The notes under the pieces are model-generated. The model was given only the letters and a program-made list of their open reading frames with translations, was not told the origin of the DNA and ran no database searches. From the NCBI GenBank assembly GCA_947492995.1, contig CANLOU010000008.1, forward strand, positions 1 to 64,000: a stretch of DNA of 64,000 nt. The letters are read 5' to 3'. Of this stretch, positions 1-64,000 are shown in pieces; positions within the stretch are counted from its first letter, which is position 1; every line of letters begins with the position of its first letter. Source of the DNA: an uncultured Litoreibacter sp. (GTDB lineage Bacteria > Pseudomonadota > Alphaproteobacteria > Rhodobacterales > Rhodobacteraceae). The position numbers were made by a program, and so were the translations under genes.

Positions 1-46
1 GTTCATAGCGGCTGGACGGCGTCAGAAATTCGGGACGAAAAAGGGA

Positions 47-121
47 TGGTGCTGTGAGGGAGGATTGAACTCCCGACCTCGTCATTACCAATGACGCGCT
101 CTACCACTGAGCTACCACAGC
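47..121 (-). tRNA. tRNA-Thr (anticodon GGT)
   Basis: Read on the minus strand this folds as a full cloverleaf: a 7-bp acceptor stem (one G-T pair), TA at positions 8-9, a D arm, an anticodon stem CGTCA/TGACG around the loop TTGGTAA, and a T arm with TTCAATC. The anticodon GGT reads ACC threonine codons. The 3' CCA is encoded (47-49). Confidence 0.97.
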
Positions 122-154
122 ATTCACGCGCCCATGGGCTGCGTTGTGGGCGGG

Positions 155-183
155 TGGATACGACCAAATCCCGCAAGGCGCAA
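155..183 (-). promoter_or_regulatory. possible promoter of tRNA-Thr
   Basis: On the minus strand TTGCGC (178-183) and TATCCA (155-160) are separated by 17 bp and lie about 34 bp before the tRNA 5' end. The match to the sigma-70 consensus is only fair, so this is a guess from spacing and position. Confidence 0.35.
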
Positions 184-225
184 CCCTTATCTGGACCCTT
201 CGCATGCCCTGCGATAAGAGAGGGC

Positions 226-393
226 ATGACGCAAAAATCGACATCTTCGCAAGGTGGGGCCGCCAAGTCCGAGGCCCAGAGCCGCGAGGACCGGCTGAAG
301 GCCGCGTTGAAGTCGAATATGGGACGAAGAAAAGCTCAGGCGCGGGTTAGAAAAGCGTCGGGGGATAACAATAAAAACGAGCAGGGGCAGTAA
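226..393 (+). CDS. small basic hypothetical protein upstream of murA
   Basis: A 55-residue ORF with ATG at 226 that ends three bases before murA. The product is hydrophilic and strongly basic in its C-terminal half (many Lys and Arg, with a GRRKAQARVRK stretch), and has no signal peptide or membrane segment. An upstream in-frame start at 91 would run through the tRNA gene and is unlikely. Its tight spacing to murA suggests co-transcription. I do not recognise a named domain. Charge and size would suit a nucleic-acid or ribosome-associated protein, but that is only inference. Confidence 0.75.
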   Translation: MTQKSTSSQGGAAKSEAQSREDRLKAALKSNMGRRKAQARVRKASGDNNKNEQGQ

Positions 394-396
394 GTT

Positions 397-1665
397 ATGG
401 ATAAGATAGTCGTCACGGGCAACGGCCCTTTGAGGGGCGCGATCCCGATTTCGGGTGCCAAGAACACGTGTTTGAAGTTGATGACGGCGGCGCTGCTGAG
501 CGACGAGCCGCTGACCCTGACCAATGTGCCGCGTCTGTCGGACATAAAGACGCTGGGCGCGTTGCTGGAATCGCTGGGCTGCGAAGTGGCGTTGTTGAAC
601 GGCGGCAATGTCATGGCGTTGTCGGCGGGCACGATCACCTCGCGCAAGGCGGAATACGACATGGTGCGCAAGCTGCGCGCCTCGTTCAACGTGCTGGGCC
701 CGATCCTGACCCGCGAGGGGGAGGCGACGGTGTCTTTGCCCGGCGGCTGCGCAATTGGCGCACGGAAGGTGGATTTGCACCTGATGGCGCTGGAAAAGCT
801 GGGCGCGACGTTGACGCTGGAAGAAGGCTACGTGCATGCCAAGGCACCTGAAGGTGGCTTGGTTGGGGCCGTGATTGAGTTCCCGTTTGTCACCGTGGGC
901 GGTACCGAGAACGCGATTACCGCCGCGACATTGGCAAATGGCACGACCGTCATCAAAAACGCGGCGCGCGAGCCGGACACCGTGGATCTGTGCAAGTGCC
1001 TGTCCGCGATGGGGGCGAAGATTGACGGGGCGGGGACCTCGACCATCACGATCGAGGGCGTGGACCGGCTGCACGGCGCCACCCATGAGGTGATTGCTGA
1101 CCGGATCGAGCTGGGCACCTTCATGATCGCGCCCGCGATTGCTGGCGGCGAGGTGGAATTGCTGGGCGGCCGCCGCGATCTGGTTGAGGCGTTCTGCGCC
1201 AAGCTGGAAGCCACGGGCGTCCAGATTGAAGAGACCGATAAAAGCCTGATCGTGCGCCATGACGGGTCGCGCCTGAAACCAGTGGATGTGGAGACCGAAC
1301 CGTTTCCGGGCTTCCCGACCGATTTGCAGGCGCAGATGATGGCGGCCTTGTGCTTTGCCGACGGCGTCTCCGTGCTGCATGAGACGATTTTTGAAAACCG
1401 CTTCATGCATGCGCCAGAGCTGATCCGCATGGGCGCGAAAGTGGATGTGCAAGGTGGCCATGCGACCGTCACAGGCGTTGAGGCCATGAAGGGTGCGCAG
1501 GTGATGGCGACGGATTTGCGGGCCTCGGTTTCATTGATCCTTGCCGGTCTGAAGGCTGAGGGCGAGACCGTGGTGGGCCGCGTCTACCATCTGGACCGCG
1601 GCTACGAGCGGATTGAACAAAAGCTCGGCGCCGTTGGCGCCAAGATCGAGCGTATGCCTGAATGA
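397..1665 (+). CDS. murA: UDP-N-acetylglucosamine 1-carboxyvinyltransferase
   Basis: This enzyme transfers enolpyruvate from phosphoenolpyruvate to UDP-GlcNAc, the first committed step of peptidoglycan precursor synthesis in the cytoplasm. The 422-residue protein has the usual length and the inside-out alpha/beta barrel sequence. Lys22 lies in SGAKNTCLK, and the catalytic Cys is at residue 118 in [12 protein letters not shown], so the enzyme should be of the fosfomycin-sensitive Cys type. The C-terminal [11 protein letters not shown] and [11 protein letters not shown] motifs are intact. The stop overlaps the next gene by ATGA, suggesting translational coupling. Confidence 0.98.
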
Positions 1666-2135
1666 CGGGTGACGCGCGATTTGAGGATGGGGCTGACAAG
1701 CCTTTGCGGCTGATTGCCGAGGACGCGGAGGATGTCCGCGTTCTGTCATCTCTGGTGCAGGATGCGGTCTTCCCGGTGGGCGAGATGAAATGGTCGGCGC
1801 GCAAGCGGCGCTTTGCGCTGTTGGTGAACCGGTTTCGCTGGGAGGACACGTCCGGCAAACAGCTGCGCGCCTATGAGCGGGTGCAATCGGTGCTGGCGTT
1901 TGACGATGTGTTGAACGTGGCGACCCAGGGCGTGGACCGGAGCGACGACGAGGTGGTGATGTCTTTGCTGTCGGTCGAGTGGCAGGCCGGTGAGGACGGC
2001 GCAGGACGCTTCGAGCTGGTTTTGGCAGGTGACGGCGCGATTGGCCTGGATGTGGAATGCGTGAACGTGCGTCTGCAAGACGTCACGCAGGCCTATTTGG
2101 CCCCATCGGGCAAGATGCCGACCCATCCCGAGTGA
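1662..2135 (+). CDS. DUF2948 family protein
   Basis: The 157-residue product matches my recollection of DUF2948, a short alphaproteobacterial family of unknown function commonly found next to murA and hisD. Recognisable parts are the N-terminal [20 protein letters not shown], the central [21 protein letters not shown], and the C-terminal [20 protein letters not shown]. It is soluble, with no signal peptide. The start overlaps the murA stop by four bases. After it comes a 135-bp gap holding a structured repeat before hisD. No enzymatic motif is visible. Confidence 0.9.
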
Positions 2136-2153
2136 GCCTGCGGCACATGTTTG

Positions 2154-2225
2154 TTTGCGTTCTTGAAGGGGCTTTGCCCCTTCGCCACGCGGGCAAATCC
2201 CCAGGATATTTTTGAACATGGGAAG
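2154..2225 (+). repeat. dispersed hairpin element, copy 1
   Basis: First of three related elements in this window (others at 31821 and 36411). Layout: TTTGCGTTCTT, then an 8-bp perfect hairpin with a TTT loop (2165-2172 with 2176-2183), then GCCACGCGGGCAAA, then an invariant tail AGGATATTTTTGAACATGGG with AAG after it. The leading TTTGC can also pair with the later GCAAA to form an outer stem. It lies 45 bp before the hisD start. Because the element is open in the hisD frame, automatic callers may extend hisD upstream into it. Confidence 0.85.
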
Positions 2226-2270
2226 ACGAGACGCGTTGAGCATTTTGATGCGCTTGGGTATGGGGTTGGT

Positions 2271-3572
2271 ATGCCTATGTTTTTGAACAGCTCTGACGCG
2301 GGGTTTGACGCCGCATTTGCCTCGCTTTTGACGATGAAGCGGGAAGATTCGCCTGACGTGGATGACATTGTGGCGGGGATCATTTCCGACGTGCGCGCGC
2401 GCGGCGACGCCGCCGTGATTGAACTGACGGCGAAGTTTGACCGCTTGCACTTGACGCCCGAGACCCTGGCGTTTTCCAGGAGCGAGATTGCAGCGGAGGT
2501 GGCGAAAGTGTCGCCTGAGGACCGCGCAGCGTTGGAATTGGCCGCCGCGCGGATCAAGGCCTATCACGCGCGGCAATTGCCCTTTGATGAAAGCTGGGAG
2601 GGGCCGCATGGCGAGACGCTGGGTTGGCGTTGGGGGCCGGTGTCTGCGGCGGGCTTGTATGTGCCGGGCGGGCTTGCGAGCTACCCGTCATCTGTGCTGA
2701 TGAACGCGATCCCGGCGCGGGTGGCGGGGGTTGAACGTTTGGCGATTTGCGCCCCGACGCCCGATGGGGTGTGCAACCCGCTGGTGTTGCTGGCGGCGCA
2801 ATTGTCGGGCGTGGACACCATTTACCGCATCGGCGGCGCGCAGGCGATTGCCGCCCTGGCCTACGGGACCGAAACCATTGAAGCCGTCGACAAGATCACC
2901 GGGCCGGGCAACGCCTTTGTGGCGGCGGCCAAGCGGCGGGTCTTTGGCAAGGTGGGCATCGACATGATCGCGGGCCCTTCCGAGATTTTGGTGATTGCGG
3001 ACCGCGACAATGACCCTGACTGGATCGCCGTGGATTTGCTGTCGCAGGCGGAGCATGACGAGAGCGCGCAGTCGATTTTGATCACCGATGACGCGGCTTT
3101 TGGGCAGGCAGTGGCGGAGGCCGTGGCGACGCGGTTGGAGACGTTGGAGCGGCGTGCGATTGCGGCCAAATCCTGGGAGGATTTCGGTGCGGTGGTCGTG
3201 GTGCGCGACATGGATGAAGCCGTGACGCTGTCGGACCGCATCGCGCCGGAGCATCTGGAAATCGCCTGCGCGGATGCGGATGGCGTGGCCGCGCAGATCA
3301 AACATGCAGGTGCGATATTCATTGGCGCTTGGACGCCGGAGGCGATTGGCGACTATATCGGGGGGCCGAACCATGTGCTGCCCACCGCGCGGTCTGCACG
3401 GTTTTCCAGCGGCCTGTCAGTGATGGATTTTGTAAAGCGGACCACGCTGTCGAAAATGACGCCGGAGGCCTTGTCGGCCATTGGGCCGTCGGCAGAGAGG
3501 CTGGCGCAGTCCGAGGGGTTGGAAGCCCATGGCTTGTCAGTCCGCGCCAGATTGGACAGGTTAAACACATGA
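2271..3572 (+). CDS. hisD: histidinol dehydrogenase
   Basis: Catalyses the last two oxidations of histidine synthesis, L-histidinol to L-histidine with two NAD+. The protein has 433 residues from ATG 2271. I prefer this start because an in-frame extension to 2151 would translate the intergenic hairpin repeat. Diagnostic motifs are GGLASYPSSVLMNAIPARVAG, the NAD-site GPGNAFVAAAK, the zinc-site region LLSQAEHDESAQS and the catalytic Glu-His pair in APEHLEI. The stop overlaps the next gene by ATGA. Other his genes are not adjacent. Confidence 0.97.
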   Translation: MPMFLNSSDAGFDAAFASLLTMKREDSPDVDDIVAGIISDVRARGDAAVIELTAKFDRLHLTPETLAFSRSEIAAEVAKVSPEDRAALELAAARIKAYHARQLPFDESWEGPHGETLGWRWGPVSAAGLYVPGGLASYPSSVLMNAIPARVAGVERLAICAPTPDGVCNPLVLLAAQLSGVDTIYRIGGAQAIAALAYGTETIEAVDKITGPGNAFVAAAKRRVFGKVGIDMIAGPSEILVIADRDNDPDWIAVDLLSQAEHDESAQSILITDDAAFGQAVAEAVATRLETLERRAIAAKSWEDFGAVVVVRDMDEAVTLSDRIAPEHLEIACADADGVAAQIKHAGAIFIGAWTPEAIGDYIGGPNHVLPTARSARFSSGLSVMDFVKRTTLSKMTPEALSAIGPSAERLAQSEGLEAHGLSVRARLDRLNT

Positions 3573-4039
3573 GCAAGCTGATCCATATCGAGATTGACGA
3601 CGCAGGGCTGCCGACGCCGACGCCGGAGATCGAGCAGGAGCGCAAGGTCGCGATATTTGATTTGTTGGAAGACAACTCGTTTGCCATCCCGCGTGACGGC
3701 GTGCCGGAGGGGCCATATCGCCTTGGGCTGGCCATTCGCGAGCGGCGTCTGGTTTTTGATGTGCAGACCGAGGCCGAGGACCCGGCGGCGGAATTCCATC
3801 TGTCTTTGGGGCCGTTCCGGCAGGTGGTGAAGGATTATTTCCAGATCTGCGAAAGCTATTTCGACGCGGTCAAAACCCTGCCGCCCAGCCAGATCGAGGC
3901 GATTGATATGGGGCGGCGCGGCATCCACAATGAGGGCGCGCGCATCCTGCAAGAGCGGCTGGAGGGCAAGGCGGAGGTCGACATAGACACGGCGCGCCGC
4001 CTGTTCACGCTGATCTGCGTCCTGCATTTCGGGGGCTGA
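3569..4039 (+). CDS. UPF0262 family protein
   Basis: A 156-residue soluble protein of the UPF0262 family, a conserved alphaproteobacterial family without assigned function that regularly follows hisD. The start ATG 3569 overlaps the hisD stop. Family features are the LIHIEIDD opening, RERRLVFDV, FHLSLGPFRQVVKDYFQICESY around the middle, and the C-terminal DTARRLFTLICVLHFGG. The larger frame open from 3329 is a hisD shadow and is not used. Spacing to the following phosphatase gene is four bases, so the three genes probably share one transcript. Confidence 0.93.
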   Translation: MSKLIHIEIDDAGLPTPTPEIEQERKVAIFDLLEDNSFAIPRDGVPEGPYRLGLAIRERRLVFDVQTEAEDPAAEFHLSLGPFRQVVKDYFQICESYFDAVKTLPPSQIEAIDMGRRGIHNEGARILQERLEGKAEVDIDTARRLFTLICVLHFGG

Positions 4040-4043
4040 GGGG

Positions 4044-4502
4044 GTGAGCGCAGAACGTCCACAATCGGTTTTGTTCTGCTGCGACCACAACGCTGTCCGC
4101 TCGCCCATGGCCGAGGGGATGATGAAGAAATTCTACGGGACCGAGATCTATGTGCAGTCGGCCGGCGTAAAGAATGATCTGGACGTGGACGGGTTCTCGA
4201 TCACGGTGTGCGAAGAGGTTGGGGTTACCATTTCCCGGCACCGGACCCGCAGCTTTGAAGAGATGCAGGAATGGGGCGACGACCTGTCGGGGTTTGACCT
4301 GGTGGTGGCGCTGAGCCCCGCGTCGCAGCGGCAAGCGCTTGAGCTGACGCGGTATTTTCATCTGGACGTGGAATACTGGCCGATCCTTGACCCAACTGGT
4401 TTGGGTGAGGGGCGCGAAGAGAAGCTGAATTCCTACCGGCAGGCGCGCGACCAGATCAAGACGCGGATTCAACAGCGATTTGGCCCGCCGACCGCCCAAT
4501 AG
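4044..4502 (+). CDS. low molecular weight protein-tyrosine-phosphatase-like protein
   Basis: A 152-residue member of the LMW-PTP/arsenate reductase fold, starting at GTG 4044. The P-loop C-x5-R-S is present near the N-terminus as CDHNAVRS (Cys13, Arg19), and the conserved acid loop appears late as ILDPTGLG. It could act as a tyrosine phosphatase; arsenate reductase activity is less likely, since only the phosphatase loop is clear. In this order it sits between UPF0262 and infA, as in other Rhodobacteraceae. A strong hairpin terminator follows directly. Confidence 0.88.
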   Translation: MSAERPQSVLFCCDHNAVRSPMAEGMMKKFYGTEIYVQSAGVKNDLDVDGFSITVCEEVGVTISRHRTRSFEEMQEWGDDLSGFDLVVALSPASQRQALELTRYFHLDVEYWPILDPTGLGEGREEKLNSYRQARDQIKTRIQQRFGPPTAQ

Positions 4503-4509
4503 GCACAGC

Positions 4510-4547
4510 AAAACCGCTGAGCGGGCCGCGTTGGCCGTCAGCGTTTT
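4510..4547 (+). terminator. intrinsic terminator after the LMW phosphatase gene
   Basis: An interrupted stem AAAACCGCTGAGCGGGCC pairs with GGCCGTCAGCGTTTT around a GCGTT loop. It starts eight bases after the stop codon and ends in a short T run. Because of the A-run on the left arm it could also work on the other strand. Confidence 0.7.
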
Positions 4548-4900
4548 GCAAGGTCTCACCATATAGAAGCAGTGAAGGTAAAGAAGGCGGCGCCGCCATT
4601 AGGCTTATACCGGACGGGGAGCTACCCCCGCACCCTTTGGGGCTGTCGGCCCCTCTCACATGCGATTTTCAGGTGAGCGTCCACGACAGAGGGGCTTTTG
4701 GCCCATGACCCACGCTCCGAACCAGTTTTTGACGTCGTGGGAGGGTGTATCGCGTAAGTCTGAACGAGATGTAACCGGCCCGTTCGGTGCCACAGTTGCA
4801 GACGCAACGCCGCGTTCGCGCGTTTTGCCCTTGAAAAACCCCTAGGGGCGGCGCATTTAGTGCCACGGCCCGCATGAGGGTCAACAATTATGGAGTGAAC
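4548..4900 (+). other. long infA leader with a second hairpin
   Basis: This 353-bp gap before infA holds no convincing ORF. GCCCCTCT (4649-4656) pairs with AGAGGGGC (4688-4695), followed by TTTT. The enclosed sequence contains a further short CAC/GTG pairing, and the upstream stretch 4615-4645 also has complementary GGGG/CCCC runs. It may be a small RNA with its own terminator or a structured infA leader. I do not recognise a known RNA family: no tmRNA tag, SRP loop or 6S bubble is apparent. Confidence 0.4.
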
Positions 4901-5119
4901 ATGGCCAAGGAAGAACTGCTCGAATTTCCCGGTGTTGTGAAGGAACTCCTGCCTAACGCGACGTTTCGGGTCGAGCTGGAAAACGGCCATGAGATCATCG
5001 CGCATACGGCAGGCAAGATGCGCAAGAACCGCATCCGCGTTCTGGCAGGCGACAAGGTGCAGGTCGAAATGACCCCCTACGATCTGACCAAGGGTCGGAT
5101 TAACTATAGATTCAAATGA
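4901..5119 (+). CDS. infA: translation initiation factor IF-1
   Basis: IF-1 binds the A site of the 30S subunit during initiation and works with IF-2 and IF-3. The product has the standard 72 residues of a single S1/OB-fold: [53 protein letters not shown] and a C-terminal [12 protein letters not shown] 4901 is chosen over an in-frame upstream ATG at 4874 because MAKEE is the conserved start and the length then fits exactly. The stop overlaps the maf start (ATGA). Confidence 0.98.
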
Positions 5120-5706
5120 CGGCCCGCGCCGCCGACCCGAACCTCAAGCTGGTCTTGGGGTCTGGATCGCCGCGTCGTTTGGAATTGCTGGCACAGCTTG
5201 GCGTTGTGCCCGCAGATGTGCGCCCTCCCGACATTGACGAGACGCCCCTGAAGGCCGAGCTGCCGCGCATGTATTGCGCGCGCATTGCGCGGGGCAAGGC
5301 GGATGCGATGGTGCTGGCGGGCGACGAGGTGGCGCTGTGCGCCGACACCACCGTCGCCATGGGGCGGCGGATCATGGGCAAACCGGCGGACGAAAAAGAG
5401 GCGGCGGCGTTTTTGCTGGCGCTGTCGGGGCGCAGGCACCGGGTGATTACATCCGTCGTGGTGCGGCGGGGCGATGATTTCTGGTCCAAGGATGTGGTCA
5501 CCACTGTGAAGATGAAGATGCTGAGCGACGCCGAGTTGAACGGCTATCTGGCCATCGAAGACTGGCGCGGCAAGGCGGGTGGCTATGCGATCCAAGGCCC
5601 AGCGGGGGCGTTTATCCCGTGGATCCAAGGGTCCTACACCGGCGTTGTTGGCTTGCCGGTGGCGGAAGCGGCGTCCCTGCTGCGCACCGCGGGGTATGTG
5701 CTGTGA
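5116..5706 (+). CDS. maf: Maf family nucleotide pyrophosphatase
   Basis: Maf proteins hydrolyse non-canonical or pyrimidine nucleoside triphosphates to monophosphates (house-cleaning) and have been linked to septum control. The 196-residue protein carries the family signature [11 protein letters not shown] near residue 15, a DIDETPL loop, the [15 protein letters not shown] segment with the catalytic Asp, and [12 protein letters not shown] towards the C-terminus. It overlaps infA by ATGA and the downstream RNase gene by GTGA, so the cluster appears to be translated as a coupled unit. Confidence 0.95.
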
Positions 5707-6722
5707 AGGGTTTGCAAATCGTTCATGACGTGTTGGATGGCCGCCCTGCGGCGGCTTTGATGCGCGACGGGGTGCTGGATGACTTCCTGATAAGTGCGCC
5801 GGATGATGCGCCGCCCGTGCCGGGCTCGATCTTTCGCGCAATCACCGACCGCCCCTTGAAGGGGCAGGGCGGGATGATGATGAAACTGCCCGGCGGAGAT
5901 ATGGCGCTGTTTCGCGGCGCGAAGGGCCTGAAGCCGGGGGAGCCGCTGCTGGTGCAGGTGACCTCCTATGCCGAGGCCGGGAAGGCTGTGCCGGTCACCG
6001 ACAAGATTATCTTCAAGGGGCGCTACGTGATCGTGACGCCGGGGGCGGCGGGGATCAACGTGTCGCGCCAGATCCGCGATGAGGAAGAAAAGGTGCGGCT
6101 GCTTGACATACTGCACCAGTTTGAAATGCCTGAGGGCGTTGGGCTGATTGTGCGCTCCAGCGCGGACGGCGCATCAGAGGGCGACATTGAGGGCGAGGCT
6201 GACCATTTCCTTGGGCTGGCTGACGCGGTGCTGAACGACGGCGACTCCCAACCCGAATTGCTGGTCGATGGCGGCGACGCGCAGGAGGTCGGCGACCGTG
6301 AATGGCCCGTGGCCGAGACCGCTGACGGGTTTGAGGCGCATGGCGTGTTGGACGCCCTGGCGCTGCTGGACACCCCACAAGTGTCACTGGGCGGAACCAC
6401 CTTGTTCATCGAACCCACGCGGGCGCTGGTGGCGGTGGATGTGAATACGGGCGGGGATTTCTCGCCAGCATCGGGGCTGAAGGCCAATCTTGCTTGCGCG
6501 CGGGCGCTTCCGCGACAGCTGCGGCTGCGTGGGCTGGGCGGGCAGATCACGCTGGATTTGGCGCCTATGGCCAAGAAGGACCGCAAACAGTTCGAGCAGG
6601 CGCTGCGCTCTGCCTTCAAGGCCGATCCGGTCGAAACGGCGCTTGTTGGCTGGACCCCGCTGGGCCATTATGAGCTACAGCGCAAACGGGAGCGGCTGCC
6701 CGTCCCCTTTGGGCTGTTTTGA
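5703..6722 (+). CDS. short RNase E/G family ribonuclease
   Basis: A 339-residue member of the RNase E/G family starting at GTG 5703 (overlapping the maf stop). The degenerate S1-like part lies roughly at residues 38-120. The DNase I-like catalytic part has VDVNTGGDF and ITLDLAPM, the two Asp-bearing metal-site motifs equivalent to those of RNase E. The protein ends at LPVPFGLF, before the point where E. coli RNase E and RNase G place the CPxCxG zinc-link, and it has no long C-terminal scaffold. It is probably an auxiliary RNA processing enzyme; a full-length RNase E would be encoded elsewhere. Confidence 0.9.
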
Positions 6723-6743
6723 GTCAGGTAGGGATTGAGTAAC

Positions 6744-8162
6744 ATGCAAGTCGATTACAGCTTCGGCGTTTGGGAACTGAACGGAACCGAGCTTGGCGTC
6801 CCCGACTATCTGACCTTGACGATGACGGATGGCGACGACGCCCTGAATTACTACGGCCCTGCCGACCCCGATTATTTTTCGGTACTGCCACGGGCGCTTG
6901 GCGGGTTGGGCAATGACAGCTTTTACGGCGACGCCTTCCGCGCGCTGGGCGGCGCGGGTAACGACTTTTTCACCAATAACGGTTGGAACCAGTATTGGGA
7001 TGGGCCGGGCTATGCGTATAGCTACGGGCAGGGTGGCCGCGACACGTTTGTCGATTTCTACGGCAGCACGCAGTATTTCGGCGGCAGCGGCGACGATTTC
7101 TTCACCAATGTGGATTTTCTCACCCATTCGTTTGAGGGCGATCATGACATTGTGTCGCTGGGGCGCGGCGACGACACCGCGCATTGGGAGTTTTCCTTTA
7201 TCAGCGGGCCGGATGGTATTTTGCTGGAAGACCGTCTGGGCGAAATCAGCGGCGACGAGGGGCACGACACGCTGATTCTGACGCAGATCAATTCCGGGGT
7301 GGTTATCACCCGGGAGACCTCGATTGATTTCAGGGTGATGAACGAGGGGACGCTTGCGCTTGGCAACGCGACCTTCACCGATTTCGAGGCCGTGCGCATG
7401 GTGTTCGGATCCTCCACGCTGAACAATGTCAGCCTGACGGCTGGCGACGATTATCTGACCTGGTTCGACATGAATGGGGAAACATTCCGGCCAAATATTG
7501 AGGGCTACGATCCCGACCTCGTGCCGACCGGTCCACTGGTGATTAACGGTTTGGGCGGCAATGACTACATAGTTGGGTCATTGCATCGCAGCCGAGAAGT
7601 CATCAACGGCGGTAGCGGCGACGACATTATCACCGGCGGCGGCTCGTCCCGCGAGGGCCATCGCGAAACCCTGCGCGGCGGCAATGGCGACGACTATCTG
7701 TTTTTGGGAAGTGTCACGCTCTCGCCCTATTACAACGCGACCATGGCGGGCGGGAACGGGGCGGACGCCTTTGTTTTCAACCATTTCCAAACCGGTGCCA
7801 CGGTGACGGATTTTGAGGTCGGCATCGATACGGTGGTTCTGGATTTTGGGTCGTTGTCCCTGTCCGATATCGACGATTTGCGGCTGATTACCCAAGATGA
7901 CTGGAACCGGCTGCGGGTGATCCGCGACGATGAAGATGTCTTGCGTTTCTCATTCACCGTGGACCGAGTGGACGGGTTCCCCTCCAATGACCGCTACAAC
8001 GTGACCTATGACCGCCGCGACGGCTCCTTGTATTTCCAACGCCAGGACGATCTGTTCACCGAGGGGCTTGGTGAGGCCGTTGCCGTCTTTGAAAACGGCG
8101 CTGACCTGACCATCGACGACTTCGCCTTCATTGACCAAACCGGCTATGACCTGCTGGTCTGA
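6744..8162 (+). CDS. RTX-like calcium-binding repeat protein
   Basis: A 472-residue acidic protein rich in Gly, Asp and Asn, from ATG 6744 (an in-frame TTG at 6735 is less likely). It contains scattered RTX-like nonapeptides such as GGLGNDSFYGD, GGAGNDFF, GGSGDDFF, GGSGDDIITGGG and GGNGDDYLF, and the late segment GADAFVFNHF then FEVGIDTVVLDFG, typical of hemolysin-type calcium-binding C-termini. No classical signal peptide is visible, which fits type I secretion, but no ABC exporter is nearby. It lies between the RNase E/G gene and yacG, a place normally without such a gene. The enzymatic role, if any, is unknown. Confidence 0.8.
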   Translation: MQVDYSFGVWELNGTELGVPDYLTLTMTDGDDALNYYGPADPDYFSVLPRALGGLGNDSFYGDAFRALGGAGNDFFTNNGWNQYWDGPGYAYSYGQGGRDTFVDFYGSTQYFGGSGDDFFTNVDFLTHSFEGDHDIVSLGRGDDTAHWEFSFISGPDGILLEDRLGEISGDEGHDTLILTQINSGVVITRETSIDFRVMNEGTLALGNATFTDFEAVRMVFGSSTLNNVSLTAGDDYLTWFDMNGETFRPNIEGYDPDLVPTGPLVINGLGGNDYIVGSLHRSREVINGGSGDDIITGGGSSREGHRETLRGGNGDDYLFLGSVTLSPYYNATMAGGNGADAFVFNHFQTGATVTDFEVGIDTVVLDFGSLSLSDIDDLRLITQDDWNRLRVIRDDEDVLRFSFTVDRVDGFPSNDRYNVTYDRRDGSLYFQRQDDLFTEGLGEAVAVFENGADLTIDDFAFIDQTGYDLLV

Positions 8163-8183
8163 CCCGAAAGGAGCGTGGCACCG

Positions 8184-8390
8184 GTGAGTTGCCCCATTTG
8201 TTCCAAAGACATGGCGGAAAAATACCGCCCATTTTGTTCCAAACGATGCGCAGATATTGATCTGGGTAAGTGGATGACGGGCGCCTACGCGGTGGCAAGC
8301 GAAAGCGAAGACGACACAGACGAGCTGGTCCAAGAGCTGGACAAAGCAATGCGCGACCGCGCCGAGGATGACGCGTCAAAACTGCACTGA
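8184..8390 (+). CDS. yacG: DNA gyrase inhibitor YacG
   Basis: YacG is a small zinc protein that binds GyrB and inhibits gyrase. The 68-residue product has the zinc-binding pattern CPIC near the N-terminus and FCSKRC about 14 residues later, followed by DLGKWMTGAY and an acidic tail. I choose GTG 8184 rather than GTG 8175 because the AAAGGAG ribosome site (8167-8173) is ten bases from the former and only one from the latter. It normally sits directly behind the RNase E/G gene; here the RTX gene intervenes. Confidence 0.92.
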   Translation: MSCPICSKDMAEKYRPFCSKRCADIDLGKWMTGAYAVASESEDDTDELVQELDKAMRDRAEDDASKLH

Positions 8391-8422
8391 CGGGCTTTGT
8401 CGCGATTTTGCGAAATCCCCTC

Positions 8423-8451
8423 TGGACAGGCTGAAACCGCTGGCCTAAATA
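8423..8451 (+). promoter_or_regulatory. probable promoter of tRNA-Phe
   Basis: TGGACA (8423-8428) and TAAATA (8446-8451) are 17 bp apart, placing transcription start near 8459. The leader would contain the inverted repeat CGTTCGCA (8458-8465) and TGCGAACG (8479-8486) just before the tRNA, possibly a processing element. Confidence 0.5.
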
Positions 8452-8492
8452 GCGGAACGTTCGCACAGAATACCCTTATGCGAACGCCCGGT

Positions 8493-8567
8493 GCCCGGGT
8501 AGCTCAGGGGTAGAGCAGTGGATTGAAAATCCTCGTGTCGGTGGTTCAAATCCGCCCCTGGGCACCA
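8493..8567 (+). tRNA. tRNA-Phe (anticodon GAA)
   Basis: A full cloverleaf with acceptor GCCCGGG/CCTGGGC (one G-T pair), TA at positions 8-9, anticodon loop TTGAAAA and an encoded CCA (8565-8567). The anticodon stem GTGGA/TCCTC has one T-T mismatch. The position behind yacG is the usual one in Rhodobacteraceae. Confidence 0.97.
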
Positions 8568-8719
8568 TTTCAGACCTTCTTCACCTTCAGACCACAAATG
8601 CTGCGTCACGATGCAGGAAATTGTTGGGTATTGCGTCATATAGGTTGGCCCCCGCAGCAGTTCGGGTATCGTGTCGCCCAGAGCGCAAAGGCGCTTAGGC
8701 ATGTGAGGCGCTGACACTT

Positions 8720-9481
8720 ATGACCGACCTGACATGCATCACCTGGAACATCCATCGCGGACGCTGCAATGATGGCCGCTTCGACCCGGGGCGGATGCTT
8801 GACGCGTTGCGCCGTGAGGTTTGGAGCGATGACGCCCATGTTTTGATCCTGCAGGAGGCGGACGCGGAGGCAGCCCCGCATCACGGGGTGCTGGACATTG
8901 GCGACGTGGAGGCCGTGACCGGGCTGCGCCACCTGCACCGCGACCCTGCAACCAGATCAACGCCACAAAGCCACGGGTTTCTGGGCGTGGTTGTTTATGC
9001 TCACCCCGACATCAAGGTGGACGCTATGCGGCTTGTGGAACTGGGCGGGCTTTGCCCCCGTGGTGCGGTTGTGGCCGACCTGCGCAAAGATGGCGTTCCG
9101 CTGCGACTGCTGGCGACGCATCTGTCGTTGTCGCAAGTCCTTCGCGCCTCCCAGATGCGAGCGCTGTCCAAAGAGCTGCAAGGTTATGAGGTCAAACAAA
9201 CCGTGCTTTGCGGTGATCTGAACGAGTGGCGGCCCTGGGGCGGGTTGGCGTTGTCACGCTGGGCAATGGGACGAAAATTCACAGGCCCAGCCAAGGCAAG
9301 TTTCCCCATCAGATGGCCGCTTTTGCCGCTGGACCGCGTCTTGACCACGTCGGAGGGGCGGGTTGAAAAGGTCTCTGTGCTGGATGGGCCGGGCATTCGC
9401 GCGACCTCGGACCACCGGCCACTTTACGCAAATGTCTCTATCGGCGCGGCCACATCCGCGAAAACACGCCGTCACGTTTGA
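8720..9481 (+). CDS. endonuclease/exonuclease/phosphatase family protein
   Basis: A 253-residue EEP-fold protein. Motifs in order: TWNIHRGR (the metal-site Asn region), VLILQEAD with the metal-binding Glu, RLLATHLSLS, VLCGDLNEW with the catalytic Asp and Asn, and the terminal ATSDHRPLYA with the catalytic Asp-His. No signal peptide, so it is presumably cytoplasmic. The substrate (DNA, phospholipid or phosphoinositide-like) cannot be told from sequence. Its 3' end overlaps the convergent cytochrome b561 gene by 44 bp. Confidence 0.88.
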   Translation: MTDLTCITWNIHRGRCNDGRFDPGRMLDALRREVWSDDAHVLILQEADAEAAPHHGVLDIGDVEAVTGLRHLHRDPATRSTPQSHGFLGVVVYAHPDIKVDAMRLVELGGLCPRGAVVADLRKDGVPLRLLATHLSLSQVLRASQMRALSKELQGYEVKQTVLCGDLNEWRPWGGLALSRWAMGRKFTGPAKASFPIRWPLLPLDRVLTTSEGRVEKVSVLDGPGIRATSDHRPLYANVSIGAATSAKTRRHV

Positions 9482-9980
9482 TAAGCCCGTGGTGCAGCGC
9501 CGCCCCCACATGCATCGCCACAAGAATTGCGATGGCCCAGCCGCCGTAGAAATGCACTGACTTGGCAAACCCCGCCAGTGCTTCGGATTTGGGCACGAGG
9601 GCGGGGAAGCCGACCGCGTCCAGCGCCTCGATTGGGAAGCCGCCGGCTCTTACCCGGACATAGCCCGCAACGGGCATGATGAATAGCAGCGCATATAGCA
9701 GCCCGTGGGTCGCCGCAGCCACCTTCACCTGCCAGCCGGGCAAATGGCCCGGTTTCGGCGGCGGCGCGTTGCGGGCGCGGTAGATCAGCCGGATCACGAT
9801 CAGCACCAGCAGCAACACTCCCACGTTTTTGTGAAACACAAACAGGTTGTTTTGAAGCGACCTGCTGAGCCCTTCCTGTATCATCAAGAAGCCGCCCGGG
9901 ATCATGCCGAGGACCAAGATTGCCATGGTCCAATGCAGCCACCGGGCCCCTGACTTGTAGGATGTTGACGGAGTTGCCAT
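9438..9980 (-). CDS. cytochrome b561 family protein
   Basis: A 180-residue integral membrane protein with four predicted hydrophobic helices and the heme-ligand type histidines of bacterial cytochrome b561: RWLHWTMA in helix 1, VFHKNVGVLL in helix 2, THGLLYALL in helix 3 and MHVGAALHHGL in helix 4. Such proteins pass electrons between quinol and periplasmic acceptors. ATG 9980 opens with a short polar stretch before helix 1. It is divergent from the phosphatidyltransferase operon and its 3' end overlaps the EEP gene by 44 bp. Confidence 0.9.
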   Translation of the reverse strand: MATPSTSYKSGARWLHWTMAILVLGMIPGGFLMIQEGLSRSLQNNLFVFHKNVGVLLLVLIVIRLIYRARNAPPPKPGHLPGWQVKVAAATHGLLYALLFIMPVAGYVRVRAGGFPIEALDAVGFPALVPKSEALAGFAKSVHFYGGWAIAILVAMHVGAALHHGLIKRDGVFSRMWPRR

Positions 9981-10053
9981 TTCGATCTGCCTTGCTATGT
10001 CGTACTTTAAAGCCGGTGCGGCGCGCCCTGCCTGCCCCAATCCCGAGCAATGC

Positions 10054-10800
10054 ATGACATCTATGAATAGAGCCCCCCACGTTGAAATTGCAACAGGCCG
10101 TGCCCCTGCGTTGAGTGTCCCGACGCAGTTTTTGGCAGTTGGAGGCGGGGCCGTGGTGGCGGTCATCCTCCTTAATCTGTGGCTTGCAGGGGGCATCGCC
10201 AGCCAAGGTGCCTTGCTTGGAACAGGCTTTTACGTGGCTGCAATCTTGATTGCATGGCGCGGCCTGCACGGCTTCCCGCATGCGCTGATCGGGCTGTGCA
10301 ACACGGTCACCGTTTTCCGGCTGGCCCTTGTGTCAGCGCTGATTGCGGTCTTGTTTACCCCCGCAACCGGCCCATGGCCGGTGTTTTGGGTGGCGCTGCT
10401 GGCGCTGTCGCTGGACGGGGTGGATGGGTGGTTAGCCCGTCGGGACGGGCGGGTGTCAGACTTTGGCGCGCGCTTCGACATGGAGGTGGATGCGGCACTG
10501 GCGCTGGTTTTGGCGCTGCACGCCTTTTGGGGCGGGCAGGTTGGCCCCCTCATCATTTTGTTGGGCCTGCCGCGCTACATCTTTTGGGTCGCGCAATTCC
10601 CGATGCCCTGGCTGGAGGGCGCGCTGCCCGACCGGTTCAGCCGCAAACTTGTCTGCGTGATGCAGATCGCCGTTCTGATTGCCGTTCTGCCGCCCGTGCT
10701 TGGGCGGCCCGTCACCGACATATTGGCCTGCATCGCCGCGGTCGCGCTGGTCTGGTCGTTTTGGCGCGATGTGATGTGGTTGCGGCAGGCGCGCCTATGA
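10054..10800 (+). CDS. CDP-alcohol phosphatidyltransferase family protein
   Basis: A membrane enzyme predicted to join a CDP-activated lipid or alcohol to a second alcohol. The catalytic signature DG-x2-AR-x8-G-x3-D-x3-D is complete: DGVDGWLARR followed by FGARFDMEVDA, about 40 percent into the protein, flanked by several hydrophobic helices. The start is uncertain: ATG 10054, ATG 10063 and ATG 9997 are all in frame, none with a strong ribosome site. It overlaps the next gene by ATGA and heads an eight-gene operon. It differs from PgsA and PssA in length and context, so the head-group is unknown. Confidence 0.85.
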   Translation: MTSMNRAPHVEIATGRAPALSVPTQFLAVGGGAVVAVILLNLWLAGGIASQGALLGTGFYVAAILIAWRGLHGFPHALIGLCNTVTVFRLALVSALIAVLFTPATGPWPVFWVALLALSLDGVDGWLARRDGRVSDFGARFDMEVDAALALVLALHAFWGGQVGPLIILLGLPRYIFWVAQFPMPWLEGALPDRFSRKLVCVMQIAVLIAVLPPVLGRPVTDILACIAAVALVWSFWRDVMWLRQARL

Positions 10801-12407
10801 AGCTGGCACTGATCCCTGCGGCCATGGTGCTGTATCTGGCGTTGATCCAACCCAACCACCCTGCCGCAATGACATGGGGCGCGTTGCTGGCATTCCCGCT
10901 GGAACTGCCGGCGATCCTTTGCGCCTTGATCGCGTTGGGGGACGGCAAAGCGGGGCGCATATTCAAGGCGGTCCTGACCGCCGTCATGACGGTCATTGTC
11001 GCATTGAAAATTGCGGATTTCGTCAGCTTCAACGCGTTGTCTCGCGGGTTCAACCCTGTGGCGGACCTGCCGTTGATAGATGCCTTTGTTCGCCTTCTGG
11101 CGGGGTCGTTGGGGGCGGCCTTGGCGGCTTTGGCGGTGGCGGGTGCGGTGGTCCTGCTGGTGGTGGTCGCGGCGCTGTTGTGGTGGGCCATGGGCCAATG
11201 GGCGCGGTTTCAGCCGTGGCGGCTGCGCAATTTTGCGCTGCCTGCCGTGTTGGCTGCTGGGGTGGCCGTGGCCGAGATCGGCCATACGATGGGAGGCTGG
11301 ACCTTGCCCGTCTCGCCGCCCGGAGCAGCCTTCACCGCGCGCGTCGGGGTCGAACGCGTGGTGATGATCGAGCGCTCCTTGTCGGAGCTAAAGGCCTTCC
11401 GCGCCGCCGTCAAAGAGGACCCGTTTGCGGGCACACCGGGGCTGTTGGACCGCATCGACCGCGACGTGCTGGTCGTCTTTGTTGAAAGCTACGGGCGGAC
11501 CAGTTTTGACACGCCGTTTTTCGCCTCAGCGCATCGCGAAACGCTGGCCAGATACGAGGCGCAACTGACGGGCCTTGGTGTGTCGATGCAAACGGGGTTT
11601 CTGGATGCGCCGACGCGTGGCGGGCAAAGCTGGCTGACGCATGCAACTTTTTCCAACGGCCTGTGGATCGACGACCAGATACGGTACGGCGCGGCACTGT
11701 CCAGCGGCCGGGAAACGCTGTTTCACCACGCAGCCAAGGGTGGGTTCAGGACGGCGGCCGTGATGCCCCAGATCACCTTGGATTGGCCGGAATCGGCGCG
11801 AATGGGGTTCGAGGACATATTGGCGGCAAAGGATTTGGGCTATAACGGCTTGCCCTTCAACTGGGTCACCATGCCGGACCAGTTCACCCTGGCGGCGCTG
11901 GACCGGTTGCTGAGAGACGGCAATGACGAGCGGCATTTATTTGCGCAAATCGCGCTTGCCTCTTCGCATGCGCCCTGGGTTCCGGTGCCCAGCATCATTG
12001 CCTGGGACGCGCTTGGCGACGGGCAGGTTTTCAACGAGATCGCCGCATCAGGCGACAGCCCTGAGGTGGTGTGGCGTGACCGCGACCGCGTCCGCGCGCA
12101 GTACCGGCTTGCGGTTGATTATGCGCTGAGCGCGGTCTTCGAATATGCGGTTTTGCATGCCGAGGACCCGCCGCTTCTTTTGGTGATCGGCGACCATCAG
12201 GCGGCGGAGTTTGTGGCCCTTGACGCGCGTTCCGATGTGCCCATCCATGTGATCGGGCCAGAGGCGCTTGTCGCTGCGTTAACCGATGTGGCGCCTTACG
12301 GCGGCCTTTTGCCGGATGACGCGGCTGGCACGATGCCAATGGACGCCCTGCGCGACATCCTGTTGACTGCGTATTCCTCTGACCTGCGGATAGGGCTGTC
12401 TCGATGA
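10797..12407 (+). CDS. membrane alkaline-phosphatase-superfamily (LtaS/EptA-like) protein
   Basis: A 536-residue protein with an N-terminal block of four to five hydrophobic helices (about residues 1-170) and a periplasmic alkaline-phosphatase-superfamily domain. VVFVESYGRTSF supplies a metal-binding Glu, APTRGGQSWLTH the likely Thr or Ser nucleophile region, and VIGDHQAAEF a late metal-site Asp-His. This layout is shared by lipoteichoic acid synthases and phosphoethanolamine transferases, which move phospho-head-groups from lipids to envelope acceptors. It overlaps both neighbours by ATGA. The donor and acceptor are unknown; a sulfatase is a less likely alternative. Confidence 0.75.
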   Translation: MKLALIPAAMVLYLALIQPNHPAAMTWGALLAFPLELPAILCALIALGDGKAGRIFKAVLTAVMTVIVALKIADFVSFNALSRGFNPVADLPLIDAFVRLLAGSLGAALAALAVAGAVVLLVVVAALLWWAMGQWARFQPWRLRNFALPAVLAAGVAVAEIGHTMGGWTLPVSPPGAAFTARVGVERVVMIERSLSELKAFRAAVKEDPFAGTPGLLDRIDRDVLVVFVESYGRTSFDTPFFASAHRETLARYEAQLTGLGVSMQTGFLDAPTRGGQSWLTHATFSNGLWIDDQIRYGAALSSGRETLFHHAAKGGFRTAAVMPQITLDWPESARMGFEDILAAKDLGYNGLPFNWVTMPDQFTLAALDRLLRDGNDERHLFAQIALASSHAPWVPVPSIIAWDALGDGQVFNEIAASGDSPEVVWRDRDRVRAQYRLAVDYALSAVFEYAVLHAEDPPLLLVIGDHQAAEFVALDARSDVPIHVIGPEALVAALTDVAPYGGLLPDDAAGTMPMDALRDILLTAYSSDLRIGLSR

Positions 12408-13378
12408 GCATTGCCTTCCCCCCAATTGTCGTCCGGCTGACGCAGATTGCGATCTTGCTGGCGCTGGCCGTCTTGCTGTGGATCGCGGCGGATGGGCGGG
12501 CGGCCTTGTCGCGTCTGCAAGACGCCCATCTGGGCTGGCTGGTTGGGGCGGGGGCCGTGTTGGCCCTTCAAACGATCCTGTCCGCCCAACGGTGGCGCGT
12601 CACGGCGGCGCAGCTTGGGCTTCACATTTCCGCAGGCGCTGCGTTGCGCGAGTATTATCTGGCGCAAGTGGTGAACCAATCGCTGCCGGGCGGGGTCGTG
12701 GGTGATGCCAACCGCGCGGTACGCTCCCGCTCGGAAGTAGGGCTGGTCGTCGCGGCGCAGGCCGTGTTGTTCGAGCGGCTGGCGGGCCAGCTGGGACTGA
12801 TCGCCGTGCTTGTCACAGGGTTAAGCGTCAGCGTGGCGATGCCCGGGGTGTTGGTCTGGCCACAATGGCTTGCAACACCGGTGATCGTGGTCCTGTGCCT
12901 TCTGGCCGTGGCAGGGGGGCTGATCGCGATGGTGCCCGGACTGCGGCGGGGCGGGCAAGCCTTTTGGGCCACGGTCTGGACCCGCAATATACGGCTGCAG
13001 CAGGTTGCACTGAGCCTAGGCACGGCGCTGTGCAATGTTGCCGCCTTTGCCCTTTGCGCGGTTGCGCTGAATGTGGCGATGCCGTGGGTTGCCGTCGCGG
13101 CGCTGGTGCCGTTGATCCTTTTTGCGATGGTGCTGCCGGTCTCGATCGGGGGATGGGGCGTGCGGGAAGGCGCAGCGGCGCTTTTGTTCCCGGTAATGGG
13201 CGCGACCTCGGCAGAGGGACTGGCCACAAGCGTGGCCTTTGGACTTGTTTTCCTCGTCACCATATTGCCGGGGGTCATTGCCCCGCTATTTGCATCCAAC
13301 AAGCACCAGAAGGGTCCGCGCTCCTTACGCGGAGGTGCCCTCAATCAAACACATATAACGAAGAAGGAAATCTCGTGA
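12404..13378 (+). CDS. lysylphosphatidylglycerol synthase TM-region/flippase-like protein
   Basis: A 324-residue multi-pass membrane protein of the UPF0104 / LPG-synthase flippase-like family. It has about eight hydrophobic helices, the conserved QRWRVTAAQLG after helix 2, and the YYLAQVVNQSLPGGVVGDANRA segment typical of the family, then FERLAGQLGL and PVSIGGWGVREGAA. Family members flip lipids or lipid-linked products across the inner membrane. Position directly behind a CDP-alcohol transferase and an LtaS-like enzyme suggests it handles their product. Its stop overlaps the next start (GTGA). Confidence 0.82.
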   Translation: MSIAFPPIVVRLTQIAILLALAVLLWIAADGRAALSRLQDAHLGWLVGAGAVLALQTILSAQRWRVTAAQLGLHISAGAALREYYLAQVVNQSLPGGVVGDANRAVRSRSEVGLVVAAQAVLFERLAGQLGLIAVLVTGLSVSVAMPGVLVWPQWLATPVIVVLCLLAVAGGLIAMVPGLRRGGQAFWATVWTRNIRLQQVALSLGTALCNVAAFALCAVALNVAMPWVAVAALVPLILFAMVLPVSIGGWGVREGAAALLFPVMGATSAEGLATSVAFGLVFLVTILPGVIAPLFASNKHQKGPRSLRGGALNQTHITKKEIS

Positions 13379-14361
13379 CGCAAGTATCGAAATTGACACG
13401 GCGCAGCGTTCTGGCGACAGGCGCGGCGGCATTGGGTGCCACCACTTTGGGGCAACCCGCATGGGCACAAGCAAAGGCCAATTTGCAGCTGTCCTGGCTC
13501 CACTCCACCCAATTTGCAGGCAGCTATATCGCGCTGAAGCGCGGATATTACGAAGGGCTGGAGGTCGCGTTGCAGCAAGGCGGGCCGAACGCGCCTGTTG
13601 AGCCACCTGTGGTGTCAGGCACCGCCCTGATTGGCATCTCGGCTGCTGACTATACCGCCGCCGCCGTACAAGAGGGCGCGCCGTTCAAAATTCTGGGCGT
13701 CGCCATGCAAAACAACCCGTTTGCAATCGCTTCGCTTGCCGGCAACCCGGTGAACGAGCCCGCAGATCTGGTGGGCAAACGCATCGGGATGGCGCTGACA
13801 AACACTCCGGTGCTGCAGGCGCTGTGCACGCTGAACGGCGTGGACATAAACGCCATCGAGATCGTGCCAACCCAGTATTCGCCGCAACCCTTGGTTGCCG
13901 GTGACGTGGATTGCCTGCTGTGCTGGGCCACCGATTTGCCTGTCGCCATGACCATCCAAGGGGTCGACAACGTCACCATGTTGATGGCTGACTACGGCTA
14001 TGCGGTGCATTCGCAAACCTACATCGCAACCGAAGACAGCCTGACCAACCGCAGGGCCGACATTCTGGCGCTGATGGCGGGGGAGGTGAAAGGCTGGGGC
14101 GATTACCGGGCTGACACGGACGCGGCCACGCAGCTGACGCTTGATATGTTCCCCGATGCAGGGCTGGACGCCGACACGCAGCGGCTTCAGGCCGCGCGGC
14201 AGGTGCCATTGATGTTCTCCGAGCTGACGGATGCCAACGGCTTCGGCTGGTGGACTGACGACACGGTTGCTGCCAATATTGAAACGCTCGGGCTGCTGGG
14301 CCGGACCGTCACCGCCGACCTATGGGACCGGTCCATTCTGGAAGAAATCCACGGAGCTTGA
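13375..14361 (+). CDS. NMT1/THI5-like ABC transporter substrate-binding protein
   Basis: A 328-residue periplasmic solute-binding protein with a twin-arginine style leader (LTRRSVLATGAAALGATTL) and cleavage near AWA-Q. After it comes LQLSWLHSTQFAGSYIALKRG, the classic opening of NMT1/ThiY-type binders. These carry thiamine precursors, riboflavin, nitrate or sulfonate-like compounds; no TPP riboswitch or thi gene is nearby, so the ligand stays open. It starts at GTG 13375, with GAAGGAA upstream, and overlaps the flippase gene. The ATPase and permease genes follow immediately. Confidence 0.88.
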   Translation: MTQVSKLTRRSVLATGAAALGATTLGQPAWAQAKANLQLSWLHSTQFAGSYIALKRGYYEGLEVALQQGGPNAPVEPPVVSGTALIGISAADYTAAAVQEGAPFKILGVAMQNNPFAIASLAGNPVNEPADLVGKRIGMALTNTPVLQALCTLNGVDINAIEIVPTQYSPQPLVAGDVDCLLCWATDLPVAMTIQGVDNVTMLMADYGYAVHSQTYIATEDSLTNRRADILALMAGEVKGWGDYRADTDAATQLTLDMFPDAGLDADTQRLQAARQVPLMFSELTDANGFGWWTDDTVAANIETLGLLGRTVTADLWDRSILEEIHGA

Positions 14362-14368
14362 CCCGCCA

Positions 14369-15148
14369 ATGACTGTTGCCGTGCAATGCGAGGGGGTCGC
14401 CAAGACGTTTGGCGCATCGGTGGAGGCGGTCAGCCCCATTGATCTGCACCTTGTCGCGGGGCAGACCACCGCTTTGGTGGGGCCATCGGGATGCGGTAAG
14501 TCCACCCTGTTGCGGATGATCGCGGGCTTGGAGGTCCCAAGCGCGGGCACCGTCCTGATCGGTGGGGCCCCGCCGTCGCAGACCTTGCGTGACGCCGACC
14601 TTGCGGTTGCCTTTCAGGACCCCTCGCTGCTGCCGTGGCGCAGCGTGCGGCGCAATATCGAGTTGGCGTTGGACCTTGCACGGCGGCCGAAACGCGCCGA
14701 GGAGATAGAACAGCTGATCCGGCTGGTCGGGCTGGAGGGGTTTGCCGACGCGCGGCCTGCGGAATTGTCTGGTGGCATGCGGCAACGTGCGGCCATCGCG
14801 CGCGCATTGTCCACGCAGCCTGCGTTGCTGCTGCTTGACGAGCCGTTCGGTGCGGTGGACGAGTTGACCCGCCAGCAACTCGCACAAGACCTGCCCGCCC
14901 TTTGGGAGGCGCGCGGCACCACGACGCTTTTGGTGACCCATTCGGTCAGCGAGGCGGTGATGCTGTCGGACCGCGTCATTGTGCTGTCACCGCGCCCGGC
15001 GCGCATCGTGGCAGATGTCACCATAGACCTGCCACGCCCGCGTCGCCCTGAAATGGCGCGCGACCCCGATTTTGGGCAATTCACCGAACATGTGTTTGCA
15101 GCCCTATCCAAAGGTGTGGCGGACACTTTGCCAAAAGCCGCCCAATGA
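14369..15148 (+). CDS. ABC transporter ATP-binding protein
   Basis: A 259-residue ATPase of the nitrate/sulfonate/taurine-type importers. Walker A is GPSGCGKSTLL, the Q-loop FQDPSLLPW, the signature LSGGMRQRAAIARAL, Walker B LLLLDEPFGAVDE and the H-loop VTHSVSEAV. It energises uptake of the ligand bound by the upstream SBP. It begins seven bases after the SBP stop and overlaps the permease gene by ATGA. Confidence 0.95.
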   Translation: MTVAVQCEGVAKTFGASVEAVSPIDLHLVAGQTTALVGPSGCGKSTLLRMIAGLEVPSAGTVLIGGAPPSQTLRDADLAVAFQDPSLLPWRSVRRNIELALDLARRPKRAEEIEQLIRLVGLEGFADARPAELSGGMRQRAAIARALSTQPALLLLDEPFGAVDELTRQQLAQDLPALWEARGTTTLLVTHSVSEAVMLSDRVIVLSPRPARIVADVTIDLPRPRRPEMARDPDFGQFTEHVFAALSKGVADTLPKAAQ

Positions 15149-16671
15149 CCAGATATGCGCTTGGGCCAATTGCCGCCCTTGTTCTTTGGGAACTTATCGC
15201 CCGCGGCTTGGCGGGCTCCTTTGTTCTGGCACCGCCATCGGCCATCGCAGTCTATCTGGTTGAGAATTTCGGCCTGATCGCCCGCGCATTGGGTGTCACC
15301 CTTGGCAACGCGGCGGCCGGTTTCGTCATCGGCAATTGCGCCGCAATTGCGCTGGCGGCCTGCGCGATCGTATGGCCCCGCAGTGACGCCGCGATCCGCG
15401 GCGCGGCGCTGCTGGTGTTTTGCCTGCCGCTGGTCGCCACAGGTCCGATCCTCAGGGTCGTCTTCGGCCCGGGGCCTTGGCCGCAGATCGTGCTGGCGGC
15501 CCTTGCGGTCTACTACACCACGCTGATCCCGCTGCTTGTGGGGCTGCGCGCCGTGCCCTCTGACTGGTTGGATTTGCTGCGCAGTTATGGCCGTGGGCGG
15601 TTCTCGGCGCTGTTGCATGTGCGGGCAATGGCGGCGCTTCCCTATCTGGTGGCGGGTTTGCAGATTGCGGCTCCGGCGGCATTTCTTGGGGCCATGGTGG
15701 GTGAATTCACCGGCGCGGAGCGTGGAATGGGCGTGCTGACGATACGCGCCATGCGCGGCATGAATGTCGAGATGACATGGACGCTTGCCGCCGTCGCCAC
15801 GGCGGTTGCCATGCTTGGGTATTGGGGCATAGGCGCTATTGCCGCGCGGATGTTGCAAGAGGACCCGCCGGTGATCCTTGCAGCCCCGGCGGCGCTGAAG
15901 GGCGGCGGATTGGGCACCGCGGCCATGGTAGCGTTTCTGGTGGTGCTGGTGTGGGATGTCGGGCTGCGGTTGCTGGATTTGAACACCTTCTTTGCCAAGG
16001 GCCCGCTGGACGTGTTTGACGCGCTGGCGCTGGCCCCTGACGCGCGCGACACGTGGTCCATATTGCTCCGCGCCCTTGGGGAGACGGCGGTTTTTCTGGT
16101 TCCCGGGTATTTCGCGGGGCTGGTGCTGGGCGCTTTGATTGCGATGTTGATTGTGTTGGTCCCCTCCGTCGCGGGGACCGCCATGCCCATCGCGATTGCA
16201 TTGAGATCGGTGCCGATCATTACGACTGCGCCCTTGGTGGTCCTGCTGATGGGCCGGGGGGCCGCGGGCACGATGGTGCTGGTGGCGATCATGGTGTTCT
16301 TTCCGACATTGATCGCCTGCTTGCACGGGCTGCGGCAGGCTCCGAGCCGGGTGATGGATGTGATGAACAGCTACGCGGCCGGGCCGCTGCAACAGCTTAT
16401 GCGCGTGCGCATTCCTGCGATGCTGCCTGCCTTTTTCGCCGCGGCGCGGATGAACGTGCCGGCCTCCGTTCTGGCGGTGACGGTTGTGGAATGGCTTGCC
16501 ACAGGCAATGGCATTGGCAGCACGATGGCGCTGTCGGCGTCGGTCTCGGATTATGACCTGCTATGGAGCGCGGTCGTCATCGTCTCCTTGCTCTGTGTCG
16601 TGGGCTACGGCGTCGTTGGGTTGGTGGAACGCAGGGTGCTGCGCGTCTACGCACCGGAGCAACTGGCATGA
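15145..16671 (+). CDS. fused double ABC transporter permease
   Basis: At 508 residues this is about twice the usual length of an importer permease. Two homologous halves are visible: residues about 1-250 with the EAA-like loop DLLRSYGRGRFSALLHVR, and residues about 265-508 with RVMDVMNSYAAGPLQQLMRV. Each half has five to six hydrophobic helices. One polypeptide would therefore replace the usual permease dimer in the NMT1-type transporter. ATGA overlap with the ATPase gene and with the next gene (glycosyltransferase). Confidence 0.9.
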   Translation: MTRYALGPIAALVLWELIARGLAGSFVLAPPSAIAVYLVENFGLIARALGVTLGNAAAGFVIGNCAAIALAACAIVWPRSDAAIRGAALLVFCLPLVATGPILRVVFGPGPWPQIVLAALAVYYTTLIPLLVGLRAVPSDWLDLLRSYGRGRFSALLHVRAMAALPYLVAGLQIAAPAAFLGAMVGEFTGAERGMGVLTIRAMRGMNVEMTWTLAAVATAVAMLGYWGIGAIAARMLQEDPPVILAAPAALKGGGLGTAAMVAFLVVLVWDVGLRLLDLNTFFAKGPLDVFDALALAPDARDTWSILLRALGETAVFLVPGYFAGLVLGALIAMLIVLVPSVAGTAMPIAIALRSVPIITTAPLVVLLMGRGAAGTMVLVAIMVFFPTLIACLHGLRQAPSRVMDVMNSYAAGPLQQLMRVRIPAMLPAFFAAARMNVPASVLAVTVVEWLATGNGIGSTMALSASVSDYDLLWSAVVIVSLLCVVGYGVVGLVERRVLRVYAPEQLA

Positions 16672-17705
16672 GGCCCGCCGCATTCGCGATTCCCGGTGAC
16701 ATCAACACCGTCACGGGCGGCTACATCTACGAGCGCCGTCTGCTGGAAGAGCTACGCGCCGCCGGGCGCGATGTGACCCATATTCAGCTTGCGGCGTCCT
16801 TTCCTGATCCCACCGCGCAAGACATGACCGAGGCGGTTCAGGCCTTGATCCAACTTCCGCCTGAACGGGCTTTGATCCTGGATGGGTTGGTTTACGGTGC
16901 GATTGACACAGACGGTTTGGCGCAGGTGCGCGCGCCCATTGTTGCCATGATCCACCATCCGCTGGCGTTGGAGACCGGTTTGCCCGAGGACCGAAAAGCG
17001 CATCTGTTTGTGACTGAGCGGGACAACCTTGCGCTTGCAGCGCATGTCTTGGTGCCAAGCCCCCATACCGCGCATATCCTTGCCCGCGACTACGCAGTGC
17101 GCGCCGACAAGATCACGGTGGCCCAGCCGGGTTCTGACAAGGCGGTGCGCCAAACCCGTCCGGGCACGCCGCCGCTGATCCTGTCAGTGGGGATCCAGCA
17201 TCCGCGCAAGGGGCACGATGTGCTGCTGCGCGCGCTTGCGCAGATCGCAGACACGGACTGGCGCGCCGTGATCGTGGGATCGGCACATGACCCGCAGCAC
17301 GCCTTGGAGCTGGCCCGAATGGTGGATGACTTGAAACTCGCGGACCGTGTGACACTGGCGGGCCGGGTTTCCGATGCTGCGCTGGAGGGGCTCTATTCCG
17401 AGGCGTCCGTCTTTGCGCTTGCAACCCGCTATGAGGGGTACGGCATGGTTTTCGACGAGGCGCTGTCCTGGGGACTGCCCATCGTGTCCTGCGACACGGG
17501 TGCGGTGGCTGAGACGGTTCCGGCGGGGGCAGGGATATTGGTGCCGGTGGATGACGCGGCGGCCTTGGCGGGGTCTTTGGCGCAGGTGCTCAGCGATGCC
17601 CCGCTACGCGCAGACATGGCAGCGCAGGCGCGCAAGGCGGGCCAGACCTTGCCCAGCTGGCAGGATACTGCGCGGATCGCGGGGGCGGTACTGAATGCCA
17701 GCTAA
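16668..17705 (+). CDS. glycosyltransferase family 4-like protein
   Basis: A 345-residue GT-B fold glycosyltransferase. The C-terminal donor-binding half has LSVGIQHPRKGHDVLLRAL, VTLAGRVSD, LATRYEGYGMVFDEALSWG with the conserved E-x7-E pattern, and GAVAETVPAGAG. The N-terminal acceptor half begins with IPGDINTVTGGYIYERRLL. The start ATG 16668 overlaps the permease stop, and its 3' end overlaps the FkbM gene by 11 bp. It probably adds a sugar to the lipid-linked product made by this operon; donor and acceptor cannot be read from sequence. Confidence 0.87.
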   Translation: MRPAAFAIPGDINTVTGGYIYERRLLEELRAAGRDVTHIQLAASFPDPTAQDMTEAVQALIQLPPERALILDGLVYGAIDTDGLAQVRAPIVAMIHHPLALETGLPEDRKAHLFVTERDNLALAAHVLVPSPHTAHILARDYAVRADKITVAQPGSDKAVRQTRPGTPPLILSVGIQHPRKGHDVLLRALAQIADTDWRAVIVGSAHDPQHALELARMVDDLKLADRVTLAGRVSDAALEGLYSEASVFALATRYEGYGMVFDEALSWGLPIVSCDTGAVAETVPAGAGILVPVDDAAALAGSLAQVLSDAPLRADMAAQARKAGQTLPSWQDTARIAGAVLNAS

Positions 17706-18447
17706 ATCATGCGGCAGCGCCGCTGCAATCGGGCGCTCGTTGGACATCTACTACCGCGACGCCGCCCGGACCCGGCGAATGGAGCAATTGAATGCGCAGT
17801 TCATTGGCAAAGGCGATTTGGCCTTCGACATAGGGGCGCATGTCGGTGACCGAACCGCCAGTTTTTCACGCCTCGGGGCATCGGTGGTCGCCTTGGAGCC
17901 GCAACCACGCGTGTTTCGCGCATTGCGATTGATCCATGGCCGGACGCCGCGGATCGCTCTGCGACCAGAGGCCGTCGGGGCTTCGCCGTCGCAGATTGAT
18001 TTGTTTGTTAACACGGCGAACCCGACCATTTCGACCGCTTCGCGCGGCTTGATGGACGCGGCGGCTGGGGCGGAAGGCTGGCAGGGGCAAGTTTGGGACG
18101 CGCCGGTTCGTGTCCCGGTGACGACGCTTGACCAGCTTATTGACGAACACGGCATGCCGGATTTCACCAAAATTGATGTGGAGGGCCATGAGGCCGAAGT
18201 GTTGGCAGGCCTGAGCCGCGCACTGCCCGCGCTGTCGTTCGAGTTCACGACCATCCAGCGCGACCTTGTCGGGGTTTGTCTTGACCGTCTGGCCGTGCTT
18301 GGAGCGTATGAATTCAATCTCAGCCTTGGCGAGGATCATACGCTGCGCCACACCGCGTGGGTGTCACGCGCGCGGATCGCGGCAGACATAGAGGCCTTGC
18401 CGTTCGATGCAAATTCTGGGGATGTGTATGCGCGGGTCTTGGCCTGA
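17695..18447 (+). CDS. FkbM family methyltransferase
   Basis: A 250-residue SAM-dependent methyltransferase of the FkbM type. The SAM motif is AFDIGAHVGDRTASFSRLGA followed by VVALEPQPRVFRALR, and the family motif FTKIDVEGHEAEVLAGL lies near residue 160. FkbM enzymes often O-methylate sugars of surface glycans. As the last gene of the operon, overlapping the glycosyltransferase, it may cap or modify the transferred sugar. No signal peptide. Confidence 0.9.
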   Translation: MPAKSCGSAAAIGRSLDIYYRDAARTRRMEQLNAQFIGKGDLAFDIGAHVGDRTASFSRLGASVVALEPQPRVFRALRLIHGRTPRIALRPEAVGASPSQIDLFVNTANPTISTASRGLMDAAAGAEGWQGQVWDAPVRVPVTTLDQLIDEHGMPDFTKIDVEGHEAEVLAGLSRALPALSFEFTTIQRDLVGVCLDRLAVLGAYEFNLSLGEDHTLRHTAWVSRARIAADIEALPFDANSGDVYARVLA

Positions 18448-18474
18448 CGGGCTGATGGGAACGTCACCGCCTGG

Positions 18475-19518
18475 CTAGATGATCTCATCTTCGTCAAATA
18501 ACGGGTCGGCTTCCAACTGTGCGGTAAGGTCCTCCACCGCCATTTCGGCTTTCTCCGCAGAGGCCACTTTGGCGATGTGATAGACCGCGTCGCCCTCGTT
18601 GACGACGGGCATCACGGCACGCCCGACGATGATGCCTTCAAAGTTGGCTTTGATTTCCAGCTCGTCATCGCCAAACGGATCGCAGACCGCCGCCAGAAGC
18701 TCACCTTCGGCAACAATCTCGCCTTCTTCCTTGAACATCCTTAGCAACCCACCCGCGGGCGCACGCGCCCATTTCGATGAGATACACAAAATCGGGTCGG
18801 CCTTGGCGTTGCTGATGCCCTTTGAGGGCAAGGACCCCATATCGCGCATCACACGCAAGATACCGGCAACGCCCGCGCGGACTGACATTTCGTCAAAACG
18901 TAAACCCTCTCCGGCCTCGTAAAGCAACACGTCGACATCCATGTCACGCGCGGCGGCGCGCAGCGAGCCTTCGCGCAGTGGAGAGGTCAGAATGACCGGC
19001 GCCCCAAAGATGCGAGCCCGTTTCAGGATCGAGGGCGTGTCCGGCGAGATGCGGATTTGTGGCAGATTGGTGCGGTTGATTGCCGCCGAATGCAGGTCGA
19101 TGCCAAAGTCGCATTTGTCCACCACCTCCGTCAAAAACAGATGCGCCATCCGCGAGGCAAGCGAGCCGCTTGCGCTGCCGGGAAAACAGCGGTTCAGATC
19201 GCGGCGATCTGGCAGATAGCGCGACCGATTGAGAAACCCGAAAGCGTTGACGATTGGAATGACAAGCAACGTCCCGCGCAAAGACTTCAGGTTGGGCGCG
19301 CGCAACAGGCGGCGCACAATTTCGACGCCGATCACCTCGTCGCCGTGGATGCCCGCGCTGACAAACAAGGTGGGGCCCGCGCGTTTGCCGTGGATGACAT
19401 GCACCGACATATTGACGGGCGTGTGGTCCGACAAGGTGCTTACCGGCAGGTCCACGGTGCGACGCGTGCCGGGCGCTATGCGTTGGCCGCCGATCTCGAA
19501 ATCTGTGCGTGCTGGCAT
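18475..19518 (-). CDS. succinylglutamate desuccinylase/aspartoacylase family protein
   Basis: A 347-residue zinc carboxypeptidase-like enzyme. The zinc motif is SAGIHGDEVIGVE (His and Glu), then NRSRYLPDRRDLNRCFPG and the third ligand in DFGIDLHSAAINR. A C-terminal biotinyl-like lobe follows from about residue 255 (GEIVAEGELLAAV, EGIIVGRAVMPVVNEGD). Six bases separate it from rimK upstream, so they are co-transcribed. In this pairing it may trim the glutamate tails made by RimK or act on N-acyl amino acids; the first idea is inference from context. Confidence 0.88.
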   Translation of the reverse strand: MPARTDFEIGGQRIAPGTRRTVDLPVSTLSDHTPVNMSVHVIHGKRAGPTLFVSAGIHGDEVIGVEIVRRLLRAPNLKSLRGTLLVIPIVNAFGFLNRSRYLPDRRDLNRCFPGSASGSLASRMAHLFLTEVVDKCDFGIDLHSAAINRTNLPQIRISPDTPSILKRARIFGAPVILTSPLREGSLRAAARDMDVDVLLYEAGEGLRFDEMSVRAGVAGILRVMRDMGSLPSKGISNAKADPILCISSKWARAPAGGLLRMFKEEGEIVAEGELLAAVCDPFGDDELEIKANFEGIIVGRAVMPVVNEGDAVYHIAKVASAEKAEMAVEDLTAQLEADPLFDEDEII

Positions 19519-19524
19519 TTGGAC

Positions 19525-20430
19525 CTAGCCTTTGCCTTTGGTCTTGGTCTTGCCGGGCTTGGCGTGCTTTTCCAGATGCTCGATGATCTTGCCCGCAATA
19601 TCGAGGCCGGTGGCCTTCTCGACGCCTTCCAGCCCGGGGGAGGAGTTGACCTCCATGACCACCGGCCCGTGATTGGCGCGCAGCATATCGACGCCGCACA
19701 CAGCGAGCCCCATGGATTTGGCGGCACGTATCGCTGTTGCCCGCTCCTCGGGCGAAATTTTTATGAGCTCGGCGGAGCCGCCACGATGCAGGTTGGAGCG
19801 GAAGTCGCCCGCAGCTCCTGTGCGCTTCATTGCAGCGATGACTTTGCCACCGACGACAATGGCGCGGATGTCGGTGCCGCCCGCTTCCTTGATAAATTCC
19901 TGCGCCATGATGTTCACATTCGCGCCGCGAAACGCTTCGATCACCGATTTGGCGGAGCGGGCCGTATCGGCAAGAACAACGCCGATGCCTTGAGTGCCCT
20001 CCAGCAGCTTGATGACAACCGGCGTGCCCCCCGCCAATTCGACGATGTCGCCCGCCTTCTTGGCGTCATGCGCAAAGGCCGTCACAGGCAGCCCGATCCC
20101 GTCGCGCGCCAGCAACTGCATAGAGCGCAGCTTGTCGCGCGAGCGTCCGATTGCGACGCTTTCGTTCAGGGGGTAGACGCCCATCATCTCGAACTGGCGC
20201 AGCACCGCGAGGCCATAAAACGTAACCGACGCGCCAATGCGTGGAATGACTGCATCATAGCCTTCCAGCTTCTCGCCATTGTAGTAAATCTCGGGGCGAC
20301 GCGACGCGATATTCATGTAGCATTGCAACGTGTTAACGATGTCGAGCGAATGTCCACGCTGTTCTGCGGCTTCAACCAACCGCTTGTGGGAATAGAGGTT
20401 CGCGTTGCGGGCGAGCATGGCGATTTTCAT
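19525..20430 (-). CDS. rimK: RimK family alpha-L-glutamate ligase
   Basis: An ATP-grasp ligase of 301 residues from ATG 20430. RimK adds glutamates to the C-terminus of ribosomal protein S6, and some homologues make poly-glutamate. Family motifs are [20 protein letters not shown] at the start, [68 protein letters not shown] and the metal-binding [19 protein letters not shown]. The Lys/Gly-rich tail is unusual. It runs in front of the aspartoacylase-like gene and is divergent from a glycosyltransferase. Confidence 0.92.
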
Positions 20431-20561
20431 GGCGAGCGTCCTTCTAGGCGGTGGGTAGATACCGAGCCTAACCTGTCTACGCCGCAATTGTAACAGCGCT
20501 GTCTTTTATCTTTTCTTAACCAAAGATTGGCACGTTCTTCAGGCGTTTCATTGGAGTTAAC

Positions 20562-21422
20562 ATGTACGATCTCGCGATCATCATTCCGCACCTGAATGAC
20601 CTTGCGCGTTTGCGGCGGTGCTTGGACCACTTGCATGGCCAGATTGATTACGGTGTCGAGGTGATCGTTGTTGATAACGGGTCCGATGCCGACCAATTGT
20701 TGCCGCTGTGGCGCTATCCGTGGGTGAAGGTGTTGGGCCAGCAGATCAAAGGGGCGGGGCCAGCGCGAAATGTCGGGGTGCTGGGATCAAGCGCGCGGCG
20801 TCTGGCGTTTCTGGACAGCGATTGCATCCCATCCGCCGATTGGGTCGACCGTGTGCGTGATCTTGACGTGGACGGCTCCGTCATCGGCGGCAGGGTAGAG
20901 ACGTTTGACGAAGGGCATTGGCACAACAGCGGGGCGCAATTGTTCGAGCGATTGTTTGCTTTTGACAACCGCCGCTACGTCACCAAGCTGGGCTTCAGCG
21001 TCACGGCAAATCTGGTGACGACCCGCGCGATTTTTGACCAGGTTGGCCCGTTTCGCGCCGAGCTGGCGGAGGATGCCGATTGGTGCCGCCGTGCCGGGGC
21101 AATGGGATACGCGATGCGGTACGAGCCTGAGCTGCTGGTCTCGCACCCGACGCGGGCCGATTGGGGCGCCTTGAAGACCAAGTGGCAACGGCTGATGCGC
21201 GAAGGTTTCGCGCCACATCAAGGCAAGGCCGCGGGGCGGTTGTTTTGGATCGGGCGGGCCATCCTCACCGCCGCCAGCATCTTGCGAGACACGCCCAAAG
21301 TGCTGCTGAGCCGCAAGGTCTACGGCTTGCGCGACCGGGCCAAATGCCTGTCGATGCTTATCAGGCTGCGCCTTGCGCGGTCCGTCTGGATGGGGCGTCA
21401 GGCGCTGACCGGGCGGGCTTAG
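20562..21422 (+). CDS. glycosyltransferase family 2-like protein
   Basis: A 286-residue GT-A fold glycosyltransferase. The opening [20 protein letters not shown] and [13 protein letters not shown] are the nucleotide-binding part, [15 protein letters not shown] holds the metal-binding DxD-like motif, and [18 protein letters not shown] is the acceptor/catalytic ED region. A moderately hydrophobic C-terminal helix near 225-245 suggests membrane association. It is convergent with dtd, overlapping its end by four bases. It is probably an envelope glycan enzyme; substrate unknown. Confidence 0.87.
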
Positions 21423-21862
21423 GCGCGGTCATCCATCCAGATGGTCACGGGGCCATCATTGACCAAGGCGACTTTCATGTCTGCGCCGAACTCACCTGTT
21501 TGCACCGAAACCCCCAGCGCGCTGAGGCCTTGGGCAAAGGCGTCATACAAAGCTCGCCCCACATCGGGGCGGGCGGCAGTTGAAAAGCCGGGGCGGTTAC
21601 CGCTGCGGGTGTCTGCAGCAAGGGTGAACTGGCTGACCACCAAGGCCGCACCGTTTGTGTCCAACAGCGTGCGGTTCATCTTGCCCGCGTCGTCTTTGAA
21701 GATGCGCAGTTTGGATATTTTTGCCGCCAGTTTGGCGGTCTGTGCTGCCTCGTCGCCGTCCATGGCGCAGACAAGGACCAATACCCCTGCTCCTATCTGG
21801 CCGATAACGCGGCCGTCTACGGTGACTGAAGCCTCGCTGACCCGCTGGACAAGTGCTCTCAC
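21419..21862 (-). CDS. dtd: D-aminoacyl-tRNA deacylase
   Basis: Dtd removes D-amino acids (and glycine mischarged on tRNA-Ala) from tRNA. The 147-residue protein begins [16 protein letters not shown] from GTG 21862, has the [17 protein letters not shown] motif, and the cross-subunit Gly-cisPro motif in [10 protein letters not shown] near the end. The GTG start overlaps the upstream kinase stop by four bases. It is the last gene of the long minus-strand operon. Confidence 0.96.
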
Positions 21863-22779
21863 AGCTCTGCTAATGTGGGCGGGTTGGCCCCGGCACGCGA
21901 CACGGTGATCGCCGCGCATTTTGCGCCCATGGCCAGCGCGTCTTTCAACGCATCCTGCGAAATGTCCGTGATGGCCGCTTTGCTCAGCAAGCCTGCCGAT
22001 TGCAATGCGTACAGCACACCGGCGTTGAACGTGTCGCCGGCACCGACAGTGTCTACGACATCGACTTTTTGGGATGGGACAAAGACCGTCGCATTGGCGG
22101 TGTAGGCCGTGGCGCCCTCGGACCCTTGGGTAATCAGGACCAGCTTTGTGCCTCGGTCAATCAGGCCTTTGGCAAGCGCCGCAATGTCGCCATTGCCTTC
22201 AAGCCATTCAAGATCTTCGTCGCTCAACTTCACAATATCAGCGGCGGCCATCATGTTTCGGATGCGGGCCACATATGCATCGCGGTCGCGGATGAAGCTG
22301 GGGCGGATGTTGGGGTCAATCATCGTGACGCGGGAGGGTGCCTCTCGCAGCATCAAGGCCTCAAACGCCTCCGCGCTTGGGCCAGCTGCCAGCGAGATGC
22401 CCCCGAAAAACATCGCGTCCACGTCAGGGGTGAGCGCGGGAAGCGCGTCTTTGCGCAGCGATGTCAGTGCCGAATTTTCGTCGTAAAACGTATATGTGGC
22501 ATGGCCGTCTTGCAGGCGCACAAACGCCAGCGTGGTGGGCGCATCGGGGCGGGGGCTGAGATCAGTGGCGACGTCCGATCTGTGCAGCGTGTCGACAAGT
22601 AATTCTCCGAACAGATCGCTCGACAGGCCGCAGAAGAAGCCGGGTTTGGTCTCTAGCCGGCCCAGGGCGATCGCGGTGTTAAACACGGCCCCCCCCGCAT
22701 AAGGCGCAAACGCGTTTTCGCCTTGCGTCGTTTCACGCGGAAGCATGTCAATCAGCGCTTCACCACAGCAAAGTATCAT
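21859..22779 (-). CDS. PfkB family carbohydrate kinase
   Basis: A 306-residue ribokinase-fold sugar kinase, most like fructokinases. It opens [16 protein letters not shown], has the N-terminal PfkB pattern [20 protein letters not shown], and the C-terminal signature with catalytic Asp in [25 protein letters not shown] resembles the fructokinase substrate region. The start overlaps the stop of the zinc-ribbon gene by four bases and its end overlaps dtd, so it is the middle of a coupled run. Sugar specificity is inferred. Confidence 0.9.
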
Positions 22780-23861
22780 TGTTGTGCCATCCCATATCCA
22801 ATTGCCAACGCGACCAAGAGGCCGATGACCACTGCAATAGCGATCTTCACAGCTGAGTAAGGGCGCTGTCCGCGCACCGCCCCGGTTTGCCCGTTCACGA
22901 CAAAGCGGTAGGTCTCGCCACGGTATTTGTAGGCGGCCATCCACACCGGCAGCAGAATGTGTTTGAAGGTCACGTTGCTGACCTTGGTATCCGCGGTGTG
23001 AATTTTCTGGCGGTCGCCGCCGATGTCGAACTTGATGTCACGGGTGATGCGGTTGTCCATGGTGACGCGGGCCTCGGCAAAGCCGTCATCCAGCTCGACC
23101 GTGTAGGCCTCCGCCCGAAAGCCCGCCAGATATTGAGGGGAATAGGGGGAAAGCATGGTCAGGTCCCATGGAGCCAATGCGTCCGTGTAGGGGCGCGGCA
23201 ACGAGGTTGAGGCCAAAACCAGCACATCGTCAAAGTCTCGCGCCACGCGTCCCGCAATTGGATGCCAACGTGTTTTGGTGACCATAACGGTCTGTTTTTT
23301 GCCGTCGCGCATGACGGTCTTGCTGACCTGATAGTCCACGCCGCGTTGCCCGGTATAGGTGGTCTTGGTGTCCGCGTCGTAGGTCCAGTAGGGCACGTAA
23401 ATGCCGTCCAGCTTGCGGCCCTTCTTGGCATATTCCTGCAATCCGTTCGGGGCGAACCAGCGTTTGCCCAACCAATCCGTCATGGCCTTGCGGGCAGAGG
23501 CTTCATCCAGCACGAAGGGCAGAACCGCCTTGGGCTTTATATGCCGGTTGGTCCCGGTATCCGTCACCACGGGCGTCGCACAAAACGGGCATTCGGTGGC
23601 ATGAATGTTGGGGTCAAATTCCACCTGAGCGGCGCAGTTGGGGCATTGAGAGACGCGGGTCTCTTCCATCTCCGCCTCGGCTAGCGAGCCTTTTACGGCG
23701 GCGTTGAAGTCCATTTCCTTGATTGCGGAGGACCCGCCCTCGCTGACGGCTTCGGAGTTGCCGCAATGGGTACACAGCAATTGCGTGCCACCGGGGTCGA
23801 ATTCCATATCGGAGCCGCAATTGTCGCAGGGGAAACGGTGCTCTTGGACAGTATCGGACAT
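22776..23861 (-). CDS. zinc-ribbon membrane protein (YdjG-like)
   Basis: A 361-residue protein with two N-terminal zinc ribbons: FPCDNCGS with LLCTHCGN (residues about 9-35), then SQCPNCAA with TECPFCAT (about 71-100). A middle domain with KRWFAPNGLQEYAK, DGIYVPYWTYDADT, YTGQRGVDY and LLPVWMAAYKYRGETYRFVVNG follows, then one C-terminal membrane helix (about 336-357). It resembles Bacillus subtilis YdjG, which anchors a PspA/SPFH membrane-stress complex. An SPFH gene lies two genes upstream in the same operon, which supports that comparison. Annotation as a helicase or primosomal protein, common for such ribbons, would be wrong. Confidence 0.75.
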   Translation of the reverse strand: MSDTVQEHRFPCDNCGSDMEFDPGGTQLLCTHCGNSEAVSEGGSSAIKEMDFNAAVKGSLAEAEMEETRVSQCPNCAAQVEFDPNIHATECPFCATPVVTDTGTNRHIKPKAVLPFVLDEASARKAMTDWLGKRWFAPNGLQEYAKKGRKLDGIYVPYWTYDADTKTTYTGQRGVDYQVSKTVMRDGKKQTVMVTKTRWHPIAGRVARDFDDVLVLASTSLPRPYTDALAPWDLTMLSPYSPQYLAGFRAEAYTVELDDGFAEARVTMDNRITRDIKFDIGGDRQKIHTADTKVSNVTFKHILLPVWMAAYKYRGETYRFVVNGQTGAVRGQRPYSAVKIAIAVVIGLLVALAIGYGMAQQ

Positions 23862-23864
23862 AAT

Positions 23865-24437
23865 TTACAAAAACCTGTGCAGCGTCTTTGGAACCATAAT
23901 GCGCAAGGCATTATCACGTAGCACGGTGTGGCGCCACACATGGAATACTGCATGGAAGACCACCACAAAGGCCAGTCCGTAGAACTGATAAATATGTATT
24001 TTTCCGACAATATCGTTGGCGCCGGGCAGTCCCAGCGCAGGGGCGATTGGCAAGATGCCCCCCGCCCAGAGGATAACGCTTGAAGTCAGTCCCAGAAGGA
24101 ACCCTCCGACCGCGACGACAAAAAGCCCCCAGACCAGCGTGTGATGCAGGAGTTTGTGCGTGATCCGCGCCCAGTTGGGAAGTTTCGGGCCGGGCCGGCT
24201 TGCCAGCCCGTTGCGCAGATAAAGCGCCGTCCAGATCAGCGCGAGAGTGACGAAGATCAGGCCCATGACGGAATGAAATTGGAAGATGACCGGCCCCATC
24301 CGTCTGAGCGCGTCGGGATCGGCGAAAATGAACCAGATGAAAAAGGGGATGATTCCCCAGTGCAGCCATTTGAGGGTGGTGCGCCGGTTCGGAAGCCGCG
24401 CGGCAATGTTGGTCCAAGTCTTCATGGATGAAGACAC
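23865..24437 (-). CDS. cytochrome b561-like membrane protein
   Basis: A 190-residue four-helix membrane protein with histidines at heme-ligand positions: TLKWLHWGIIPFF (helix 1), FQFHSVMGLIF (helix 2), THKLLHHTLVWGLF (helix 3) and YGLAFVVVFHAVFHVWRH (helix 4). GTG 24437 is preferred to ATG 24425 because a GGAGG site lies eight bases before the GTG. It sits between the SPFH and zinc-ribbon genes, three bases before the latter. This is the second b561-type gene in the window. A redox role within the membrane-stress cluster is only suggested by position. Confidence 0.85.
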   Translation of the reverse strand: MSSSMKTWTNIAARLPNRRTTLKWLHWGIIPFFIWFIFADPDALRRMGPVIFQFHSVMGLIFVTLALIWTALYLRNGLASRPGPKLPNWARITHKLLHHTLVWGLFVVAVGGFLLGLTSSVILWAGGILPIAPALGLPGANDIVGKIHIYQFYGLAFVVVFHAVFHVWRHTVLRDNALRIMVPKTLHRFL

Positions 24438-24461
24438 GTGCGCGGCCTCCGATAAGTTTCT

Positions 24462-25583
24462 CTACGCCCCGGGAGGGGGCGGGGGCGGCATGATGGTGAA
24501 AAGCTGCGCAAGTTCCGTGACGTCGCCCGCTTCCATCCAGCCATCTTGGCCTGCGGTCCAGACATGGGTGGTGCGTTTCAGCTTGCCCTCGGTGGCCATC
24601 CGGCCAAGTGCGGCCTTGGAGAATGGGCCTGACGTCGCGCCGTTTTCGGCAATGTGCCAGACATGCTCAACAGGGGGTGGGGGCGGCGCAGGTTGCGCGG
24701 CTGGGGCAGGGCCCCATGGCCCCGGTTGCATCTGGTTGGCCATGTTTTGCGCCATTGCCATGCCCATCCCGGCCCCGATGCCCGCGCCCATGCCGCCGCC
24801 GCCATTGGGGTTTTGCGCGGCCATAGTCATGGCCTCTGCTGCGGAATACTGGGTGAACTTGCCCAAATCGCCCGCGATGCCCATCGAGGAGCGCTTGTCC
24901 AAAGCGGCTTCTACCGCTGGCGGCAGGGATATGTTTTCAATGTAGAATTCCGGGATCGACAGCCCGTATTCGGCAACGATGGGGCTGATGGCCGCGGTGA
25001 TGAGTTTGCCCAGATCGCCCGTATTTGCGGCCATGTCCAACGCGGGTATGCCAGCGCCGCCAATCGTTTTGGAGAATTCCTGCACGATGATGTTGCGGAT
25101 TTGGTAGCTGATCTCATCCATCGTGAACTCGCCGTCAGTGCCAACGATCTCGGTCAGGAATTTGGCGGCGTCGGACACACGGGTCGAGTAGGTACCAAAA
25201 GCGCGGATGCGCAATGGCCCGAACTCGGGGTCGCGCAGCATGATCGGGTTCTTGGTGCCCCATTTCAGGTCGTTGAACCGCGTGGTGTTGACGAAATAGA
25301 TCTCGGATTTGAACGGGCTTTGGAAGCCGTGGTCCCAATGCTGCAACGTCGTCATGATGGGCATGTTGTTGGTTTCCAGCATATACATGCCGGGGGTGAA
25401 CACGTCGGCCAGTTGGCCCTCGTGGACGAACACAGCGGCCTGACCTTCGCGCACCGTCAGCTTCGCCCCATACTTGATTTCGTGCCCCTCACGGTCGAAC
25501 CGCCAGACCATCGTGTCGCGCGTGTCGTCGGTCCAGTGAATGACGTCGATGAACTCGCCGGTCAGAAAATCAAGAATACCCAT
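24462..25583 (-). CDS. SPFH domain protein with C-terminal GYF_2 domain (YdjI-like)
   Basis: A 373-residue protein. Residues about 30-255 form an SPFH (band 7) domain of the type once called virion core protein-like: IKYGAKLTVREGQAAVFVHEG, YFVNTTRFNDLKWGTKNPIML, RAFGTYSTRV. A Gly/Met/Ala/Pro-rich linker (about 275-315) leads to a GYF_2-like module (EHVWHIAENGATSGPFSKAAL ... GQDGWMEAGDV). There is no membrane helix, so membrane contact would be peripheral. It resembles B. subtilis YdjI, partner of a zinc-ribbon anchor, here encoded two genes downstream. Confidence 0.88.
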   Translation of the reverse strand: MGILDFLTGEFIDVIHWTDDTRDTMVWRFDREGHEIKYGAKLTVREGQAAVFVHEGQLADVFTPGMYMLETNNMPIMTTLQHWDHGFQSPFKSEIYFVNTTRFNDLKWGTKNPIMLRDPEFGPLRIRAFGTYSTRVSDAAKFLTEIVGTDGEFTMDEISYQIRNIIVQEFSKTIGGAGIPALDMAANTGDLGKLITAAISPIVAEYGLSIPEFYIENISLPPAVEAALDKRSSMGIAGDLGKFTQYSAAEAMTMAAQNPNGGGGMGAGIGAGMGMAMAQNMANQMQPGPWGPAPAAQPAPPPPPVEHVWHIAENGATSGPFSKAALGRMATEGKLKRTTHVWTAGQDGWMEAGDVTELAQLFTIMPPPPPPGA

Positions 25584-25610
25584 TTTGTCCTCACTTTAAA
25601 TGTGTCGGGG

Positions 25611-26567
25611 TTAACTGTCGCCGCCAAGCAGCTCGGATGCAATCACTTCCACCACGGGGCGCGCCTCATCTGGGGTGGCCCCCAAAGGCAAACGCTTGTC
25701 GTAAAGGATTTGCAGAAGTAGCTCGTCATGGCGTGTCAGGAGCGCAAATTCGTCATCATCATTAAAGATCGAAGGGCGCGCGGCGGGGCTGTCATTGCTG
25801 AGGCCCAGGCCCTGCGCGATTTCTTCGTGAAAGCAGCTGTCACGGAGCAGTTTGGGATGTTCGGCGCGGATGATGGCGACCGCAAAGTCGATCTGGTTGG
25901 GGGGCTCTCCATCTTCAAACGAATAGACCACACAGTTGTCGATGCGGGTCAGCGTCGTCATGTTGCGCGCCAAAGCAGGGGGCAGCGCAGGAAATAGACG
26001 GGTCAGGGTCGCGTCATACGCCTCCAGCTCGTCAACGTTCAGCACTGCTACGATAAAATTAGGGTCGCTGCTGACTTGGCTGATCGGATGACCCGTCAGG
26101 CGTTCAAGACGTTTAACGTAAGGACCGACCGTTCCGCGCGTCTCTGCGATCAGCTCTCGGGAAGCAGTTTCGCCGAAATCCAACTGCACCCGAACGGGTT
26201 CGGTCCAGCGCCGGATAGGGGTCGCAGTTTCGCCTTTGACAAAGGTATTGTTTACAATATCCGCCTCGGAGAAGCCGGCGATTTTCAGAAAGTTGGTCTT
26301 CAAGTCCCGCTTGGAAAATGGCGTATCCGGCCCGCCGCCATCTTTGCGAAGAAGGCCGCTGGTCAGCAACTGTTGCTGCAACCGCTCATAGTAAGCCGCC
26401 AGCTTGATACTGCGCTCTGATGGCCTGACGGGGGCCTCGACAACATCAGGCGCAGGCACAGGCGCGCGGGGTTCGGGGCGGGGGCTGGTCACGGCCTCTT
26501 CGCAGGCGGACAACGCAACCGCGCCCGCCACCAAAAGCCCGAATTTTGAACCCCACCCGCTGTTCAT
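25611..26567 (-). CDS. DUF2927 lipoprotein
   Basis: A 318-residue predicted lipoprotein: hydrophobic leader and lipobox AVALSACEE near residue 20, a Pro-rich stretch (residues about 28-50), then the DUF2927 domain. The domain has TRWTEPVRVQLDFG-like sequence, DNCVVYSF, the HPKLLRDSCFHEEIAQGLGLSND segment with a zincin-like HEEIAQ (H-E-x-x-A), and FNDDDEFALLTRHDELLLQILY. The HEExx plus later residues suggest an uncharacterised metalloprotease-like fold. It directly abuts TelA (stop and start adjacent) and precedes the SPFH gene. Confidence 0.85.
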   Translation of the reverse strand: MNSGWGSKFGLLVAGAVALSACEEAVTSPRPEPRAPVPAPDVVEAPVRPSERSIKLAAYYERLQQQLLTSGLLRKDGGGPDTPFSKRDLKTNFLKIAGFSEADIVNNTFVKGETATPIRRWTEPVRVQLDFGETASRELIAETRGTVGPYVKRLERLTGHPISQVSSDPNFIVAVLNVDELEAYDATLTRLFPALPPALARNMTTLTRIDNCVVYSFEDGEPPNQIDFAVAIIRAEHPKLLRDSCFHEEIAQGLGLSNDSPAARPSIFNDDDEFALLTRHDELLLQILYDKRLPLGATPDEARPVVEVIASELLGGDS

Positions 26568-27755
26568 TTAACCAGTGCTGCCGCCGATATTGGTGCTGCT
26601 GCCGGTGCCGCGTGCGGTGGCGGAGGCAAGCGTCTCGCGCAGCTCTTTCTCCATATTGTCGAGCTTGTCTTCGGCTTCGGCCCGCTTGCGTTTGCCTTCG
26701 TCGGCGATTTCCAGGCTCTCGTTGATGGTCGCGACCAGATCGTCATTGGCTTGCTGCACCGCTTCGATGTCGAAGACGCCGCGTTCCATTTCCTCGCGGA
26801 TGGACTTGTTGGCCATGCGCAGGTTTTCGGCGTTGGATTTCAGCAGCTCGTTGGTCAGGTCGTTGGCGTCGCGCACAGCCACGGCGGCCTCGGCAGAGCG
26901 TTGGATGGTCAGTGCTTGCGCCAGTTGGGTTTCCCAAAGCGGCACGGTGTTGACCAGCGTGGAATTGATCTTGGTCACCAGCGATTTGTCGTTTTCCTGC
27001 ACCAGCCGGATGGAGGGCAGGGATTGCATCGTCACCTGACGCGTCAGCTTCAGATCGTGGACGCGGCGTTCCAGATCGTCGCGCGCGGCGCGCAGGTCAC
27101 GCAGTTCCTGCGCTTTCATAACCTTCTGATCTTCTGGCGCTTTCTCGACCTCTGCCTCTTTGGCGGGAATGTCAGTCGCGTCAATCTCAGCGACTTTCTC
27201 TTCGCCCGCGGTGATGTAGAGCGCCAGCTCGTTGTAGAAATCCAGGGTGCGTTCATACAGGATATCGAGCGACTTGATGTCCTTCAGCAGGACATGCTCG
27301 TGGGCCAGAAGATCGTCGGTGATTTTGTCGATCTGGCCTTGCACGGTTTCATATTTCGCCATGAACATCGCGGCGGGCTTGGCTTTGCCAAGCAGCTTTT
27401 CCCACCAGCTGCGTTTGCGGTTGGGGTTCAGTTCCGAGACCGAAAAACCGCGGATAGTGGTGACTATGTCGCGCAGCGAATTGCCGGCGGGGCCGACATC
27501 TTTGTTTTTCACATCGGCCAGCATGGATTGGCTGATTTCCTGCAAACCGGCCTGCGCGTTCGACCCGAATGACACGATGGAATTCGTGTCGGTCATGTCG
27601 ATTTCTTCCATCCGCTTGCGGATTTCTGCAGCGACGGGAGCGTCTGCCTTGGCGAGCGGCACAAGGTCGGTGGAGGGCTCTGCCAAGACCACGGCGTTTA
27701 CCTCGTCCAGCAAGCCGATAGAGGCTTGGGCCTTCTCGCGAATTTCTACTGACAT
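26568..27755 (-). CDS. TelA/KlaA toxic anion resistance family protein
   Basis: A 395-residue, highly helical, charged protein of the TelA (toxic anion resistance) family. Features are NSIVSFGSNAQAGLQEISQS, the LRDIVTTIRGFSVSELNP region before a KRSWWEKLLGK stretch, long coiled-coil segments around residues 125-250, and QSLPSIRLVQENDKSLVTKI. It ends in a Gly/Ser/Thr-rich tail. TelA proteins are linked to tellurite tolerance and cell-envelope stress without a clear mechanism. XpaC upstream, DUF2927 and SPFH downstream: a known kind of association. Confidence 0.93.
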   Translation of the reverse strand: MSVEIREKAQASIGLLDEVNAVVLAEPSTDLVPLAKADAPVAAEIRKRMEEIDMTDTNSIVSFGSNAQAGLQEISQSMLADVKNKDVGPAGNSLRDIVTTIRGFSVSELNPNRKRSWWEKLLGKAKPAAMFMAKYETVQGQIDKITDDLLAHEHVLLKDIKSLDILYERTLDFYNELALYITAGEEKVAEIDATDIPAKEAEVEKAPEDQKVMKAQELRDLRAARDDLERRVHDLKLTRQVTMQSLPSIRLVQENDKSLVTKINSTLVNTVPLWETQLAQALTIQRSAEAAVAVRDANDLTNELLKSNAENLRMANKSIREEMERGVFDIEAVQQANDDLVATINESLEIADEGKRKRAEAEDKLDNMEKELRETLASATARGTGSSTNIGGSTG

Positions 27756-27779
27756 GTCTTTCCTCCTGTGTCCGCGTGG

Positions 27780-28646
27780 TTAACGCGGCGTGATACCTTC
27801 GCGCTGCAGCCGGTCGCGCAGCACGTCTATTTCGATGCTCAGATCATCCTGGCTGTTAACCAAGAGCTTCTGGGTTTTCGCGGTGAAATTGCCTTCTAAA
27901 TCGTCCAGCAGCGCGGTGTAGTCATCCTTGGCTTCCGCATTTGGATTGCGCGATGTCAGATCGACATATTTGGTTGTCGCGTCGCGCGCGCCTTGTAGGT
28001 AGACGCCAAGATATTTGCGCGCGGCTGTCAAGTCGCGGGGATCGTTTTCGACGGTGCGAAACATCTCCCGGGCCGTGGCTTGAAACGTATCGACCCGCGC
28101 GATCAGCACGCGGTCTTTTGTTGTCGCGATGCTTGTTTTCATGGCGATGAGATGGCGTTCGGCCTCGTCCACGGCTTTTGCGACGCGGTCGGTCTGGAAC
28201 TCATCCACCCCTTCGACGGTCTTGTTTGCCATTGGGTCAAACCCGAATGCCGTGATGTGCAAGGCGGCGGCAATAACGCCGTAAAGAACGCCATTTATCA
28301 AACCGCCGTCAAACGTTGCGATGCCGACGCCAGCACCCGTCAGGATCGCGCCAAACAGCTTGCGTGGGATGGCGGGGCGGCGCGAAATTGTGCGGGCGTT
28401 ATAGGCCTCTTCGGCCTCCAACCCTTCGCGGGTTAACCATGCGGCCAAGGCGATGGATGCGAAGGCAATAAGGTTAAATGCAAGCCCTGTCGGGCCTGCG
28501 CCGAAGGCCGTGATAAGCAGCGGCACGGCAGCAAGTCCAAGGAACACGGCCCGGGAACGGCCCTTTTGCGGGCGGGCCTGGCGTAGCGTGCCTTTCTTGG
28601 ATGACTGGACGTCGGGGCTGTGCGCGCCCCCGTAGCGTTGGGCCAT
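27780..28646 (-). CDS. XpaC-like (5-bromo-4-chloroindolyl phosphate hydrolysis) family protein
   Basis: A 288-residue protein with a basic N-terminus, two hydrophobic segments (about residues 35-70) and a further pair with AILTGAGVGIATFDGGLINGVLYG near residue 110, then a long helical cytoplasmic domain to the C-terminus (DRVLIARVDTFQATAREMFRTVENDP). This is the XpaC family layout; XpaC genes are normally paired with TelA, as here. The name refers to an indirect phenotype, and no phosphatase motif is visible. Its ATG overlaps the stop of a 26-codon ORF upstream. Confidence 0.82.
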   Translation of the reverse strand: MAQRYGGAHSPDVQSSKKGTLRQARPQKGRSRAVFLGLAAVPLLITAFGAGPTGLAFNLIAFASIALAAWLTREGLEAEEAYNARTISRRPAIPRKLFGAILTGAGVGIATFDGGLINGVLYGVIAAALHITAFGFDPMANKTVEGVDEFQTDRVAKAVDEAERHLIAMKTSIATTKDRVLIARVDTFQATAREMFRTVENDPRDLTAARKYLGVYLQGARDATTKYVDLTSRNPNAEAKDDYTALLDDLEGNFTAKTQKLLVNSQDDLSIEIDVLRDRLQREGITPR

Positions 28647-28726
28647 CAGATAGCTCCGACGGAGGCCATGACGACCAAGACCAGTAGGACCGCGTAGGCC
28701 ATTTTTTGTATCATGCCGAAGGACAT
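28646..28726 (-). CDS. 26-residue membrane peptide
   Basis: A 26-codon ORF on the minus strand with ATG at 28726 and a purine-rich GTGGGGAA site upstream. After MSFGMIQKM the peptide is one uninterrupted hydrophobic helix (AYAVLLVLVVMASVGAI). Its TGA shares a base with the XpaC ATG, a coupling arrangement that random ORFs rarely show. It would be a single-span inner membrane peptide encoded between TerC and XpaC. I know no named family. Confidence 0.6.
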   Translation of the reverse strand: MSFGMIQKMAYAVLLVLVVMASVGAI

Positions 28727-28801
28727 GTGTTCCCCACTCGCTGTGACTTGCGCGCTAGATATAAGGTGTCGGTGCCGCAGTTACCAGAAATTCGGTTCAG
28801 A

Positions 28802-29647
28802 TCAGTGCGGGCTTCCTGATGCATTGGCGGCGCGCTCGGCTTCCAGTTTGCGGGCGTAGCCGGACTGGATGAACTCCACAAGGAACAGCACGATGACCGA
28901 GAAATAGAAGGTCGTCTTGGACATCGGGATCAGCGGGTAGCCGAAAATCTTGATCGCCAGATCGTCGTCATGGGCCGCGTGGGAGGCGGCGACGCCGGCT
29001 TCGCCCAGCAGCACCACACCGACAATCAGCAAGATGAAGAGGCCAAGAACCTCGTACATGCGGTTCTTTTGCAAGAAGGCTGTGACGCCGTCTGCCAGCA
29101 ACAACATGGCAAGGCCCGAGATGAAGATGGCGGCGGCAAGAACCGGGAATACTTCGGTGATGGCAATCGCAGAAAGCACTGAATCAAAGGAGAAAATCAG
29201 GTTCATGAAGACGATGAGCATCACAACTTTTGCGGCCGATTTGCCGGACTTTGCTTCCACGTCATTGCCGATATGCTGCACGGATAGCAGGTGCCCGATT
29301 TCCTTGAACGCGGTGTACATGATGAATATGCCGCCAAAAACGAAGACGCAGGTGGCGAAGTTCACGCCGCCGGTCAGGATGCCTTCCCATTCGAAAATGT
29401 AGAAGGGTTCCGTCAGCGACCCGAGCAGGCTGACCATCACAAACAGCAACACGATGCGCAGCGCCACGGCGATGATGATGCCCCAGAACCGAACCGCTTT
29501 TTGTTGAGCGACGGGCGCCCTTTGGCTTTCGATGGAGATATACAGCAAGTTATCGAAGCCCAGAACCGCCTGCAAAAAGCAAAGCATCAGCAGATTACCG
29601 AGGTTTTGGAATGTCCAAAGGTTTTCGAAATTCAGAAATTCGCCCAT
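28802..29647 (-). CDS. TerC family membrane protein
   Basis: A 281-residue integral membrane protein of the TerC family (tellurium resistance / metal homeostasis), with seven to eight helices. The family motifs GFDNLLYISIES near residue 30 and NLIFSFDSVLSAIAIT near residue 155 carry paired acidic residues in the membrane, likely metal-binding. A GTG at 29650 directly before the chosen ATG 29647 is possible. It probably starts the operon that continues with the 26-residue peptide, XpaC and TelA. Confidence 0.92.
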   Translation of the reverse strand: MGEFLNFENLWTFQNLGNLLMLCFLQAVLGFDNLLYISIESQRAPVAQQKAVRFWGIIIAVALRIVLLFVMVSLLGSLTEPFYIFEWEGILTGGVNFATCVFVFGGIFIMYTAFKEIGHLLSVQHIGNDVEAKSGKSAAKVVMLIVFMNLIFSFDSVLSAIAITEVFPVLAAAIFISGLAMLLLADGVTAFLQKNRMYEVLGLFILLIVGVVLLGEAGVAASHAAHDDDLAIKIFGYPLIPMSKTTFYFSVIVLFLVEFIQSGYARKLEAERAANASGSPH

Positions 29648-29684
29648 CACGTGGCCCTTCGCTATCAGATATTTGTTAACATAC

Positions 29685-29712
29685 CAATTACAGGAGAAAA
29701 TAACTCCGGCAA
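29685..29712 (-). promoter_or_regulatory. possible promoter of the TerC-XpaC-TelA operon
   Basis: On the minus strand TTGCCG (29707-29712) and TAATTG (29685-29690) are 16 bp apart, 37 bp before the TerC start. Three of six bases match at -10 and the match at -35 is fair. Confidence 0.4.
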
Positions 29713-29729
29713 GGTGACGATGTCAGTTT

Positions 29730-30542
29730 TTAGCCCCGTGTTGGTGGCTTGCCGCGGCGTTGGGGCGGCTTTTTCTTGGGGCGGGGGGCGGCGTCTGGTT
29801 CGGCGATGCCAAGCTGGTCGCGCAGGACGCGGGATTTGACTTCCTCGACCTCGCCTTGCTTCAATTCATTCAGGCGAAACGGGCCATAGCTGACGCGGAT
29901 CAGGCGGTTCACCTTGAGGCCGACCTCTTCCATGGCGCGGCGGATTTCGCGGTTTTTGCCTTCGCGCAGCCCCACCGTCAGCCACGCGTTTGCGCCTTGT
30001 TGGCGGTCGAGCGTGACCTCCATCGGCTGAAAGCGCTCGCCCTCGGATGTGACGCCTTTTCTGAGTGGTTCCAAGGTCTTATCCTCGGGACGCCCGTTGA
30101 CGCGGACGCGGTATTTGCGCAGCCAGCCGGTGGAGGGGAGCTCTAATTGGCGCTTCAACCCGCCGTCATTGGTCAAAAGCAGCAGGCCCTCGGAATTGAT
30201 GTCGAGGCGGCCGACGGAGATGACGCGGGGCATATGGTCGGGCAGGGCGTCGAAAACGGTCTCGCGGCCCTTCTCGTCCTTCTCGGATGTGACGAGGCCA
30301 ATGGGCTTGTTGTAGAGCCACATGCGGGGGCGGTCGGGGGTGCCTATCTCTTTGCCATCAAAGGTTATTTTGTCATCTGGGGTGACGTTCAGGGCAGGGC
30401 TGTCGATGACCTTGCCGTTGACGGTGACGCGGCCTGCGGCGATCAGGGCCTCGGACCCACGGCGCGAGGCGATACCTGCGCGGGCAAGGACTTTGGCGAT
30501 GCGGTCGCCGGCGGGGGTCTTGGGGGGTGATTTGTCAGACAT
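29730..30542 (-). CDS. RsuA/RluB-type pseudouridine synthase
   Basis: A 270-residue pseudouridine synthase acting on rRNA. An S4-like domain occupies residues about 10-60 (RIAKVLARAGIASRRGSEAL, GRVTVNGKVI). The catalytic Asp is in VGRLDINSEGLLLLTNDG, and EGKNREIRRAMEEVGLKVNRL is the conserved basic motif. A Lys/Pro/Arg-rich tail ends the protein. It most resembles RluB, which modifies 23S rRNA, but RsuA or RluF specificity cannot be excluded from sequence. It lies 82 bp before TerC on the same strand and is divergent from tadA. Confidence 0.9.
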   Translation of the reverse strand: MSDKSPPKTPAGDRIAKVLARAGIASRRGSEALIAAGRVTVNGKVIDSPALNVTPDDKITFDGKEIGTPDRPRMWLYNKPIGLVTSEKDEKGRETVFDALPDHMPRVISVGRLDINSEGLLLLTNDGGLKRQLELPSTGWLRKYRVRVNGRPEDKTLEPLRKGVTSEGERFQPMEVTLDRQQGANAWLTVGLREGKNREIRRAMEEVGLKVNRLIRVSYGPFRLNELKQGEVEEVKSRVLRDQLGIAEPDAAPRPKKKPPQRRGKPPTRG

Positions 30543-30615
30543 TGCAGGGGTTTAGCGGGTTGGCGCGCCTAGGGAAAGGCTTTGCGTTAAGCCGTTGATT
30601 TGGTTAGGGAAGATC

Positions 30616-31071
30616 ATGGAATTCACGTCTCATATGGATATTGCGCTGGCGGAGGCGCGCGCGGCGGCGGCACGTGGCGAAGTGCCGGTGGGCGCGGTTG
30701 TCATTGGGCCGGACGGAGAGGTCCTGGCGCGGGCTGGAAACCGTGTGCTGGAGGGGCATAATCCGGCAGGACATGCGGAGGTTCTGGCCATTCAGGAAGC
30801 CTGCAAAACCCTGCAATCTGAACGGCTTACGGGGTGTTCGATCTATGTAACGCTGGAGCCATGTGCCATGTGCGCGGGCCTGATTTCGCAGGCGCGGATC
30901 GCGCGGGTTTACTATGGGGCGAGCGATCCCAAATCGGGGGGCGTTGCTCAAGGCGCGCGGGTGTTTGAGCAGGCGCAGAGCCATCACACCCCAGAGGTCT
31001 ATGACGGCATTTGCGAGGCCGAGTCGGCGGCGTTATTGCGGGCATTCTTTGCCGCGAAACGGGCGCGTTAA
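30616..31071 (+). CDS. tadA: tRNA-specific adenosine deaminase
   Basis: TadA converts A34 to inosine in tRNA-Arg(ACG). The 151-residue protein has the zinc deaminase motifs NPAGHAEVLAI (His and the proton-shuttling Glu) and EPCAMCAGLISQARI (two Cys ligands), plus GAVVIGPDGEVLARAGN. The start ATG 30616 fits the family better than the non-ATG extension to 30595. It is a single gene, with an unusual repeat-rich gap after its stop. Confidence 0.95.
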   Translation: MEFTSHMDIALAEARAAAARGEVPVGAVVIGPDGEVLARAGNRVLEGHNPAGHAEVLAIQEACKTLQSERLTGCSIYVTLEPCAMCAGLISQARIARVYYGASDPKSGGVAQGARVFEQAQSHHTPEVYDGICEAESAALLRAFFAAKRAR

Positions 31072-31088
31072 CCAATTCATAGGGCAAT

Positions 31089-31121
31089 GTGTATTTGATA
31101 TGTATTTCATGTGTATTCCAT
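31089..31121 (+). repeat. three 11-bp tandem repeats
   Basis: GTGTATTTGAT, ATGTATTTCAT and GTGTATTCCAT follow each other without gaps (31089-31099, 31100-31110, 31111-31121), differing at two or three positions. The 11-bp period puts equivalent bases on nearly the same face of the helix, as in multi-copy operator sites. They begin 17 bp after the tadA stop. Confidence 0.8.
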
Positions 31122-31270
31122 GCGCATGAGTTTGCGCAGACCCAAAAATCGTTAACGCCGCGTGGCAGAAGGGGCACGGTTTTGCTTGCCCCTAGGGAAA
31201 CCCCTTTGACCCGAATCGAGGGGTCGGGTATTCGCCCGTCACTGCAACACCAAACCCAAGGAGGCCGATC

Positions 31271-31351
31271 ATGACTCATAATCCATCACGCGAAGCCCTT
31301 TGGTCAGGTATGCAGGTGGCGTTTGTGCCGCTGGGACGTGCGGCCAGCTAG
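31271..31351 (+). CDS. possible 26-residue peptide
   Basis: An ATG at 31271 lies four bases after a GGAGG core within CCAAGGAGGCC, one of the best ribosome sites in the window. It opens 26 codons ending in TAG. The peptide begins MTHNPSREALWSGMQ and ends VAFVPLGRAAS; it is neither strongly hydrophobic nor strongly charged. It could be a leader peptide or a true small protein. No homologue is recognised. Confidence 0.45.
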   Translation: MTHNPSREALWSGMQVAFVPLGRAAS

Positions 31352-31510
31352 GCGTCACCCCACCATACTCAGCCAACCGCTGAGTCCTTTCCAAACCAAC
31401 CAAACCGACCCGGCCAAAACCACGCGCGATTTGCATCCGCATTTTGGCTTTGGGCAATTTCAACCAATAGGGAACCGGCATGGCTTTTGGCCACCGGTCG
31501 AGTGAACGAT

Positions 31511-31786
31511 ATGAATGCACTGCCATTGAAGCCACAAACCCCGCTGAGCGAGGTCGTTGATGATCTTGTTGCCGACTTCGGTGCGAAGCGGGTCTTACTT
31601 GCCCTTGTTGCGAGGTTGATTACGCGGACAAGACCCCCCGATACCACCGGGCTGCCATCCTTGCATGCGCAGCCCGGGGTGGAGGACCTGCCCGACGCCG
31701 TGCGGGCCGATATTGGGCTGCCGCCCAAAGAGAAGCGGGTGCAGCCGGATTTGCTTGCGGGCTACGTCTCGCGGCATTGGTTGTAG
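31511..31786 (+). CDS. hypothetical protein
   Basis: A 91-residue ORF from ATG 31511, ending seven bases before a palindromic terminator. The product has a helical N-terminal half (LSEVVDDLVADFGAKRVLLALVARLI) and a C-terminal half with LPDAVRADIGLPPKEK and a Trp near the end. Codon use matches the neighbours. It has no signal peptide or membrane helix. I do not recognise the family. Its own terminator implies an independent transcript. Confidence 0.7.
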   Translation: MNALPLKPQTPLSEVVDDLVADFGAKRVLLALVARLITRTRPPDTTGLPSLHAQPGVEDLPDAVRADIGLPPKEKRVQPDLLAGYVSRHWL

Positions 31787-31792
31787 AAGTGT

Positions 31793-31812
31793 CGGGCACC
31801 CGCGGGTGCCCG
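31793..31812 (+). terminator. palindromic terminator
   Basis: CGGGCACCCGCGGGTGCCCG is a perfect 20-bp palindrome followed by GCTCTTTGTTTT. It would end transcription of the 91-residue gene. It directly precedes copy 2 of the hairpin element. Confidence 0.75.
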
Positions 31813-31820
31813 GCTCTTTG

Positions 31821-31893
31821 TTTTGCGTTCTTTCAGGAGCTTTGCTCCTGAGCCACGCGGGCAAAACCTCAGGATATTTTTGAACATGGGAAG
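31821..31893 (+). repeat. dispersed hairpin element, copy 2
   Basis: Same layout as at 2154: TTTTGCGTTCTT, an 8-bp stem TCAGGAGC/GCTCCTGA (31833-31840 with 31844-31851) around TTT, GCCACGCGGGCAAAA, and the tail AGGATATTTTTGAACATGGG then AAG. It lies 72 bp before gatC. The stem sequence differs from the other copies, but every pair is kept. Confidence 0.85.
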
Positions 31894-31965
31894 CGGCGGA
31901 GAGCGGCACTTGAAGCGGCGTGATGTGGGGGGTAAACGGGACGGTGACTTTATCGGAGATGTTTC

Positions 31966-32253
31966 ATGTCGATTGACACCAAAACCGCCGGGCGCGTGGC
32001 GAAACTTGCCCGCATTGCCGTCCCTGAGAGCGCGTTGCCAACGCTGGCCGACGAGTTGAACGGCATTTTGGCTTTTATGGAGCAATTGAACGAGGTGGAT
32101 GTTGAGGGCGTAGAGCCGATGACATCGGTGACCCCGCAGCGCCTGAAGCGGCGTGAGGATGTTGTGACGGACGGCTCCCAGCAAGAGGCGGTTCTGGCCA
32201 ATGCGCCGGATGCGCGGGAAGGGTTTTTTGCAGTGCCGAAGGTGGTGGAATAA
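31966..32253 (+). CDS. gatC: Asp/Glu-tRNA(Asn/Gln) amidotransferase subunit C
   Basis: GatC stabilises the GatCAB complex that converts misacylated Glu-tRNA(Gln) and Asp-tRNA(Asn) to the amidated forms. The 95-residue product has the full family pattern: [73 protein letters not shown]. Its TAA overlaps the gatA ATG by one base (TAATG). gatB is not in the window. Confidence 0.97.
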
Positions 32254-33734
32254 TGGGCGAGCTCTCAAAACTGACGATTGCCGAGGCCCGCGACGGGATG
32301 CGCGCGGGCGCGTTTACATCTGTGGATGTGACCAAGGATTGTTTGGCCGAGATCGAAGGGGCAGGCGCGTTGAACGCCTTTGTGCACCACACACCCGAGA
32401 TTGCCCTGGATCAGGCGGCGGCCGCAGATGCGCGGATTGCGGGCGGCGACGCGCCTGCGATGTGCGGCGTGCCTTTGGGGATCAAGGATTTGTTTGCGAC
32501 CCGCGGCGTGGCGACACAGGCGGCGTCGTCCATCCTGAACGGGTTCAAGCCGGAATATGAAAGCACCATCACCCAGCAATTGTGGGATGCGGGCAGCGTG
32601 ATGCTGGGCAAGCTGAACATGGACCAGTTCGCGATGGGCTCGTCAAACGAGACATCGTGTTATGGCGACGTGGTGAACCCCTGGAAGATTGACGCGCGCA
32701 ATTTGACGCCGGGCGGGTCCTCGGGCGGGTCGGCCTCGGCGGTGGCGGGTGATTTATGTCTGGCGGCGACCGGGACCGATACGGGCGGGTCGATCCGCCA
32801 GCCTGCGGCCTTTGCGGGGATTGTGGGGATCAAGCCGACCTATGGGCGGTGTTCGCGCTGGGGCGTGGTGGCCTTTGCCTCCTCGCTGGACCAAGCTGGC
32901 CCGATGACCAAATCGGTGCGCGACGCGGCGATCATGTTGGAGGCCATGTCGGGCCATGACCCCAAGGATTCGACATCTGCCGAGCTGGCCGTGCCGGATT
33001 TCGAGGCGGCGTTGACAGGCGACATTCGCGGCAAGAAGATCGGCATCCCCGCGGAGTACCGTCTGGACGGCATGCCGCAGGAAATTGAGGATCTGTGGTC
33101 GCAAGGCATTGCGATGATGAAGGACGCAGGTGCGGAGATCGTCGACATTTCGCTGCCCCACACGAAATACGCGCTGCCCGCCTATTACGTCGTGGCCCCG
33201 GCGGAGGCGTCTTCCAATTTGGCGCGCTATGACGGGGTGCGCTTCGGGCACCGGGCCAGCCTGGCGCAGGGCGACGGCATCACCGAGATGTATGAAAAGA
33301 CCCGCGCCGAGGGGTTCGGCCCCGAAGTGCAGCGCCGCGTGATGATCGGGACCTACGTTTTGTCGGCGGGATTTTACGACGCCTATTACAACCGCGCGCG
33401 CAAGGTGCGCACGCTGATTAAGAAGGACTTTGAGGACGTGTTTGCCACCGGCGTGGACGCGATCCTGACGCCCGCGACCCCGTCCGCGGCCTTTGGCCTG
33501 GGTGAGATGAAAGACGCCGACCCCGTTCAAATGTATTTGAACGATGTCTTTACGGTCACGGTGAACCTTGCGGGGCTGCCGGGGATTGCGGTGCCCGCAG
33601 GGCTAGACAAACAAGGGCTTCCGCTGGGGTTGCAGCTGATTGGGCGGCCTTGGGAAGAGGCCGATTTGCTGAACCACGCCTACGCGTTGGAACAGGCGGC
33701 CGGATTTGTGGCGAAACCGGAGAAATGGTGGTAA
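32253..33734 (+). CDS. gatA: Asp/Glu-tRNA(Asn/Gln) amidotransferase subunit A
   Basis: GatA is the glutaminase subunit of GatCAB, an amidase-signature enzyme. The 493-residue protein has the normal length, and the Ser-cisSer-Lys triad is visible: Lys in [13 protein letters not shown], Ser in [15 protein letters not shown] and the nucleophilic Ser in [34 protein letters not shown] is the conserved late segment. Translation is probably coupled to gatC. Confidence 0.98.
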
Positions 33735-33802
33735 ACCATCCCCAAGGCGCCGGTACGAGCGCCCGTGATTGAACCAGTGTTTGACCAAGTGTGAGCGGAC
33801 CC

Positions 33803-34486
33803 ATGCGTATTATTCTTCCTCTTCTGGCTGTCGTCGCGGTGGCGGCATGCGCGCCCCCTGTGCCCGACAGCGCGGCGGGCGTCGGATTTGAGAATTACGA
33901 CACCTATATTGCGCAACAGCGCGCCCGCGATCAGCAACTTCGGACCGGTGCCGCACCAGCACCAGCTGCCGCGCCCGTGGCCACCCAGCCCCAGACCGAG
34001 GCGCAGATCACCGCCGCCGCCGCCGTGGCAGCCGTGCGCCCAGCCGGGGCGGTGACGACTACGACCCCCGCCGCCGCGCGGCCTGCGAGCAATAATTCGC
34101 AAATCTCTGACGAGCAGGATTTTGGGGCCGTCTCGGCGCGCCAATCCATCGAGTCCGATGCGCAGCGCCGTGCCGCCCAGTCGGCGCAATATCAGGTTGT
34201 GCAGCCGACGGCTGTACCCTCTCGTCCGGGGGGCGGTACGCCCACCCCGATTGAGTTTGCCGTGCAGGTCCGCCACCCCGTGGGGCAAAAGACCTACACG
34301 CGGTCCCCGTTCGGGGCCAGCAAAGCGCAGGCGAACTGCGCGGCTTACGTGACGTCTGATCTGGCGCAGGACGCGTTTTTGAAGGCGGGCGGGCCAGAGC
34401 GGGACAAGCTGAAGCTGGACCCTGACGGCGACGGCTACGCCTGCGGCTGGAACCCGGCCAAATACCGCCAACTGGTGCGCAACTGA
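33803..34486 (+). CDS. lipoprotein with C-terminal excalibur domain
   Basis: A 227-residue predicted lipoprotein (lipobox AVAACAPP near residue 16) starting at ATG 33803; an in-frame GTG at 33791 is the alternative. A long Ala/Pro/Thr/Gln-rich middle (about 45-130) is probably disordered and cell-wall spanning. The C-terminus has an excalibur-like calcium module: FGASKAQANCAAYVTSD, then LDPDGDGYACGWNP, the DxDxDGxxC motif. It runs into a peptidoglycan amidase gene, which supports a wall-associated role. Confidence 0.82.
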   Translation: MRIILPLLAVVAVAACAPPVPDSAAGVGFENYDTYIAQQRARDQQLRTGAAPAPAAAPVATQPQTEAQITAAAAVAAVRPAGAVTTTTPAAARPASNNSQISDEQDFGAVSARQSIESDAQRRAAQSAQYQVVQPTAVPSRPGGGTPTPIEFAVQVRHPVGQKTYTRSPFGASKAQANCAAYVTSDLAQDAFLKAGGPERDKLKLDPDGDGYACGWNPAKYRQLVRN

Positions 34487-34488
34487 GG

Positions 34489-35163
34489 CTGATCGGGCGC
34501 CCCTCGCCGAATTTTGGGCCCCGTAAGGACGGGGCCTTACCCGATATTGTTGTCATCCACTACACCGCCATGACCAGCGCAGAGGCGGCGTTTCGCGCGT
34601 TGTCGAACCCTGAGGTGGAGGTCTCGGCGCATTATCTGATTGCCGAGACCGGCGACGTGATGGCGATGGTCGACGAGGCGGAGCGGGCCTGGCATGCGGG
34701 CGCGGGGCGCTGGGGCGATGTGGTGGACGTCAATTCGCGCTCTATCGGAATTGAGCTGGCCAATGACGGGTTTTCGCCGTTTTCGGCGGCGTTGATGGAC
34801 GCATTGGAGGAGCTGCTGGTGGGGATCATGGAGCGGTGGGCCATTCCGGCGGAACGCGTGATTGCCCATTCCGACCTGGCGCCGGGGCGCAAGATTGATC
34901 CAGGCCGGCGGTTTGATTGGCAAAGGCTGGCGCGTCAGGAGCTGGCGGTTTGGCCGGAGCAGGGCGCGGGGGATGTTGATGCGTTTCGGGCCAATGCGGC
35001 CGCGTTTGGCTACACCGCGGATGTGGATGACGAGACGCTGTTGGCCGCGTTCCGGCTGCGGTTCAGGCCCTGGGCTAAGGGGCCATTGAGCGCGCGAGAC
35101 GCCGGATTGGCGGCGGATCTGGCACGGCGGTATCCTATTGACCGGCACGGGGTGGTCGCCTAG
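34489..35163 (+). CDS. N-acetylmuramoyl-L-alanine amidase (Amidase_2), probable CTG start
   Basis: A zinc amidase cutting the MurNAc-L-Ala bond of peptidoglycan. Zinc ligands are His in VVIHYTAM, His in VIAHSDLAPGRK and Asp in KIDPGRRFDW; a C-terminal peptidoglycan-binding-like part follows. The first ATG (34570) lies after the first zinc ligand, so it cannot be the start of a working enzyme. In frame upstream there is no ATG, GTG or TTG before a stop at 34423. CTG 34489 gives LIGRPSPNFGPRKDG, matching the usual family opening M-I-x-x-PSPNFG, so I place the start there (224 residues). CTG 34483, overlapping the lipoprotein stop, is the alternative. Confidence 0.78.
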   Translation: MIGRPSPNFGPRKDGALPDIVVIHYTAMTSAEAAFRALSNPEVEVSAHYLIAETGDVMAMVDEAERAWHAGAGRWGDVVDVNSRSIGIELANDGFSPFSAALMDALEELLVGIMERWAIPAERVIAHSDLAPGRKIDPGRRFDWQRLARQELAVWPEQGAGDVDAFRANAAAFGYTADVDDETLLAAFRLRFRPWAKGPLSARDAGLAADLARRYPIDRHGVVA

Positions 35164-35166
35164 ACG
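35138..35166 (+). promoter_or_regulatory. promoter of rnpB
   Basis: TTGACC (35138-35143), a 17-bp spacer and TAGACG (35161-35166) place +1 at 35174, exactly where the RNase P RNA P1 helix begins. The promoter lies in the amidase coding end, and the -10 box includes its TAG stop. Confidence 0.75.
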
Positions 35167-35173
35167 CCGTGAT

Positions 35174-35583
35174 GCGCGGATGGCTGGATGGTCGCTGCGT
35201 TGTGTTTCCGCTTTGCCGAGACGCGACGTAGAGGAAAGTCCGGACTCCATGAAGAGACGGTGCCGGGTAACGCCCGGCGGGGGCAACCCCAGGGACAGCG
35301 CCACAGAGAACAGACCGCCTGACGCATCGCTTGCGATACGTCTGGTAAGGGTGAAACGGTGGAGTAAGAGACCACCGCGGGTCTGGCAACAGCCCCGGCA
35401 CGGCAAGCCCCACCGGGAGCAATGCCAAATAGGGACCTCGTGGTGCAAGCCAGGGCGTCTTTGGCCCGAGACGGTCCGGGTTGGCAGCTAGAGGGCCATG
35501 GGCAACCATGGCCTGAGATGAATGACCATCCATGGTCGGGGCAACCCGACCGGGACAGAATCCGGCTTACAGGCCGTCCGCGC
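35174..35583 (+). ncRNA. rnpB: RNase P RNA (bacterial type A)
   Basis: The catalytic RNA that matures tRNA 5' ends. The universally conserved AGAGGAAAGTCCGGACTCC is at about 35231-35249 and ACAGAATCCGGCTTACA at about 35556-35572. The 5' GCGCGGATGG pairs with the 3' CCGTCCGCGC to close helix P1, which fixes the ends at about 35174 and 35583 (410 nt). Multiple further helices and GGGCAACCC-type tetraloop stems are visible. A T5 run follows P1, forming the terminator. Confidence 0.97.
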
Positions 35584-35612
35584 TTTTTCCTTGATCTTGT
35601 GGTGATCGGAGT

Positions 35613-36389
35613 ATGACCTGTGTCTGCGGAAAGCCAGTGTTTCCGGAAAACCTGGGCCTGCGGAAAGGATATGTCTTGCGTATGGGAGCGGCAATTGTGG
35701 GCTTGAGTGCCCTTTTGGTGTTGGCCGCGCGCCTCACCCCATTTGGCACGGCGGTTGGAAACTGGATTTCAATGCTGGACCGCAACGGGTTCTTTGTTCC
35801 CGAGGACAGCTCTGTCTGGAGCTTCCGCGAGACGGTAAGCGACTCGGGAAGCGGCGGATATTGGTTATACGGCGAAGATGCGGCGGCGTTCTATGCCGCC
35901 GAGACGCGCGGCGGCGTGGAGCGCTACAGCCGCATCACCCGCCGCGCGGCGGCAGAGGTGGACGGGTTTGAGCCACATGATTTCGAGACATGGCGGCATT
36001 ATACGACGCTGCCCTGTGGCGATGTGCTGGCGATCTATGCCGAGCCGGTTGAGGGCCTGGAGTTTCTGAGCTGCGACCGGCCCGAGGACAGCCAGACCGT
36101 CATATCTGCGCGCTACCGCGTGCCGGGCGCGCGGGCGAAAGCGGTAGAAACTGCGCTGCTGCAGCGTTTCGGGATGGGCGCATTGGTTTGGGCCTGCTGC
36201 GGGTATGAGACGCGCAGCTATGGCGGGTTCGAGCATGACAGGCTGCGCCAATTGCATCCGTTTTTGAGCGTGAGCATCTCGATGGCAGGGGCGGGGGCGG
36301 GGTCCGGGAGCGACGGGCAGGAGATGCCCGTGCTGGACTTTGACCAGATTGAGTATTTTTACGTAACAGTCGACATTTCGCTTGTCTGA
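35613..36389 (+). CDS. hypothetical membrane-anchored protein
   Basis: A 258-residue product from ATG 35613, with an alternative in-frame ATG at 35682 that follows a GGAAAGGA site and starts immediately before a hydrophobic anchor (MGAAIVGLSALLVLAARL). The rest is a soluble, probably periplasmic domain with SVWSFRETVSDSGSGGYWLY, two Cys in LPCGDVL and LSCDRPED, and FDQIEYFYVTVDISLV at the end. I do not recognise a family. It stands alone behind rnpB. Confidence 0.7.
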   Translation: MTCVCGKPVFPENLGLRKGYVLRMGAAIVGLSALLVLAARLTPFGTAVGNWISMLDRNGFFVPEDSSVWSFRETVSDSGSGGYWLYGEDAAAFYAAETRGGVERYSRITRRAAAEVDGFEPHDFETWRHYTTLPCGDVLAIYAEPVEGLEFLSCDRPEDSQTVISARYRVPGARAKAVETALLQRFGMGALVWACCGYETRSYGGFEHDRLRQLHPFLSVSISMAGAGAGSGSDGQEMPVLDFDQIEYFYVTVDISLV

Positions 36390-36410
36390 GCGCGTTCCGC
36401 GCGCGTGATG

Positions 36411-36485
36411 TTTTGCGTTCTTTCGGGGATTTCATCCCCGAGCCACGCGGGCAAAACCCCTGAGGATATTTTTGAACATGGGAAG
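36411..36485 (+). repeat. dispersed hairpin element, copy 3
   Basis: Same layout as at 2154 and 31821: TTTTGCGTTCTT, stem TCGGGGAT/ATCCCCGA (36423-36430 with 36434-36441) around TTC, GCCACGCGGGCAAAA, CCCCTG and the tail AGGATATTTTTGAACATGGG then AAG. It lies 63 bp before ridA. Confidence 0.85.
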
Positions 36486-36548
36486 GAAGGGCGTGGCGTT
36501 ATGGGCTGCGGATCGGTAAGGCTGTGCTGTCATTTGGGAGAGCGAGAC

Positions 36549-36890
36549 ATGATTGAACGCATGGACACGGGCGCGCGCTCGTCGAAAATTGTGAAGCATA
36601 ACGGCGTGGCGTATTTGTCAGGCCAAGTGGCCGAGGGCGACGGGATCACCGCACAGACCGAGGCCTGTTTGGCCAAGGTGGAGGCCGCGTTGATACAGGC
36701 GGGATCGTCGAAAGAGCAGATGCTGCGGGCGACGATCTGGCTGTCGGATATGACCTATTTTGCCGGTTTGAACGAAGTTTGGAACGCCTGGGTGCCTGAG
36801 GGGCACGCGCCTGCGCGGGCCTGCGGTGAAGCGAAGCTGGCCCGCGAGGAGCTGTTGGTCGAGATCATCGTCGACGCGGCTTACGACTAG
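36549..36890 (+). CDS. RidA family protein
   Basis: A 113-residue protein of the YjgF/YER057c/UK114 (Rid) family; RidA hydrolyses reactive 2-aminoacrylate-type enamines. Features: [43 protein letters not shown], and the late segment [19 protein letters not shown], whose RAC-E-A pattern marks the active-site Arg and Glu region. The in-frame extension back to 36405 only translates the hairpin repeat, so ATG 36549 is used. It may be an archetypal RidA or an Rid-like subgroup. Confidence 0.88.
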
Positions 36891-36896
36891 GTCGTC

Positions 36897-38645
36897 TTAG
36901 CCCCCCAATGCGATGCCCTCGCGGCGGGGGTCAGCGCCGCCTTTGAGGCCTGCGGCGTCGATAGATATGGCGTGCAGACCGGAGGTGAGGGCGCGGGCGT
37001 TGACCTCGAAGCCGAGCTGCGTGAGCGGATCTGTGAGGGCCGTGGCGTCGGTGCCGTCTTCCACATCATAAGTGCCGAAGCGGTTCACCAGATGCGGCAA
37101 GGCGATGGCCTGCTGCACATCCATGCCCCAATCGACATGCGCGATGATGGTTTTGGCCACATAGCCGATGATGCGCGACCCGCCCGGCGAGCCGACAACC
37201 AGCGTGGGTTTGCCATCCTTCAGCACAATCGTGGGGGCCATCGAGGAGCGCGGGCGTTTGCCGGGTTCGACCCTGTTGGCGATGGGGACGCCGTCAGTGT
37301 GGGTTTTGAAGGAGAAATCGGTCAGCTCGTTGTTCAGCAGGAACCCGCCCGGGGCCATGAGGCGGGAGCCGAAGCCGTTCTCGATCGTGGTGGTCATGGA
37401 GAGCGCATTGCCAGCCGCATCCACGATGGAGATGTGGGAGGTGGAGGGCAGCTCGATGCTTTGATCGTCGGCCCAAAGGAGCGCGTGGTCGAAGGCCGGC
37501 GTGCCGGGGGCTGTTTCCGCGAGGGCCTTGTCGGTGTTCAGCAGTTTGGCGCGTTCCTTCAGGTAGTCGGGGTCAACCAGCCCTTCCGTGGGGACGGGGA
37601 CGTAGTCGCTGTCGGCCATGTAGCGGCCACGATCCGCGAAGGCCATGCGGGAGGCGTCACCGATCAGGCGCCAGCTTTCGGGGTTTTCCGCGCCAAGCGC
37701 GGCGAGGTCCGTGCCGTCGAGCATCCCAAGGATTTGTCCGACGGTCAGCGCACCAGACGAAGGCGGCCCCATGCCGCAGACATCATGCGCGCGGTAGGAA
37801 GCGCAGACGGCGGGGCGCTGTTTGACCTCGTAGTTTTCAAGGTCGCGCATGGCCAGGACGCCGGGATTGCCGTCCGCGTTTTGCACCGTGTCGACGATGC
37901 CTTGGGCGATGTCGCCGGTGTAAAAGACCTGCACGCCTTCCTCGGCGATGCGGGTGAGCGTGTCGGCATAGGCCGGGTTTTTGAGGGTGTTGCCCTCCTG
38001 GATGGGGGCGCCTTCGGGGACGAAATAGGAGGCTGTGCGGCCGAATTTGGTCAGGCGCTCCTGGTCGTTTTCGACGAGTGCTGCGAGGCGTGGCGAGACC
38101 GTGAAGCCCTCATCGGCCAGCGCGATGGCGTCGTCAAAGAGGCGCGGCCAATCGGAGGTGCCCCAGCGCCTATGGGCATCGGCCATCAGCGCAGGGGTGC
38201 CGGGTGTTCCGACGGAAAGCCCGCCGACCACGGCGTCGAAGAATTTGAGCGGCGCGCCGCTCGCGTCCTGGAACAGGAGCGGCGTGGCGGCCATGGGGGC
38301 GGTTTCGCGCCCGTCAAGCGTGGTGACCTCGCCGGTTTCGGCGTCATACCAGACGAGGAAGGCGCCGCCGCCAAGCCCAGAGCTTTGCGGCTCGACCAGC
38401 CCGAGGACGGCTTGCACGGCAACCATTGCATCCGCTGCGGTGCCGCCTGCTTTGAGGATTTTGGCACCGGCCTGCACGGCGAGCGGGTTTGCGGCTGCGA
38501 CCATCCAGTTTTGCGCCTCGACCGGGGTGCCAGCGCTTTTGGAGGCGAGGGCCGTGGCGGCCTCCGGCGCGATGGCGTCGGCGGCTTGTTGCGCCGTGGC
38601 GGGCAGGGCGAGGGCAAGGAGGGCGAGGGGGAGAGCAGCGCGCAT
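36897..38645 (-). CDS. ggt: gamma-glutamyltransferase
   Basis: A periplasmic N-terminal-nucleophile enzyme that moves or hydrolyses the gamma-glutamyl group of glutathione. The 582-residue precursor has a signal peptide (MRAALPLALLALALPATAQQ) and the self-cleavage site before Thr in LPSTSHISIVDAAGNALSM, giving large and small subunits. GSPGGSRIIGYVAKTIIAHVD is conserved. ATG 38645 is preferred to TTG 38651. It is convergent with ridA. Confidence 0.95.
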   Translation of the reverse strand: MRAALPLALLALALPATAQQAADAIAPEAATALASKSAGTPVEAQNWMVAAANPLAVQAGAKILKAGGTAADAMVAVQAVLGLVEPQSSGLGGGAFLVWYDAETGEVTTLDGRETAPMAATPLLFQDASGAPLKFFDAVVGGLSVGTPGTPALMADAHRRWGTSDWPRLFDDAIALADEGFTVSPRLAALVENDQERLTKFGRTASYFVPEGAPIQEGNTLKNPAYADTLTRIAEEGVQVFYTGDIAQGIVDTVQNADGNPGVLAMRDLENYEVKQRPAVCASYRAHDVCGMGPPSSGALTVGQILGMLDGTDLAALGAENPESWRLIGDASRMAFADRGRYMADSDYVPVPTEGLVDPDYLKERAKLLNTDKALAETAPGTPAFDHALLWADDQSIELPSTSHISIVDAAGNALSMTTTIENGFGSRLMAPGGFLLNNELTDFSFKTHTDGVPIANRVEPGKRPRSSMAPTIVLKDGKPTLVVGSPGGSRIIGYVAKTIIAHVDWGMDVQQAIALPHLVNRFGTYDVEDGTDATALTDPLTQLGFEVNARALTSGLHAISIDAAGLKGGADPRREGIALGG

Positions 38646-38831
38646 GGTCAAAATCCTTTTGTCAGCTAAGGGCAGAATGATGGCTCAAAAGCCGCCGGTG
38701 GCAAGTGCGGGTTTTGCGCCCTGCCTCCCTTGGCGGTTCTGCGCTTGAACATATGGGCAGGGTTTTTATGCGCCTTTGCGCCATGAGGCACATATGGCTG
38801 CGAATGCCTGCTCTGAGCCCGTAGCGGGAAA

Positions 38832-38928
38832 AAGGCCGTTCGAACGGCCTTGTGCGCACGAATTGCAATTCGTGCGCACAAACGTCTTCGAAGACGTTTG
38901 CCCCGATCCGCTTCGAAGCGGATTTTTC
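38832..38928. repeat. array of four abutting perfect palindromes
   Basis: Palindromes at 38832-38851 (20 bp), 38850-38881 (32 bp), 38879-38900 (22 bp) and 38906-38923 (18 bp) follow head to tail. Three have a TTCGAA centre; the second is centred in AATTGCAATT. The last is followed by TTTTT and could terminate transcription rightward. The first three share their edge bases, so the array looks built rather than accidental. Confidence 0.9.
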
Positions 38929-39057
38929 CAGATCCGAACGACCGCTTCGTCCGCGTAGCAGACCATAACCGAAGGAAGCGTCTAAGCCGATATGTCGAAG
39001 TAAGGGCTCAGTATGAAGTAGCAGCCAAGTTTCAGGGTCTCATTCCAGCTTTGGCGG

Positions 39058-39085
39058 TTGACTCGAGGGCTGGCAGGGGTAAAAG
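39058..39085 (+). promoter_or_regulatory. probable promoter of rpmG
   Basis: TTGACT (39058-39063), 16-bp spacer, TAAAAG (39080-39085). The start would be near 39092, about 45 bp before rpmG. Confidence 0.5.
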
Positions 39086-39136
39086 GCAGCTTCAAATGAA
39101 TTTCCGAGGGCGCTCCCCTCGTGCAGGAGATGTGAC

Positions 39137-39304
39137 ATGGCGAAGCCAACCACGATTAAAATCCGCCTGAACTCGACCGAAGGCACCGGCCACTTCTACG
39201 TGACCAAGAAAAACGCCCGCACCATGACCGAGAAGATGGTCGTGCGCAAATATGACCCCGTTGCGCGCAAGCATGTCGAATATAAAGAAGGCAAGATCAA
39301 GTAA
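39137..39304 (+). CDS. rpmG: 50S ribosomal protein L33
   Basis: A 55-residue basic protein of the large ribosomal subunit, near the E site. It opens [20 protein letters not shown] and has [20 protein letters not shown] and the terminal [10 protein letters not shown] of the cysteine-free (non zinc-binding) L33 type. GAGG-like sequence CAGGAG lies about ten bases before ATG 39137. It has its own promoter and terminator. Confidence 0.97.
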
Positions 39305-39330
39305 CCTGATCCCACCTTTGAGACCGAGAC

Positions 39331-39358
39331 AAAGCCGCGCCCCAGAGCGCGGCTTTTT
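39331..39358 (+). terminator. terminator of rpmG
   Basis: AAAGCCGCGC pairs with GCGCGGCTTT around CCCAGA, followed by TT. It lies 27 bp after the rpmG stop. Confidence 0.85.
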
Positions 39359-39386
39359 CGTTCTGGATTGCCGCTTGAGGAGAGCC

Positions 39387-39884
39387 ATGATGGAGATACG
39401 GCCCACCACCCGCCGCGACATCGCGGCTGTCGACGCGCTGCTGGCGACGAGCTACCCCGTGCTGTTGAAAGGCGACTACGCGCCCTCCGTGCTGGTGACC
39501 GCCTTGCCGCTTATCAGTCGTGCGCAGCCCAAGCTGGTGACTTGCGGCACCTATTACGGCGTGTTTGAGGGCGATGAGCTGGTGGGGGCCGGTGGCTGGA
39601 CGCTGGATGCCCCCGGCGGCGCGACGAGGCGCGCCAAGGTCGGCCATATCCGCCACGTTGTGACCGACCATAGGCGGGTGCGCAGCGGGATCGGGACGGC
39701 CCTTATGGGCCATATTCTGGAGCGGGCTTACGCTGCGGGTGTCGGCTTCCTCGCGTGCCAGTCCACGCTGACCGCCGAGCCATTTTACCGGGCCATGGGC
39801 TTTGATGGGGAGCGGGTGATTTCGGTGCCGCTGAGAGCCGGAATTTCCTTTCCGGCAGTGTCGATGGGGCGGAGCCTGCCGTAA
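39387..39884 (+). CDS. GNAT family N-acetyltransferase
   Basis: A 165-residue acetyl-CoA-dependent acetyltransferase. Acceptor-side opening EIRPTTRRDIAAVDALLATS, the central VGAGGWTLDAP strand, and the acetyl-CoA loop VTDHRRVRSGIGTALMGHIL (R-x-x-G-x-G/A) are present, then FLACQSTLTAEPFYRAMGF. ATG 39387 follows GAGGAG by about five bases; ATG 39390 is adjacent. Substrate unknown. Confidence 0.88.
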   Translation: MMEIRPTTRRDIAAVDALLATSYPVLLKGDYAPSVLVTALPLISRAQPKLVTCGTYYGVFEGDELVGAGGWTLDAPGGATRRAKVGHIRHVVTDHRRVRSGIGTALMGHILERAYAAGVGFLACQSTLTAEPFYRAMGFDGERVISVPLRAGISFPAVSMGRSLP

Positions 39885-39961
39885 TCGCTGGATTCTTTGC
39901 GATTGCCCGACTCAGCCTGCAAGGGTTAGTGTCCCCCAACAACATATTGGGGGAAGATAAG

Positions 39962-40414
39962 ATGAAGAAGCTGCTTCTTGTGGTTCCGTTGGCATTGGCG
40001 GCGTGCTCCAGCGGGCAGTCGGCCAAGCTGGACGGGTTGGTGCCTAACCTGTACCTCGCGACGCCACAGGGCGCGGGCTTTGGGCCCTACAGCCTTGCCG
40101 AGCACCGCGCGCGCGTGGCCGACAACCAGCCCGGCCTCACCCGCCATCAAGAGCCGTGGACCCGCGCAGACGCGCGGCGCAAGAGCAGCGGGTCGCGTGA
40201 CACGGTGTTCAAGCGCAAGTCGCGCAGAACCGTCACCCCTGTGGTCGCCGCAGGTCCGGTGCAAACCGGCCCCCAAACCGCAGCCGAGGCCCGGGCATTG
40301 GCAACGGCCACGCCCACCACGTATCGCCTTCCGGACAACAGCTTGGTGACCGTGGTATTGGTGCCGGGTGGCGGCGTCAAAGAGACCATTCAGATCGGCG
40401 CGCCCCCGGCATAG
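39962..40414 (+). CDS. hypothetical lipoprotein
   Basis: A 150-residue product with a short lipoprotein leader MKKLLLVVPLALAACSSG (lipid Cys at residue 15). The mature part is basic around residues 65-85 (RADARRKSSGSRDTVFKRK) and Ala/Thr-rich after that. The end contains LPDNSLVTVVLVPGGG. No known domain. Its 3' end overlaps the convergent GNAT gene by 25 bp. Confidence 0.75.
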   Translation: MKKLLLVVPLALAACSSGQSAKLDGLVPNLYLATPQGAGFGPYSLAEHRARVADNQPGLTRHQEPWTRADARRKSSGSRDTVFKRKSRRTVTPVVAAGPVQTGPQTAAEARALATATPTTYRLPDNSLVTVVLVPGGGVKETIQIGAPPA

Positions 40415-40890
40415 CCGGACGGCACGGACATCTCGGCCTGCACATAGGCCGGAATGAAGCCTTCGCGCGCTATCAGGGCGGCGGAGGCTTTGTTGAATGT
40501 GGCATAGGTCACCGAAATCTTGGCAACACCCTCGTCGCGCAAATTGTTGCGCATCGCACGGATGAGAGCACGGCCCAAGCCCGTGCGGCGGTGAGCCTGA
40601 TCGACGCAGATATGTTCCAGGACCGCGCGATGGATCGCGGGTTTCAACACGGATGCATCGCGCCTTTCCACTTTGTAGATCAAGTAGCCGGTCAATGCGT
40701 CAGGTGGACCGCAGACAAGCGTCACCAGCGCGGAGGTTGCCGACCAGTCTTGTAGCCATTTCAGAACCGCCTGCGTGTTTTCCAGGCGGCTGTAGTGGTC
40801 GGGGCGTTGGCTGACATGCAGCTCATGCACCTGCGTGAGCAACGGAATGATTTGGCCGATCTGGGCCGGGGGCAGGGTGCGGATGGTCAT
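40390..40890 (-). CDS. GNAT family N-acetyltransferase
   Basis: A 166-residue acetyltransferase unrelated in detail to the one at 39387. It opens TIRTLPPAQIGQIIPLLTQ, has the strand LTGYLIYKVER, the acetyl-CoA motif VDQAHRRTGLGRALIRAM, then VTYATFNKASAALIAREGF. Substrate unknown. It lies downstream of the BI-1 gene on the same strand, separated by a strong terminator. Confidence 0.88.
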   Translation of the reverse strand: MTIRTLPPAQIGQIIPLLTQVHELHVSQRPDHYSRLENTQAVLKWLQDWSATSALVTLVCGPPDALTGYLIYKVERRDASVLKPAIHRAVLEHICVDQAHRRTGLGRALIRAMRNNLRDEGVAKISVTYATFNKASAALIAREGFIPAYVQAEMSVPSGYAGGAPI

Positions 40891-40909
40891 GGGCGTCGTC
40901 TTTCATGCA

Positions 40910-40941
40910 TAAGAAAAGGGCCGGTGTTTCCACCGGCCCTT
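40910..40941 (-). terminator. terminator of the BI-1 gene
   Basis: AAGGGCCGGTG (40916-40926) and CACCGGCCCTT (40931-40941) form an 11-bp stem with a TTTC loop. On the minus strand it is followed by TTTTCTT, 28 bp after the BI-1 stop. Confidence 0.88.
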
Positions 40942-40968
40942 CGAAAACGTTTGATTTTCAGCGCGAAG

Positions 40969-41748
40969 TTATTCGCGGTTGCCGAAGAGCTGCAGCAGGA
41001 ACATGAACATGTTGATGAAGTCCAGATACAGGTTCAGCGCGCCCATGATGGCCGATTTTGCCAACCATTCCTGATCGCCAGCGAAGGCCATCTGGATGTA
41101 GTCGTTCTTGATCTTTTGCGTGTCGTAGGCTGTCAGACCTGCGAAGATCAGCACACCAATGGCAGATATGGCGAACATGATGGCGGGCGAGGCCAGCCAG
41201 ATGTTGACGATCGAGGCGACGATCAGGCCAATCACACCCATAATCAGGAACGACCCCCAGCCGGAGATGTCCTTCTTAGTGGTGTAGCCCCAGATGCTCA
41301 GCCCCGCGAATGCGATGGCGGTAATCAGGAACACTTGGATGATCGAGTAGCCGGTGAACACCAAGAAGATCGAACTGATCGAGATGCCCATAACAGCCGC
41401 GAAGGCGTAGAACACGACCTGTGCCGTGGCCGCCGACATGCGGTTAATCATTGCGCCGAAGCCAAAGACAAAGACCAGCGGTGCAAACATGACGACCCAG
41501 CGCAGCGGCGACAGGAACAGCGTGGCACCCAGTTGGGTCAACAATGTGCCATTGTTCATTTGCGCGACGGCAAGCGCCGGATTTTCGGTGACGGCAAGAC
41601 CCGCGATGGCCCAGGCCGCTGCAAACGTGATGAGCATGCCCACGGACATTGTGCCATAGACCTTGTTCATATGTGCGCGCAGACCGGCATCCATCTGCTC
41701 GGCACTGATGCCGGCGGTAGATTGCCCTGTTCTGACGTATTCTTGCAT
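40969..41748 (-). CDS. Bax inhibitor-1/YccA family membrane protein
   Basis: A 259-residue protein with seven hydrophobic helices, of the BI-1 family; homologues are pH-gated calcium leak channels or YccA-like modulators of FtsH. Features: HMNKVYGTMSVGMLITFAAAW, LFLSPLRWVVMFAPLVFVFG, VFTGYSIIQVFLITAIAF, and the family motif GLTAYDTQKIKNDYIQ followed by a C-terminal FINMFMFLLQLFGNRE. Its own promoter region lies in the 146-bp gap next to the Lrp gene. Confidence 0.94.
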   Translation of the reverse strand: MQEYVRTGQSTAGISAEQMDAGLRAHMNKVYGTMSVGMLITFAAAWAIAGLAVTENPALAVAQMNNGTLLTQLGATLFLSPLRWVVMFAPLVFVFGFGAMINRMSAATAQVVFYAFAAVMGISISSIFLVFTGYSIIQVFLITAIAFAGLSIWGYTTKKDISGWGSFLIMGVIGLIVASIVNIWLASPAIMFAISAIGVLIFAGLTAYDTQKIKNDYIQMAFAGDQEWLAKSAIMGALNLYLDFINMFMFLLQLFGNRE

Positions 41749-41894
41749 GGAGATGACTCCCTTTCAGTCATTGAAATGGCTGCCCCGAAGGTATTCGGGA
41801 TTTCTGTTCTCGAATGTGGGGCAGTGCGGCCTGTATTTCAAGGAATTCTGGGCGAAAACATGACGTTTTCCGTCGGATTTGCGTAAATTGCCGC

Positions 41895-42356
41895 CTACAC
41901 GGGCAAAGCCGTGGTGTCCTTGATGTTCTCCATCACGAAGCTGGCCGATATATCGCGCACCGGCACCAGTTCGATCAGGCGTTTGTAGAAGCGATCGTAA
42001 TCGGCCACATCCGCCACCTGCACCCTCAGCACGTAGTCAAGGTCACCTGACATACGATGCGCCCCGATGATTTCGGGCAGGACACGCACCGCGCGGTAGA
42101 ATTTCGTGAGCCAATCGGGCGAATGATCCGCCGCACGCATCATCACAAAAACGGGCAGGCCAAGGCCGATCTTGGCGGGATCCACCAAGGCGACCCGGCC
42201 CTTAATAATGCCCGCCTCCTCCATTTGTTTGATGCGCCGCCAACAGGCGTTGCGAGACAGCGCCACCTGATCCGAGATCGCATCGACGCTGGTCGAGGCG
42301 TCTTTTTGCAGGAGGGTGAGGATTTGGCGGTCTATTCCGTCGATTGAATTGTTCAT
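41895..42356 (-). CDS. Lrp/AsnC family transcriptional regulator
   Basis: A 153-residue feast/famine regulator. The N-terminal winged helix-turn-helix has DGIDRQILTLLQKDASTSVD and VALSRNACWRRIKQMEEAGII; the C-terminal RAM/AsnC domain has SGDLDYVLRVQVADVADYDRF and a final TSFALE-like segment SFVMENIKDTTALPV. A perfect palindrome (42361-42373) lies five bases upstream of its start, a likely autoregulatory site. It is divergent from the DUF6356 gene. Confidence 0.94.
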   Translation of the reverse strand: MNNSIDGIDRQILTLLQKDASTSVDAISDQVALSRNACWRRIKQMEEAGIIKGRVALVDPAKIGLGLPVFVMMRAADHSPDWLTKFYRAVRVLPEIIGAHRMSGDLDYVLRVQVADVADYDRFYKRLIELVPVRDISASFVMENIKDTTALPV

Positions 42357-42360
42357 GTAT

Positions 42361-42373
42361 GGGATACTATCCC
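42361..42373. promoter_or_regulatory. palindromic operator candidate for the Lrp gene
   Basis: GGGATACTATCCC is a perfect 13-bp inverted repeat directly upstream of the Lrp start and ahead of an AT-rich stretch (42374-42420) that may hold the divergent promoters. Confidence 0.5.
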
Positions 42374-42459
42374 GAAAAATATTAATACGGTAGTGCTCAA
42401 TGAGATAATTTTGCTGATTAAACCCGGCAATATCCCCTCACAGATTTACGGAGGCAGAC

Positions 42460-42708
42460 ATGAGCAGCACCACGGAACAAAAGACCTCTCGCGGCGGATT
42501 TATCGCGGCATTTCGGGATCACCCGGCATCAGTTGGGGAAAACTATTTCGGACATATGCGGTTTGCATGCCGGTTTGCAGGCAAGTTGTTTGCAGCAGGC
42601 GGCGCGGCCTTGGTCCACGCAGTCATCCCGCCGCTTTGCGAGACCACCGCCAGCCGCAAGGTCAAGGAACTGCACGAGATGTGCCACCATCGCGCGACGC
42701 ATGACTGA
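42460..42708 (+). CDS. DUF6356 family protein
   Basis: An 82-residue protein with a good GGAGG site before ATG 42460. It has FRDHPASVGENYFGHMRFACRFAGKLF, a hydrophobic stretch AAGGAALVHAVIPPLCETTASR and a short charged tail, the pattern of the DUF6356 family of small membrane-associated proteins. Function unknown. It ends two bases before the glutamine amidotransferase-like frame, so the two were probably one operon. Confidence 0.85.
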   Translation: MSSTTEQKTSRGGFIAAFRDHPASVGENYFGHMRFACRFAGKLFAAGGAALVHAVIPPLCETTASRKVKELHEMCHHRATHD

Positions 42709-42710
42709 CC

Positions 42711-43489
42711 ATGTGTAGGGTAGCCGCGTGGATTGGCCAGCCGATTGCGCTGGAAGACATCATCGTAAAACCCGCTCATTCCTTGTTGGAGCAAAGCCAC
42801 GACGCCACTGAGGCGAAGTTGGCGGTGAACGGCGACGGGTTTGGCATTGCCTGGTACAAGGAGGGCGGCAAAGGGCCGGGGCAATATCGCGACGTTTTGC
42901 CCGCGTGGTCCGACGGTAACTTGACCAGCCTGTGCCAAATGATTTCGTCGCCTCTGTTCATGGCGCATGTGCGCGCGTCGACCGTGGGGGAGACCAGCCG
43001 CGTCAATTGCCATCCTTTCCGCCATGGGCCTGGGCGTTCATGCATAACGGCCAGCTTGGCGGTTTTCAGCGGATCAAACGCCGGTTGGAAGGGCTGCTGC
43101 CGGACGGGCTGTATCATGCGCGTGTTGGGTCGACTGATTCCGAGATGTTGTTTTTGCTGTTGCTAGCCCACGGGCTTGAGCAGCATCCGCAGGATGCTGT
43201 TTCGCGCGTTCTGCGGCTGATCCATGAGTTGCGCCAACCCGACGAGCCGCCGCATCGCATCACGTGTGTGTTGTCGGACGGGGAGGCGCTTTACGCGTTT
43301 CGTACAGCGTCGGACGAAAAATGCCCGACACTGTATCAGCGCCGGGCAGATAACGGGGTGGTGCTGGCGTCGGAGCCATTGGACGGGGAGACCTGTGGAT
43401 GGTCGCCAGTGCCCTCGCATCATCTGCTGCGGGTCAAGCCCACCAAGAGCACCCTGACACCGCTGTCGCAGAAGATGGTTGCGGCATAA
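42711..43489 (+). pseudogene. class II glutamine amidotransferase (YafJ-like), frameshifted
   Basis: The first frame (42711 to about 43030) gives MCRVAAWIGQPI, with the nucleophilic Cys2, NGDGFGIAWY and MAHVRASTVGETSRVNCHPF. The second frame (about 43031 to 43489) continues WAFMHNGQLGGFQRIKRRL and ends with PLSQKMVAA. Joining them needs one extra base in GGGCCTGGG at 43026-43034, giving HPFRHGPWAFMHNG, the expected family sequence. Without it translation ends at 43166. Apart from the shift both halves are intact, so the event is recent, or is a sequencing error. Confidence 0.88.
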
Positions 43490-43492
43490 AGC

Positions 43493-43699
43493 CTAGTACT
43501 GCCAATGGTTTGGAGCGTCCCAGATGGGTCGCTGGGCTTCCGCCTGTGCCTCGGCGCGGGTCAGGCCAAGGTCGACCAGTTGCGCAGCGTCCATCTTCGC
43601 CAATGCGCGACGCTGGCGGTACAGGTCGAGATACCCAAACACGCCGGTGCGGCGGATACGGGAGCGGTGTGCGATATGGGTGGCGGTCAGGTCGGTCAT
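43493..43699 (-). CDS. DUF1127 domain protein
   Basis: A 68-residue basic protein with the DUF1127 pattern: LDLYRQRRALAKMDAAQLVDLGLTRAEAQAE and a Trp near the end (RPIWDAPNHWQY). DUF1127 proteins are small, Arg-rich and in several alphaproteobacteria bind RNA or affect phosphate and stress responses. It is divergent from a LysR gene, a recurring pair in this family. Its end is three bases from the amidotransferase stop (convergent). Confidence 0.9.
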   Translation of the reverse strand: MTDLTATHIAHRSRIRRTGVFGYLDLYRQRRALAKMDAAQLVDLGLTRAEAQAEAQRPIWDAPNHWQY

Positions 43700-43773
43700 A
43701 GTCTTGTCCTTCGGTTTCTGTGATCCATTTGTTGGTTCGCATCATTTATGTTGATCTATATGCCGCGCTGTGG

Positions 43774-43790
43774 TTCATTTGTGAAATGAA
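43774..43790. promoter_or_regulatory. LysR-type operator candidate
   Basis: TTCATTTGTGAAATGAA is a perfect 7-3-7 inverted repeat containing a T-N11-A core. It lies 33 bp upstream of the LysR start and 75 bp from the DUF1127 start, placed to control both divergent genes. Confidence 0.6.
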
Positions 43791-43822
43791 TGAATTTTAC
43801 GATATACATCACGGATATTGAT

Positions 43823-44707
43823 ATGCCTCGAAATCTGGATTTGACCTCGCTCCGTTCCTTTGTTGCTGTCGCGGATAGTGGCGGGGTGACCAAGGCGGCG
43901 GGATATTTGCATCTGACCCAATCGGCGGTGTCGATGCAGTTGAAGCGGCTTGAGGAATCGTTGGATGTGCAATTGCTGGACCGTGCCAACCGCTCTGTCA
44001 CCCCGACGGCGGAGGGCGAGCAATTGCTGAGCTATGCGCGCCGGATGCTGGCGCTCAATGACGAGATTTACACGCGGCTGACAGCGCAGGACTATGAGGG
44101 CGAGATCACGCTGGGTGTGCCGCATGACATCATCTACCCCTACATTCCGCCGATCCTGCGCAGCTTTGCCGCGGATTTCCCGCGTGTGCAGGTGAAGCTG
44201 GTCTCGGCCCCCACAAAATCCCTGTTGGAGATGTTTGGACGCGGAGAATGCGACGCAATTGTCACCACGGAAGAAACACCCGGCCCGGGCGGCGAAATTT
44301 TGGTCGAGCTGCCGCTGGTGTGGGTCGGAGCGTTGGGCGGGTCCGCGTGGAAGAACGCGCCGCTGCCCGTGGCATTTTGCAAGAACTGCATCTTTCGCAG
44401 CGAGGTGCTGCGCCGTTTGGACGAGGCAGATTGCGATTGGCAGATGGTGGTCGATTCTGACCTCGACAACGCCGTAGAGGCGGTTGTGAGCGCTGACTTA
44501 GCGGTTCATGCCGCGATCACCGGAATCTATCCGCGCGACACCGGGCCTGTGCCTCATGATGGCAGCCTGCCGGACCCGGGCAAGACCAGCATCGCGCTTT
44601 ACATCCAACCAAGCGAGGAACCCGTGATAACGGCGCTTCGTGACATGATCCGCAACGCATACCGATCTCAGTGGCAGCATAGTGAGCCGGTGCCACTTAG
44701 AGCGTGA
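43823..44707 (+). CDS. LysR family transcriptional regulator
   Basis: A 294-residue regulator. The N-terminal HTH has LDLTSLRSFVAVADSGGVTKA and LHLTQSAVSMQLKRLEESLDVQLLDR. The effector domain starts at about residue 90 (GEITLGVPHDIIYPYIPPIL). ATG 43823 is used rather than 43790, because the earlier start would extend a conserved N-terminus and overlap the palindromic operator. Its 3' end overlaps the convergent oxidoreductase gene by 11 bp. Target genes probably include the divergent DUF1127 gene. Confidence 0.93.
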   Translation: MPRNLDLTSLRSFVAVADSGGVTKAAGYLHLTQSAVSMQLKRLEESLDVQLLDRANRSVTPTAEGEQLLSYARRMLALNDEIYTRLTAQDYEGEITLGVPHDIIYPYIPPILRSFAADFPRVQVKLVSAPTKSLLEMFGRGECDAIVTTEETPGPGGEILVELPLVWVGALGGSAWKNAPLPVAFCKNCIFRSEVLRRLDEADCDWQMVVDSDLDNAVEAVVSADLAVHAAITGIYPRDTGPVPHDGSLPDPGKTSIALYIQPSEEPVITALRDMIRNAYRSQWQHSEPVPLRA

Positions 44708-45656
44708 TGACGACTTTGCCGGTGGATTTGCGCGCGCGCAGGATGTCCAACCCTTCGGCGGCCTTTTCCAGCGGGAACGTATGCGAAATATGGGGATGCA
44801 ATTGGCCTGCGGCGTGCATGCCGAACAGCTCTTTCAGGCTGTCGGTCAAAACCTGCGGTTTGAATTTCAGGTACCCACCCCAGTAAAACCCCAGCACGGA
44901 GATATTTTTGACGAGGATATGATTGGCGGCAATCTGAGGCACGTCGCCTGAGGCGAAGCCGATTGTTAGCACCCGCGCCTCTGGTCGGCAGCTGCGCAAA
45001 GCGGCGGTGAACAGAGCACCACCCACGGGGTCATAAACCACGTCAGCGCCGCCAAGCGATTTGACGACCTCGCGCAGATCGTCAGTGTCAGTATCAATCA
45101 GGTGGTCCGCGCCGTGGTCTTTGGCGACGGCCAATTTATCCGCGCCGCGCGCGGCCGCGATGACTTCGGCGCCCATCAGTTTGCCCAGCTCAACCGCCGT
45201 CAGGCCGACGCCGCCTGCCGCCCCCAACACCAGCAGCCTTTCGCCCGCCTTCAACTTGGCCCGGTAATCCAACGCCACATGCGAGGTTGAATAGGCGACC
45301 TGAAACGCGGCCCCGGTGGTAAAGTCCATTATATCAGGCAGTTGCACACACAGCGCCGCCGGGAAGACGCCGTATTCTGCCAGCCCGCCATGTCCGCCGA
45401 ATACCGCAACGCGGGTGCCGACTGCGGGCGAGGTGACGCCGTCGCCTAGCGCCACGACCTCGCCGGCCACCTCCATCCCCGGAGAGAAGGGCAGCGGCGG
45501 CTTTTCCTGATAAGTGCCTTTCACCATCAACAAGTCGGCAAAGTTGAGCGCGCATGCATGCGTGCGGATCAGGACTTCGCCCTTGCCGGGGGAGGGTTTG
45601 TCCGCAGTTTCAGTGAAAATGGTGTTCTCGTAGTCGGTGACCTGAAATGCCCGCAT
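44697..45656 (-). CDS. NADPH:quinone oxidoreductase family protein
   Basis: A 319-residue zinc-free MDR-superfamily oxidoreductase. It has an N-terminal GroES-like fold (HACALNFADLLMVKGTYQ, SPGMEVAGEVVALGDGV) and a Rossmann domain with LVLGAAGGVGLTAVELGKLM. No structural or catalytic zinc cysteines are present, so it is in the quinone oxidoreductase/enoyl reductase subgroup. The real start is ATG 45656; the longer open frame covers a divergent promoter region. Substrate unknown. Confidence 0.92.
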   Translation of the reverse strand: MRAFQVTDYENTIFTETADKPSPGKGEVLIRTHACALNFADLLMVKGTYQEKPPLPFSPGMEVAGEVVALGDGVTSPAVGTRVAVFGGHGGLAEYGVFPAALCVQLPDIMDFTTGAAFQVAYSTSHVALDYRAKLKAGERLLVLGAAGGVGLTAVELGKLMGAEVIAAARGADKLAVAKDHGADHLIDTDTDDLREVVKSLGGADVVYDPVGGALFTAALRSCRPEARVLTIGFASGDVPQIAANHILVKNISVLGFYWGGYLKFKPQVLTDSLKELFGMHAAGQLHPHISHTFPLEKAAEGLDILRARKSTGKVVITL

Positions 45657-45777
45657 GGGTCTGCTCCTGCGTCCTGTTTTGGCCAACCTAGTCGCCGGGG
45701 GCGGGTGCCGCCACTGCAATATCGCCGCAACCTCTTGATTTGCGGGACGTTGCCGTGGCACCGAAGGGCGAACACCG

Positions 45778-46587
45778 ATGGAGACAGATATGGATGAGCG
45801 CACGCGCATGGCCTGCCGCAGCTTGGTTGATGTACTTGCAGACGCTGCCCGCGTGGAGACCTTGCGGTTTTTTCGCCAGCCGGGGCTGCGTGCTGACAAC
45901 AAGGACGCCAGCGGCTTTGACCCGGTGACCGAAGGAGACCGCGCCGCCGAGGAAGCCATGCGTGCCCTTATCGAAACGCGGCGTCCCAATGACGGCATTT
46001 TGGGCGAGGAATTTTCGCCCAAGCCCTCGTCGTCGGGGCTGACCTGGGTCCTTGACCCAATTGATGGCACGCGTGGCTACGTATCGGGGACGCCAACCTG
46101 GGGCACGCTTATCGCGCTGCATGATGGAACCGAGCCGGTGCTTGGTGTGATCGACCAACCCTATATTGGCGAGCGGTTCATTGGTGGCTTCGGCGAGGCC
46201 GAGATGAAAGGGCCGCAGGGCAAACGTGACCTGGCTGTCTCGGGTGTCACCAAGCTGGAAGATGCGGTGATCTTCACCACATTCCCGGAGGTCGGGACAC
46301 CAGACGAACAGGGCGCGTTTCACAGCGTGGCATCACAGTGCAAACTGACCAGATACGGCATGGACTGCTACGCCTACGCTTTGCTGGCGGCCGGGCAGGT
46401 CGATTTGGTGATAGAGGCCGGATTGCAGGCCTATGACATTCAGGCACCGATTGCAGTGGTCGAGGCCGCTGGGGGCATCGTTACAAATTGGGATGGCGGC
46501 CCCGTGGACCAAGGCGGACAGGCCATAGCGGCGGCTACCCCCGAGTTGCACGCGGCGGCGTTGGCTTTGCTTGGTGCGGCCAAGTGA
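45778..46587 (+). CDS. inositol monophosphatase family / HisN-type histidinol-phosphatase
   Basis: A 269-residue magnesium-dependent phosphomonoesterase. Metal-site motifs are DPVTEGDRAAEEAM, ILGEEFSP, WVLDPIDGTRGYVSG and, late, GLQAYDIQAPIAVVEAAGG. The RGYVSGTPTWGTLIAL stretch resembles HisN enzymes, which dephosphorylate histidinol phosphate, more than inositol phosphatases or CysQ. hisD is 42 kb away, so context does not help. Its stop overlaps the next GTG start by four bases. Confidence 0.87.
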   Translation: METDMDERTRMACRSLVDVLADAARVETLRFFRQPGLRADNKDASGFDPVTEGDRAAEEAMRALIETRRPNDGILGEEFSPKPSSSGLTWVLDPIDGTRGYVSGTPTWGTLIALHDGTEPVLGVIDQPYIGERFIGGFGEAEMKGPQGKRDLAVSGVTKLEDAVIFTTFPEVGTPDEQGAFHSVASQCKLTRYGMDCYAYALLAAGQVDLVIEAGLQAYDIQAPIAVVEAAGGIVTNWDGGPVDQGGQAIAAATPELHAAALALLGAAK

Positions 46588-47921
46588 GCGAGTTACTGAT
46601 AAAGGGGGCCGAGATTGTCGTCACCATGGACGACGATCGGCGGGAACTGGCAGGCGCGGACGTCTTGATCCGTGACGGCGCGATTGTGGACGTCGGTCTT
46701 GGGTTGGACACCACAGGCGAGGTGATGGACGCGTCCGGCTGCGTGGTCACGCCGGGGCTGGTCAACACGCACCACCACCTGTTCCAGACTCTGACCCGCG
46801 CGGTGCCAGCGGCCCAGGATGCCGCCTTGTTCGGCTGGTTGCAAACGCTGTATCCCATCTGGTCGCAGCTTGGCCCGGAGCATTTGTTCACATCTACCCA
46901 AATCGGCTTGGCGGAGCTGGCGCTGTCCGGCTGCACGATGACCTCGGACCATTTGTACCTGTTTCCCAATGGCGGGCGGTTGGATGACACGATCCACGCC
47001 GCGACCGAGGTCGGGCTGCGGTTCCATGCAACGCGTGGCTCGATGAGCATTGGCGAAAGCAAAGGCGGCCTGCCGCCGGATGCCTTGGTCGAAGATGAGG
47101 CGGCCATCCTTGAAGACTGTATTCGGGTTGTGGACGCGTATCACGATGGCTCTGCCAACGCGCTGACGCGCGTGGCGTTGGCCCCGTGTTCGCCGTTTTC
47201 CGTCAGCCGTGACCTGATGCGGGAAACGGCCCTGCTGGCCCGCGACAAAGGGGTGATGCTGCACACCCATCTGGCCGAAAATGACGAAGACATTGCCTAT
47301 AGCCTTGAACATTTTGGGTGCCGCCCTGGGCAATATGCCGAGGACCTTGGATGGATCGGCGACGATGTGTGGCATGCGCATTGCGTGAAGCTGGACGAAA
47401 CAGAAATTGACCTGTTCGCCCATACCCGTACAGGGGTAGCGCATTGCCCGTGTTCCAATTGCAGGCTTGGATCAGGGATCGCCCCGATCATCGAGATGCG
47501 CGCGGCTGGTGTGCCGGTGGGGCTGGGTGTTGACGGGTCCGCATCAAATGATGCGGGCAACCTGATTGCCGAGGCGCGACAGGCGATGCTGCTGCAACGG
47601 GTCGCGCATGGCGGGGATGCCTTTTCCGCGCGAGAGGCGCTGGAGCTTGCAACACGCGGCGGCGCGCAGGTTCTGGGGCGCGGCAATGACTGCGGGCAGC
47701 TGAGCACGGGGTTCCGTGCCGATATTGCGATCTGGGATGTCACAGGGATCGACAGCGCCGGATCATGGGACCCGGCGGCGTTGGTTTTGGCAGGGCCCAG
47801 CAAAGTGCGAGATCTGATTGTCGAAGGACGGCACATCGTTCGGGACGGGCGGGTTGCGAGCTTTGATCTGGATGCTACGGTGGAGCGGCAAAATGAAATG
47901 GTGCGCCAATTGATGGCCTAG
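46584..47921 (+). CDS. 8-oxoguanine deaminase-like amidohydrolase
   Basis: A 445-residue amidohydrolase of the TrzN/AtzB/guanine-deaminase-like group. Metal ligands: NTHHHLFQTL near residue 65, HTHLAENDEDI, HAHCVKL, and Asp in GVDGSASNDAGN. CPCSNCRLGSG and the overall pattern fit enzymes shown elsewhere to deaminate 8-oxoguanine. GTG 46584 overlaps the phosphatase stop. A guanine deaminase gene lies 616 bp further on the other strand, which supports a purine-salvage role. Confidence 0.85.
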   Translation: MSELLIKGAEIVVTMDDDRRELAGADVLIRDGAIVDVGLGLDTTGEVMDASGCVVTPGLVNTHHHLFQTLTRAVPAAQDAALFGWLQTLYPIWSQLGPEHLFTSTQIGLAELALSGCTMTSDHLYLFPNGGRLDDTIHAATEVGLRFHATRGSMSIGESKGGLPPDALVEDEAAILEDCIRVVDAYHDGSANALTRVALAPCSPFSVSRDLMRETALLARDKGVMLHTHLAENDEDIAYSLEHFGCRPGQYAEDLGWIGDDVWHAHCVKLDETEIDLFAHTRTGVAHCPCSNCRLGSGIAPIIEMRAAGVPVGLGVDGSASNDAGNLIAEARQAMLLQRVAHGGDAFSAREALELATRGGAQVLGRGNDCGQLSTGFRADIAIWDVTGIDSAGSWDPAALVLAGPSKVRDLIVEGRHIVRDGRVASFDLDATVERQNEMVRQLMA

Positions 47922-47933
47922 GGGGAATGCGCG

Positions 47934-48455
47934 ATGAAACTGGTTTATGTGGCTCTTGTAGGCGCCTTTGTTGGATTGGCGGGCTGCGGCCCCGATCAGG
48001 AGCCGGAAACGACGGTCGACTGGGGCGCATTTGACGCACAAAACGAGGCGAAAGCTGCGACCGTCGCGGCCACTCCGGTTGCCGCCGGTGGCGGCGATAT
48101 TGGTGCCTTGCTAAACGCGGAGAGGGCGGCAGCCGGTCTTCCCGCCTTGACCGTCTCGGCGCAGCTGACGGCGGCGGCGCGTGTGCATTTAGACGACATG
48201 AACCGCAACGGGTTCTTCAGCCATACAGGGTCCGACAATTCCAAGCCATCGGGCAGATTACGGGCGCAGGGCTATGGCTTTTGCTTCGTTGCCGAGAACA
48301 TCTCGCAGGGCTACCCATCGGCTGAGGCGACCATGGCGGGCTGGATGGCCAGCCCGGGGCATCGGGCCAATAATCTGAGCGCGAAGGCGACCGAATATGG
48401 CGTGGCCACGGGCGGTCGGAATACTGTGCTTGTCTTTGGGACGCCGGGTTGCTGA
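47934..48455 (+). CDS. CAP-domain lipoprotein
   Basis: A 173-residue predicted lipoprotein (lipobox GLAGCGPD, Cys at residue 18) with a bacterial CAP/SCP domain from about residue 58: LLNAERAAAGLPALTVS, AARVHLDDMNRNGFFSHTGS, CFVAENISQGY, MASPGHRANNL and a terminal Cys. The His and Glu residues of the CAP cavity are kept. Such proteins are outer-membrane or periplasmic, of unclear activity. It starts 12 bases after the deaminase gene. Confidence 0.88.
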   Translation: MKLVYVALVGAFVGLAGCGPDQEPETTVDWGAFDAQNEAKAATVAATPVAAGGGDIGALLNAERAAAGLPALTVSAQLTAAARVHLDDMNRNGFFSHTGSDNSKPSGRLRAQGYGFCFVAENISQGYPSAEATMAGWMASPGHRANNLSAKATEYGVATGGRNTVLVFGTPGC

Positions 48456-48536
48456 CCAGCATGTGTTGAAAATTTAAAGCATTGATAAGAGTGCTGAAAA
48501 TTGAACGCATGCCGCCTTTTTGACAGCCCCCTCGTT

Positions 48537-49832
48537 TCAATCGTCGGGGGCCTGCCTGCCAGAAATCCACATATCCGCGACCGCGCGGTCGTCGCCCATC
48601 ATGATGGTGGGGAAGACAGCCTGCCAGATGTCGTCGGCCTGCGCAGCGCGTTGCGCAATTGCGGGGGTGGAGGCGAGGTCCAGAACAACCAGGTCAGCCT
48701 CCATCCCTTTGGCCAGATTGCCGACTTTGTCGGACAGATGAAGGGCTTGGGCGGAGCCTGCGGTGGCGAGCCAAAGAAGCTGAGATGGGTGCAGAGCCGT
48801 GCCGGTCAACTGCCCGACCTCATAGGCCGCTGCCATTGTCCGCAGCATCGAAAAGGACGACCCGCCACCGGTATCGGTGGCAAGCCCGACGGTCTGGCCC
48901 TGGGATTTCAGGCCAGCCGTATCAAACAGGCCCGATCCAATAAAAGTGTTGGAGGTGGGACAGTGAACAAGGCTCGCGCCAAGTTCTTTCAGGCGGTCTT
49001 TTTCGCGTGGTTCAAGATGGATCGCGTGGCCATAGACGCCTTTCGCGCCGAGCAGGCCGTGCGCCTCGTAAGTGTCAAGGTAGTCCCGGGCGGCAGGAAA
49101 CAGATCGCGGACCCATGCGATTTCCTCCACCTGCTCGGACAGGTGAGTTTGCATCAGGCAATCGGGATGCTCCGCCCACAGCGCGCCAAGGGCTGACAGC
49201 TGATCCGGCGTCGACGTGGGAGAGAAGCGCGGGCTGATGACATAGCCCAAGCGATCCTGCCCATGCCAGCGTTCCAGCAAAGCCTTGCTGTCGTCATAGG
49301 CAGATTGCGCGGTATCGCGCAGCGTATCTGGCGCGTTGCGGTCCATGCAGGTTTTGCCCGCCAAGGCCCGCAACCCGCGTTTTTGCGCCTCCGCAAAGAA
49401 CGCATCGACGCTTTCGGGATGAATGGTGGCATAGCTGCACATGGTCGTGGTGCCATGCGCCTGCGCCAGATCAAAATAACGCGCCGCGATTGTGGCGGCA
49501 TAGTCCGGATCCCCAAAACGGGATTCCTCGGGGAATGTGTAGTCGTTCAGCCAGTCAATCAGCCGCTTGCCCCAACTGGCGATGATTGCCGTCTGCGCGT
49601 AATGGACATGCGCATCCACAAAGCCTGCCATGATGAGCTTGTCGCCATAGTCGGTGGTTTGGGCGTCTTTTGGGGCGACCAGTTGATCGGCGGGGCCAGT
49701 CCATGTGACCAACCCCTGTTCGATCAGCACGGCCCCATGGCTGTTGTGGCGCGCCGCCGACGGGCCGTCCCGAAACGGGTCGCCCGTAAAGCCGAGGGTC
49801 TGGCCAAGGAGGATATGCGGTCTGGTGCTCAT
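48537..49832 (-). CDS. guaD: guanine deaminase
   Basis: Converts guanine to xanthine. The 431-residue protein has the metal-site motifs GFVDAHVHYAQTAIIASWGK, MQTHLSEQVEEIAWV, YGHAIHL and LATDTGGGSSFSML, plus SRFGDPDYA and PTSNTFIGSGLFD, characteristic of GuaD. It is convergent with the CAP gene and divergent from mgtE. Together with the 8-oxoguanine deaminase-like gene it forms a purine catabolism pair. Confidence 0.95.
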   Translation of the reverse strand: MSTRPHILLGQTLGFTGDPFRDGPSAARHNSHGAVLIEQGLVTWTGPADQLVAPKDAQTTDYGDKLIMAGFVDAHVHYAQTAIIASWGKRLIDWLNDYTFPEESRFGDPDYAATIAARYFDLAQAHGTTTMCSYATIHPESVDAFFAEAQKRGLRALAGKTCMDRNAPDTLRDTAQSAYDDSKALLERWHGQDRLGYVISPRFSPTSTPDQLSALGALWAEHPDCLMQTHLSEQVEEIAWVRDLFPAARDYLDTYEAHGLLGAKGVYGHAIHLEPREKDRLKELGASLVHCPTSNTFIGSGLFDTAGLKSQGQTVGLATDTGGGSSFSMLRTMAAAYEVGQLTGTALHPSQLLWLATAGSAQALHLSDKVGNLAKGMEADLVVLDLASTPAIAQRAAQADDIWQAVFPTIMMGDDRAVADMWISGRQAPDD

Positions 49833-49929
49833 GCACCTGTGGTAACCGCCTTAGGTTAAAAAGGAAATTACAGAAACGGGCCTATCACGCCCGCCAGCCA
49901 TTGGCTAAGGTGCGGGCAAAACAGCGGGG

Positions 49930-51336
49930 ATGGCAGAGATGACAGAGCCGGAGACAGAGACCACACAGGCCGCCCCGGAGAAACCGGAAGACGGCTATTT
50001 TCTGGAACGCGGCCTTGTGGCGCGGGTTTTGGAGGCGATAGACGCCACCGACGCGCTGGCGCTTGACGCATTGCTGGAGCCGCTACATCCCGCCGACATT
50101 GCCGACCTTTTGGAGCAAATCTGCGTGCCGGAGCGCCGGGCGTTCCTGTCGCTCTGGTCCACCGGGCTGGACGGTGAGGTGCTGTCAGAGCTTGAAGAGT
50201 CCCTGCGCGAAGAGGTGATCGAATACCTACCGTCGCATGTGCTGATGGGCGCGGTGCGGGAGCTGGAATCGGACGACGTCGTCGACCTGATCGAGGACCT
50301 TGAGGACGACCAGCAGGAATTGATCCTCGACGCGTTGGACGACGCCGACCGAGCAATTGTTGAGGACGCGCTGAGCTACCCCGAATTTTCCGCCGGACGG
50401 CTAATGCAGCGCGAAATGGTGGTGGCCCCCGCCGACTGGACCGTGGGCCAAGCCATCGACTTCATGCGCAGCCATGACGACCTGCCGGAGCAGTTCTACC
50501 ATGTCATGCTGGTGGACGTTGCCTACCACCCGGTGGGCTATGTCACATTGGGCCGGTTGCTGGGCGCGAAACGCGCGCAGCCGCTGAAGGAAATGGTCGA
50601 GGACAGCTTTCGCACCATCCCGGTTATGCAGCCGGAGGCGGACGTGGCCTACGCCTTCAACCAATACCACCTGATTTCAGCCCCCGTTGTCGACGAGGAC
50701 GACCGGCTGGTCGGTGTAATCACCATTGACGACGCGATGGCGGTGCTGGACGAGGAGGCCGAGGAAGACATTCTGCGGCTGGCGGGCGTGAACGCGGATG
50801 AAAGCATTTCGGACCGCACGTTGGAGACCGTGAAGCAACGCTTCCCGTGGCTTGCGGTAAATCTCGTGACTGCCATTTTGGCATCAGTGGTTATCTCCCA
50901 ATTTGAGGAGATATTGAGCCAGATCGTGGCCCTTGCCGTTCTCATGCCCATCGTGGCCTCGATGGGCGGCAACGCGGGGACACAGTCGCTAACGGTTGCG
51001 GTGCGCGCGATTGCCACCCGCGATTTGACCGGCTCCAACCTGCTGCGCGTTGTCCGCAGAGAGGCGGTTGCGGGCCTGATTAATGGGCTGGTCTTCGCGG
51101 TCGTCATGGGCGTGATCGGTGTGATCTGGTTCGGCACGCCGGTGTTGGGCGTGGTGATCGCGGCGGCGATGGTCGTCAATATGGTGGTGGCCGCATTGGC
51201 GGGCATCTTGATCCCGATTGGGCTGGATAAGGTGGGGGTCGACCCGGCGCTCGCGTCTGGCGCGTTTGTGACCACGGTGACCGATGTTGTCGGGTTCTTC
51301 GCTTTTCTGGGTCTTGCTGCAGCGATCTTGGTGTGA
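49930..51336 (+). CDS. mgtE: magnesium transporter MgtE
   Basis: A 468-residue magnesium channel. An N-domain (residues about 35-140, LLEPLHPADIADLLEQ, DDVVDLIEDLEDDQQELILDAL), two CBS domains (about 150-270, with GVITIDDAMAVL) and five C-terminal membrane helices with MGGNAGTQSLTVAVRAIATRD at the pore are all present. ATG 49930 is used; ATG 49939 is possible. A hairpin GCCCGC/GCGGGC with an inner AGCC/GGCT pair lies in the leader, but it does not match a magnesium riboswitch I know. Confidence 0.94.
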   Translation: MAEMTEPETETTQAAPEKPEDGYFLERGLVARVLEAIDATDALALDALLEPLHPADIADLLEQICVPERRAFLSLWSTGLDGEVLSELEESLREEVIEYLPSHVLMGAVRELESDDVVDLIEDLEDDQQELILDALDDADRAIVEDALSYPEFSAGRLMQREMVVAPADWTVGQAIDFMRSHDDLPEQFYHVMLVDVAYHPVGYVTLGRLLGAKRAQPLKEMVEDSFRTIPVMQPEADVAYAFNQYHLISAPVVDEDDRLVGVITIDDAMAVLDEEAEEDILRLAGVNADESISDRTLETVKQRFPWLAVNLVTAILASVVISQFEEILSQIVALAVLMPIVASMGGNAGTQSLTVAVRAIATRDLTGSNLLRVVRREAVAGLINGLVFAVVMGVIGVIWFGTPVLGVVIAAAMVVNMVVAALAGILIPIGLDKVGVDPALASGAFVTTVTDVVGFFAFLGLAAAILV

Positions 51337-51375
51337 GGCTAAAATGCGAACGCCAAAGGGCGCGCGCTTGAGGTC

Positions 51376-53844
51376 TCAGCCCTTTGGCATTTCCAAGGTG
51401 ACCGTCCGGCCACCCTTGGTGTAGCGCAGCGAGTTGTTGTTGATGGCCGCGACGCGCCCGCCATCCACGCGGTCGCCGATACCGACCTTCTTGAAACGTC
51501 CATTCGGCATGCGCACCAATGCGCTGCGTCTGGAGGATGTGCCGAAGACACCAACCAGCGCGACGCGACCCAACGAGATTGCGTTATTGTCTGTGGCGGC
51601 GCGAGCGACGGTCGCGCTGACGCGGCCTGTTGGTTTGGCGCGGCTGGACCGTGCAACGGCGGGGCCGGAACCACGGCTTGGCGAGGCTGTGGAGGCCGAC
51701 GCTGTTTGAACCGCCGCTTGACGTGCTTCAGCCGGTTTTTCGCGGGCTTTTGAAACGATGCGCGCGAAGTTGCGCGGCTTGGCGGGAGCGCGACGTGATG
51801 TGGCAACGGCCAGTTTCGTCGGAGCCGTCAGCGCTTCTTCGGCTTCTTGTTGTGTTGCGGCCTCCGCCTCTGCCAGCGCGCGGGCAATGGCTTCGGCGCG
51901 CTGCTGGATTGACTCAGGCCGTTGGACCGGGCGGATGCCGGCCAATTCCGGTCGTGACAGACCGCCCAGTGTCGCGCGTTCGCGGCGTTCTATCAGATCG
52001 TCAGGGCGTTGCAGCGGGCGGATGCCCGCAAGACGGCTTTCAGGTTCTTCGACCGCTGTTGCGACGCCAACGCCCTCTGGCCTGCGGCCCGGACGCACGG
52101 GTGGCGCGCCTTGAAACACCATCACGCCTTCGGGGCTGAGTGCGCCCTCGGGTGTTGCTACGACGAGGCCGCGTTCGTCGATGTCAAAGATGACGCCGGG
52201 TGGTGGTGGCGGGGTGAAGGCAACTAGATCGACTTCTCCACCGCCTGTGATCTGCTGGGTCAGCGCTGGCGCGTCCTCGAACTCCGGGCTTGGATCAAGC
52301 GACGCGATATAGAGGTCATCCAGCGAGCTGCGGGTCGCGGTTCCCAGATTAAGCGTATTGGTGTGCTGCCAGATGCCTGTTGCCGCATAGGCAACCTCGG
52401 CCTCTGCCTCCGAGATCGGTTCCGGACGCTCAGGCAGGACATCCGGTTCTGCAGTTGTGAAATCTGTTTGCCCTGTCAGATCGGGCAAGGTCTGATCCAT
52501 GGGCAGGTTGGCCAGCTCGATCTCTTCCTCGATTGTCAGGTCGGCCTCGATCCCTTCGATCAGCGCGGGCTCGGTGATATTGTCAGCAACCTCGGTCTCT
52601 GAAGAGAGGCCAAGGAAGCGGCTGACCGCATTCTCGGGCAGAACGTAGGACGACAGAAGCGCGGCCAAGCCCAGACAAACCAAGAGAATTGCCGTCAGGA
52701 TCAAGCCCAGAAAACGCGGCTTGCCACGTTTTTCCTTGGCGGCGAGCTGTGCAATTGGATCGACCTTCGCCAGTTCCGCCGCAACGGCGGATGGCGGGAT
52801 GGTTTTCATGCGGCTTGCTGCGGGAGGCACAACCGGTACGGCTTTTGGTGCCGGTTTGGGCTGCGCAACCGATTTGACTTTTGGCGCCGGGGGCGCGGTT
52901 TTTGCCGGAGCCCCCCCAAGTTTCGGAGCGGAATCCGGTACCGCAATTCGCGCCGCCAATTTGCCGACCCGCGATCCGGTCTCCTCTGTCGTGGCGTCGC
53001 TGGTGCTTTGTCTGCGGCTGGAGAAAGCGGCAGGGGCGGGACTGTCCTCTGGCGCTGTTTCTGCGTCAGCCCCCTCGGTCACCGCCGCTTCGATTTCTGC
53101 ATCGGCGGCAGCAATTGCGGGTGAGGGTGGCGCAGGGTCGCTTGCGTCCTCGTCGATGGACGTGTCTGCTGGTGTATCGGCCTTGGCGCCAGCCTTGTCT
53201 GGCTCCGCAGTTGGCGTTTCAGGTTCTGTCGCTGCTGGCTCCTGTTCCGGCTGCGGCTCTGGTGCGGCGTCTGGCTCGGGTGCTTCGGTTTCGTCCTCGG
53301 CAACGGGTGCGACAGGCTTGGGAAGAAAGGACGGCTTTTCAATGATCTTGATTGGGGTGGGGTCTGGGTCAAACCCATCCGCCCCCATCAAAGTGCCGCC
53401 CAACATCGGCTCCCCGTCAAACTTGCCTTCTGGTGGGATTGCGGTGAAGCCGACCGGGTTCAGCCGGTGGGGCGAAATGAAGCCTTCCGCTTCCCCCAAG
53501 GTTTCCAGCGCGACCGCAACAACGCGAATTTGATCGCCAGATCCCGACGAGGCGTAGCTGAGTTGATCGGCGCGATACGGCGTCCGCTCCGACAAGGCGT
53601 GAGGAATGTCCGTGCCCTCAGAGACCGTGGTGAACAGCAACTGAGAGGCCGGGAGCACCATCTTGGTGGCGAAGTCTTCCCCTTCCAATTCGACAGCCTT
53701 GGCACGCAGCTTGGCCAAACCTTCCGCAATGTCGTCGGTCGCAAAATCAACCCGGCCTTCACGGAACCAGCCGTCGCCATTGGGCGACCGATGAAGAAGA
53801 ACGATGCCGTCTTCAGAAAGGTCCAAGGCAAAATTTGGTGTCAT
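51376..53844 (-). CDS. large membrane protein with GspL/PilM-like N-terminus and GspC/PilP-like C-terminus
   Basis: An 822-residue protein in four parts. Residues about 1-150 (FALDLSEDGIVLLHR, KMVLPASQLLFTTV, SPHRLNPVGFTAIP) resemble the actin-like cytoplasmic domain of GspL/PilM. A long Pro/Glu/Ala/Asp-rich disordered region follows (about 165-340). One membrane helix (FLGLILTAILLVCLGLAALL) lies near residue 385. The periplasmic part has repeated IRPxQRPxxI motifs and ends in an HR-like domain, ISLGRVALVGVFG then RFKKVGIGDRVDGGRVAAI. I infer an envelope scaffold; it is commonly left as hypothetical. No other secretion or pilus gene is adjacent. Confidence 0.6.
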   Translation of the reverse strand: MTPNFALDLSEDGIVLLHRSPNGDGWFREGRVDFATDDIAEGLAKLRAKAVELEGEDFATKMVLPASQLLFTTVSEGTDIPHALSERTPYRADQLSYASSGSGDQIRVVAVALETLGEAEGFISPHRLNPVGFTAIPPEGKFDGEPMLGGTLMGADGFDPDPTPIKIIEKPSFLPKPVAPVAEDETEAPEPDAAPEPQPEQEPAATEPETPTAEPDKAGAKADTPADTSIDEDASDPAPPSPAIAAADAEIEAAVTEGADAETAPEDSPAPAAFSSRRQSTSDATTEETGSRVGKLAARIAVPDSAPKLGGAPAKTAPPAPKVKSVAQPKPAPKAVPVVPPAASRMKTIPPSAVAAELAKVDPIAQLAAKEKRGKPRFLGLILTAILLVCLGLAALLSSYVLPENAVSRFLGLSSETEVADNITEPALIEGIEADLTIEEEIELANLPMDQTLPDLTGQTDFTTAEPDVLPERPEPISEAEAEVAYAATGIWQHTNTLNLGTATRSSLDDLYIASLDPSPEFEDAPALTQQITGGGEVDLVAFTPPPPPGVIFDIDERGLVVATPEGALSPEGVMVFQGAPPVRPGRRPEGVGVATAVEEPESRLAGIRPLQRPDDLIERRERATLGGLSRPELAGIRPVQRPESIQQRAEAIARALAEAEAATQQEAEEALTAPTKLAVATSRRAPAKPRNFARIVSKAREKPAEARQAAVQTASASTASPSRGSGPAVARSSRAKPTGRVSATVARAATDNNAISLGRVALVGVFGTSSRRSALVRMPNGRFKKVGIGDRVDGGRVAAINNNSLRYTKGGRTVTLEMPKG

Positions 53845-54019
53845 TCCGGCCTTTTGCGTTGCGTGTCACAAGTCAAGGTGGACGGCTAAACCGCTTCAGC
53901 GCGCGCCCTATCATCCCGTTTCTATACCATAATTTCGCAGAGTAGAAATAAAAACCAAGGATTGGCCGACCTTACCCGTCAGACATTTAACGATCATTCA
54001 AACGGGTGGAGAACGAGCC

Positions 54020-54730
54020 ATGACTTTTATGAAACTGACAGCCTTTTTGCTAGGGGCGGTTATGCTGGTGCAAAGCCCCGCGCGGGCCTCGGAATTTATC
54101 CCGCAATTCAGCGTGACCGGGACGGGCCGGGTGGCCGATGCCCCCGACATGGCAACCATAACCTTGGGGGTCACCCATCAGGCCACAACTGCGGCAGAGG
54201 CGTTGGCTCAGATGACCAACAGCTCGTCCGCCGTGTTTGAAAAGCTGTCCCCCTTTGGGATCGACGCGCGTGACATGCAAACAAGCCAGCTGTCCATGGC
54301 CCCGCAATGGGAACGCTACAAGCTGCGCTCCGGCAATGAGGGGCAGAAGATTACCAGCTATGTGGCGTCCAACATGCTGACAGTGCGGGTGCGTGACCTT
54401 GAAAAGCTTGGCCCGATAATGGATGCGGTGGCGGGGGGTGGCGCAAATACGTTTCACGGTTTGCGCTTCGGTTTCGCAGAGCCAGAGCCATTGATGGAGA
54501 AAGCCCGTGAAGCCGCAATGTTGGAGGCGCTCCGCCGTGCCAAGGTGATCGCGGCCACCACTGGGGTGGAATTGGGCAGGGTGCTGTCGATGCATGAAAA
54601 CGGCGGGGGCCAGCCGCGCCAGCACATGATGGCGGAGGCCGATATGGCATCGGCGCGGGCCATGCCCGTGGCATCCGGCGAGGTGTCGATGAGCGCCAGT
54701 TTCACCATCACCTATGAGGTGTTGAACTGA
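54020..54730 (+). CDS. SIMPL domain (YggE-like) protein
   Basis: A 236-residue periplasmic protein with a signal peptide (FMKLTAFLLGAVMLVQSPARA) and a SIMPL domain: FSVTGTGRVADAPDMATITLGV, GIDARDMQTSQLSMAPQW, YVASNMLTVRVRDLEKLGPIM, ARRAKV-like LEALRRAKVIAATTGVELG. YggE homologues lower oxidative stress by an unknown mechanism. It is a single gene with its own terminator, divergent from the GspL/GspC-like gene. Confidence 0.92.
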   Translation: MTFMKLTAFLLGAVMLVQSPARASEFIPQFSVTGTGRVADAPDMATITLGVTHQATTAAEALAQMTNSSSAVFEKLSPFGIDARDMQTSQLSMAPQWERYKLRSGNEGQKITSYVASNMLTVRVRDLEKLGPIMDAVAGGGANTFHGLRFGFAEPEPLMEKAREAAMLEALRRAKVIAATTGVELGRVLSMHENGGGQPRQHMMAEADMASARAMPVASGEVSMSASFTITYEVLN

Positions 54731-54757
54731 CGTAGCCTCCCGCGTCGGTTCATGTGT

Positions 54758-54790
54758 CGGGCGTCGCGTGTCCCCGCGACGCCCGTTTTT
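54758..54790 (+). terminator. terminator of the SIMPL gene
   Basis: CGGGCGTCGCG and CGCGACGCCCG form an 11-bp stem around a TGTCCC loop, followed by TTTTT and CTGTTT. It also lies at the 3' end of the convergent sulfhydrylase gene. Confidence 0.9.
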
Positions 54791-54794
54791 CTGT

Positions 54795-56090
54795 TTAGCT
54801 TGTGGCTTTGCCAAGCGCCTGATCGAGGTCCCGGATCAGGTCATCACAATCCTCGGTGCCGATAGACACACGCACAACATTCGGAGCCGCCCCGGCGGCT
54901 TCCTGCTGCTCTGCCGTGAGCTGGCGGTGCGTCGTAGAGGCCGCGTGGATGATAAGCGAGCGGGTGTCGCCCAAGTTGGCCACATGAGAGAATATCTCCA
55001 AGCTGTCGACCAGCTTGACGCAGGCCTCGTATCCTCCTTTTACGGCGAAGGTGAACAAAGCGCCCGCGCCCTTCGGGCAAACCTTTTCAATCCGCTTATA
55101 GTAGGGTGAAGATTTCAACCCTGCATAGGTCACGAAGTCCACGCGGTCGTCATTCTCCAGCCAATTGGCAATTTTTTCGGCGTTCTCCACATGGCGCTCC
55201 ATCCGCAGCGAAAGCGTTTCGATGCCGCACAGCGTGTAATGGGCCGCCTGCGGGTTCATGGTCATACCCAGATCACGCAGTCCAATGGCGATGCCGTGGA
55301 AGGTGAAGGCCAGCGGGCCGAAGGTCTCCGCGAATTTGAGGCCGTGATAGGCGGGTTCTGGCTCGGACATGGAGGGGAATTTGCCCGACGCGGCCCAGTC
55401 AAAGTTGCCTGAATCGACGACGCAGCCGCCGGTGACAGTGCCATTGCCGGTCAGGTATTTGGTGGTGGAATGCACCACCAACGTGGCCCCGTGTTCAATC
55501 GGGCGATGCAGATAGGGCGTCGCGGTCGTGTTGTCGATAATCAGCGGAATGCCTGCGCCATCCGCAATATCGGCAATGGCGCGGACGTCCATGATATAGC
55601 CGCCGGGGTTGGCGATGGCCTCGCCAAAGATAGCGCGGGTATCGTCGTCAATCGCGGCTTTCACCGCAGCTTCGTCGTCAAAATCGACGAATTTGGCGGA
55701 CCAGCCAAAGCGTTTGATGGTTTGGGAGAACTGAGTGACCGTGCCGCCATAAAGACGGGTTGAGACGACCACGTTGCGACCGGGCTGCATCAGCGGGAAC
55801 AGCGCCATAATCTGGGCGGCATGGCCCGACGAGCAGCAAACGGCGCCAACACCGCCCTCAAGCGTTGCGATGCGTTCTTGCAGCACGGCAACGGTTGGGT
55901 TGGTCAGGCGGGAATAGATGTAGCCGACCTCTTGCAGGTTGAAGAGTGCTGCGGCGTGTTCGGCGTCACGAAACACGTAGGCAGTTGATTGGTAGATCGG
56001 CGTGTTGCGCGCACCTGTTGCCGGGTCGGGCCGGGCGCCTGCGTGAATTTGCAATGTGTCGAAGCCGTAGCTTTCTGTGTCGTCGGACAT
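54795..56090 (-). CDS. O-acetylhomoserine sulfhydrylase family protein
   Basis: A 431-residue PLP enzyme of the Cys/Met metabolism group that makes homocysteine from O-acetylhomoserine and sulfide. It has YGFDTLQIHAGARPDPATGA, TPIYQSTAYVF, YSRLTNPTVAVLQERIA, and the PLP lysine in VVHSTTKYLTGNGTVTGG. The extra length over cystathionine synthases fits the MetY type. ATG 56090 gives the normal N-terminus; the open frame upstream is not used. It may also act on O-acetylserine. Confidence 0.92.
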   Translation of the reverse strand: MSDDTESYGFDTLQIHAGARPDPATGARNTPIYQSTAYVFRDAEHAAALFNLQEVGYIYSRLTNPTVAVLQERIATLEGGVGAVCCSSGHAAQIMALFPLMQPGRNVVVSTRLYGGTVTQFSQTIKRFGWSAKFVDFDDEAAVKAAIDDDTRAIFGEAIANPGGYIMDVRAIADIADGAGIPLIIDNTTATPYLHRPIEHGATLVVHSTTKYLTGNGTVTGGCVVDSGNFDWAASGKFPSMSEPEPAYHGLKFAETFGPLAFTFHGIAIGLRDLGMTMNPQAAHYTLCGIETLSLRMERHVENAEKIANWLENDDRVDFVTYAGLKSSPYYKRIEKVCPKGAGALFTFAVKGGYEACVKLVDSLEIFSHVANLGDTRSLIIHAASTTHRQLTAEQQEAAGAAPNVVRVSIGTEDCDDLIRDLDQALGKATS

Positions 56091-56169
56091 TTTTGTCGCT
56101 CCCAAAGTGTCATTTGGGCGGACATTACGGGTATGGGGCGTGGGCCACAATGGGGCAGCGCGCCTTCGC

Positions 56170-56634
56170 TCAGGCGGGGCGCAAGCCTGTCTCGACCAAC
56201 AATCCGCGCCTTTTGGCCTCGTAATAATAGCCACGGGCATACCAGCTGACGGCCGTTGCCTCGTCGCCGTCCGAAACAAGCCATGCGCCGCGCAAATACT
56301 TCCCCGCATATTTCAGGTTGGTTTCGGCATCCAACAAAGATGCGGGAGAGCCGCGATGGCCCATTGTGCGGGCCGTTTGAGGCAGGATTTGCATCAACCC
56401 CCAATACGGCCCGTTGCGCGCATCCGCGCGGTAGTCGCTTTCGCGTTGGATCACGCGGTGCAGCAGGCTTTCGGGTATTTGGTGGATGGCAGCCCATTTG
56501 ACGATGAGCACCCGCATTTCAGTCGTTTCGCCGGGGTAAAGCGCAACTGATTGCGGCTGCGCAGGTGGCGGATCACTGCGGCCACAGGTGGCAAGTGCAA
56601 GGCAGGACAGCAGGAAAAGACGGCGTGTTTTCAT
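56170..56634 (-). CDS. lytic transglycosylase-like lipoprotein
   Basis: A 154-residue protein with a lipoprotein leader (lipobox ALATCGRS, Cys at residue 17) and an SLT domain: IPESLLHRVIQRESDYRADA with the catalytic Glu in RESDY, YWGLMQILPQTARTMG, and LNLKYAGKYL-like TNLKYAGKYLRGAW with YYYEAKRRGLL near the end. Such enzymes cut peptidoglycan glycan strands with 1,6-anhydro product. It is short but complete. It is encoded behind a divergent VOC gene, before the sulfhydrylase. Confidence 0.92.
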   Translation of the reverse strand: MKTRRLFLLSCLALATCGRSDPPPAQPQSVALYPGETTEMRVLIVKWAAIHQIPESLLHRVIQRESDYRADARNGPYWGLMQILPQTARTMGHRGSPASLLDAETNLKYAGKYLRGAWLVSDGDEATAVSWYARGYYYEAKRRGLLVETGLRPA

Positions 56635-56731
56635 GGGCAGAGATGTAGCGCGAGGTCGGGCGCTATTCCAGTCATGCGTTCCCGATGCGCGGCGGGTTGC
56701 CGACGCTGAAAACTTGGGGCAGGGTGCGAAA

Positions 56732-57145
56732 ATGTTGACACCTTTTCATCTTGCCTACCACGTCACCGATTTGGATGCTGCGCGCGCCTTTTATGGCGGA
56801 GTGCTTGGATGCGTTGAGGGCCGTTCCACCGAGACCTGGGTGGATTTCGACTTCTTCGGCCACCAAATCTCGCTGCATAAGGGCACGCCGTTTGCCACCA
56901 GCAACACGGGCAAGGTTGGGGACCACATGGTTCCGATGCCGCATCTGGGTCTGGTCCTTGGCTATGATGACTGGTTAAGCCTGCAGGCCCGTTTGGAGGC
57001 CGCGGATACCGAATGGGTGCTGGCCCCATCTGTGCGGTTTGAGGGCGATCCGGGTGAGCAATGGACGATGTTTTTCAGAGATCCATCAGGAAACCCGATT
57101 GAAATCAAGGGCTTCAAAGACCTGTCTGGCGTCTTCAAGGGCTAG
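56732..57145 (+). CDS. VOC family (glyoxalase/dioxygenase superfamily) protein
   Basis: A 137-residue two-module VOC protein: FHLAYHVTDLDAARAFYGGVLG opens with the metal-ligand His, and MFFRDPSGNPIEIKGFKD carries the Glu ligand at the end. HMVPMPHLGLVLGYDDW lies between. It could be a lyase, dioxygenase or resistance-type binder; the substrate is unknown. ATG 56732 is preferred to the open extension at 56588, which overlaps the lytic transglycosylase start. Confidence 0.9.
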   Translation: MLTPFHLAYHVTDLDAARAFYGGVLGCVEGRSTETWVDFDFFGHQISLHKGTPFATSNTGKVGDHMVPMPHLGLVLGYDDWLSLQARLEAADTEWVLAPSVRFEGDPGEQWTMFFRDPSGNPIEIKGFKDLSGVFKG

Positions 57146-57151
57146 AGCATC

Positions 57152-57625
57152 TTACAGCTTGGACGAGATGACCCCGGTGTTGAAGCCACCCATACGCAAT
57201 TCGCCAAACAGCCGCTGATATTCGATTTTCGGGCATCTGTCCTGAATAACCGTCACCCCCGCGGCCTCGGCTTTTGCCGTTGCCTCAGCATGTGTGACGC
57301 CGATTTGCATCCAGATCGTTTTCAGGGATGGCAAGCCATGCAGGGCTTCATCCACAATGGCAGGCACCGCGTCGGGGCGCCGAAAGATGTCGACCATGTC
57401 GACGGCCGCCTCATTGGGGATGTCGGACAAGGATGTGTAGATGGTCTGGCCAAACAACATTTTGCCCGCATGGCCGGGGTTCACACCGATGACCTTGAAG
57501 CCTTTCAACGACAGGTACCGGGCCACGTAATAGCTGGGCCGAACCGGGTTCATCGAGACGCCCACACAGGCCACGACTTTGGTCGTGGTCAAAACGTGGC
57601 GCAGGTGGTCATCTGAATAGGACAT
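57152..57625 (-). CDS. CoA-binding domain protein (YccU-like)
   Basis: A 157-residue Rossmann-fold CoA-binding protein. It has VVACVGVSMNPVRPSYYVARYL, GFKVIGVNPGHAGKMLFGQ, VDMVDIFRRPDAVPAIVDEAL, KTIWMQIGVTHAEA and a late VIQDRCPKIEYQRLFG. Related to succinyl-CoA ligase alpha N-terminal domains and E. coli YccU; function unknown. It is convergent with the VOC gene (six bases apart). A terminator upstream separates it from the zinc-ribbon gene. Confidence 0.93.
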   Translation of the reverse strand: MSYSDDHLRHVLTTTKVVACVGVSMNPVRPSYYVARYLSLKGFKVIGVNPGHAGKMLFGQTIYTSLSDIPNEAAVDMVDIFRRPDAVPAIVDEALHGLPSLKTIWMQIGVTHAEATAKAEAAGVTVIQDRCPKIEYQRLFGELRMGGFNTGVISSKL

Positions 57626-57641
57626 AAGTGTCCGCTTAGAC

Positions 57642-57684
57642 AAAAAAGCGCCTGCAGGAAACCATTGGTTTCGTACAGGCGCCA
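57642..57684 (-). terminator. terminator of the zinc-ribbon gene
   Basis: GCGCCTG (57648-57654) pairs with CAGGCGC (57676-57682), with an inner GGAAACC/GGTTTC stem. On the minus strand it is followed by TTTTTT (57642-57647). Confidence 0.88.
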
Positions 57685-57806
57685 AGTCGCGGAACGAGGG
57701 ACAGTAAAGTCGGGCGCGCAGTTCCGGTGCGCGTCCCTACACATCTGAGGTAAGAGCAAACTCATGATCTTCCAGAGGTCTTACGAAGACGTGAAGACAG
57801 CAGTCT

Positions 57807-58112
57807 TCAGTCAAAAATATCCTCGGCAAAGTCCCATGCTTCCTCCAATGCCTTGGAAAAGAGCGACTTGCGGCGTTTCTTGGGTTTGGACCTTTTGCGC
57901 GGCTTGGCGGGCTTGGCCCAGGACTTGTGAACCGGCTTTGCGAATGTGGGGGCCGGTTTTGACGCGGGCTCGGGAGCCTTGAGCCATTTCATATTGTGAA
58001 GCGGCGCGCCGCAAGACCCGCATGCCAATTCATGCCCGTCGCGCGCAGTAGGCTTGAGCACGGTGCGGGCGCTGCAATAGCAGCAAGTGGCAATTTTGAC
58101 GTTGGGTTGCAT
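57807..58112 (-). CDS. small zinc-ribbon protein
   Basis: A 101-residue protein with two CxxC knuckles (TCCYCSAR near residue 10 and ACGSCGAPLHNMKWL near residue 31), then a Lys/Pro/Ala-rich basic linker and an acidic C-terminal helix (ALEEAWDFAEDIFD). The zinc part resembles nucleic-acid or protein-binding ribbons. The last codons contain the sequence GAGGATATTTTTGA, which matches the tail of the hairpin element in this window. It lies eight bases after rlmB. Function unknown. Confidence 0.8.
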   Translation of the reverse strand: MQPNVKIATCCYCSARTVLKPTARDGHELACGSCGAPLHNMKWLKAPEPASKPAPTFAKPVHKSWAKPAKPRKRSKPKKRRKSLFSKALEEAWDFAEDIFD

Positions 58113-58120
58113 CGGGGGCC

Positions 58121-58903
58121 TTAGCTTTTGGCTTGAACCTCATATAGGGACACGGCGGCCGCATTCGAGACGTTGAGGGACCCAAATGCGCCCGACGCAT
58201 GCAATTTTACGAGTTTGTCGCAGGTCTCTTTGGTTTTGTCGCGCAGGCCCGGGCCTTCGGCCCCCAAAACCAGCGCGATCGCGCCGTCATGGCCTTGGGC
58301 GGCGTCGCGCAGCGTTTCGTCGGCCTCTCCATCCATGCCCAGCAGGGTGTAGCCCATCTCGCGCAGTTGCTCCATCGTGGTGGCAAGGTTCTTGATCCGC
58401 AGGTAGGGCTGGCGCTCCAGCGCGCCCGAGGCCGTCTTGGCCAAGGCACCGGTTTCCGGCGCGGAGTGGCGGTGCGGGGCGATCACGGCACGCGCGCCGA
58501 AGACTTCGGCCGAGCGTAGGATCGCGCCGACATTATGCGGGTCGGTGACCCGGTCCAAAAGGATCACGCGGGCGGGCTGGCCGCGCGGGGCGCAGATATC
58601 GGCGATGTTGCCCCAATCGAGCGGCTTCACCTCTAGCGCGGCTCCCTGATGGACTGATTGCGGGTCGATCGGGGCCGCAAATTTGCGAGGGTCCGACATT
58701 TCAGGCTCCATGCCCGAGGCCATGATGGCCTCTGACAGCCGGTCATAGGCGTTTTTGGTCACTACAAGGCGCAGCCGTTCGCGCATCGGGTTCTCCAATG
58801 CGTCGCGGACGGCATGGATGCCAAACAGCCAAACAGTTTCGGCGGCGGCGGCACGGCGGTCGCGCTCTTTCTGGACGACCCAGGCGGGTTTTTTCTGCTT
58901 CAT
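58121..58903 (-). CDS. rlmB: 23S rRNA (guanosine-2'-O)-methyltransferase
   Basis: A SPOUT (TrmH) family enzyme methylating the ribose of a guanosine in the peptidyl-transferase region of 23S rRNA. The 260-residue protein has an L30e-like N-domain (VWLFGIHAVRDALENP) and the SPOUT motifs VILLDRVTDPHNVGAILRSA, ALVLGAEGPGL and GSLNVSNAAAVSLYE. ATG 58903 (MKQKKPAW) is chosen over an extension from 58939. It is divergent from tRNA-Tyr. Confidence 0.93.
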   Translation of the reverse strand: MKQKKPAWVVQKERDRRAAAAETVWLFGIHAVRDALENPMRERLRLVVTKNAYDRLSEAIMASGMEPEMSDPRKFAAPIDPQSVHQGAALEVKPLDWGNIADICAPRGQPARVILLDRVTDPHNVGAILRSAEVFGARAVIAPHRHSAPETGALAKTASGALERQPYLRIKNLATTMEQLREMGYTLLGMDGEADETLRDAAQGHDGAIALVLGAEGPGLRDKTKETCDKLVKLHASGAFGSLNVSNAAAVSLYEVQAKS

Positions 58904-58958
58904 GACGGGGTGTTGAGCATCTGGGCGACAAAAGCGCAAGGGCAGCAGCGTTTTGATG

Positions 58959-58987
58959 TTGACGGCGCAGGGGGTGGCCTTTAGATC
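58959..58987 (+). promoter_or_regulatory. promoter of tRNA-Tyr
   Basis: TTGACG (58959-58964), a 17-bp spacer and TAGATC (58982-58987), with the tRNA beginning 12 bp further. This is close to the pattern in front of rnpB. Confidence 0.7.
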
Positions 58988-58998
58988 AGCCGCCTAGT

Positions 58999-59082
58999 GG
59001 GCGACAGGCCGCAAGGTGTGGCAGGGGACTGTAACTCCCTCGCGGAGACGCACGCCTGGTTCGATTCCAGGGTCGCCCACCA
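58999..59082 (+). tRNA. tRNA-Tyr (anticodon GTA)
   Basis: GGGCGAC/GTCGCCC acceptor stem, D arm, anticodon stem GGGA/TCCC with the loop CTGTAAC, a long variable arm typical of class II tRNA-Tyr, TTCGATT in the T loop, and an encoded CCA (59080-59082). It is the boundary between core genes and the island. Confidence 0.96.
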
Positions 59083-59175
59083 CTCAGTCTTTCTCAAAAC
59101 TCGTGAACTCTCGACCCGGTATGTTATTCCAACTTATCCGTGGGTTAGGGGTTTGAAGGGCGTCTGGAACCTCGC

Positions 59176-59200
59176 ATATGTGCTCTGATCCAGAGCATAT
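59176..59200. repeat. inverted repeat between tRNA-Tyr and the recombinase
   Basis: ATATGTGCTCTG and CAGAGCATAT are complementary except for one extra T, separated by ATC. It lies 94 bp after the tRNA and 70 bp after it the recombinase ends. It may be a recombinase site or a terminator. Confidence 0.5.
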
Positions 59201-59269
59201 TGCGCCACTTCCGTCAGAAGTCTCTGTGGGGTGATTTTGCGTGAGGTCTTGAGCCGCAGCTGGCGTGCG

Positions 59270-60958
59270 TCAGAGGGTCGGAAAGCCCAGAACTAGGCGC
59301 TGCCGACACCAATCAAGCGGTAGGTCTTTTAGATCGCGTAGGGATTTAGCGCTTAGGGATGCGGGCTGGGTTCCATGCAGGATGGCGCTTGTGATGTCGG
59401 GTGCCAAGAAAGCCAGAGGCAAAATGCGGCTGACCGACCCGCTGCGCAGATGCTCACGATCCGTGATCTCTTGAACCGACGCGGCTTCGTTGTTGAGCAG
59501 CTCTGCCATCCATGGTTTTGCGTCAGCAACCAAACCAACAAGCTCAGCGTCTTGGTGGATACGAGTGTTGTCAGTTGCAATAATAACGGGTTTCGCGCGG
59601 CCTTTTTGATGCAGGGTGAACGGCACATCAAAACGAAGGGTGACGGTTTCATCTGCATTCACAGATTGCGCGAGAGACACGAGGTCGAGTTTGATTTGAA
59701 GGGCATTCGGGGTGAGGTCAATGCGCTCAAGCAAGGCCATGACTGCGTCCTGAGGCGCATCCGCCGACCTCTTTGGAGGTACCCGGCATGCTTGTTCTGC
59801 GGCTTCGATGATCGATGCGATCCGCGCTGCATTAACGCGTTGATTGCGGAGTTGTTCTGCCAGCCACGCTTTATCCGCAAGCTTGGTCCGAACGGCGTTT
59901 TGAACTGTCTGTTCAAGTTTGCCTGCGGGGAGTCTTTGAACCTTGTTGATATCATCTGAATCAACCTTCTTGGATGTGTCGTACCAATATCGCTTTGAGT
60001 GTCGGGTGCCGGTCCGATCGTGCCTCTTGCTGGCATAGGTCGTGCCCATCGCGCGTCCCTGTTCATCGAACAGACGCCCGTCAAGAAGACGCCTTGCCGA
60101 TCTGCGGACACCGCCCATTTTCTGACCACCATTGCCCGCCAACTGGTTTTGGGCCTGCTCCCAAATGTCTGCATCTACGATGGCCTCATGGAGCCCGTCA
60201 TGAAGTGTGTCTTTGTGCCTAACTTTGCCGACATAAATCGGATTGCGGAGAATGTTGTATAGCGTGACACGGGAGAAGGCTCTGCCTCCGGTGACCCGTC
60301 CATGACGATCCGTGCGTTGCTTGCTGGTGATGTCAAGGTCTTCAATCTGCTTTGCCAGAGCGCGTACCGATCCATGCGCAAGATAAGTCTCGAAGATGGT
60401 TCTGATTGAATGAGCCCCGTTTGGATTGATGATCAGTGCCTTATCACGCACGTCATAGCCCATCGGCACGGCACCACCCATCCATATGCCCTTGCGTTTT
60501 GAGGCGGCTACCTTGTCTCTGATCCGTTCTGCAGTGACCTCACGCTCGAACTGCGCGAAGGACAGCAGCACGTTGAGCGTCGGCCTGCCCATCGAATTCG
60601 TGGTGTTGAAGGCCTGCGTGACCGAGACGAAGGAGACGCCCGCTTTGTCGAACGTTTCAACCATCTTGGCAAAGTCCGTGAGGGAACGCGTCAGCCTGTC
60701 GACCTCATAGACGACGATTACATCAACCCGACCGGCCCAGACATCGTTCAGAAGCTGTTTCAGGCCAGGCCGCTCCATTGACCCGCCAGAGAAGCCACCG
60801 TCGTCATAGCGGTCAGCCAATTCCGACCAGCCCTCGTGCTTTTGGCTTAGGACATAGGCGGCGCAGGCCTCACGTTGGGAATCTAGCGAGTTGAAGTTCT
60901 GCTCAAGGCCCTCTTCGGTAGACTTCCGGGTGTAGATAGCGCAGCGCTGTTTTATCAT
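59270..60958 (-). CDS. large serine recombinase
   Basis: A 562-residue site-specific recombinase. The resolvase-type catalytic domain (about residues 5-155) has the nucleophile Ser13 in IYTRKSTEEG, DRYDDGGFSGGSMERPGL and the YEVDRLTRS arginines. The recombinase domain follows (about 165-280, IWMGGAVPMGYDV, ILRNPIYVGKVRHK), then a C-terminal part with a coiled-coil stretch (LEQTVQNAVRTKLADKAW). It excises and integrates DNA elements in alphaproteobacteria. ATG 60958 overlaps the upstream DUF2924 stop. Confidence 0.95.
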   Translation of the reverse strand: MIKQRCAIYTRKSTEEGLEQNFNSLDSQREACAAYVLSQKHEGWSELADRYDDGGFSGGSMERPGLKQLLNDVWAGRVDVIVVYEVDRLTRSLTDFAKMVETFDKAGVSFVSVTQAFNTTNSMGRPTLNVLLSFAQFEREVTAERIRDKVAASKRKGIWMGGAVPMGYDVRDKALIINPNGAHSIRTIFETYLAHGSVRALAKQIEDLDITSKQRTDRHGRVTGGRAFSRVTLYNILRNPIYVGKVRHKDTLHDGLHEAIVDADIWEQAQNQLAGNGGQKMGGVRRSARRLLDGRLFDEQGRAMGTTYASKRHDRTGTRHSKRYWYDTSKKVDSDDINKVQRLPAGKLEQTVQNAVRTKLADKAWLAEQLRNQRVNAARIASIIEAAEQACRVPPKRSADAPQDAVMALLERIDLTPNALQIKLDLVSLAQSVNADETVTLRFDVPFTLHQKGRAKPVIIATDNTRIHQDAELVGLVADAKPWMAELLNNEAASVQEITDREHLRSGSVSRILPLAFLAPDITSAILHGTQPASLSAKSLRDLKDLPLDWCRQRLVLGFPTL

Positions 60959-61393
60959 CCGCGTAGCCCAAAAAAGCGTGGTCCATTGCGCTTCGTTCCG
61001 GTCATGGCGGTCGCAACAGCCGACAAAGAGATGTGACTTTGATCGTTCCAGACCACCGTTTCATTGCCGATCACCATCTCATGCGTGACGCCCCCCCCAG
61101 TTCTTAAGCAGCCGTGTTCCGGAAGATGCCTTGTTTTGCGGCCGATCAGCGGGCCCGAGACGTTGACGCTGCGCCCGCAACGACATCAATTTAGACCAAG
61201 CCTTCTGTTCCAACTTCGGATCAAGCTTGCGCGCTCTGCCTTGGAGGCTCCAAGCCAAGGCGTGCCGCATGAGCCGTGCGGACAGGGTCGGAGGAGGGAG
61301 CATTCCATTGTGGTCTTTCCAGAGGATACGAGGGTCCCCTGGGTTGAGATGTTCGATCAGGTGCAAGCTGGGCTTTTGAGGTGCGTCCCTCAT
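60955..61393 (-). pseudogene. DUF2924 gene, frameshifted at a run of eight G
   Basis: Frame one gives ILWKDHNGMLPPPTLSARLM, LAWSLQGRARKLDPKLEQKA and ASSGTRLLKNWGG, then ends at TGA soon after a run of eight C (G on the minus strand) at 61091-61098. With seven G the frame continues GVTHEMVIGNETVVWNDQ, HISLSAVATAMTGTKRNG and PRFFGLRG, the expected DUF2924 ending, and stops exactly at the recombinase start (ATGA). So the gene is intact but for one base, or the run is miscounted. DUF2924 is a companion of serine recombinases. Confidence 0.88.
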
Positions 61394-61653
61394 TGTGAGG
61401 TCTCCTGAACAGCGCGGTAGCGCGCGGTTTTTCCGGACCGATCCAGTTTGATGTCAAGCCCTGCTGTGCGCAGCCGCGATATCGCAGCACGTATCGTATG
61501 TGGCTGCCAAGCCAGCTGCATCTGGATCTCGTTCACTGTGGCACCCCTTGCGCGCCTCAGCAGTTTTTGCAGCCGATCCGTTTTGGTTGGTTTGCCCGGC
61601 GCTCGTTTTGGGACGTTTAAACTATGTGTAATGTTTGGCGTGGTCTTGGCCAT
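61390..61653 (-). CDS. DUF3489 protein
   Basis: An 87-residue protein with a winged-helix-like DUF3489: TKTDRLQKLLRRARGATVNEI, QLAWQPHTIRAAISRLRTAGL, DIKLDRSGKTARYRA. Start ATG 61653 (MAKTTPNITHSLN). The stop overlaps the DUF2924 ATG. DUF3489, DUF2924 and recombinase form a recurrent operon in alphaproteobacterial mobile elements; this small DNA-binding protein may regulate excision, which is inference. Confidence 0.88.
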   Translation of the reverse strand: MAKTTPNITHSLNVPKRAPGKPTKTDRLQKLLRRARGATVNEIQMQLAWQPHTIRAAISRLRTAGLDIKLDRSGKTARYRAVQETSQ

Positions 61654-62142
61654 ATCGGTCTCCTTCACAGGGCAGATCGGAATGACCTGCCCTACCGACA
61701 CAGGCCCGAAAGTCGGGCAAAAGATCACAATGAAGCGGACACCGACACTACCGCTTCCTGCTTGAAGGAAGACCAGGCATATCGAGAAAAGCTCTTGCTG
61801 AGTTCAGCGCTCGTTTGATTGCAGGTGCGAGGTCAATGTAGCGGCTTTTTGGGAGCGGACATTCAAGTTTGCAGTACTTGAAAGACATGCACCAGTTGCC
61901 GCTAAGCTTCGGCGTTGCTGCGTCGGCGTCGGCGAACTCTGAATTTCCCCTGCAATCCTAGGGTCGCTTTTGAGCAGCGAACGCAAGAATTAGCTCAGCC
62001 TAATCATTCCCATTCTATTTCAGCTTTTTCAATGATTTGGCGAATATGGGCTTCACTCCATCTGGGTTGTTTGGCAAGGTTCCGCCTAGGGTTGTGGTAG
62101 CGACGCCAGCCCAAATTTTGAATGATAGATGGCAATTTTTAA
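61654..62142. other. 489-bp gap between the recombinase operon and the helicase
   Basis: No intact gene. GC content falls towards 62000-62140. On the minus strand 62004-62135 is open and its codons read as protein (see findings), but it has no ATG. Promoters for both divergent operons are expected here; I could not identify convincing boxes. Confidence 0.6.
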
Positions 62143-64000
62143 GTGCATTTTATTGGTGATGAAAATGAAAACGAGGCAGCAGCCAAAGCGCAACTCCTAG
62201 TCGAACATACGAAACGACTGACCTATGCATCTATGCAAAATGCTGTTCCACTACTGCGCAAGATTGAGCTCCAAGCCGGCGAAGACGGTCTACCTGCAGG
62301 TAGGCTCCGTCTAGATGTTCACCCTCCTTTCGCGCAATCGCGAGAATGGCCGTTTGACCGGATTTTACCCGTTGGATCGATCTTTCCAGCCGAGTTGGAA
62401 ACAAAACAGGACAGCGCGTTTTTCGACAACCTAAACGAAGCTGAACTTGGGCAGATTCGGCTAGTCGCAGAATTTGACGATGGTCATCCCTCAATTTCGT
62501 TTGAAGCGTCCGTAGAGCTTCTGGCCCGAGATGAATGGGGCGGCATACATGAAATGGGACAACTGTTGGCTGCTTTCGTACAGCCGAACGACACGCGCAT
62601 AGCCGCAGTCTTACGAGCTGCTTCTGATGCGTTGGCAAGACAAGGTCTGCCCTCTGGTCTTGACGGGTACCAATCTCGAGACCCGGCTCGAGCATGGGCT
62701 ATAGCTGCAGCAATCTGGTCTTCGATTGAGGGTATGGACATCAGGTACGCGGTACCGCCCGCCTCCTTCGAGAAGCGTGGACAAAAAGTTCGAATGCCCA
62801 GCCGATTGGCGGAGGAAGGTCTGGGGACATGTCTGGATACGAGCCTGCTTCTGGCGGCCGCATTGGAGGCTGCTGGCCTTAATCCGGTTGTGATCTTCAC
62901 CGAAGGCCATGCTTTCGCGGGTGTCTGGCTCGTCAGTCGGACTTTTTCGACTGCTGAGACCTGGGATGTGACCGAGCTACGAAAGGCGATCGTCGCCCGT
63001 GAATTCCTACCTTTCGAAACAACGCTCCTGACCGACGGAAAACGCGGCACATTTCGTAGTGCCGTTGTCGAAGGTGGTGCACAATTGGATGAGGCAAAAG
63101 AGCATCTCTTTGGTGTCGCAATTGATATTGCACGCTGTCGGTCATCGGGGGTCCGACCGCTGGCGCGCGCAGCCGAGCCGACCGAAACGGAAGCTCCCGC
63201 CGCGGCAGACCCGATGGCTGCCTCCGAAGATCTCCTCCCGCCGGAAGGTTTTGAGCCGCCTGATCCGGCCGAAGAAGAGGCACCCGCAACACCACAAGGT
63301 CGGATCGATAGATGGCAGCGCAAACTGCTTGACCTATCCTTGCGCAACCGCTTGCTGAATTTTCGCGACACCCAAGGGTCATTGATGCTGAAGTGTCATG
63401 ATGTGCCGCGGTTAGAAGATGAGCTCACTGAAGGGCGCGCCTTCAGGATGGTAAGCCTACCAGACGAGAACCCGAGGCTTGGCCGTGACCCAGAGCAATA
63501 CCGTCGGGAAACCGGCGAAGACATTGATGCGCGTGTCATTCGGGACGCGTTTGACAGAGGCGAGCTTTGTAGCCCTATTCCGGGGGATCAGATGCGAAAG
63601 CGTCTCATCGCATTGTATCGCAAAGCAAAAAACGACCTTTCTGAGGGGGGAACAAATACGCTGTTTCTTGCGGTTGGTTTCCTTCGTTGGAAGCAGACAG
63701 AGACTGCGAAGAAGGACCACCGCGCACCTCTGCTACTTGTCCCTGTGACCCTACGAAGAGCATCGGCATCTTCACCTTTCACGCTCGTTAATCAGGGCGA
63801 TGAAGTCCGTTTCAATCTGACCTTGTTGGAGAAATTAGCCGAGCAAGGCATTGAGGCGCCGGACCTCAAGAGCGAATTGCCACGAGATGATGCGGGCCTA
63901 GATGTACCACGCATTTTCAAGCGGATGCGCGAGATCGTACGAGACATTCCCGGATTTGAAGTCGTTGAAGACCTCGCTCTTTCGACATTCTCTTTCGCGA
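62143..64000 (+). CDS. giant DUF4011-type helicase, N-terminal part (runs off the window)
   Basis: The frame is open from a stop at 62140-62142 to the last base, at least 619 codons. GTG 62143 is the first start after the stop and keeps the conserved LTYASMQNAVPLLRKI region. In order: a beta-rich N-domain (about residues 40-140), VQPNDTRIAAVLRAAS, DGYQSRDPARAWAIAAAIWS, and PPASFEKRGQKVRMP. Then a transglutaminase-like segment has Cys230 in GTCLDTSLLLAAALEAAG and His256 in TEGHAFAGVWL. After an acidic Pro/Glu-rich linker, RWQRKLLDLSLRNRLLNFRD (from residue 390) starts the DUF4011 domain. Complete members are about 1,800-2,000 residues, with an SF1 helicase and usually a C-terminal nuclease. 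They often lie in defence islands. Confidence 0.85.
   Translation, partial: MHFIGDENENEAAAKAQLLVEHTKRLTYASMQNAVPLLRKIELQAGEDGLPAGRLRLDVHPPFAQSREWPFDRILPVGSIFPAELETKQDSAFFDNLNEAELGQIRLVAEFDDGHPSISFEASVELLARDEWGGIHEMGQLLAAFVQPNDTRIAAVLRAASDALARQGLPSGLDGYQSRDPARAWAIAAAIWSSIEGMDIRYAVPPASFEKRGQKVRMPSRLAEEGLGTCLDTSLLLAAALEAAGLNPVVIFTEGHAFAGVWLVSRTFSTAETWDVTELRKAIVAREFLPFETTLLTDGKRGTFRSAVVEGGAQLDEAKEHLFGVAIDIARCRSSGVRPLARAAEPTETEAPAAADPMAASEDLLPPEGFEPPDPAEEEAPATPQGRIDRWQRKLLDLSLRNRLLNFRDTQGSLMLKCHDVPRLEDELTEGRAFRMVSLPDENPRLGRDPEQYRRETGEDIDARVIRDAFDRGELCSPIPGDQMRKRLIALYRKAKNDLSEGGTNTLFLAVGFLRWKQTETAKKDHRAPLLLVPVTLRRASASSPFTLVNQGDEVRFNLTLLEKLAEQGIEAPDLKSELPRDDAGLDVPRIFKRMREIVRDIPGFEVVEDLALSTFSFA

Follow-up and report, generated by a model that had tools for sequence, protein, structure and literature searches.

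The window, that is, the whole stretch of 64,000 nucleotides analyzed here, contains three copies of an intergenic element on the forward strand, each located after the stop codon of one gene and before the start codon of the next. The genes and the parts of each copy are as follows.

1662..2135, + strand: gene with its stop codon before copy 1 (157 aa, no NCBIfam match)
2157..2190, + strand: copy 1 hairpin, outer stem GCGT/ACGC at 2157-2160 and 2187-2190
2165-2172 and 2176-2183, + strand: copy 1 inner stem GAAGGGGC/GCCCCTTC, 8 bp, loop TTT
2198..2202, + strand: copy 1 proposed third strand TCCCC, matching AGGGG of the 5' arm as its parallel complement
2204..2225, + strand: copy 1 tail GGATATTT-TTG-AACATGG-GAAG
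2271..3572, + strand: hisD (TIGR00069), next gene after copy 1
31487..31786, + strand: gene with its stop codon before copy 2 (99 aa, no NCBIfam match)
31793..31824, + strand: GC hairpin CGGGCACCCGCGGGTGCCCG with a T-rich stretch after it, 5' of copy 2, read by eye
31825..31858, + strand: copy 2 hairpin, outer stem GCGT/ACGC at 31825-31828 and 31855-31858
31833-31840 and 31844-31851, + strand: copy 2 inner stem TCAGGAGC/GCTCCTGA
31867..31870, + strand: copy 2 proposed third strand CCTC, the parallel complement of GGAG
31872..31893, + strand: copy 2 tail GGATATTT-TTG-AACATGG-GAAG
31966..32253, + strand: gatC (TIGR00135), next gene after copy 2
35637..36389, + strand: gene with its stop codon before copy 3 (250 aa, no NCBIfam match)
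36415..36448, + strand: copy 3 hairpin, outer stem GCGT/ACGC at 36415-36418 and 36445-36448
36423-36430 and 36434-36441, + strand: copy 3 inner stem TCGGGGAT/ATCCCCGA
36457..36461, + strand: copy 3 proposed third strand CCCCT, the parallel complement of GGGGA
36464..36485, + strand: copy 3 tail GGATATTT-TTG-AACATGG-GAAG
36549..36890, + strand: Rid-family gene, next after copy 3 (best match under the model cut-off)

The copies and their stems are present at every position given in the initial annotation, and its distances from copy to start codon, namely 45, 72 and 63 nt, are correct. An Rfam scan of the window returned three matches at the gathering score (RNase P RNA and two tRNAs), none of them over the copies. 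The CGGGCACCCGCGGGTGCCCG hairpin 5' of copy 2 looks like a separate intrinsic terminator.

Covariation of the stem

Pairing is intact in 24 of 24 stem cells of the three window copies, and both sides have changed at 6 of the 8 pairs, where at least five had been noted before. For the three copies alone, however, partner shuffling reaches the observed value in 163 of 1000 trials, which is below significance. We therefore rely on a long-type set of 16 copies, comprising 9 from the genome of the window, 5 from two named Litoreibacter genomes and 2 from genome G070. The inner stem was counted in 15 of these, as L053 has an enlarged inner arm and was omitted; 105 of 105 cells pair, and 6 of 7 pairs show two-sided change. 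The initial annotation had proposed TTTTGC/GCAAAA as an outer stem; the outer stem that varies is instead GCGT/ACGC, which pairs in 64 of 64 cells across the 16 copies, with two-sided change at 3 of 4 pairs (variants GTGC/GCAC, TTGC/GCAA, GCGC/GCGC and CTGC/GCAG). Because the search demanded at least three of the four outer pairs, the outer-stem count is partly a selection effect; the inner stem is free of it. Neither value was matched in 1000 partner shuffles (0/1000 for either stem). These data demonstrate covariation of the stem, with pairing kept in further copies, and the claim that its structure is under selection is supported by this larger set. RNA folding z-scores for the three window copies are -4.10, -1.71 and -1.15.

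A tail with lineage dialects at gene ends

The tail GGATATTT-N3-AACATGGGAAG is present about 50 times in the genome of the window. All 45 occurrences of AACATGGGAAG in this genome are elements, 43 with a spacer of 3 nt and two with a spacer of 4 nt; an exact outside template for this dialect is thereby rejected, though a shorter guide could still exist. The general pattern GRRTATTT-N10-GAAG occurs in 20-149 copies per genome in 84 of 196 sampled Rhodobacteraceae genomes. Outside the family, each of 187 genomes has at most 8 copies, and none (0/187) has 20 or more. Among the carriers is Ruegeria pomeroyi, a model strain. The single hits L101, L122 and L127, from unrelated groups, were excluded as chance.

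Within the tail, the 3-nt spacer is free and the remainder nearly invariant, with a middle 7-mer that constitutes a lineage dialect. Thus, in 12 orthologous tail pairs of the same dialect, differences fall at 2 of 228 constant positions versus 16 of 36 spacer positions. The dialects differ also at orthologous sites: they do so at 9 sites at which both neighboring genes were matched between G070 and either the genome of the window or Litoreibacter, and again in a copy internal to cobN. The cobN element is present at one position in the genome of the window, G070, G019 and G032, and none was found there in G077, G069, G068, G003 or G233 (L268 was left out of this comparison). The tail had been described as the invariant end of the repeat. 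Outside the spacer and within a dialect it is indeed nearly invariant, but it does not belong to a single fixed repeat, since it stands behind many unrelated hairpins, has a free spacer and varies among lineages. For the same reasons, a MITE copied as one unit, as suggested earlier, fails to explain the tail, although gain or loss of the whole element does occur, as at cobN.

Similarity to plasmid or phage records was rejected on the comparison of one copy, which returned two plasmid records and one phage record with short, chance-like pieces; annotated Paracoccus and Dinoroseobacter plasmid stretches of 50 kb each contained no copy. Looking up sequence strings of the element in published papers gave no lead.

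Gene contexts were derived for 127 copies with a home-made hexamer gene finder: 50 from the genome of the window, 47 from Litoreibacter 403/2-670 and 30 of the 52 in G070, some of them mutually orthologous. A mixed set of 31 elements from ten genera was excluded from this count, because retraining the gene finder altered the calls. Among the 71 hairpin-bearing copies, 64 have the stop codon of a sense gene upstream, and in 54 of these 64 the tail lies 40-100 nt past it; 34 of the 71 are located between convergent genes and 0 between divergent ones. The hairpin-bearing copies are thus placed in sense at 3' ends; that is, the element is a 3'-end element and not a 5' leader. The proximity to start codons in the initial annotation, though correct in its distances, is therefore accidental, the upstream stop codon being the better landmark across the family. 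A further 45 of the 127 are minimal copies, one of them inside cobN, and lack a hairpin-matched third strand. Their upstream gene is sense in 25 cases, antisense in 18 and unassigned in 2, i.e., there is no orientation bias.

Pyrimidine run and purine arm

In Litoreibacter and some other genera, the pyrimidine run that precedes the tail is the parallel, i.e., non-reversed, complement of the purine arm. In a strict test of 28 distinct arm/run pairs, the parallel match is better in 19, the antiparallel in 2, and 7 are ties. The parallel mean of 3.89, versus 2.48±0.28 for shuffled partners, was reached in 0 of 2000 shuffles; the antiparallel mean of 2.32 (2.36 shuffled) was reached in 1143 of 2000. 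One genus contributes 21 of the 28 pairs, and elsewhere the split is 4 parallel, 1 antiparallel and 2 ties. A looser test of 61 informative copies gave a longer parallel match in 30, a longer antiparallel match in 1 and a tie in 30. Since many copies are related, these numbers are not independent. Scores with the own partner exceed all shuffles in the genome of the window, Litoreibacter, G070, G087, G009 and the mixed set, and do not in G010, G098, G136 and G152. An example is provided by L006 of the genome of the window and L091 of Litoreibacter (orthology based on one matched flanking gene, 93.6%), where the arm has G versus A, its partner C versus T, and the matching third-strand position C versus T. 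Parallel covariation of the third strand is shown for Litoreibacter and a few other genera.

It is not general. The looser test gave 3 parallel, 8 antiparallel and 6 ties in G009, 1, 7 and 2 in G010, and an even 2, 2 and 4 in G098; G009, G010 and G034 fail to follow the parallel code. A scan of 864 kb (the window and samples of G009 and G034) found 1 parallel and 4 antiparallel hits adjacent to a tail. In at least two of these, L218 and L238, the run copies the 3' arm, and re-pairing with the 5' arm is therefore possible there. Away from the tail, the mirror pattern gave 12 parallel, 19 antiparallel and 7 tied hits and looks like background; two of the 12, L210 and L234, turn out to be elements whose tail has changed.

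The arrangement of a purine arm, a pyrimidine arm and a parallel Hoogsteen arm on one strand defines intrastrand triplexes of class III. Here it shows up as covariation in some of the copies and is lacking in several genera. The ITxF rule (stems of 6-15 nt, loops of 1-6 nt) fits compact copies such as L064, L117 and L132 and not the window copies, with their longer linker and a third strand of 4-5 nt. Runs of C+.G-C triplets form poorly at neutral pH.

Interpretation of the element

Tentatively, and at somewhat less than even probability, we favor the interpretation of the three copies as members of a two-module boundary element at Rhodobacteraceae gene ends, composed of a triplex hairpin and a dialect tail. 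Module 1 would consist of a GC-rich hairpin, or two of them, and then the pyrimidine run, in the order purine arm, loop, pyrimidine arm, linker and Hoogsteen strand, such that the run may lie as a third strand in the major groove of the hairpin. In the cell, the triple helix would probably form through C+.G-C and T.A-T triplets on the written or RNA strand or, in an alternative geometry, through G.G-C and A.A-T triplets on the opposite DNA strand. It might arrest a polymerase or mark an end, mainly for RNA polymerase leaving the upstream gene. Module 2 would be a polar bipartite site, GRRTATTT-N3-X7-GAAG with X7 as the dialect, to which the polymerase or a protein that varies among lineages would bind. 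The role proposed from sequence is thus a gene-end boundary combined with a site for a putative factor.

Among the closest known repeats are the intrastrand triplex repeats PIT, BoxC and TM-ECO of enterobacteria (classes I-IV, PMC4666352), beside which we place the element. In both, one strand holds all three arms, the third being mirror-related, copy numbers range from tens to about 150 in a genome, and the distribution among relatives is patchy. In the available text of that source, TM-ECO is of class II (Y-R-R) and of fixed sequence, with no gene orientation reported and no tail described. In contrast, the present element falls into class III when read on the written strand and into class I when read on the opposite one. 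Its sequence is variable, with the triplex code preserved in part of the family; it is oriented to 3' ends and terminates in a dialect tail. Inspection of arm order and sequences showed that it does not follow the TM-ECO/BoxC consensus CCCTCNCCC N3-6 GGGNGAGGG N3 GGGNGAGGG. For these bacterial intrastrand triplex repeats, already known, the same text reports no function beyond a link to genome instability.

An intrinsic terminator of ordinary type, used in this family, is an unlikely, though reasonable, explanation of the same features. Here, the hairpin and an AU-rich hybrid (GGAUAUUU) would end transcription in the free NNN, and the tail would be downstream DNA touched by RNA polymerase. As in Rho-independent terminators, a GC hairpin follows the stop codon in sense (64/71), TATTT comes after the structure, and tail-to-tail pairs occur at convergent gene ends. 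An uninterrupted T-run directly after the hairpin is, however, absent, its place being taken by GGATATTT-N3, in which the U-run is short and interrupted. Moreover, the 7-mer and GAAG that lie downstream hardly vary in same-dialect orthologues and yet differ among lineages; terminator-like hairpins with T-runs are already found upstream of some copies (such as L031, L089 and copy 2), a T-rich 7-mer lies between stop codon and hairpin in 21 of 73 cases versus 6 of 73 shuffled, and among minimal copies the antisense orientation is almost as frequent as the sense one. Against the favored interpretation, for its part, PIT elements showed no terminator activity according to the available text of PMC4666352. 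Doubtful, in turn, is a genome-wide polar recognition site for uptake, segregation or replication, akin to DUS/USS or KOPS, that is tolerated at gene ends and merely exposed by the hairpins. The short near-invariant motif, its dialects, the preference for gene ends and the inverted pairs do resemble uptake sequences. In favor are also the free spacer and the cobN-internal copy, whose dialect is one that its genome uses. In 104 of 127 copies the element lies on the G-rich strand (genome of the window, Litoreibacter and G070), including 40 of 49 convergent and 19 of 24 antisense-antisense positions, as it does in 23 of 31 of the mixed set; in G009 the sign of the skew agrees in 7 of 7 sampled copy-bearing regions, a local inversion included. 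On the other hand, a G-rich strand favors the chance rise of a purine-rich motif, the G034 regions disagree with the skew (0/2), and orientation along G087 and G250 is more mixed. Unlike DUS/USS, the element has hairpins separate from a bipartite motif with a free spacer, and its maximum of 149 exact matches among the 196 genomes compares with the generally at least 1000 copies given for uptake signals in the available text of PMC1852404.

Antiparallel re-pairing stays a rival for module 1, as some copies in G009, G010 and G034 fit it. Two mutually exclusive hairpins would form, the C-rich run and the 3' arm competing for the 5' arm. In those genomes a copy of the 3' arm is often what the run matches, but the strict test carries no such signal and some matches may stem from the constant CGGG at the tail junction. 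We regard this account as very improbable. Hardly credible, finally, is a mobile element of REP/RAYT, MITE or IS type with lineages as dialects, despite the presence or absence at one cobN position and tail-to-tail pairs that look like REP pairs. REP/BIME repeats are likewise structured and intergenic, with inverted pairs and several subfamilies in some genomes; in the present element, by contrast, the conserved part is unpaired, the hairpin is variable, and most carriers lack a Y1 transposase. REP/RAYT itself was rejected, as only 20 of 196 genomes from the order encode this transposase and the genome of the window has none. One tail behind unrelated hairpins, differences that cluster in the spacer, and dialects that differ at orthologous positions also argue against mobility.

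The gene-end boundary element may have a wider meaning. Where the third strand covaries with the hairpin, this is comparative evidence for selection of such a triplex, and the covarying copies represent natural variants of it. The dialect tail, in turn, points to a putative factor acting at gene ends. A still more tentative proposal, which we regard as possible rather than probable, is that selection in this family-confined element keeps both an intrastrand triplex, through three-way covariation, and a bipartite dialect site, the latter being read, at between some tens and about 150 gene ends in each genome, by a putative fast-evolving factor that has re-tuned it in place.

Paired stems and a proposed third strand

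The positions reported for the three copies of the element in the initial annotation are exact:

2154-2225: copy 1, before hisD
31821-31893: copy 2, before gatC
36411-36485: copy 3, before a Rid-family gene

Within an outer stem, GCGT/ACGC, each copy has an internal TCTT/GCC and an 8-bp inner stem closed by a 3-nt loop; GGGC, a C-rich run and a tail follow. The inner stem had been described as preserving its pairing while at least five of eight positions changed on both sides; all 24 of its 24 cells do pair, and we count six of eight pairs so changed. When stem partners were shuffled among these copies, 163 of 1000 shuffles reached the observed pairing, a result that three copies alone cannot make decisive. 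It is the 16 long-type copies that settle the structural covariation. Their inner stem is paired in 105/105 cells (n=15) and their outer stem in 64/64 (n=16), the latter count leaning on selection in that the long-type search demanded three of four outer pairs; 0 of 1000 shuffles reached either value. The minimum-free-energy z-scores of copies 1-3 are -4.10, -1.71 and -1.15, and Rfam gave no match over any of the three.

In compact copies such as L064, TGAGGGGC-tct-GCCCCTCA-A-ACTCCCCG, the final segment complements the first without reversal and mirrors the second. A loose test covered 260 elements, taken from the window's genome and others, of which 189 have a hairpin. In it the mean parallel match of the run to the purine 5' arm was 4.90, versus 4.09±0.07 for shuffled partners, and the mean antiparallel match (ordinary re-pairing) was 4.50. 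A strict test, restricted to arms of A and G only and runs of C and T only, left 28 distinct pairs: parallel was better in 19, antiparallel in 2, and 7 were tied. The parallel mean was 3.89, versus 2.48±0.28 when shuffled (reached by 0/2000), and the antiparallel match was no better than chance. One orthologous pair, L006/L091, displays a direct three-way change of arm, partner and third strand. The data thus support a parallel code in Litoreibacter, G070 (same genus), G087 and some other genomes. They do not support one for the whole family, because one genus supplies 21 of the 28 strict pairs (the other seven: 4 parallel, 1 antiparallel, 2 tied), because G009 and G010 lean antiparallel in the loose test, with G098 even, and because the matches adjoining a tail in an 864-kb scan, from G009 and G034, were 1 parallel and 4 antiparallel.

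C+.G-C runs depend on low pH, unlike G.G-C runs; a triplex would therefore form more easily on the DNA strand opposite the written one. Among the triplex classes of PMC4666352, the element's code corresponds to class III on the written strand and class I on the other, unlike TM-ECO, which is class II. According to the same paper, RNA cannot form purine-motif triplexes but can form pyrimidine-motif ones.

Distribution and dialects of the tail

The 3.84-Mb genome holding the window contains 37 matches to AGGATATTTTTGAACATG (<=2 mismatches), a few of them non-elements (e.g. L028), and 50 to TATTTTTGAACATGGGAAG (<=3 mismatches); the reversed-sequence control gave none. Mismatches among the 50 fall chiefly within the three bases that follow TATTT; the remainder are mainly the minor 7-mers AACGAAG and AACGCAG. 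A search for GGATATTT-N3-AACATGGGAAG picked out 48 stretches in two named genomes, each of an uncultured Litoreibacter, and three isolated matches in unrelated groups, which were taken as chance. The order was sampled with 196 genomes, every one belonging to this same family. The general form GRRTATTT-N10-GAAG matches at least once in 186 of them and, by count, at least 20 times in 84 (maximum 149), whereas neither control column goes above 3; in the remaining 112 it falls short of 20, and in many of these it is at the level of chance. Outside the family, none of 187 genomes (of 190 sampled from the class) exceeds eight. Presence is patchy: the GGA form is missing from 10/21 genus and 17/61 family genomes, although two of those 10 genus genomes, G068 and G075, have 10 and 21 matches with the GRR form. 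The first 50 kb of the R. pomeroyi megaplasmid hold two copies (L243, 12825 and 36665). Both have a 4-nt instead of a 3-nt spacer, as do two copies of the window's genome (L201, L202).

The seven bases after the spacer, the dialect, are nearly fixed within many genomes and different between genomes:

AACATGG: the window's genome and G077
AAGCAAT: G070
AACAGAA: G005
GCAAAAT: G009 and G016
GACAGAA: G002
GCACATG: G087

G019 and G003 have at least three dialects each, and in G098 CCAAGAT is the usual partner of GAG-TATTT and CCAGAAA that of GGA-TATTT. The dialect in the window's genome or Litoreibacter differs from that in G070 at nine sites where both flanking genes were matched; for the site before hisD (copy 1) the match covers the upstream neighbour alone. 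Twelve same-dialect orthologous pairs, three matched by one flank only, differ at 2/228 constant versus 16/36 spacer positions. We therefore read the tail as a putative recognised site under purifying selection, with a free spacer.

The cobN gene of the window's genome, G070, G019 and G032 contains a copy that follows DPFF, in frame and antisense. The copy's 7-mer, slightly decayed in G019 and G032, is in each case also present elsewhere in the same genome; that of the window's genome is the minor AACGCAG, with one other copy. CobN was matched in 23 of 30 genomes. Seven of the matches, at 73-91% identity, were inspected at the site; the remaining 16 had 46-52% identity, and the site script, run on 15 of these, returned no site. 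No element was found at the cobN site of G077, G069, G068, G003 or G233. The element copies inside cobN at L076 (~1998-2019) and L168 (~1501-1522) add ~10-13 residues relative to G077.

Gene context and strand polarity

Gene context of 127 elements of the window's genome, Litoreibacter and G070 (genes called by a home-made hexamer finder)
Type; n; sense-codirectional; convergent; antisense-codirectional; divergent; unassigned
Hairpin >=5 bp; 71; 30; 34; 7; 0; -
Minimal (GCC-NNN-GGC-like); 45; 15; 10; 17; 1; 2
Other; 11; 4; 5; 0; 2; -

The tail starts 40-100 nt past the stop codon in 54/64 hairpin copies with a sense upstream gene. In 25/41 hairpin copies facing an antisense downstream gene, the tail is followed after 0-6 nt by the stop codon of that gene. 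Thus, the hairpin type qualifies as a 3'-end element; the minimal type is not tied to any single orientation. Short-distance tail-to-tail pairs recur in several genomes.

The G-rich strand coincides with the written one in 104 of these 127 copies (convergent 40/49, antisense-antisense 19/24) and in 23/31 of a mixed set. The strand of the element agreed with the skew sign in 7/7 sampled regions holding a copy in G009 and 0/2 in G034 (20 regions sampled in each). Gene orientation was rejected as the cause, since the leading-strand excess of genes is only 8-10% according to PMC9836097. The polarity could be explained if a purine-rich motif arises more readily on the G-rich strand.

We favour a gene-end boundary module, in which structure and recognised tail would act with a putative factor; from its placement, termination or polymerase arrest would occur at the element. 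Neither the dialects nor the minimal antisense copies follow from a terminator alone, and a polar genome-wide site alone leaves the hairpins, the triplex code and the sense placement unaccounted for. No earlier description of the element was found in the open-access literature searched.

Several neighbouring features were also noted. The RNase P RNA gene (Rfam RF00010; window 35176-35585) lies upstream of the gene preceding copy 3. In the antisense minimal copies L043 and L061, the reverse complement of the GCCTCCGGC-like part reads, by eye, GGAGG near the neighbour's start codon, which may give the element a second role there as that gene's Shine-Dalgarno sequence. GTTAACC or its reverse complement occurs downstream of some tails (L002, L016, L019, L021, L029), 22-100 nt from the tail start, in 6/50 copies of the window's genome, 4/47 of Litoreibacter and 0/30 of G070, with none in two control windows. 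Some minimal-looking copies (L057, L062, L065) have upstream AT-rich hairpins, AAGAATTTT...AAAATTCTT, which look like another repeat, followed by a second hairpin.
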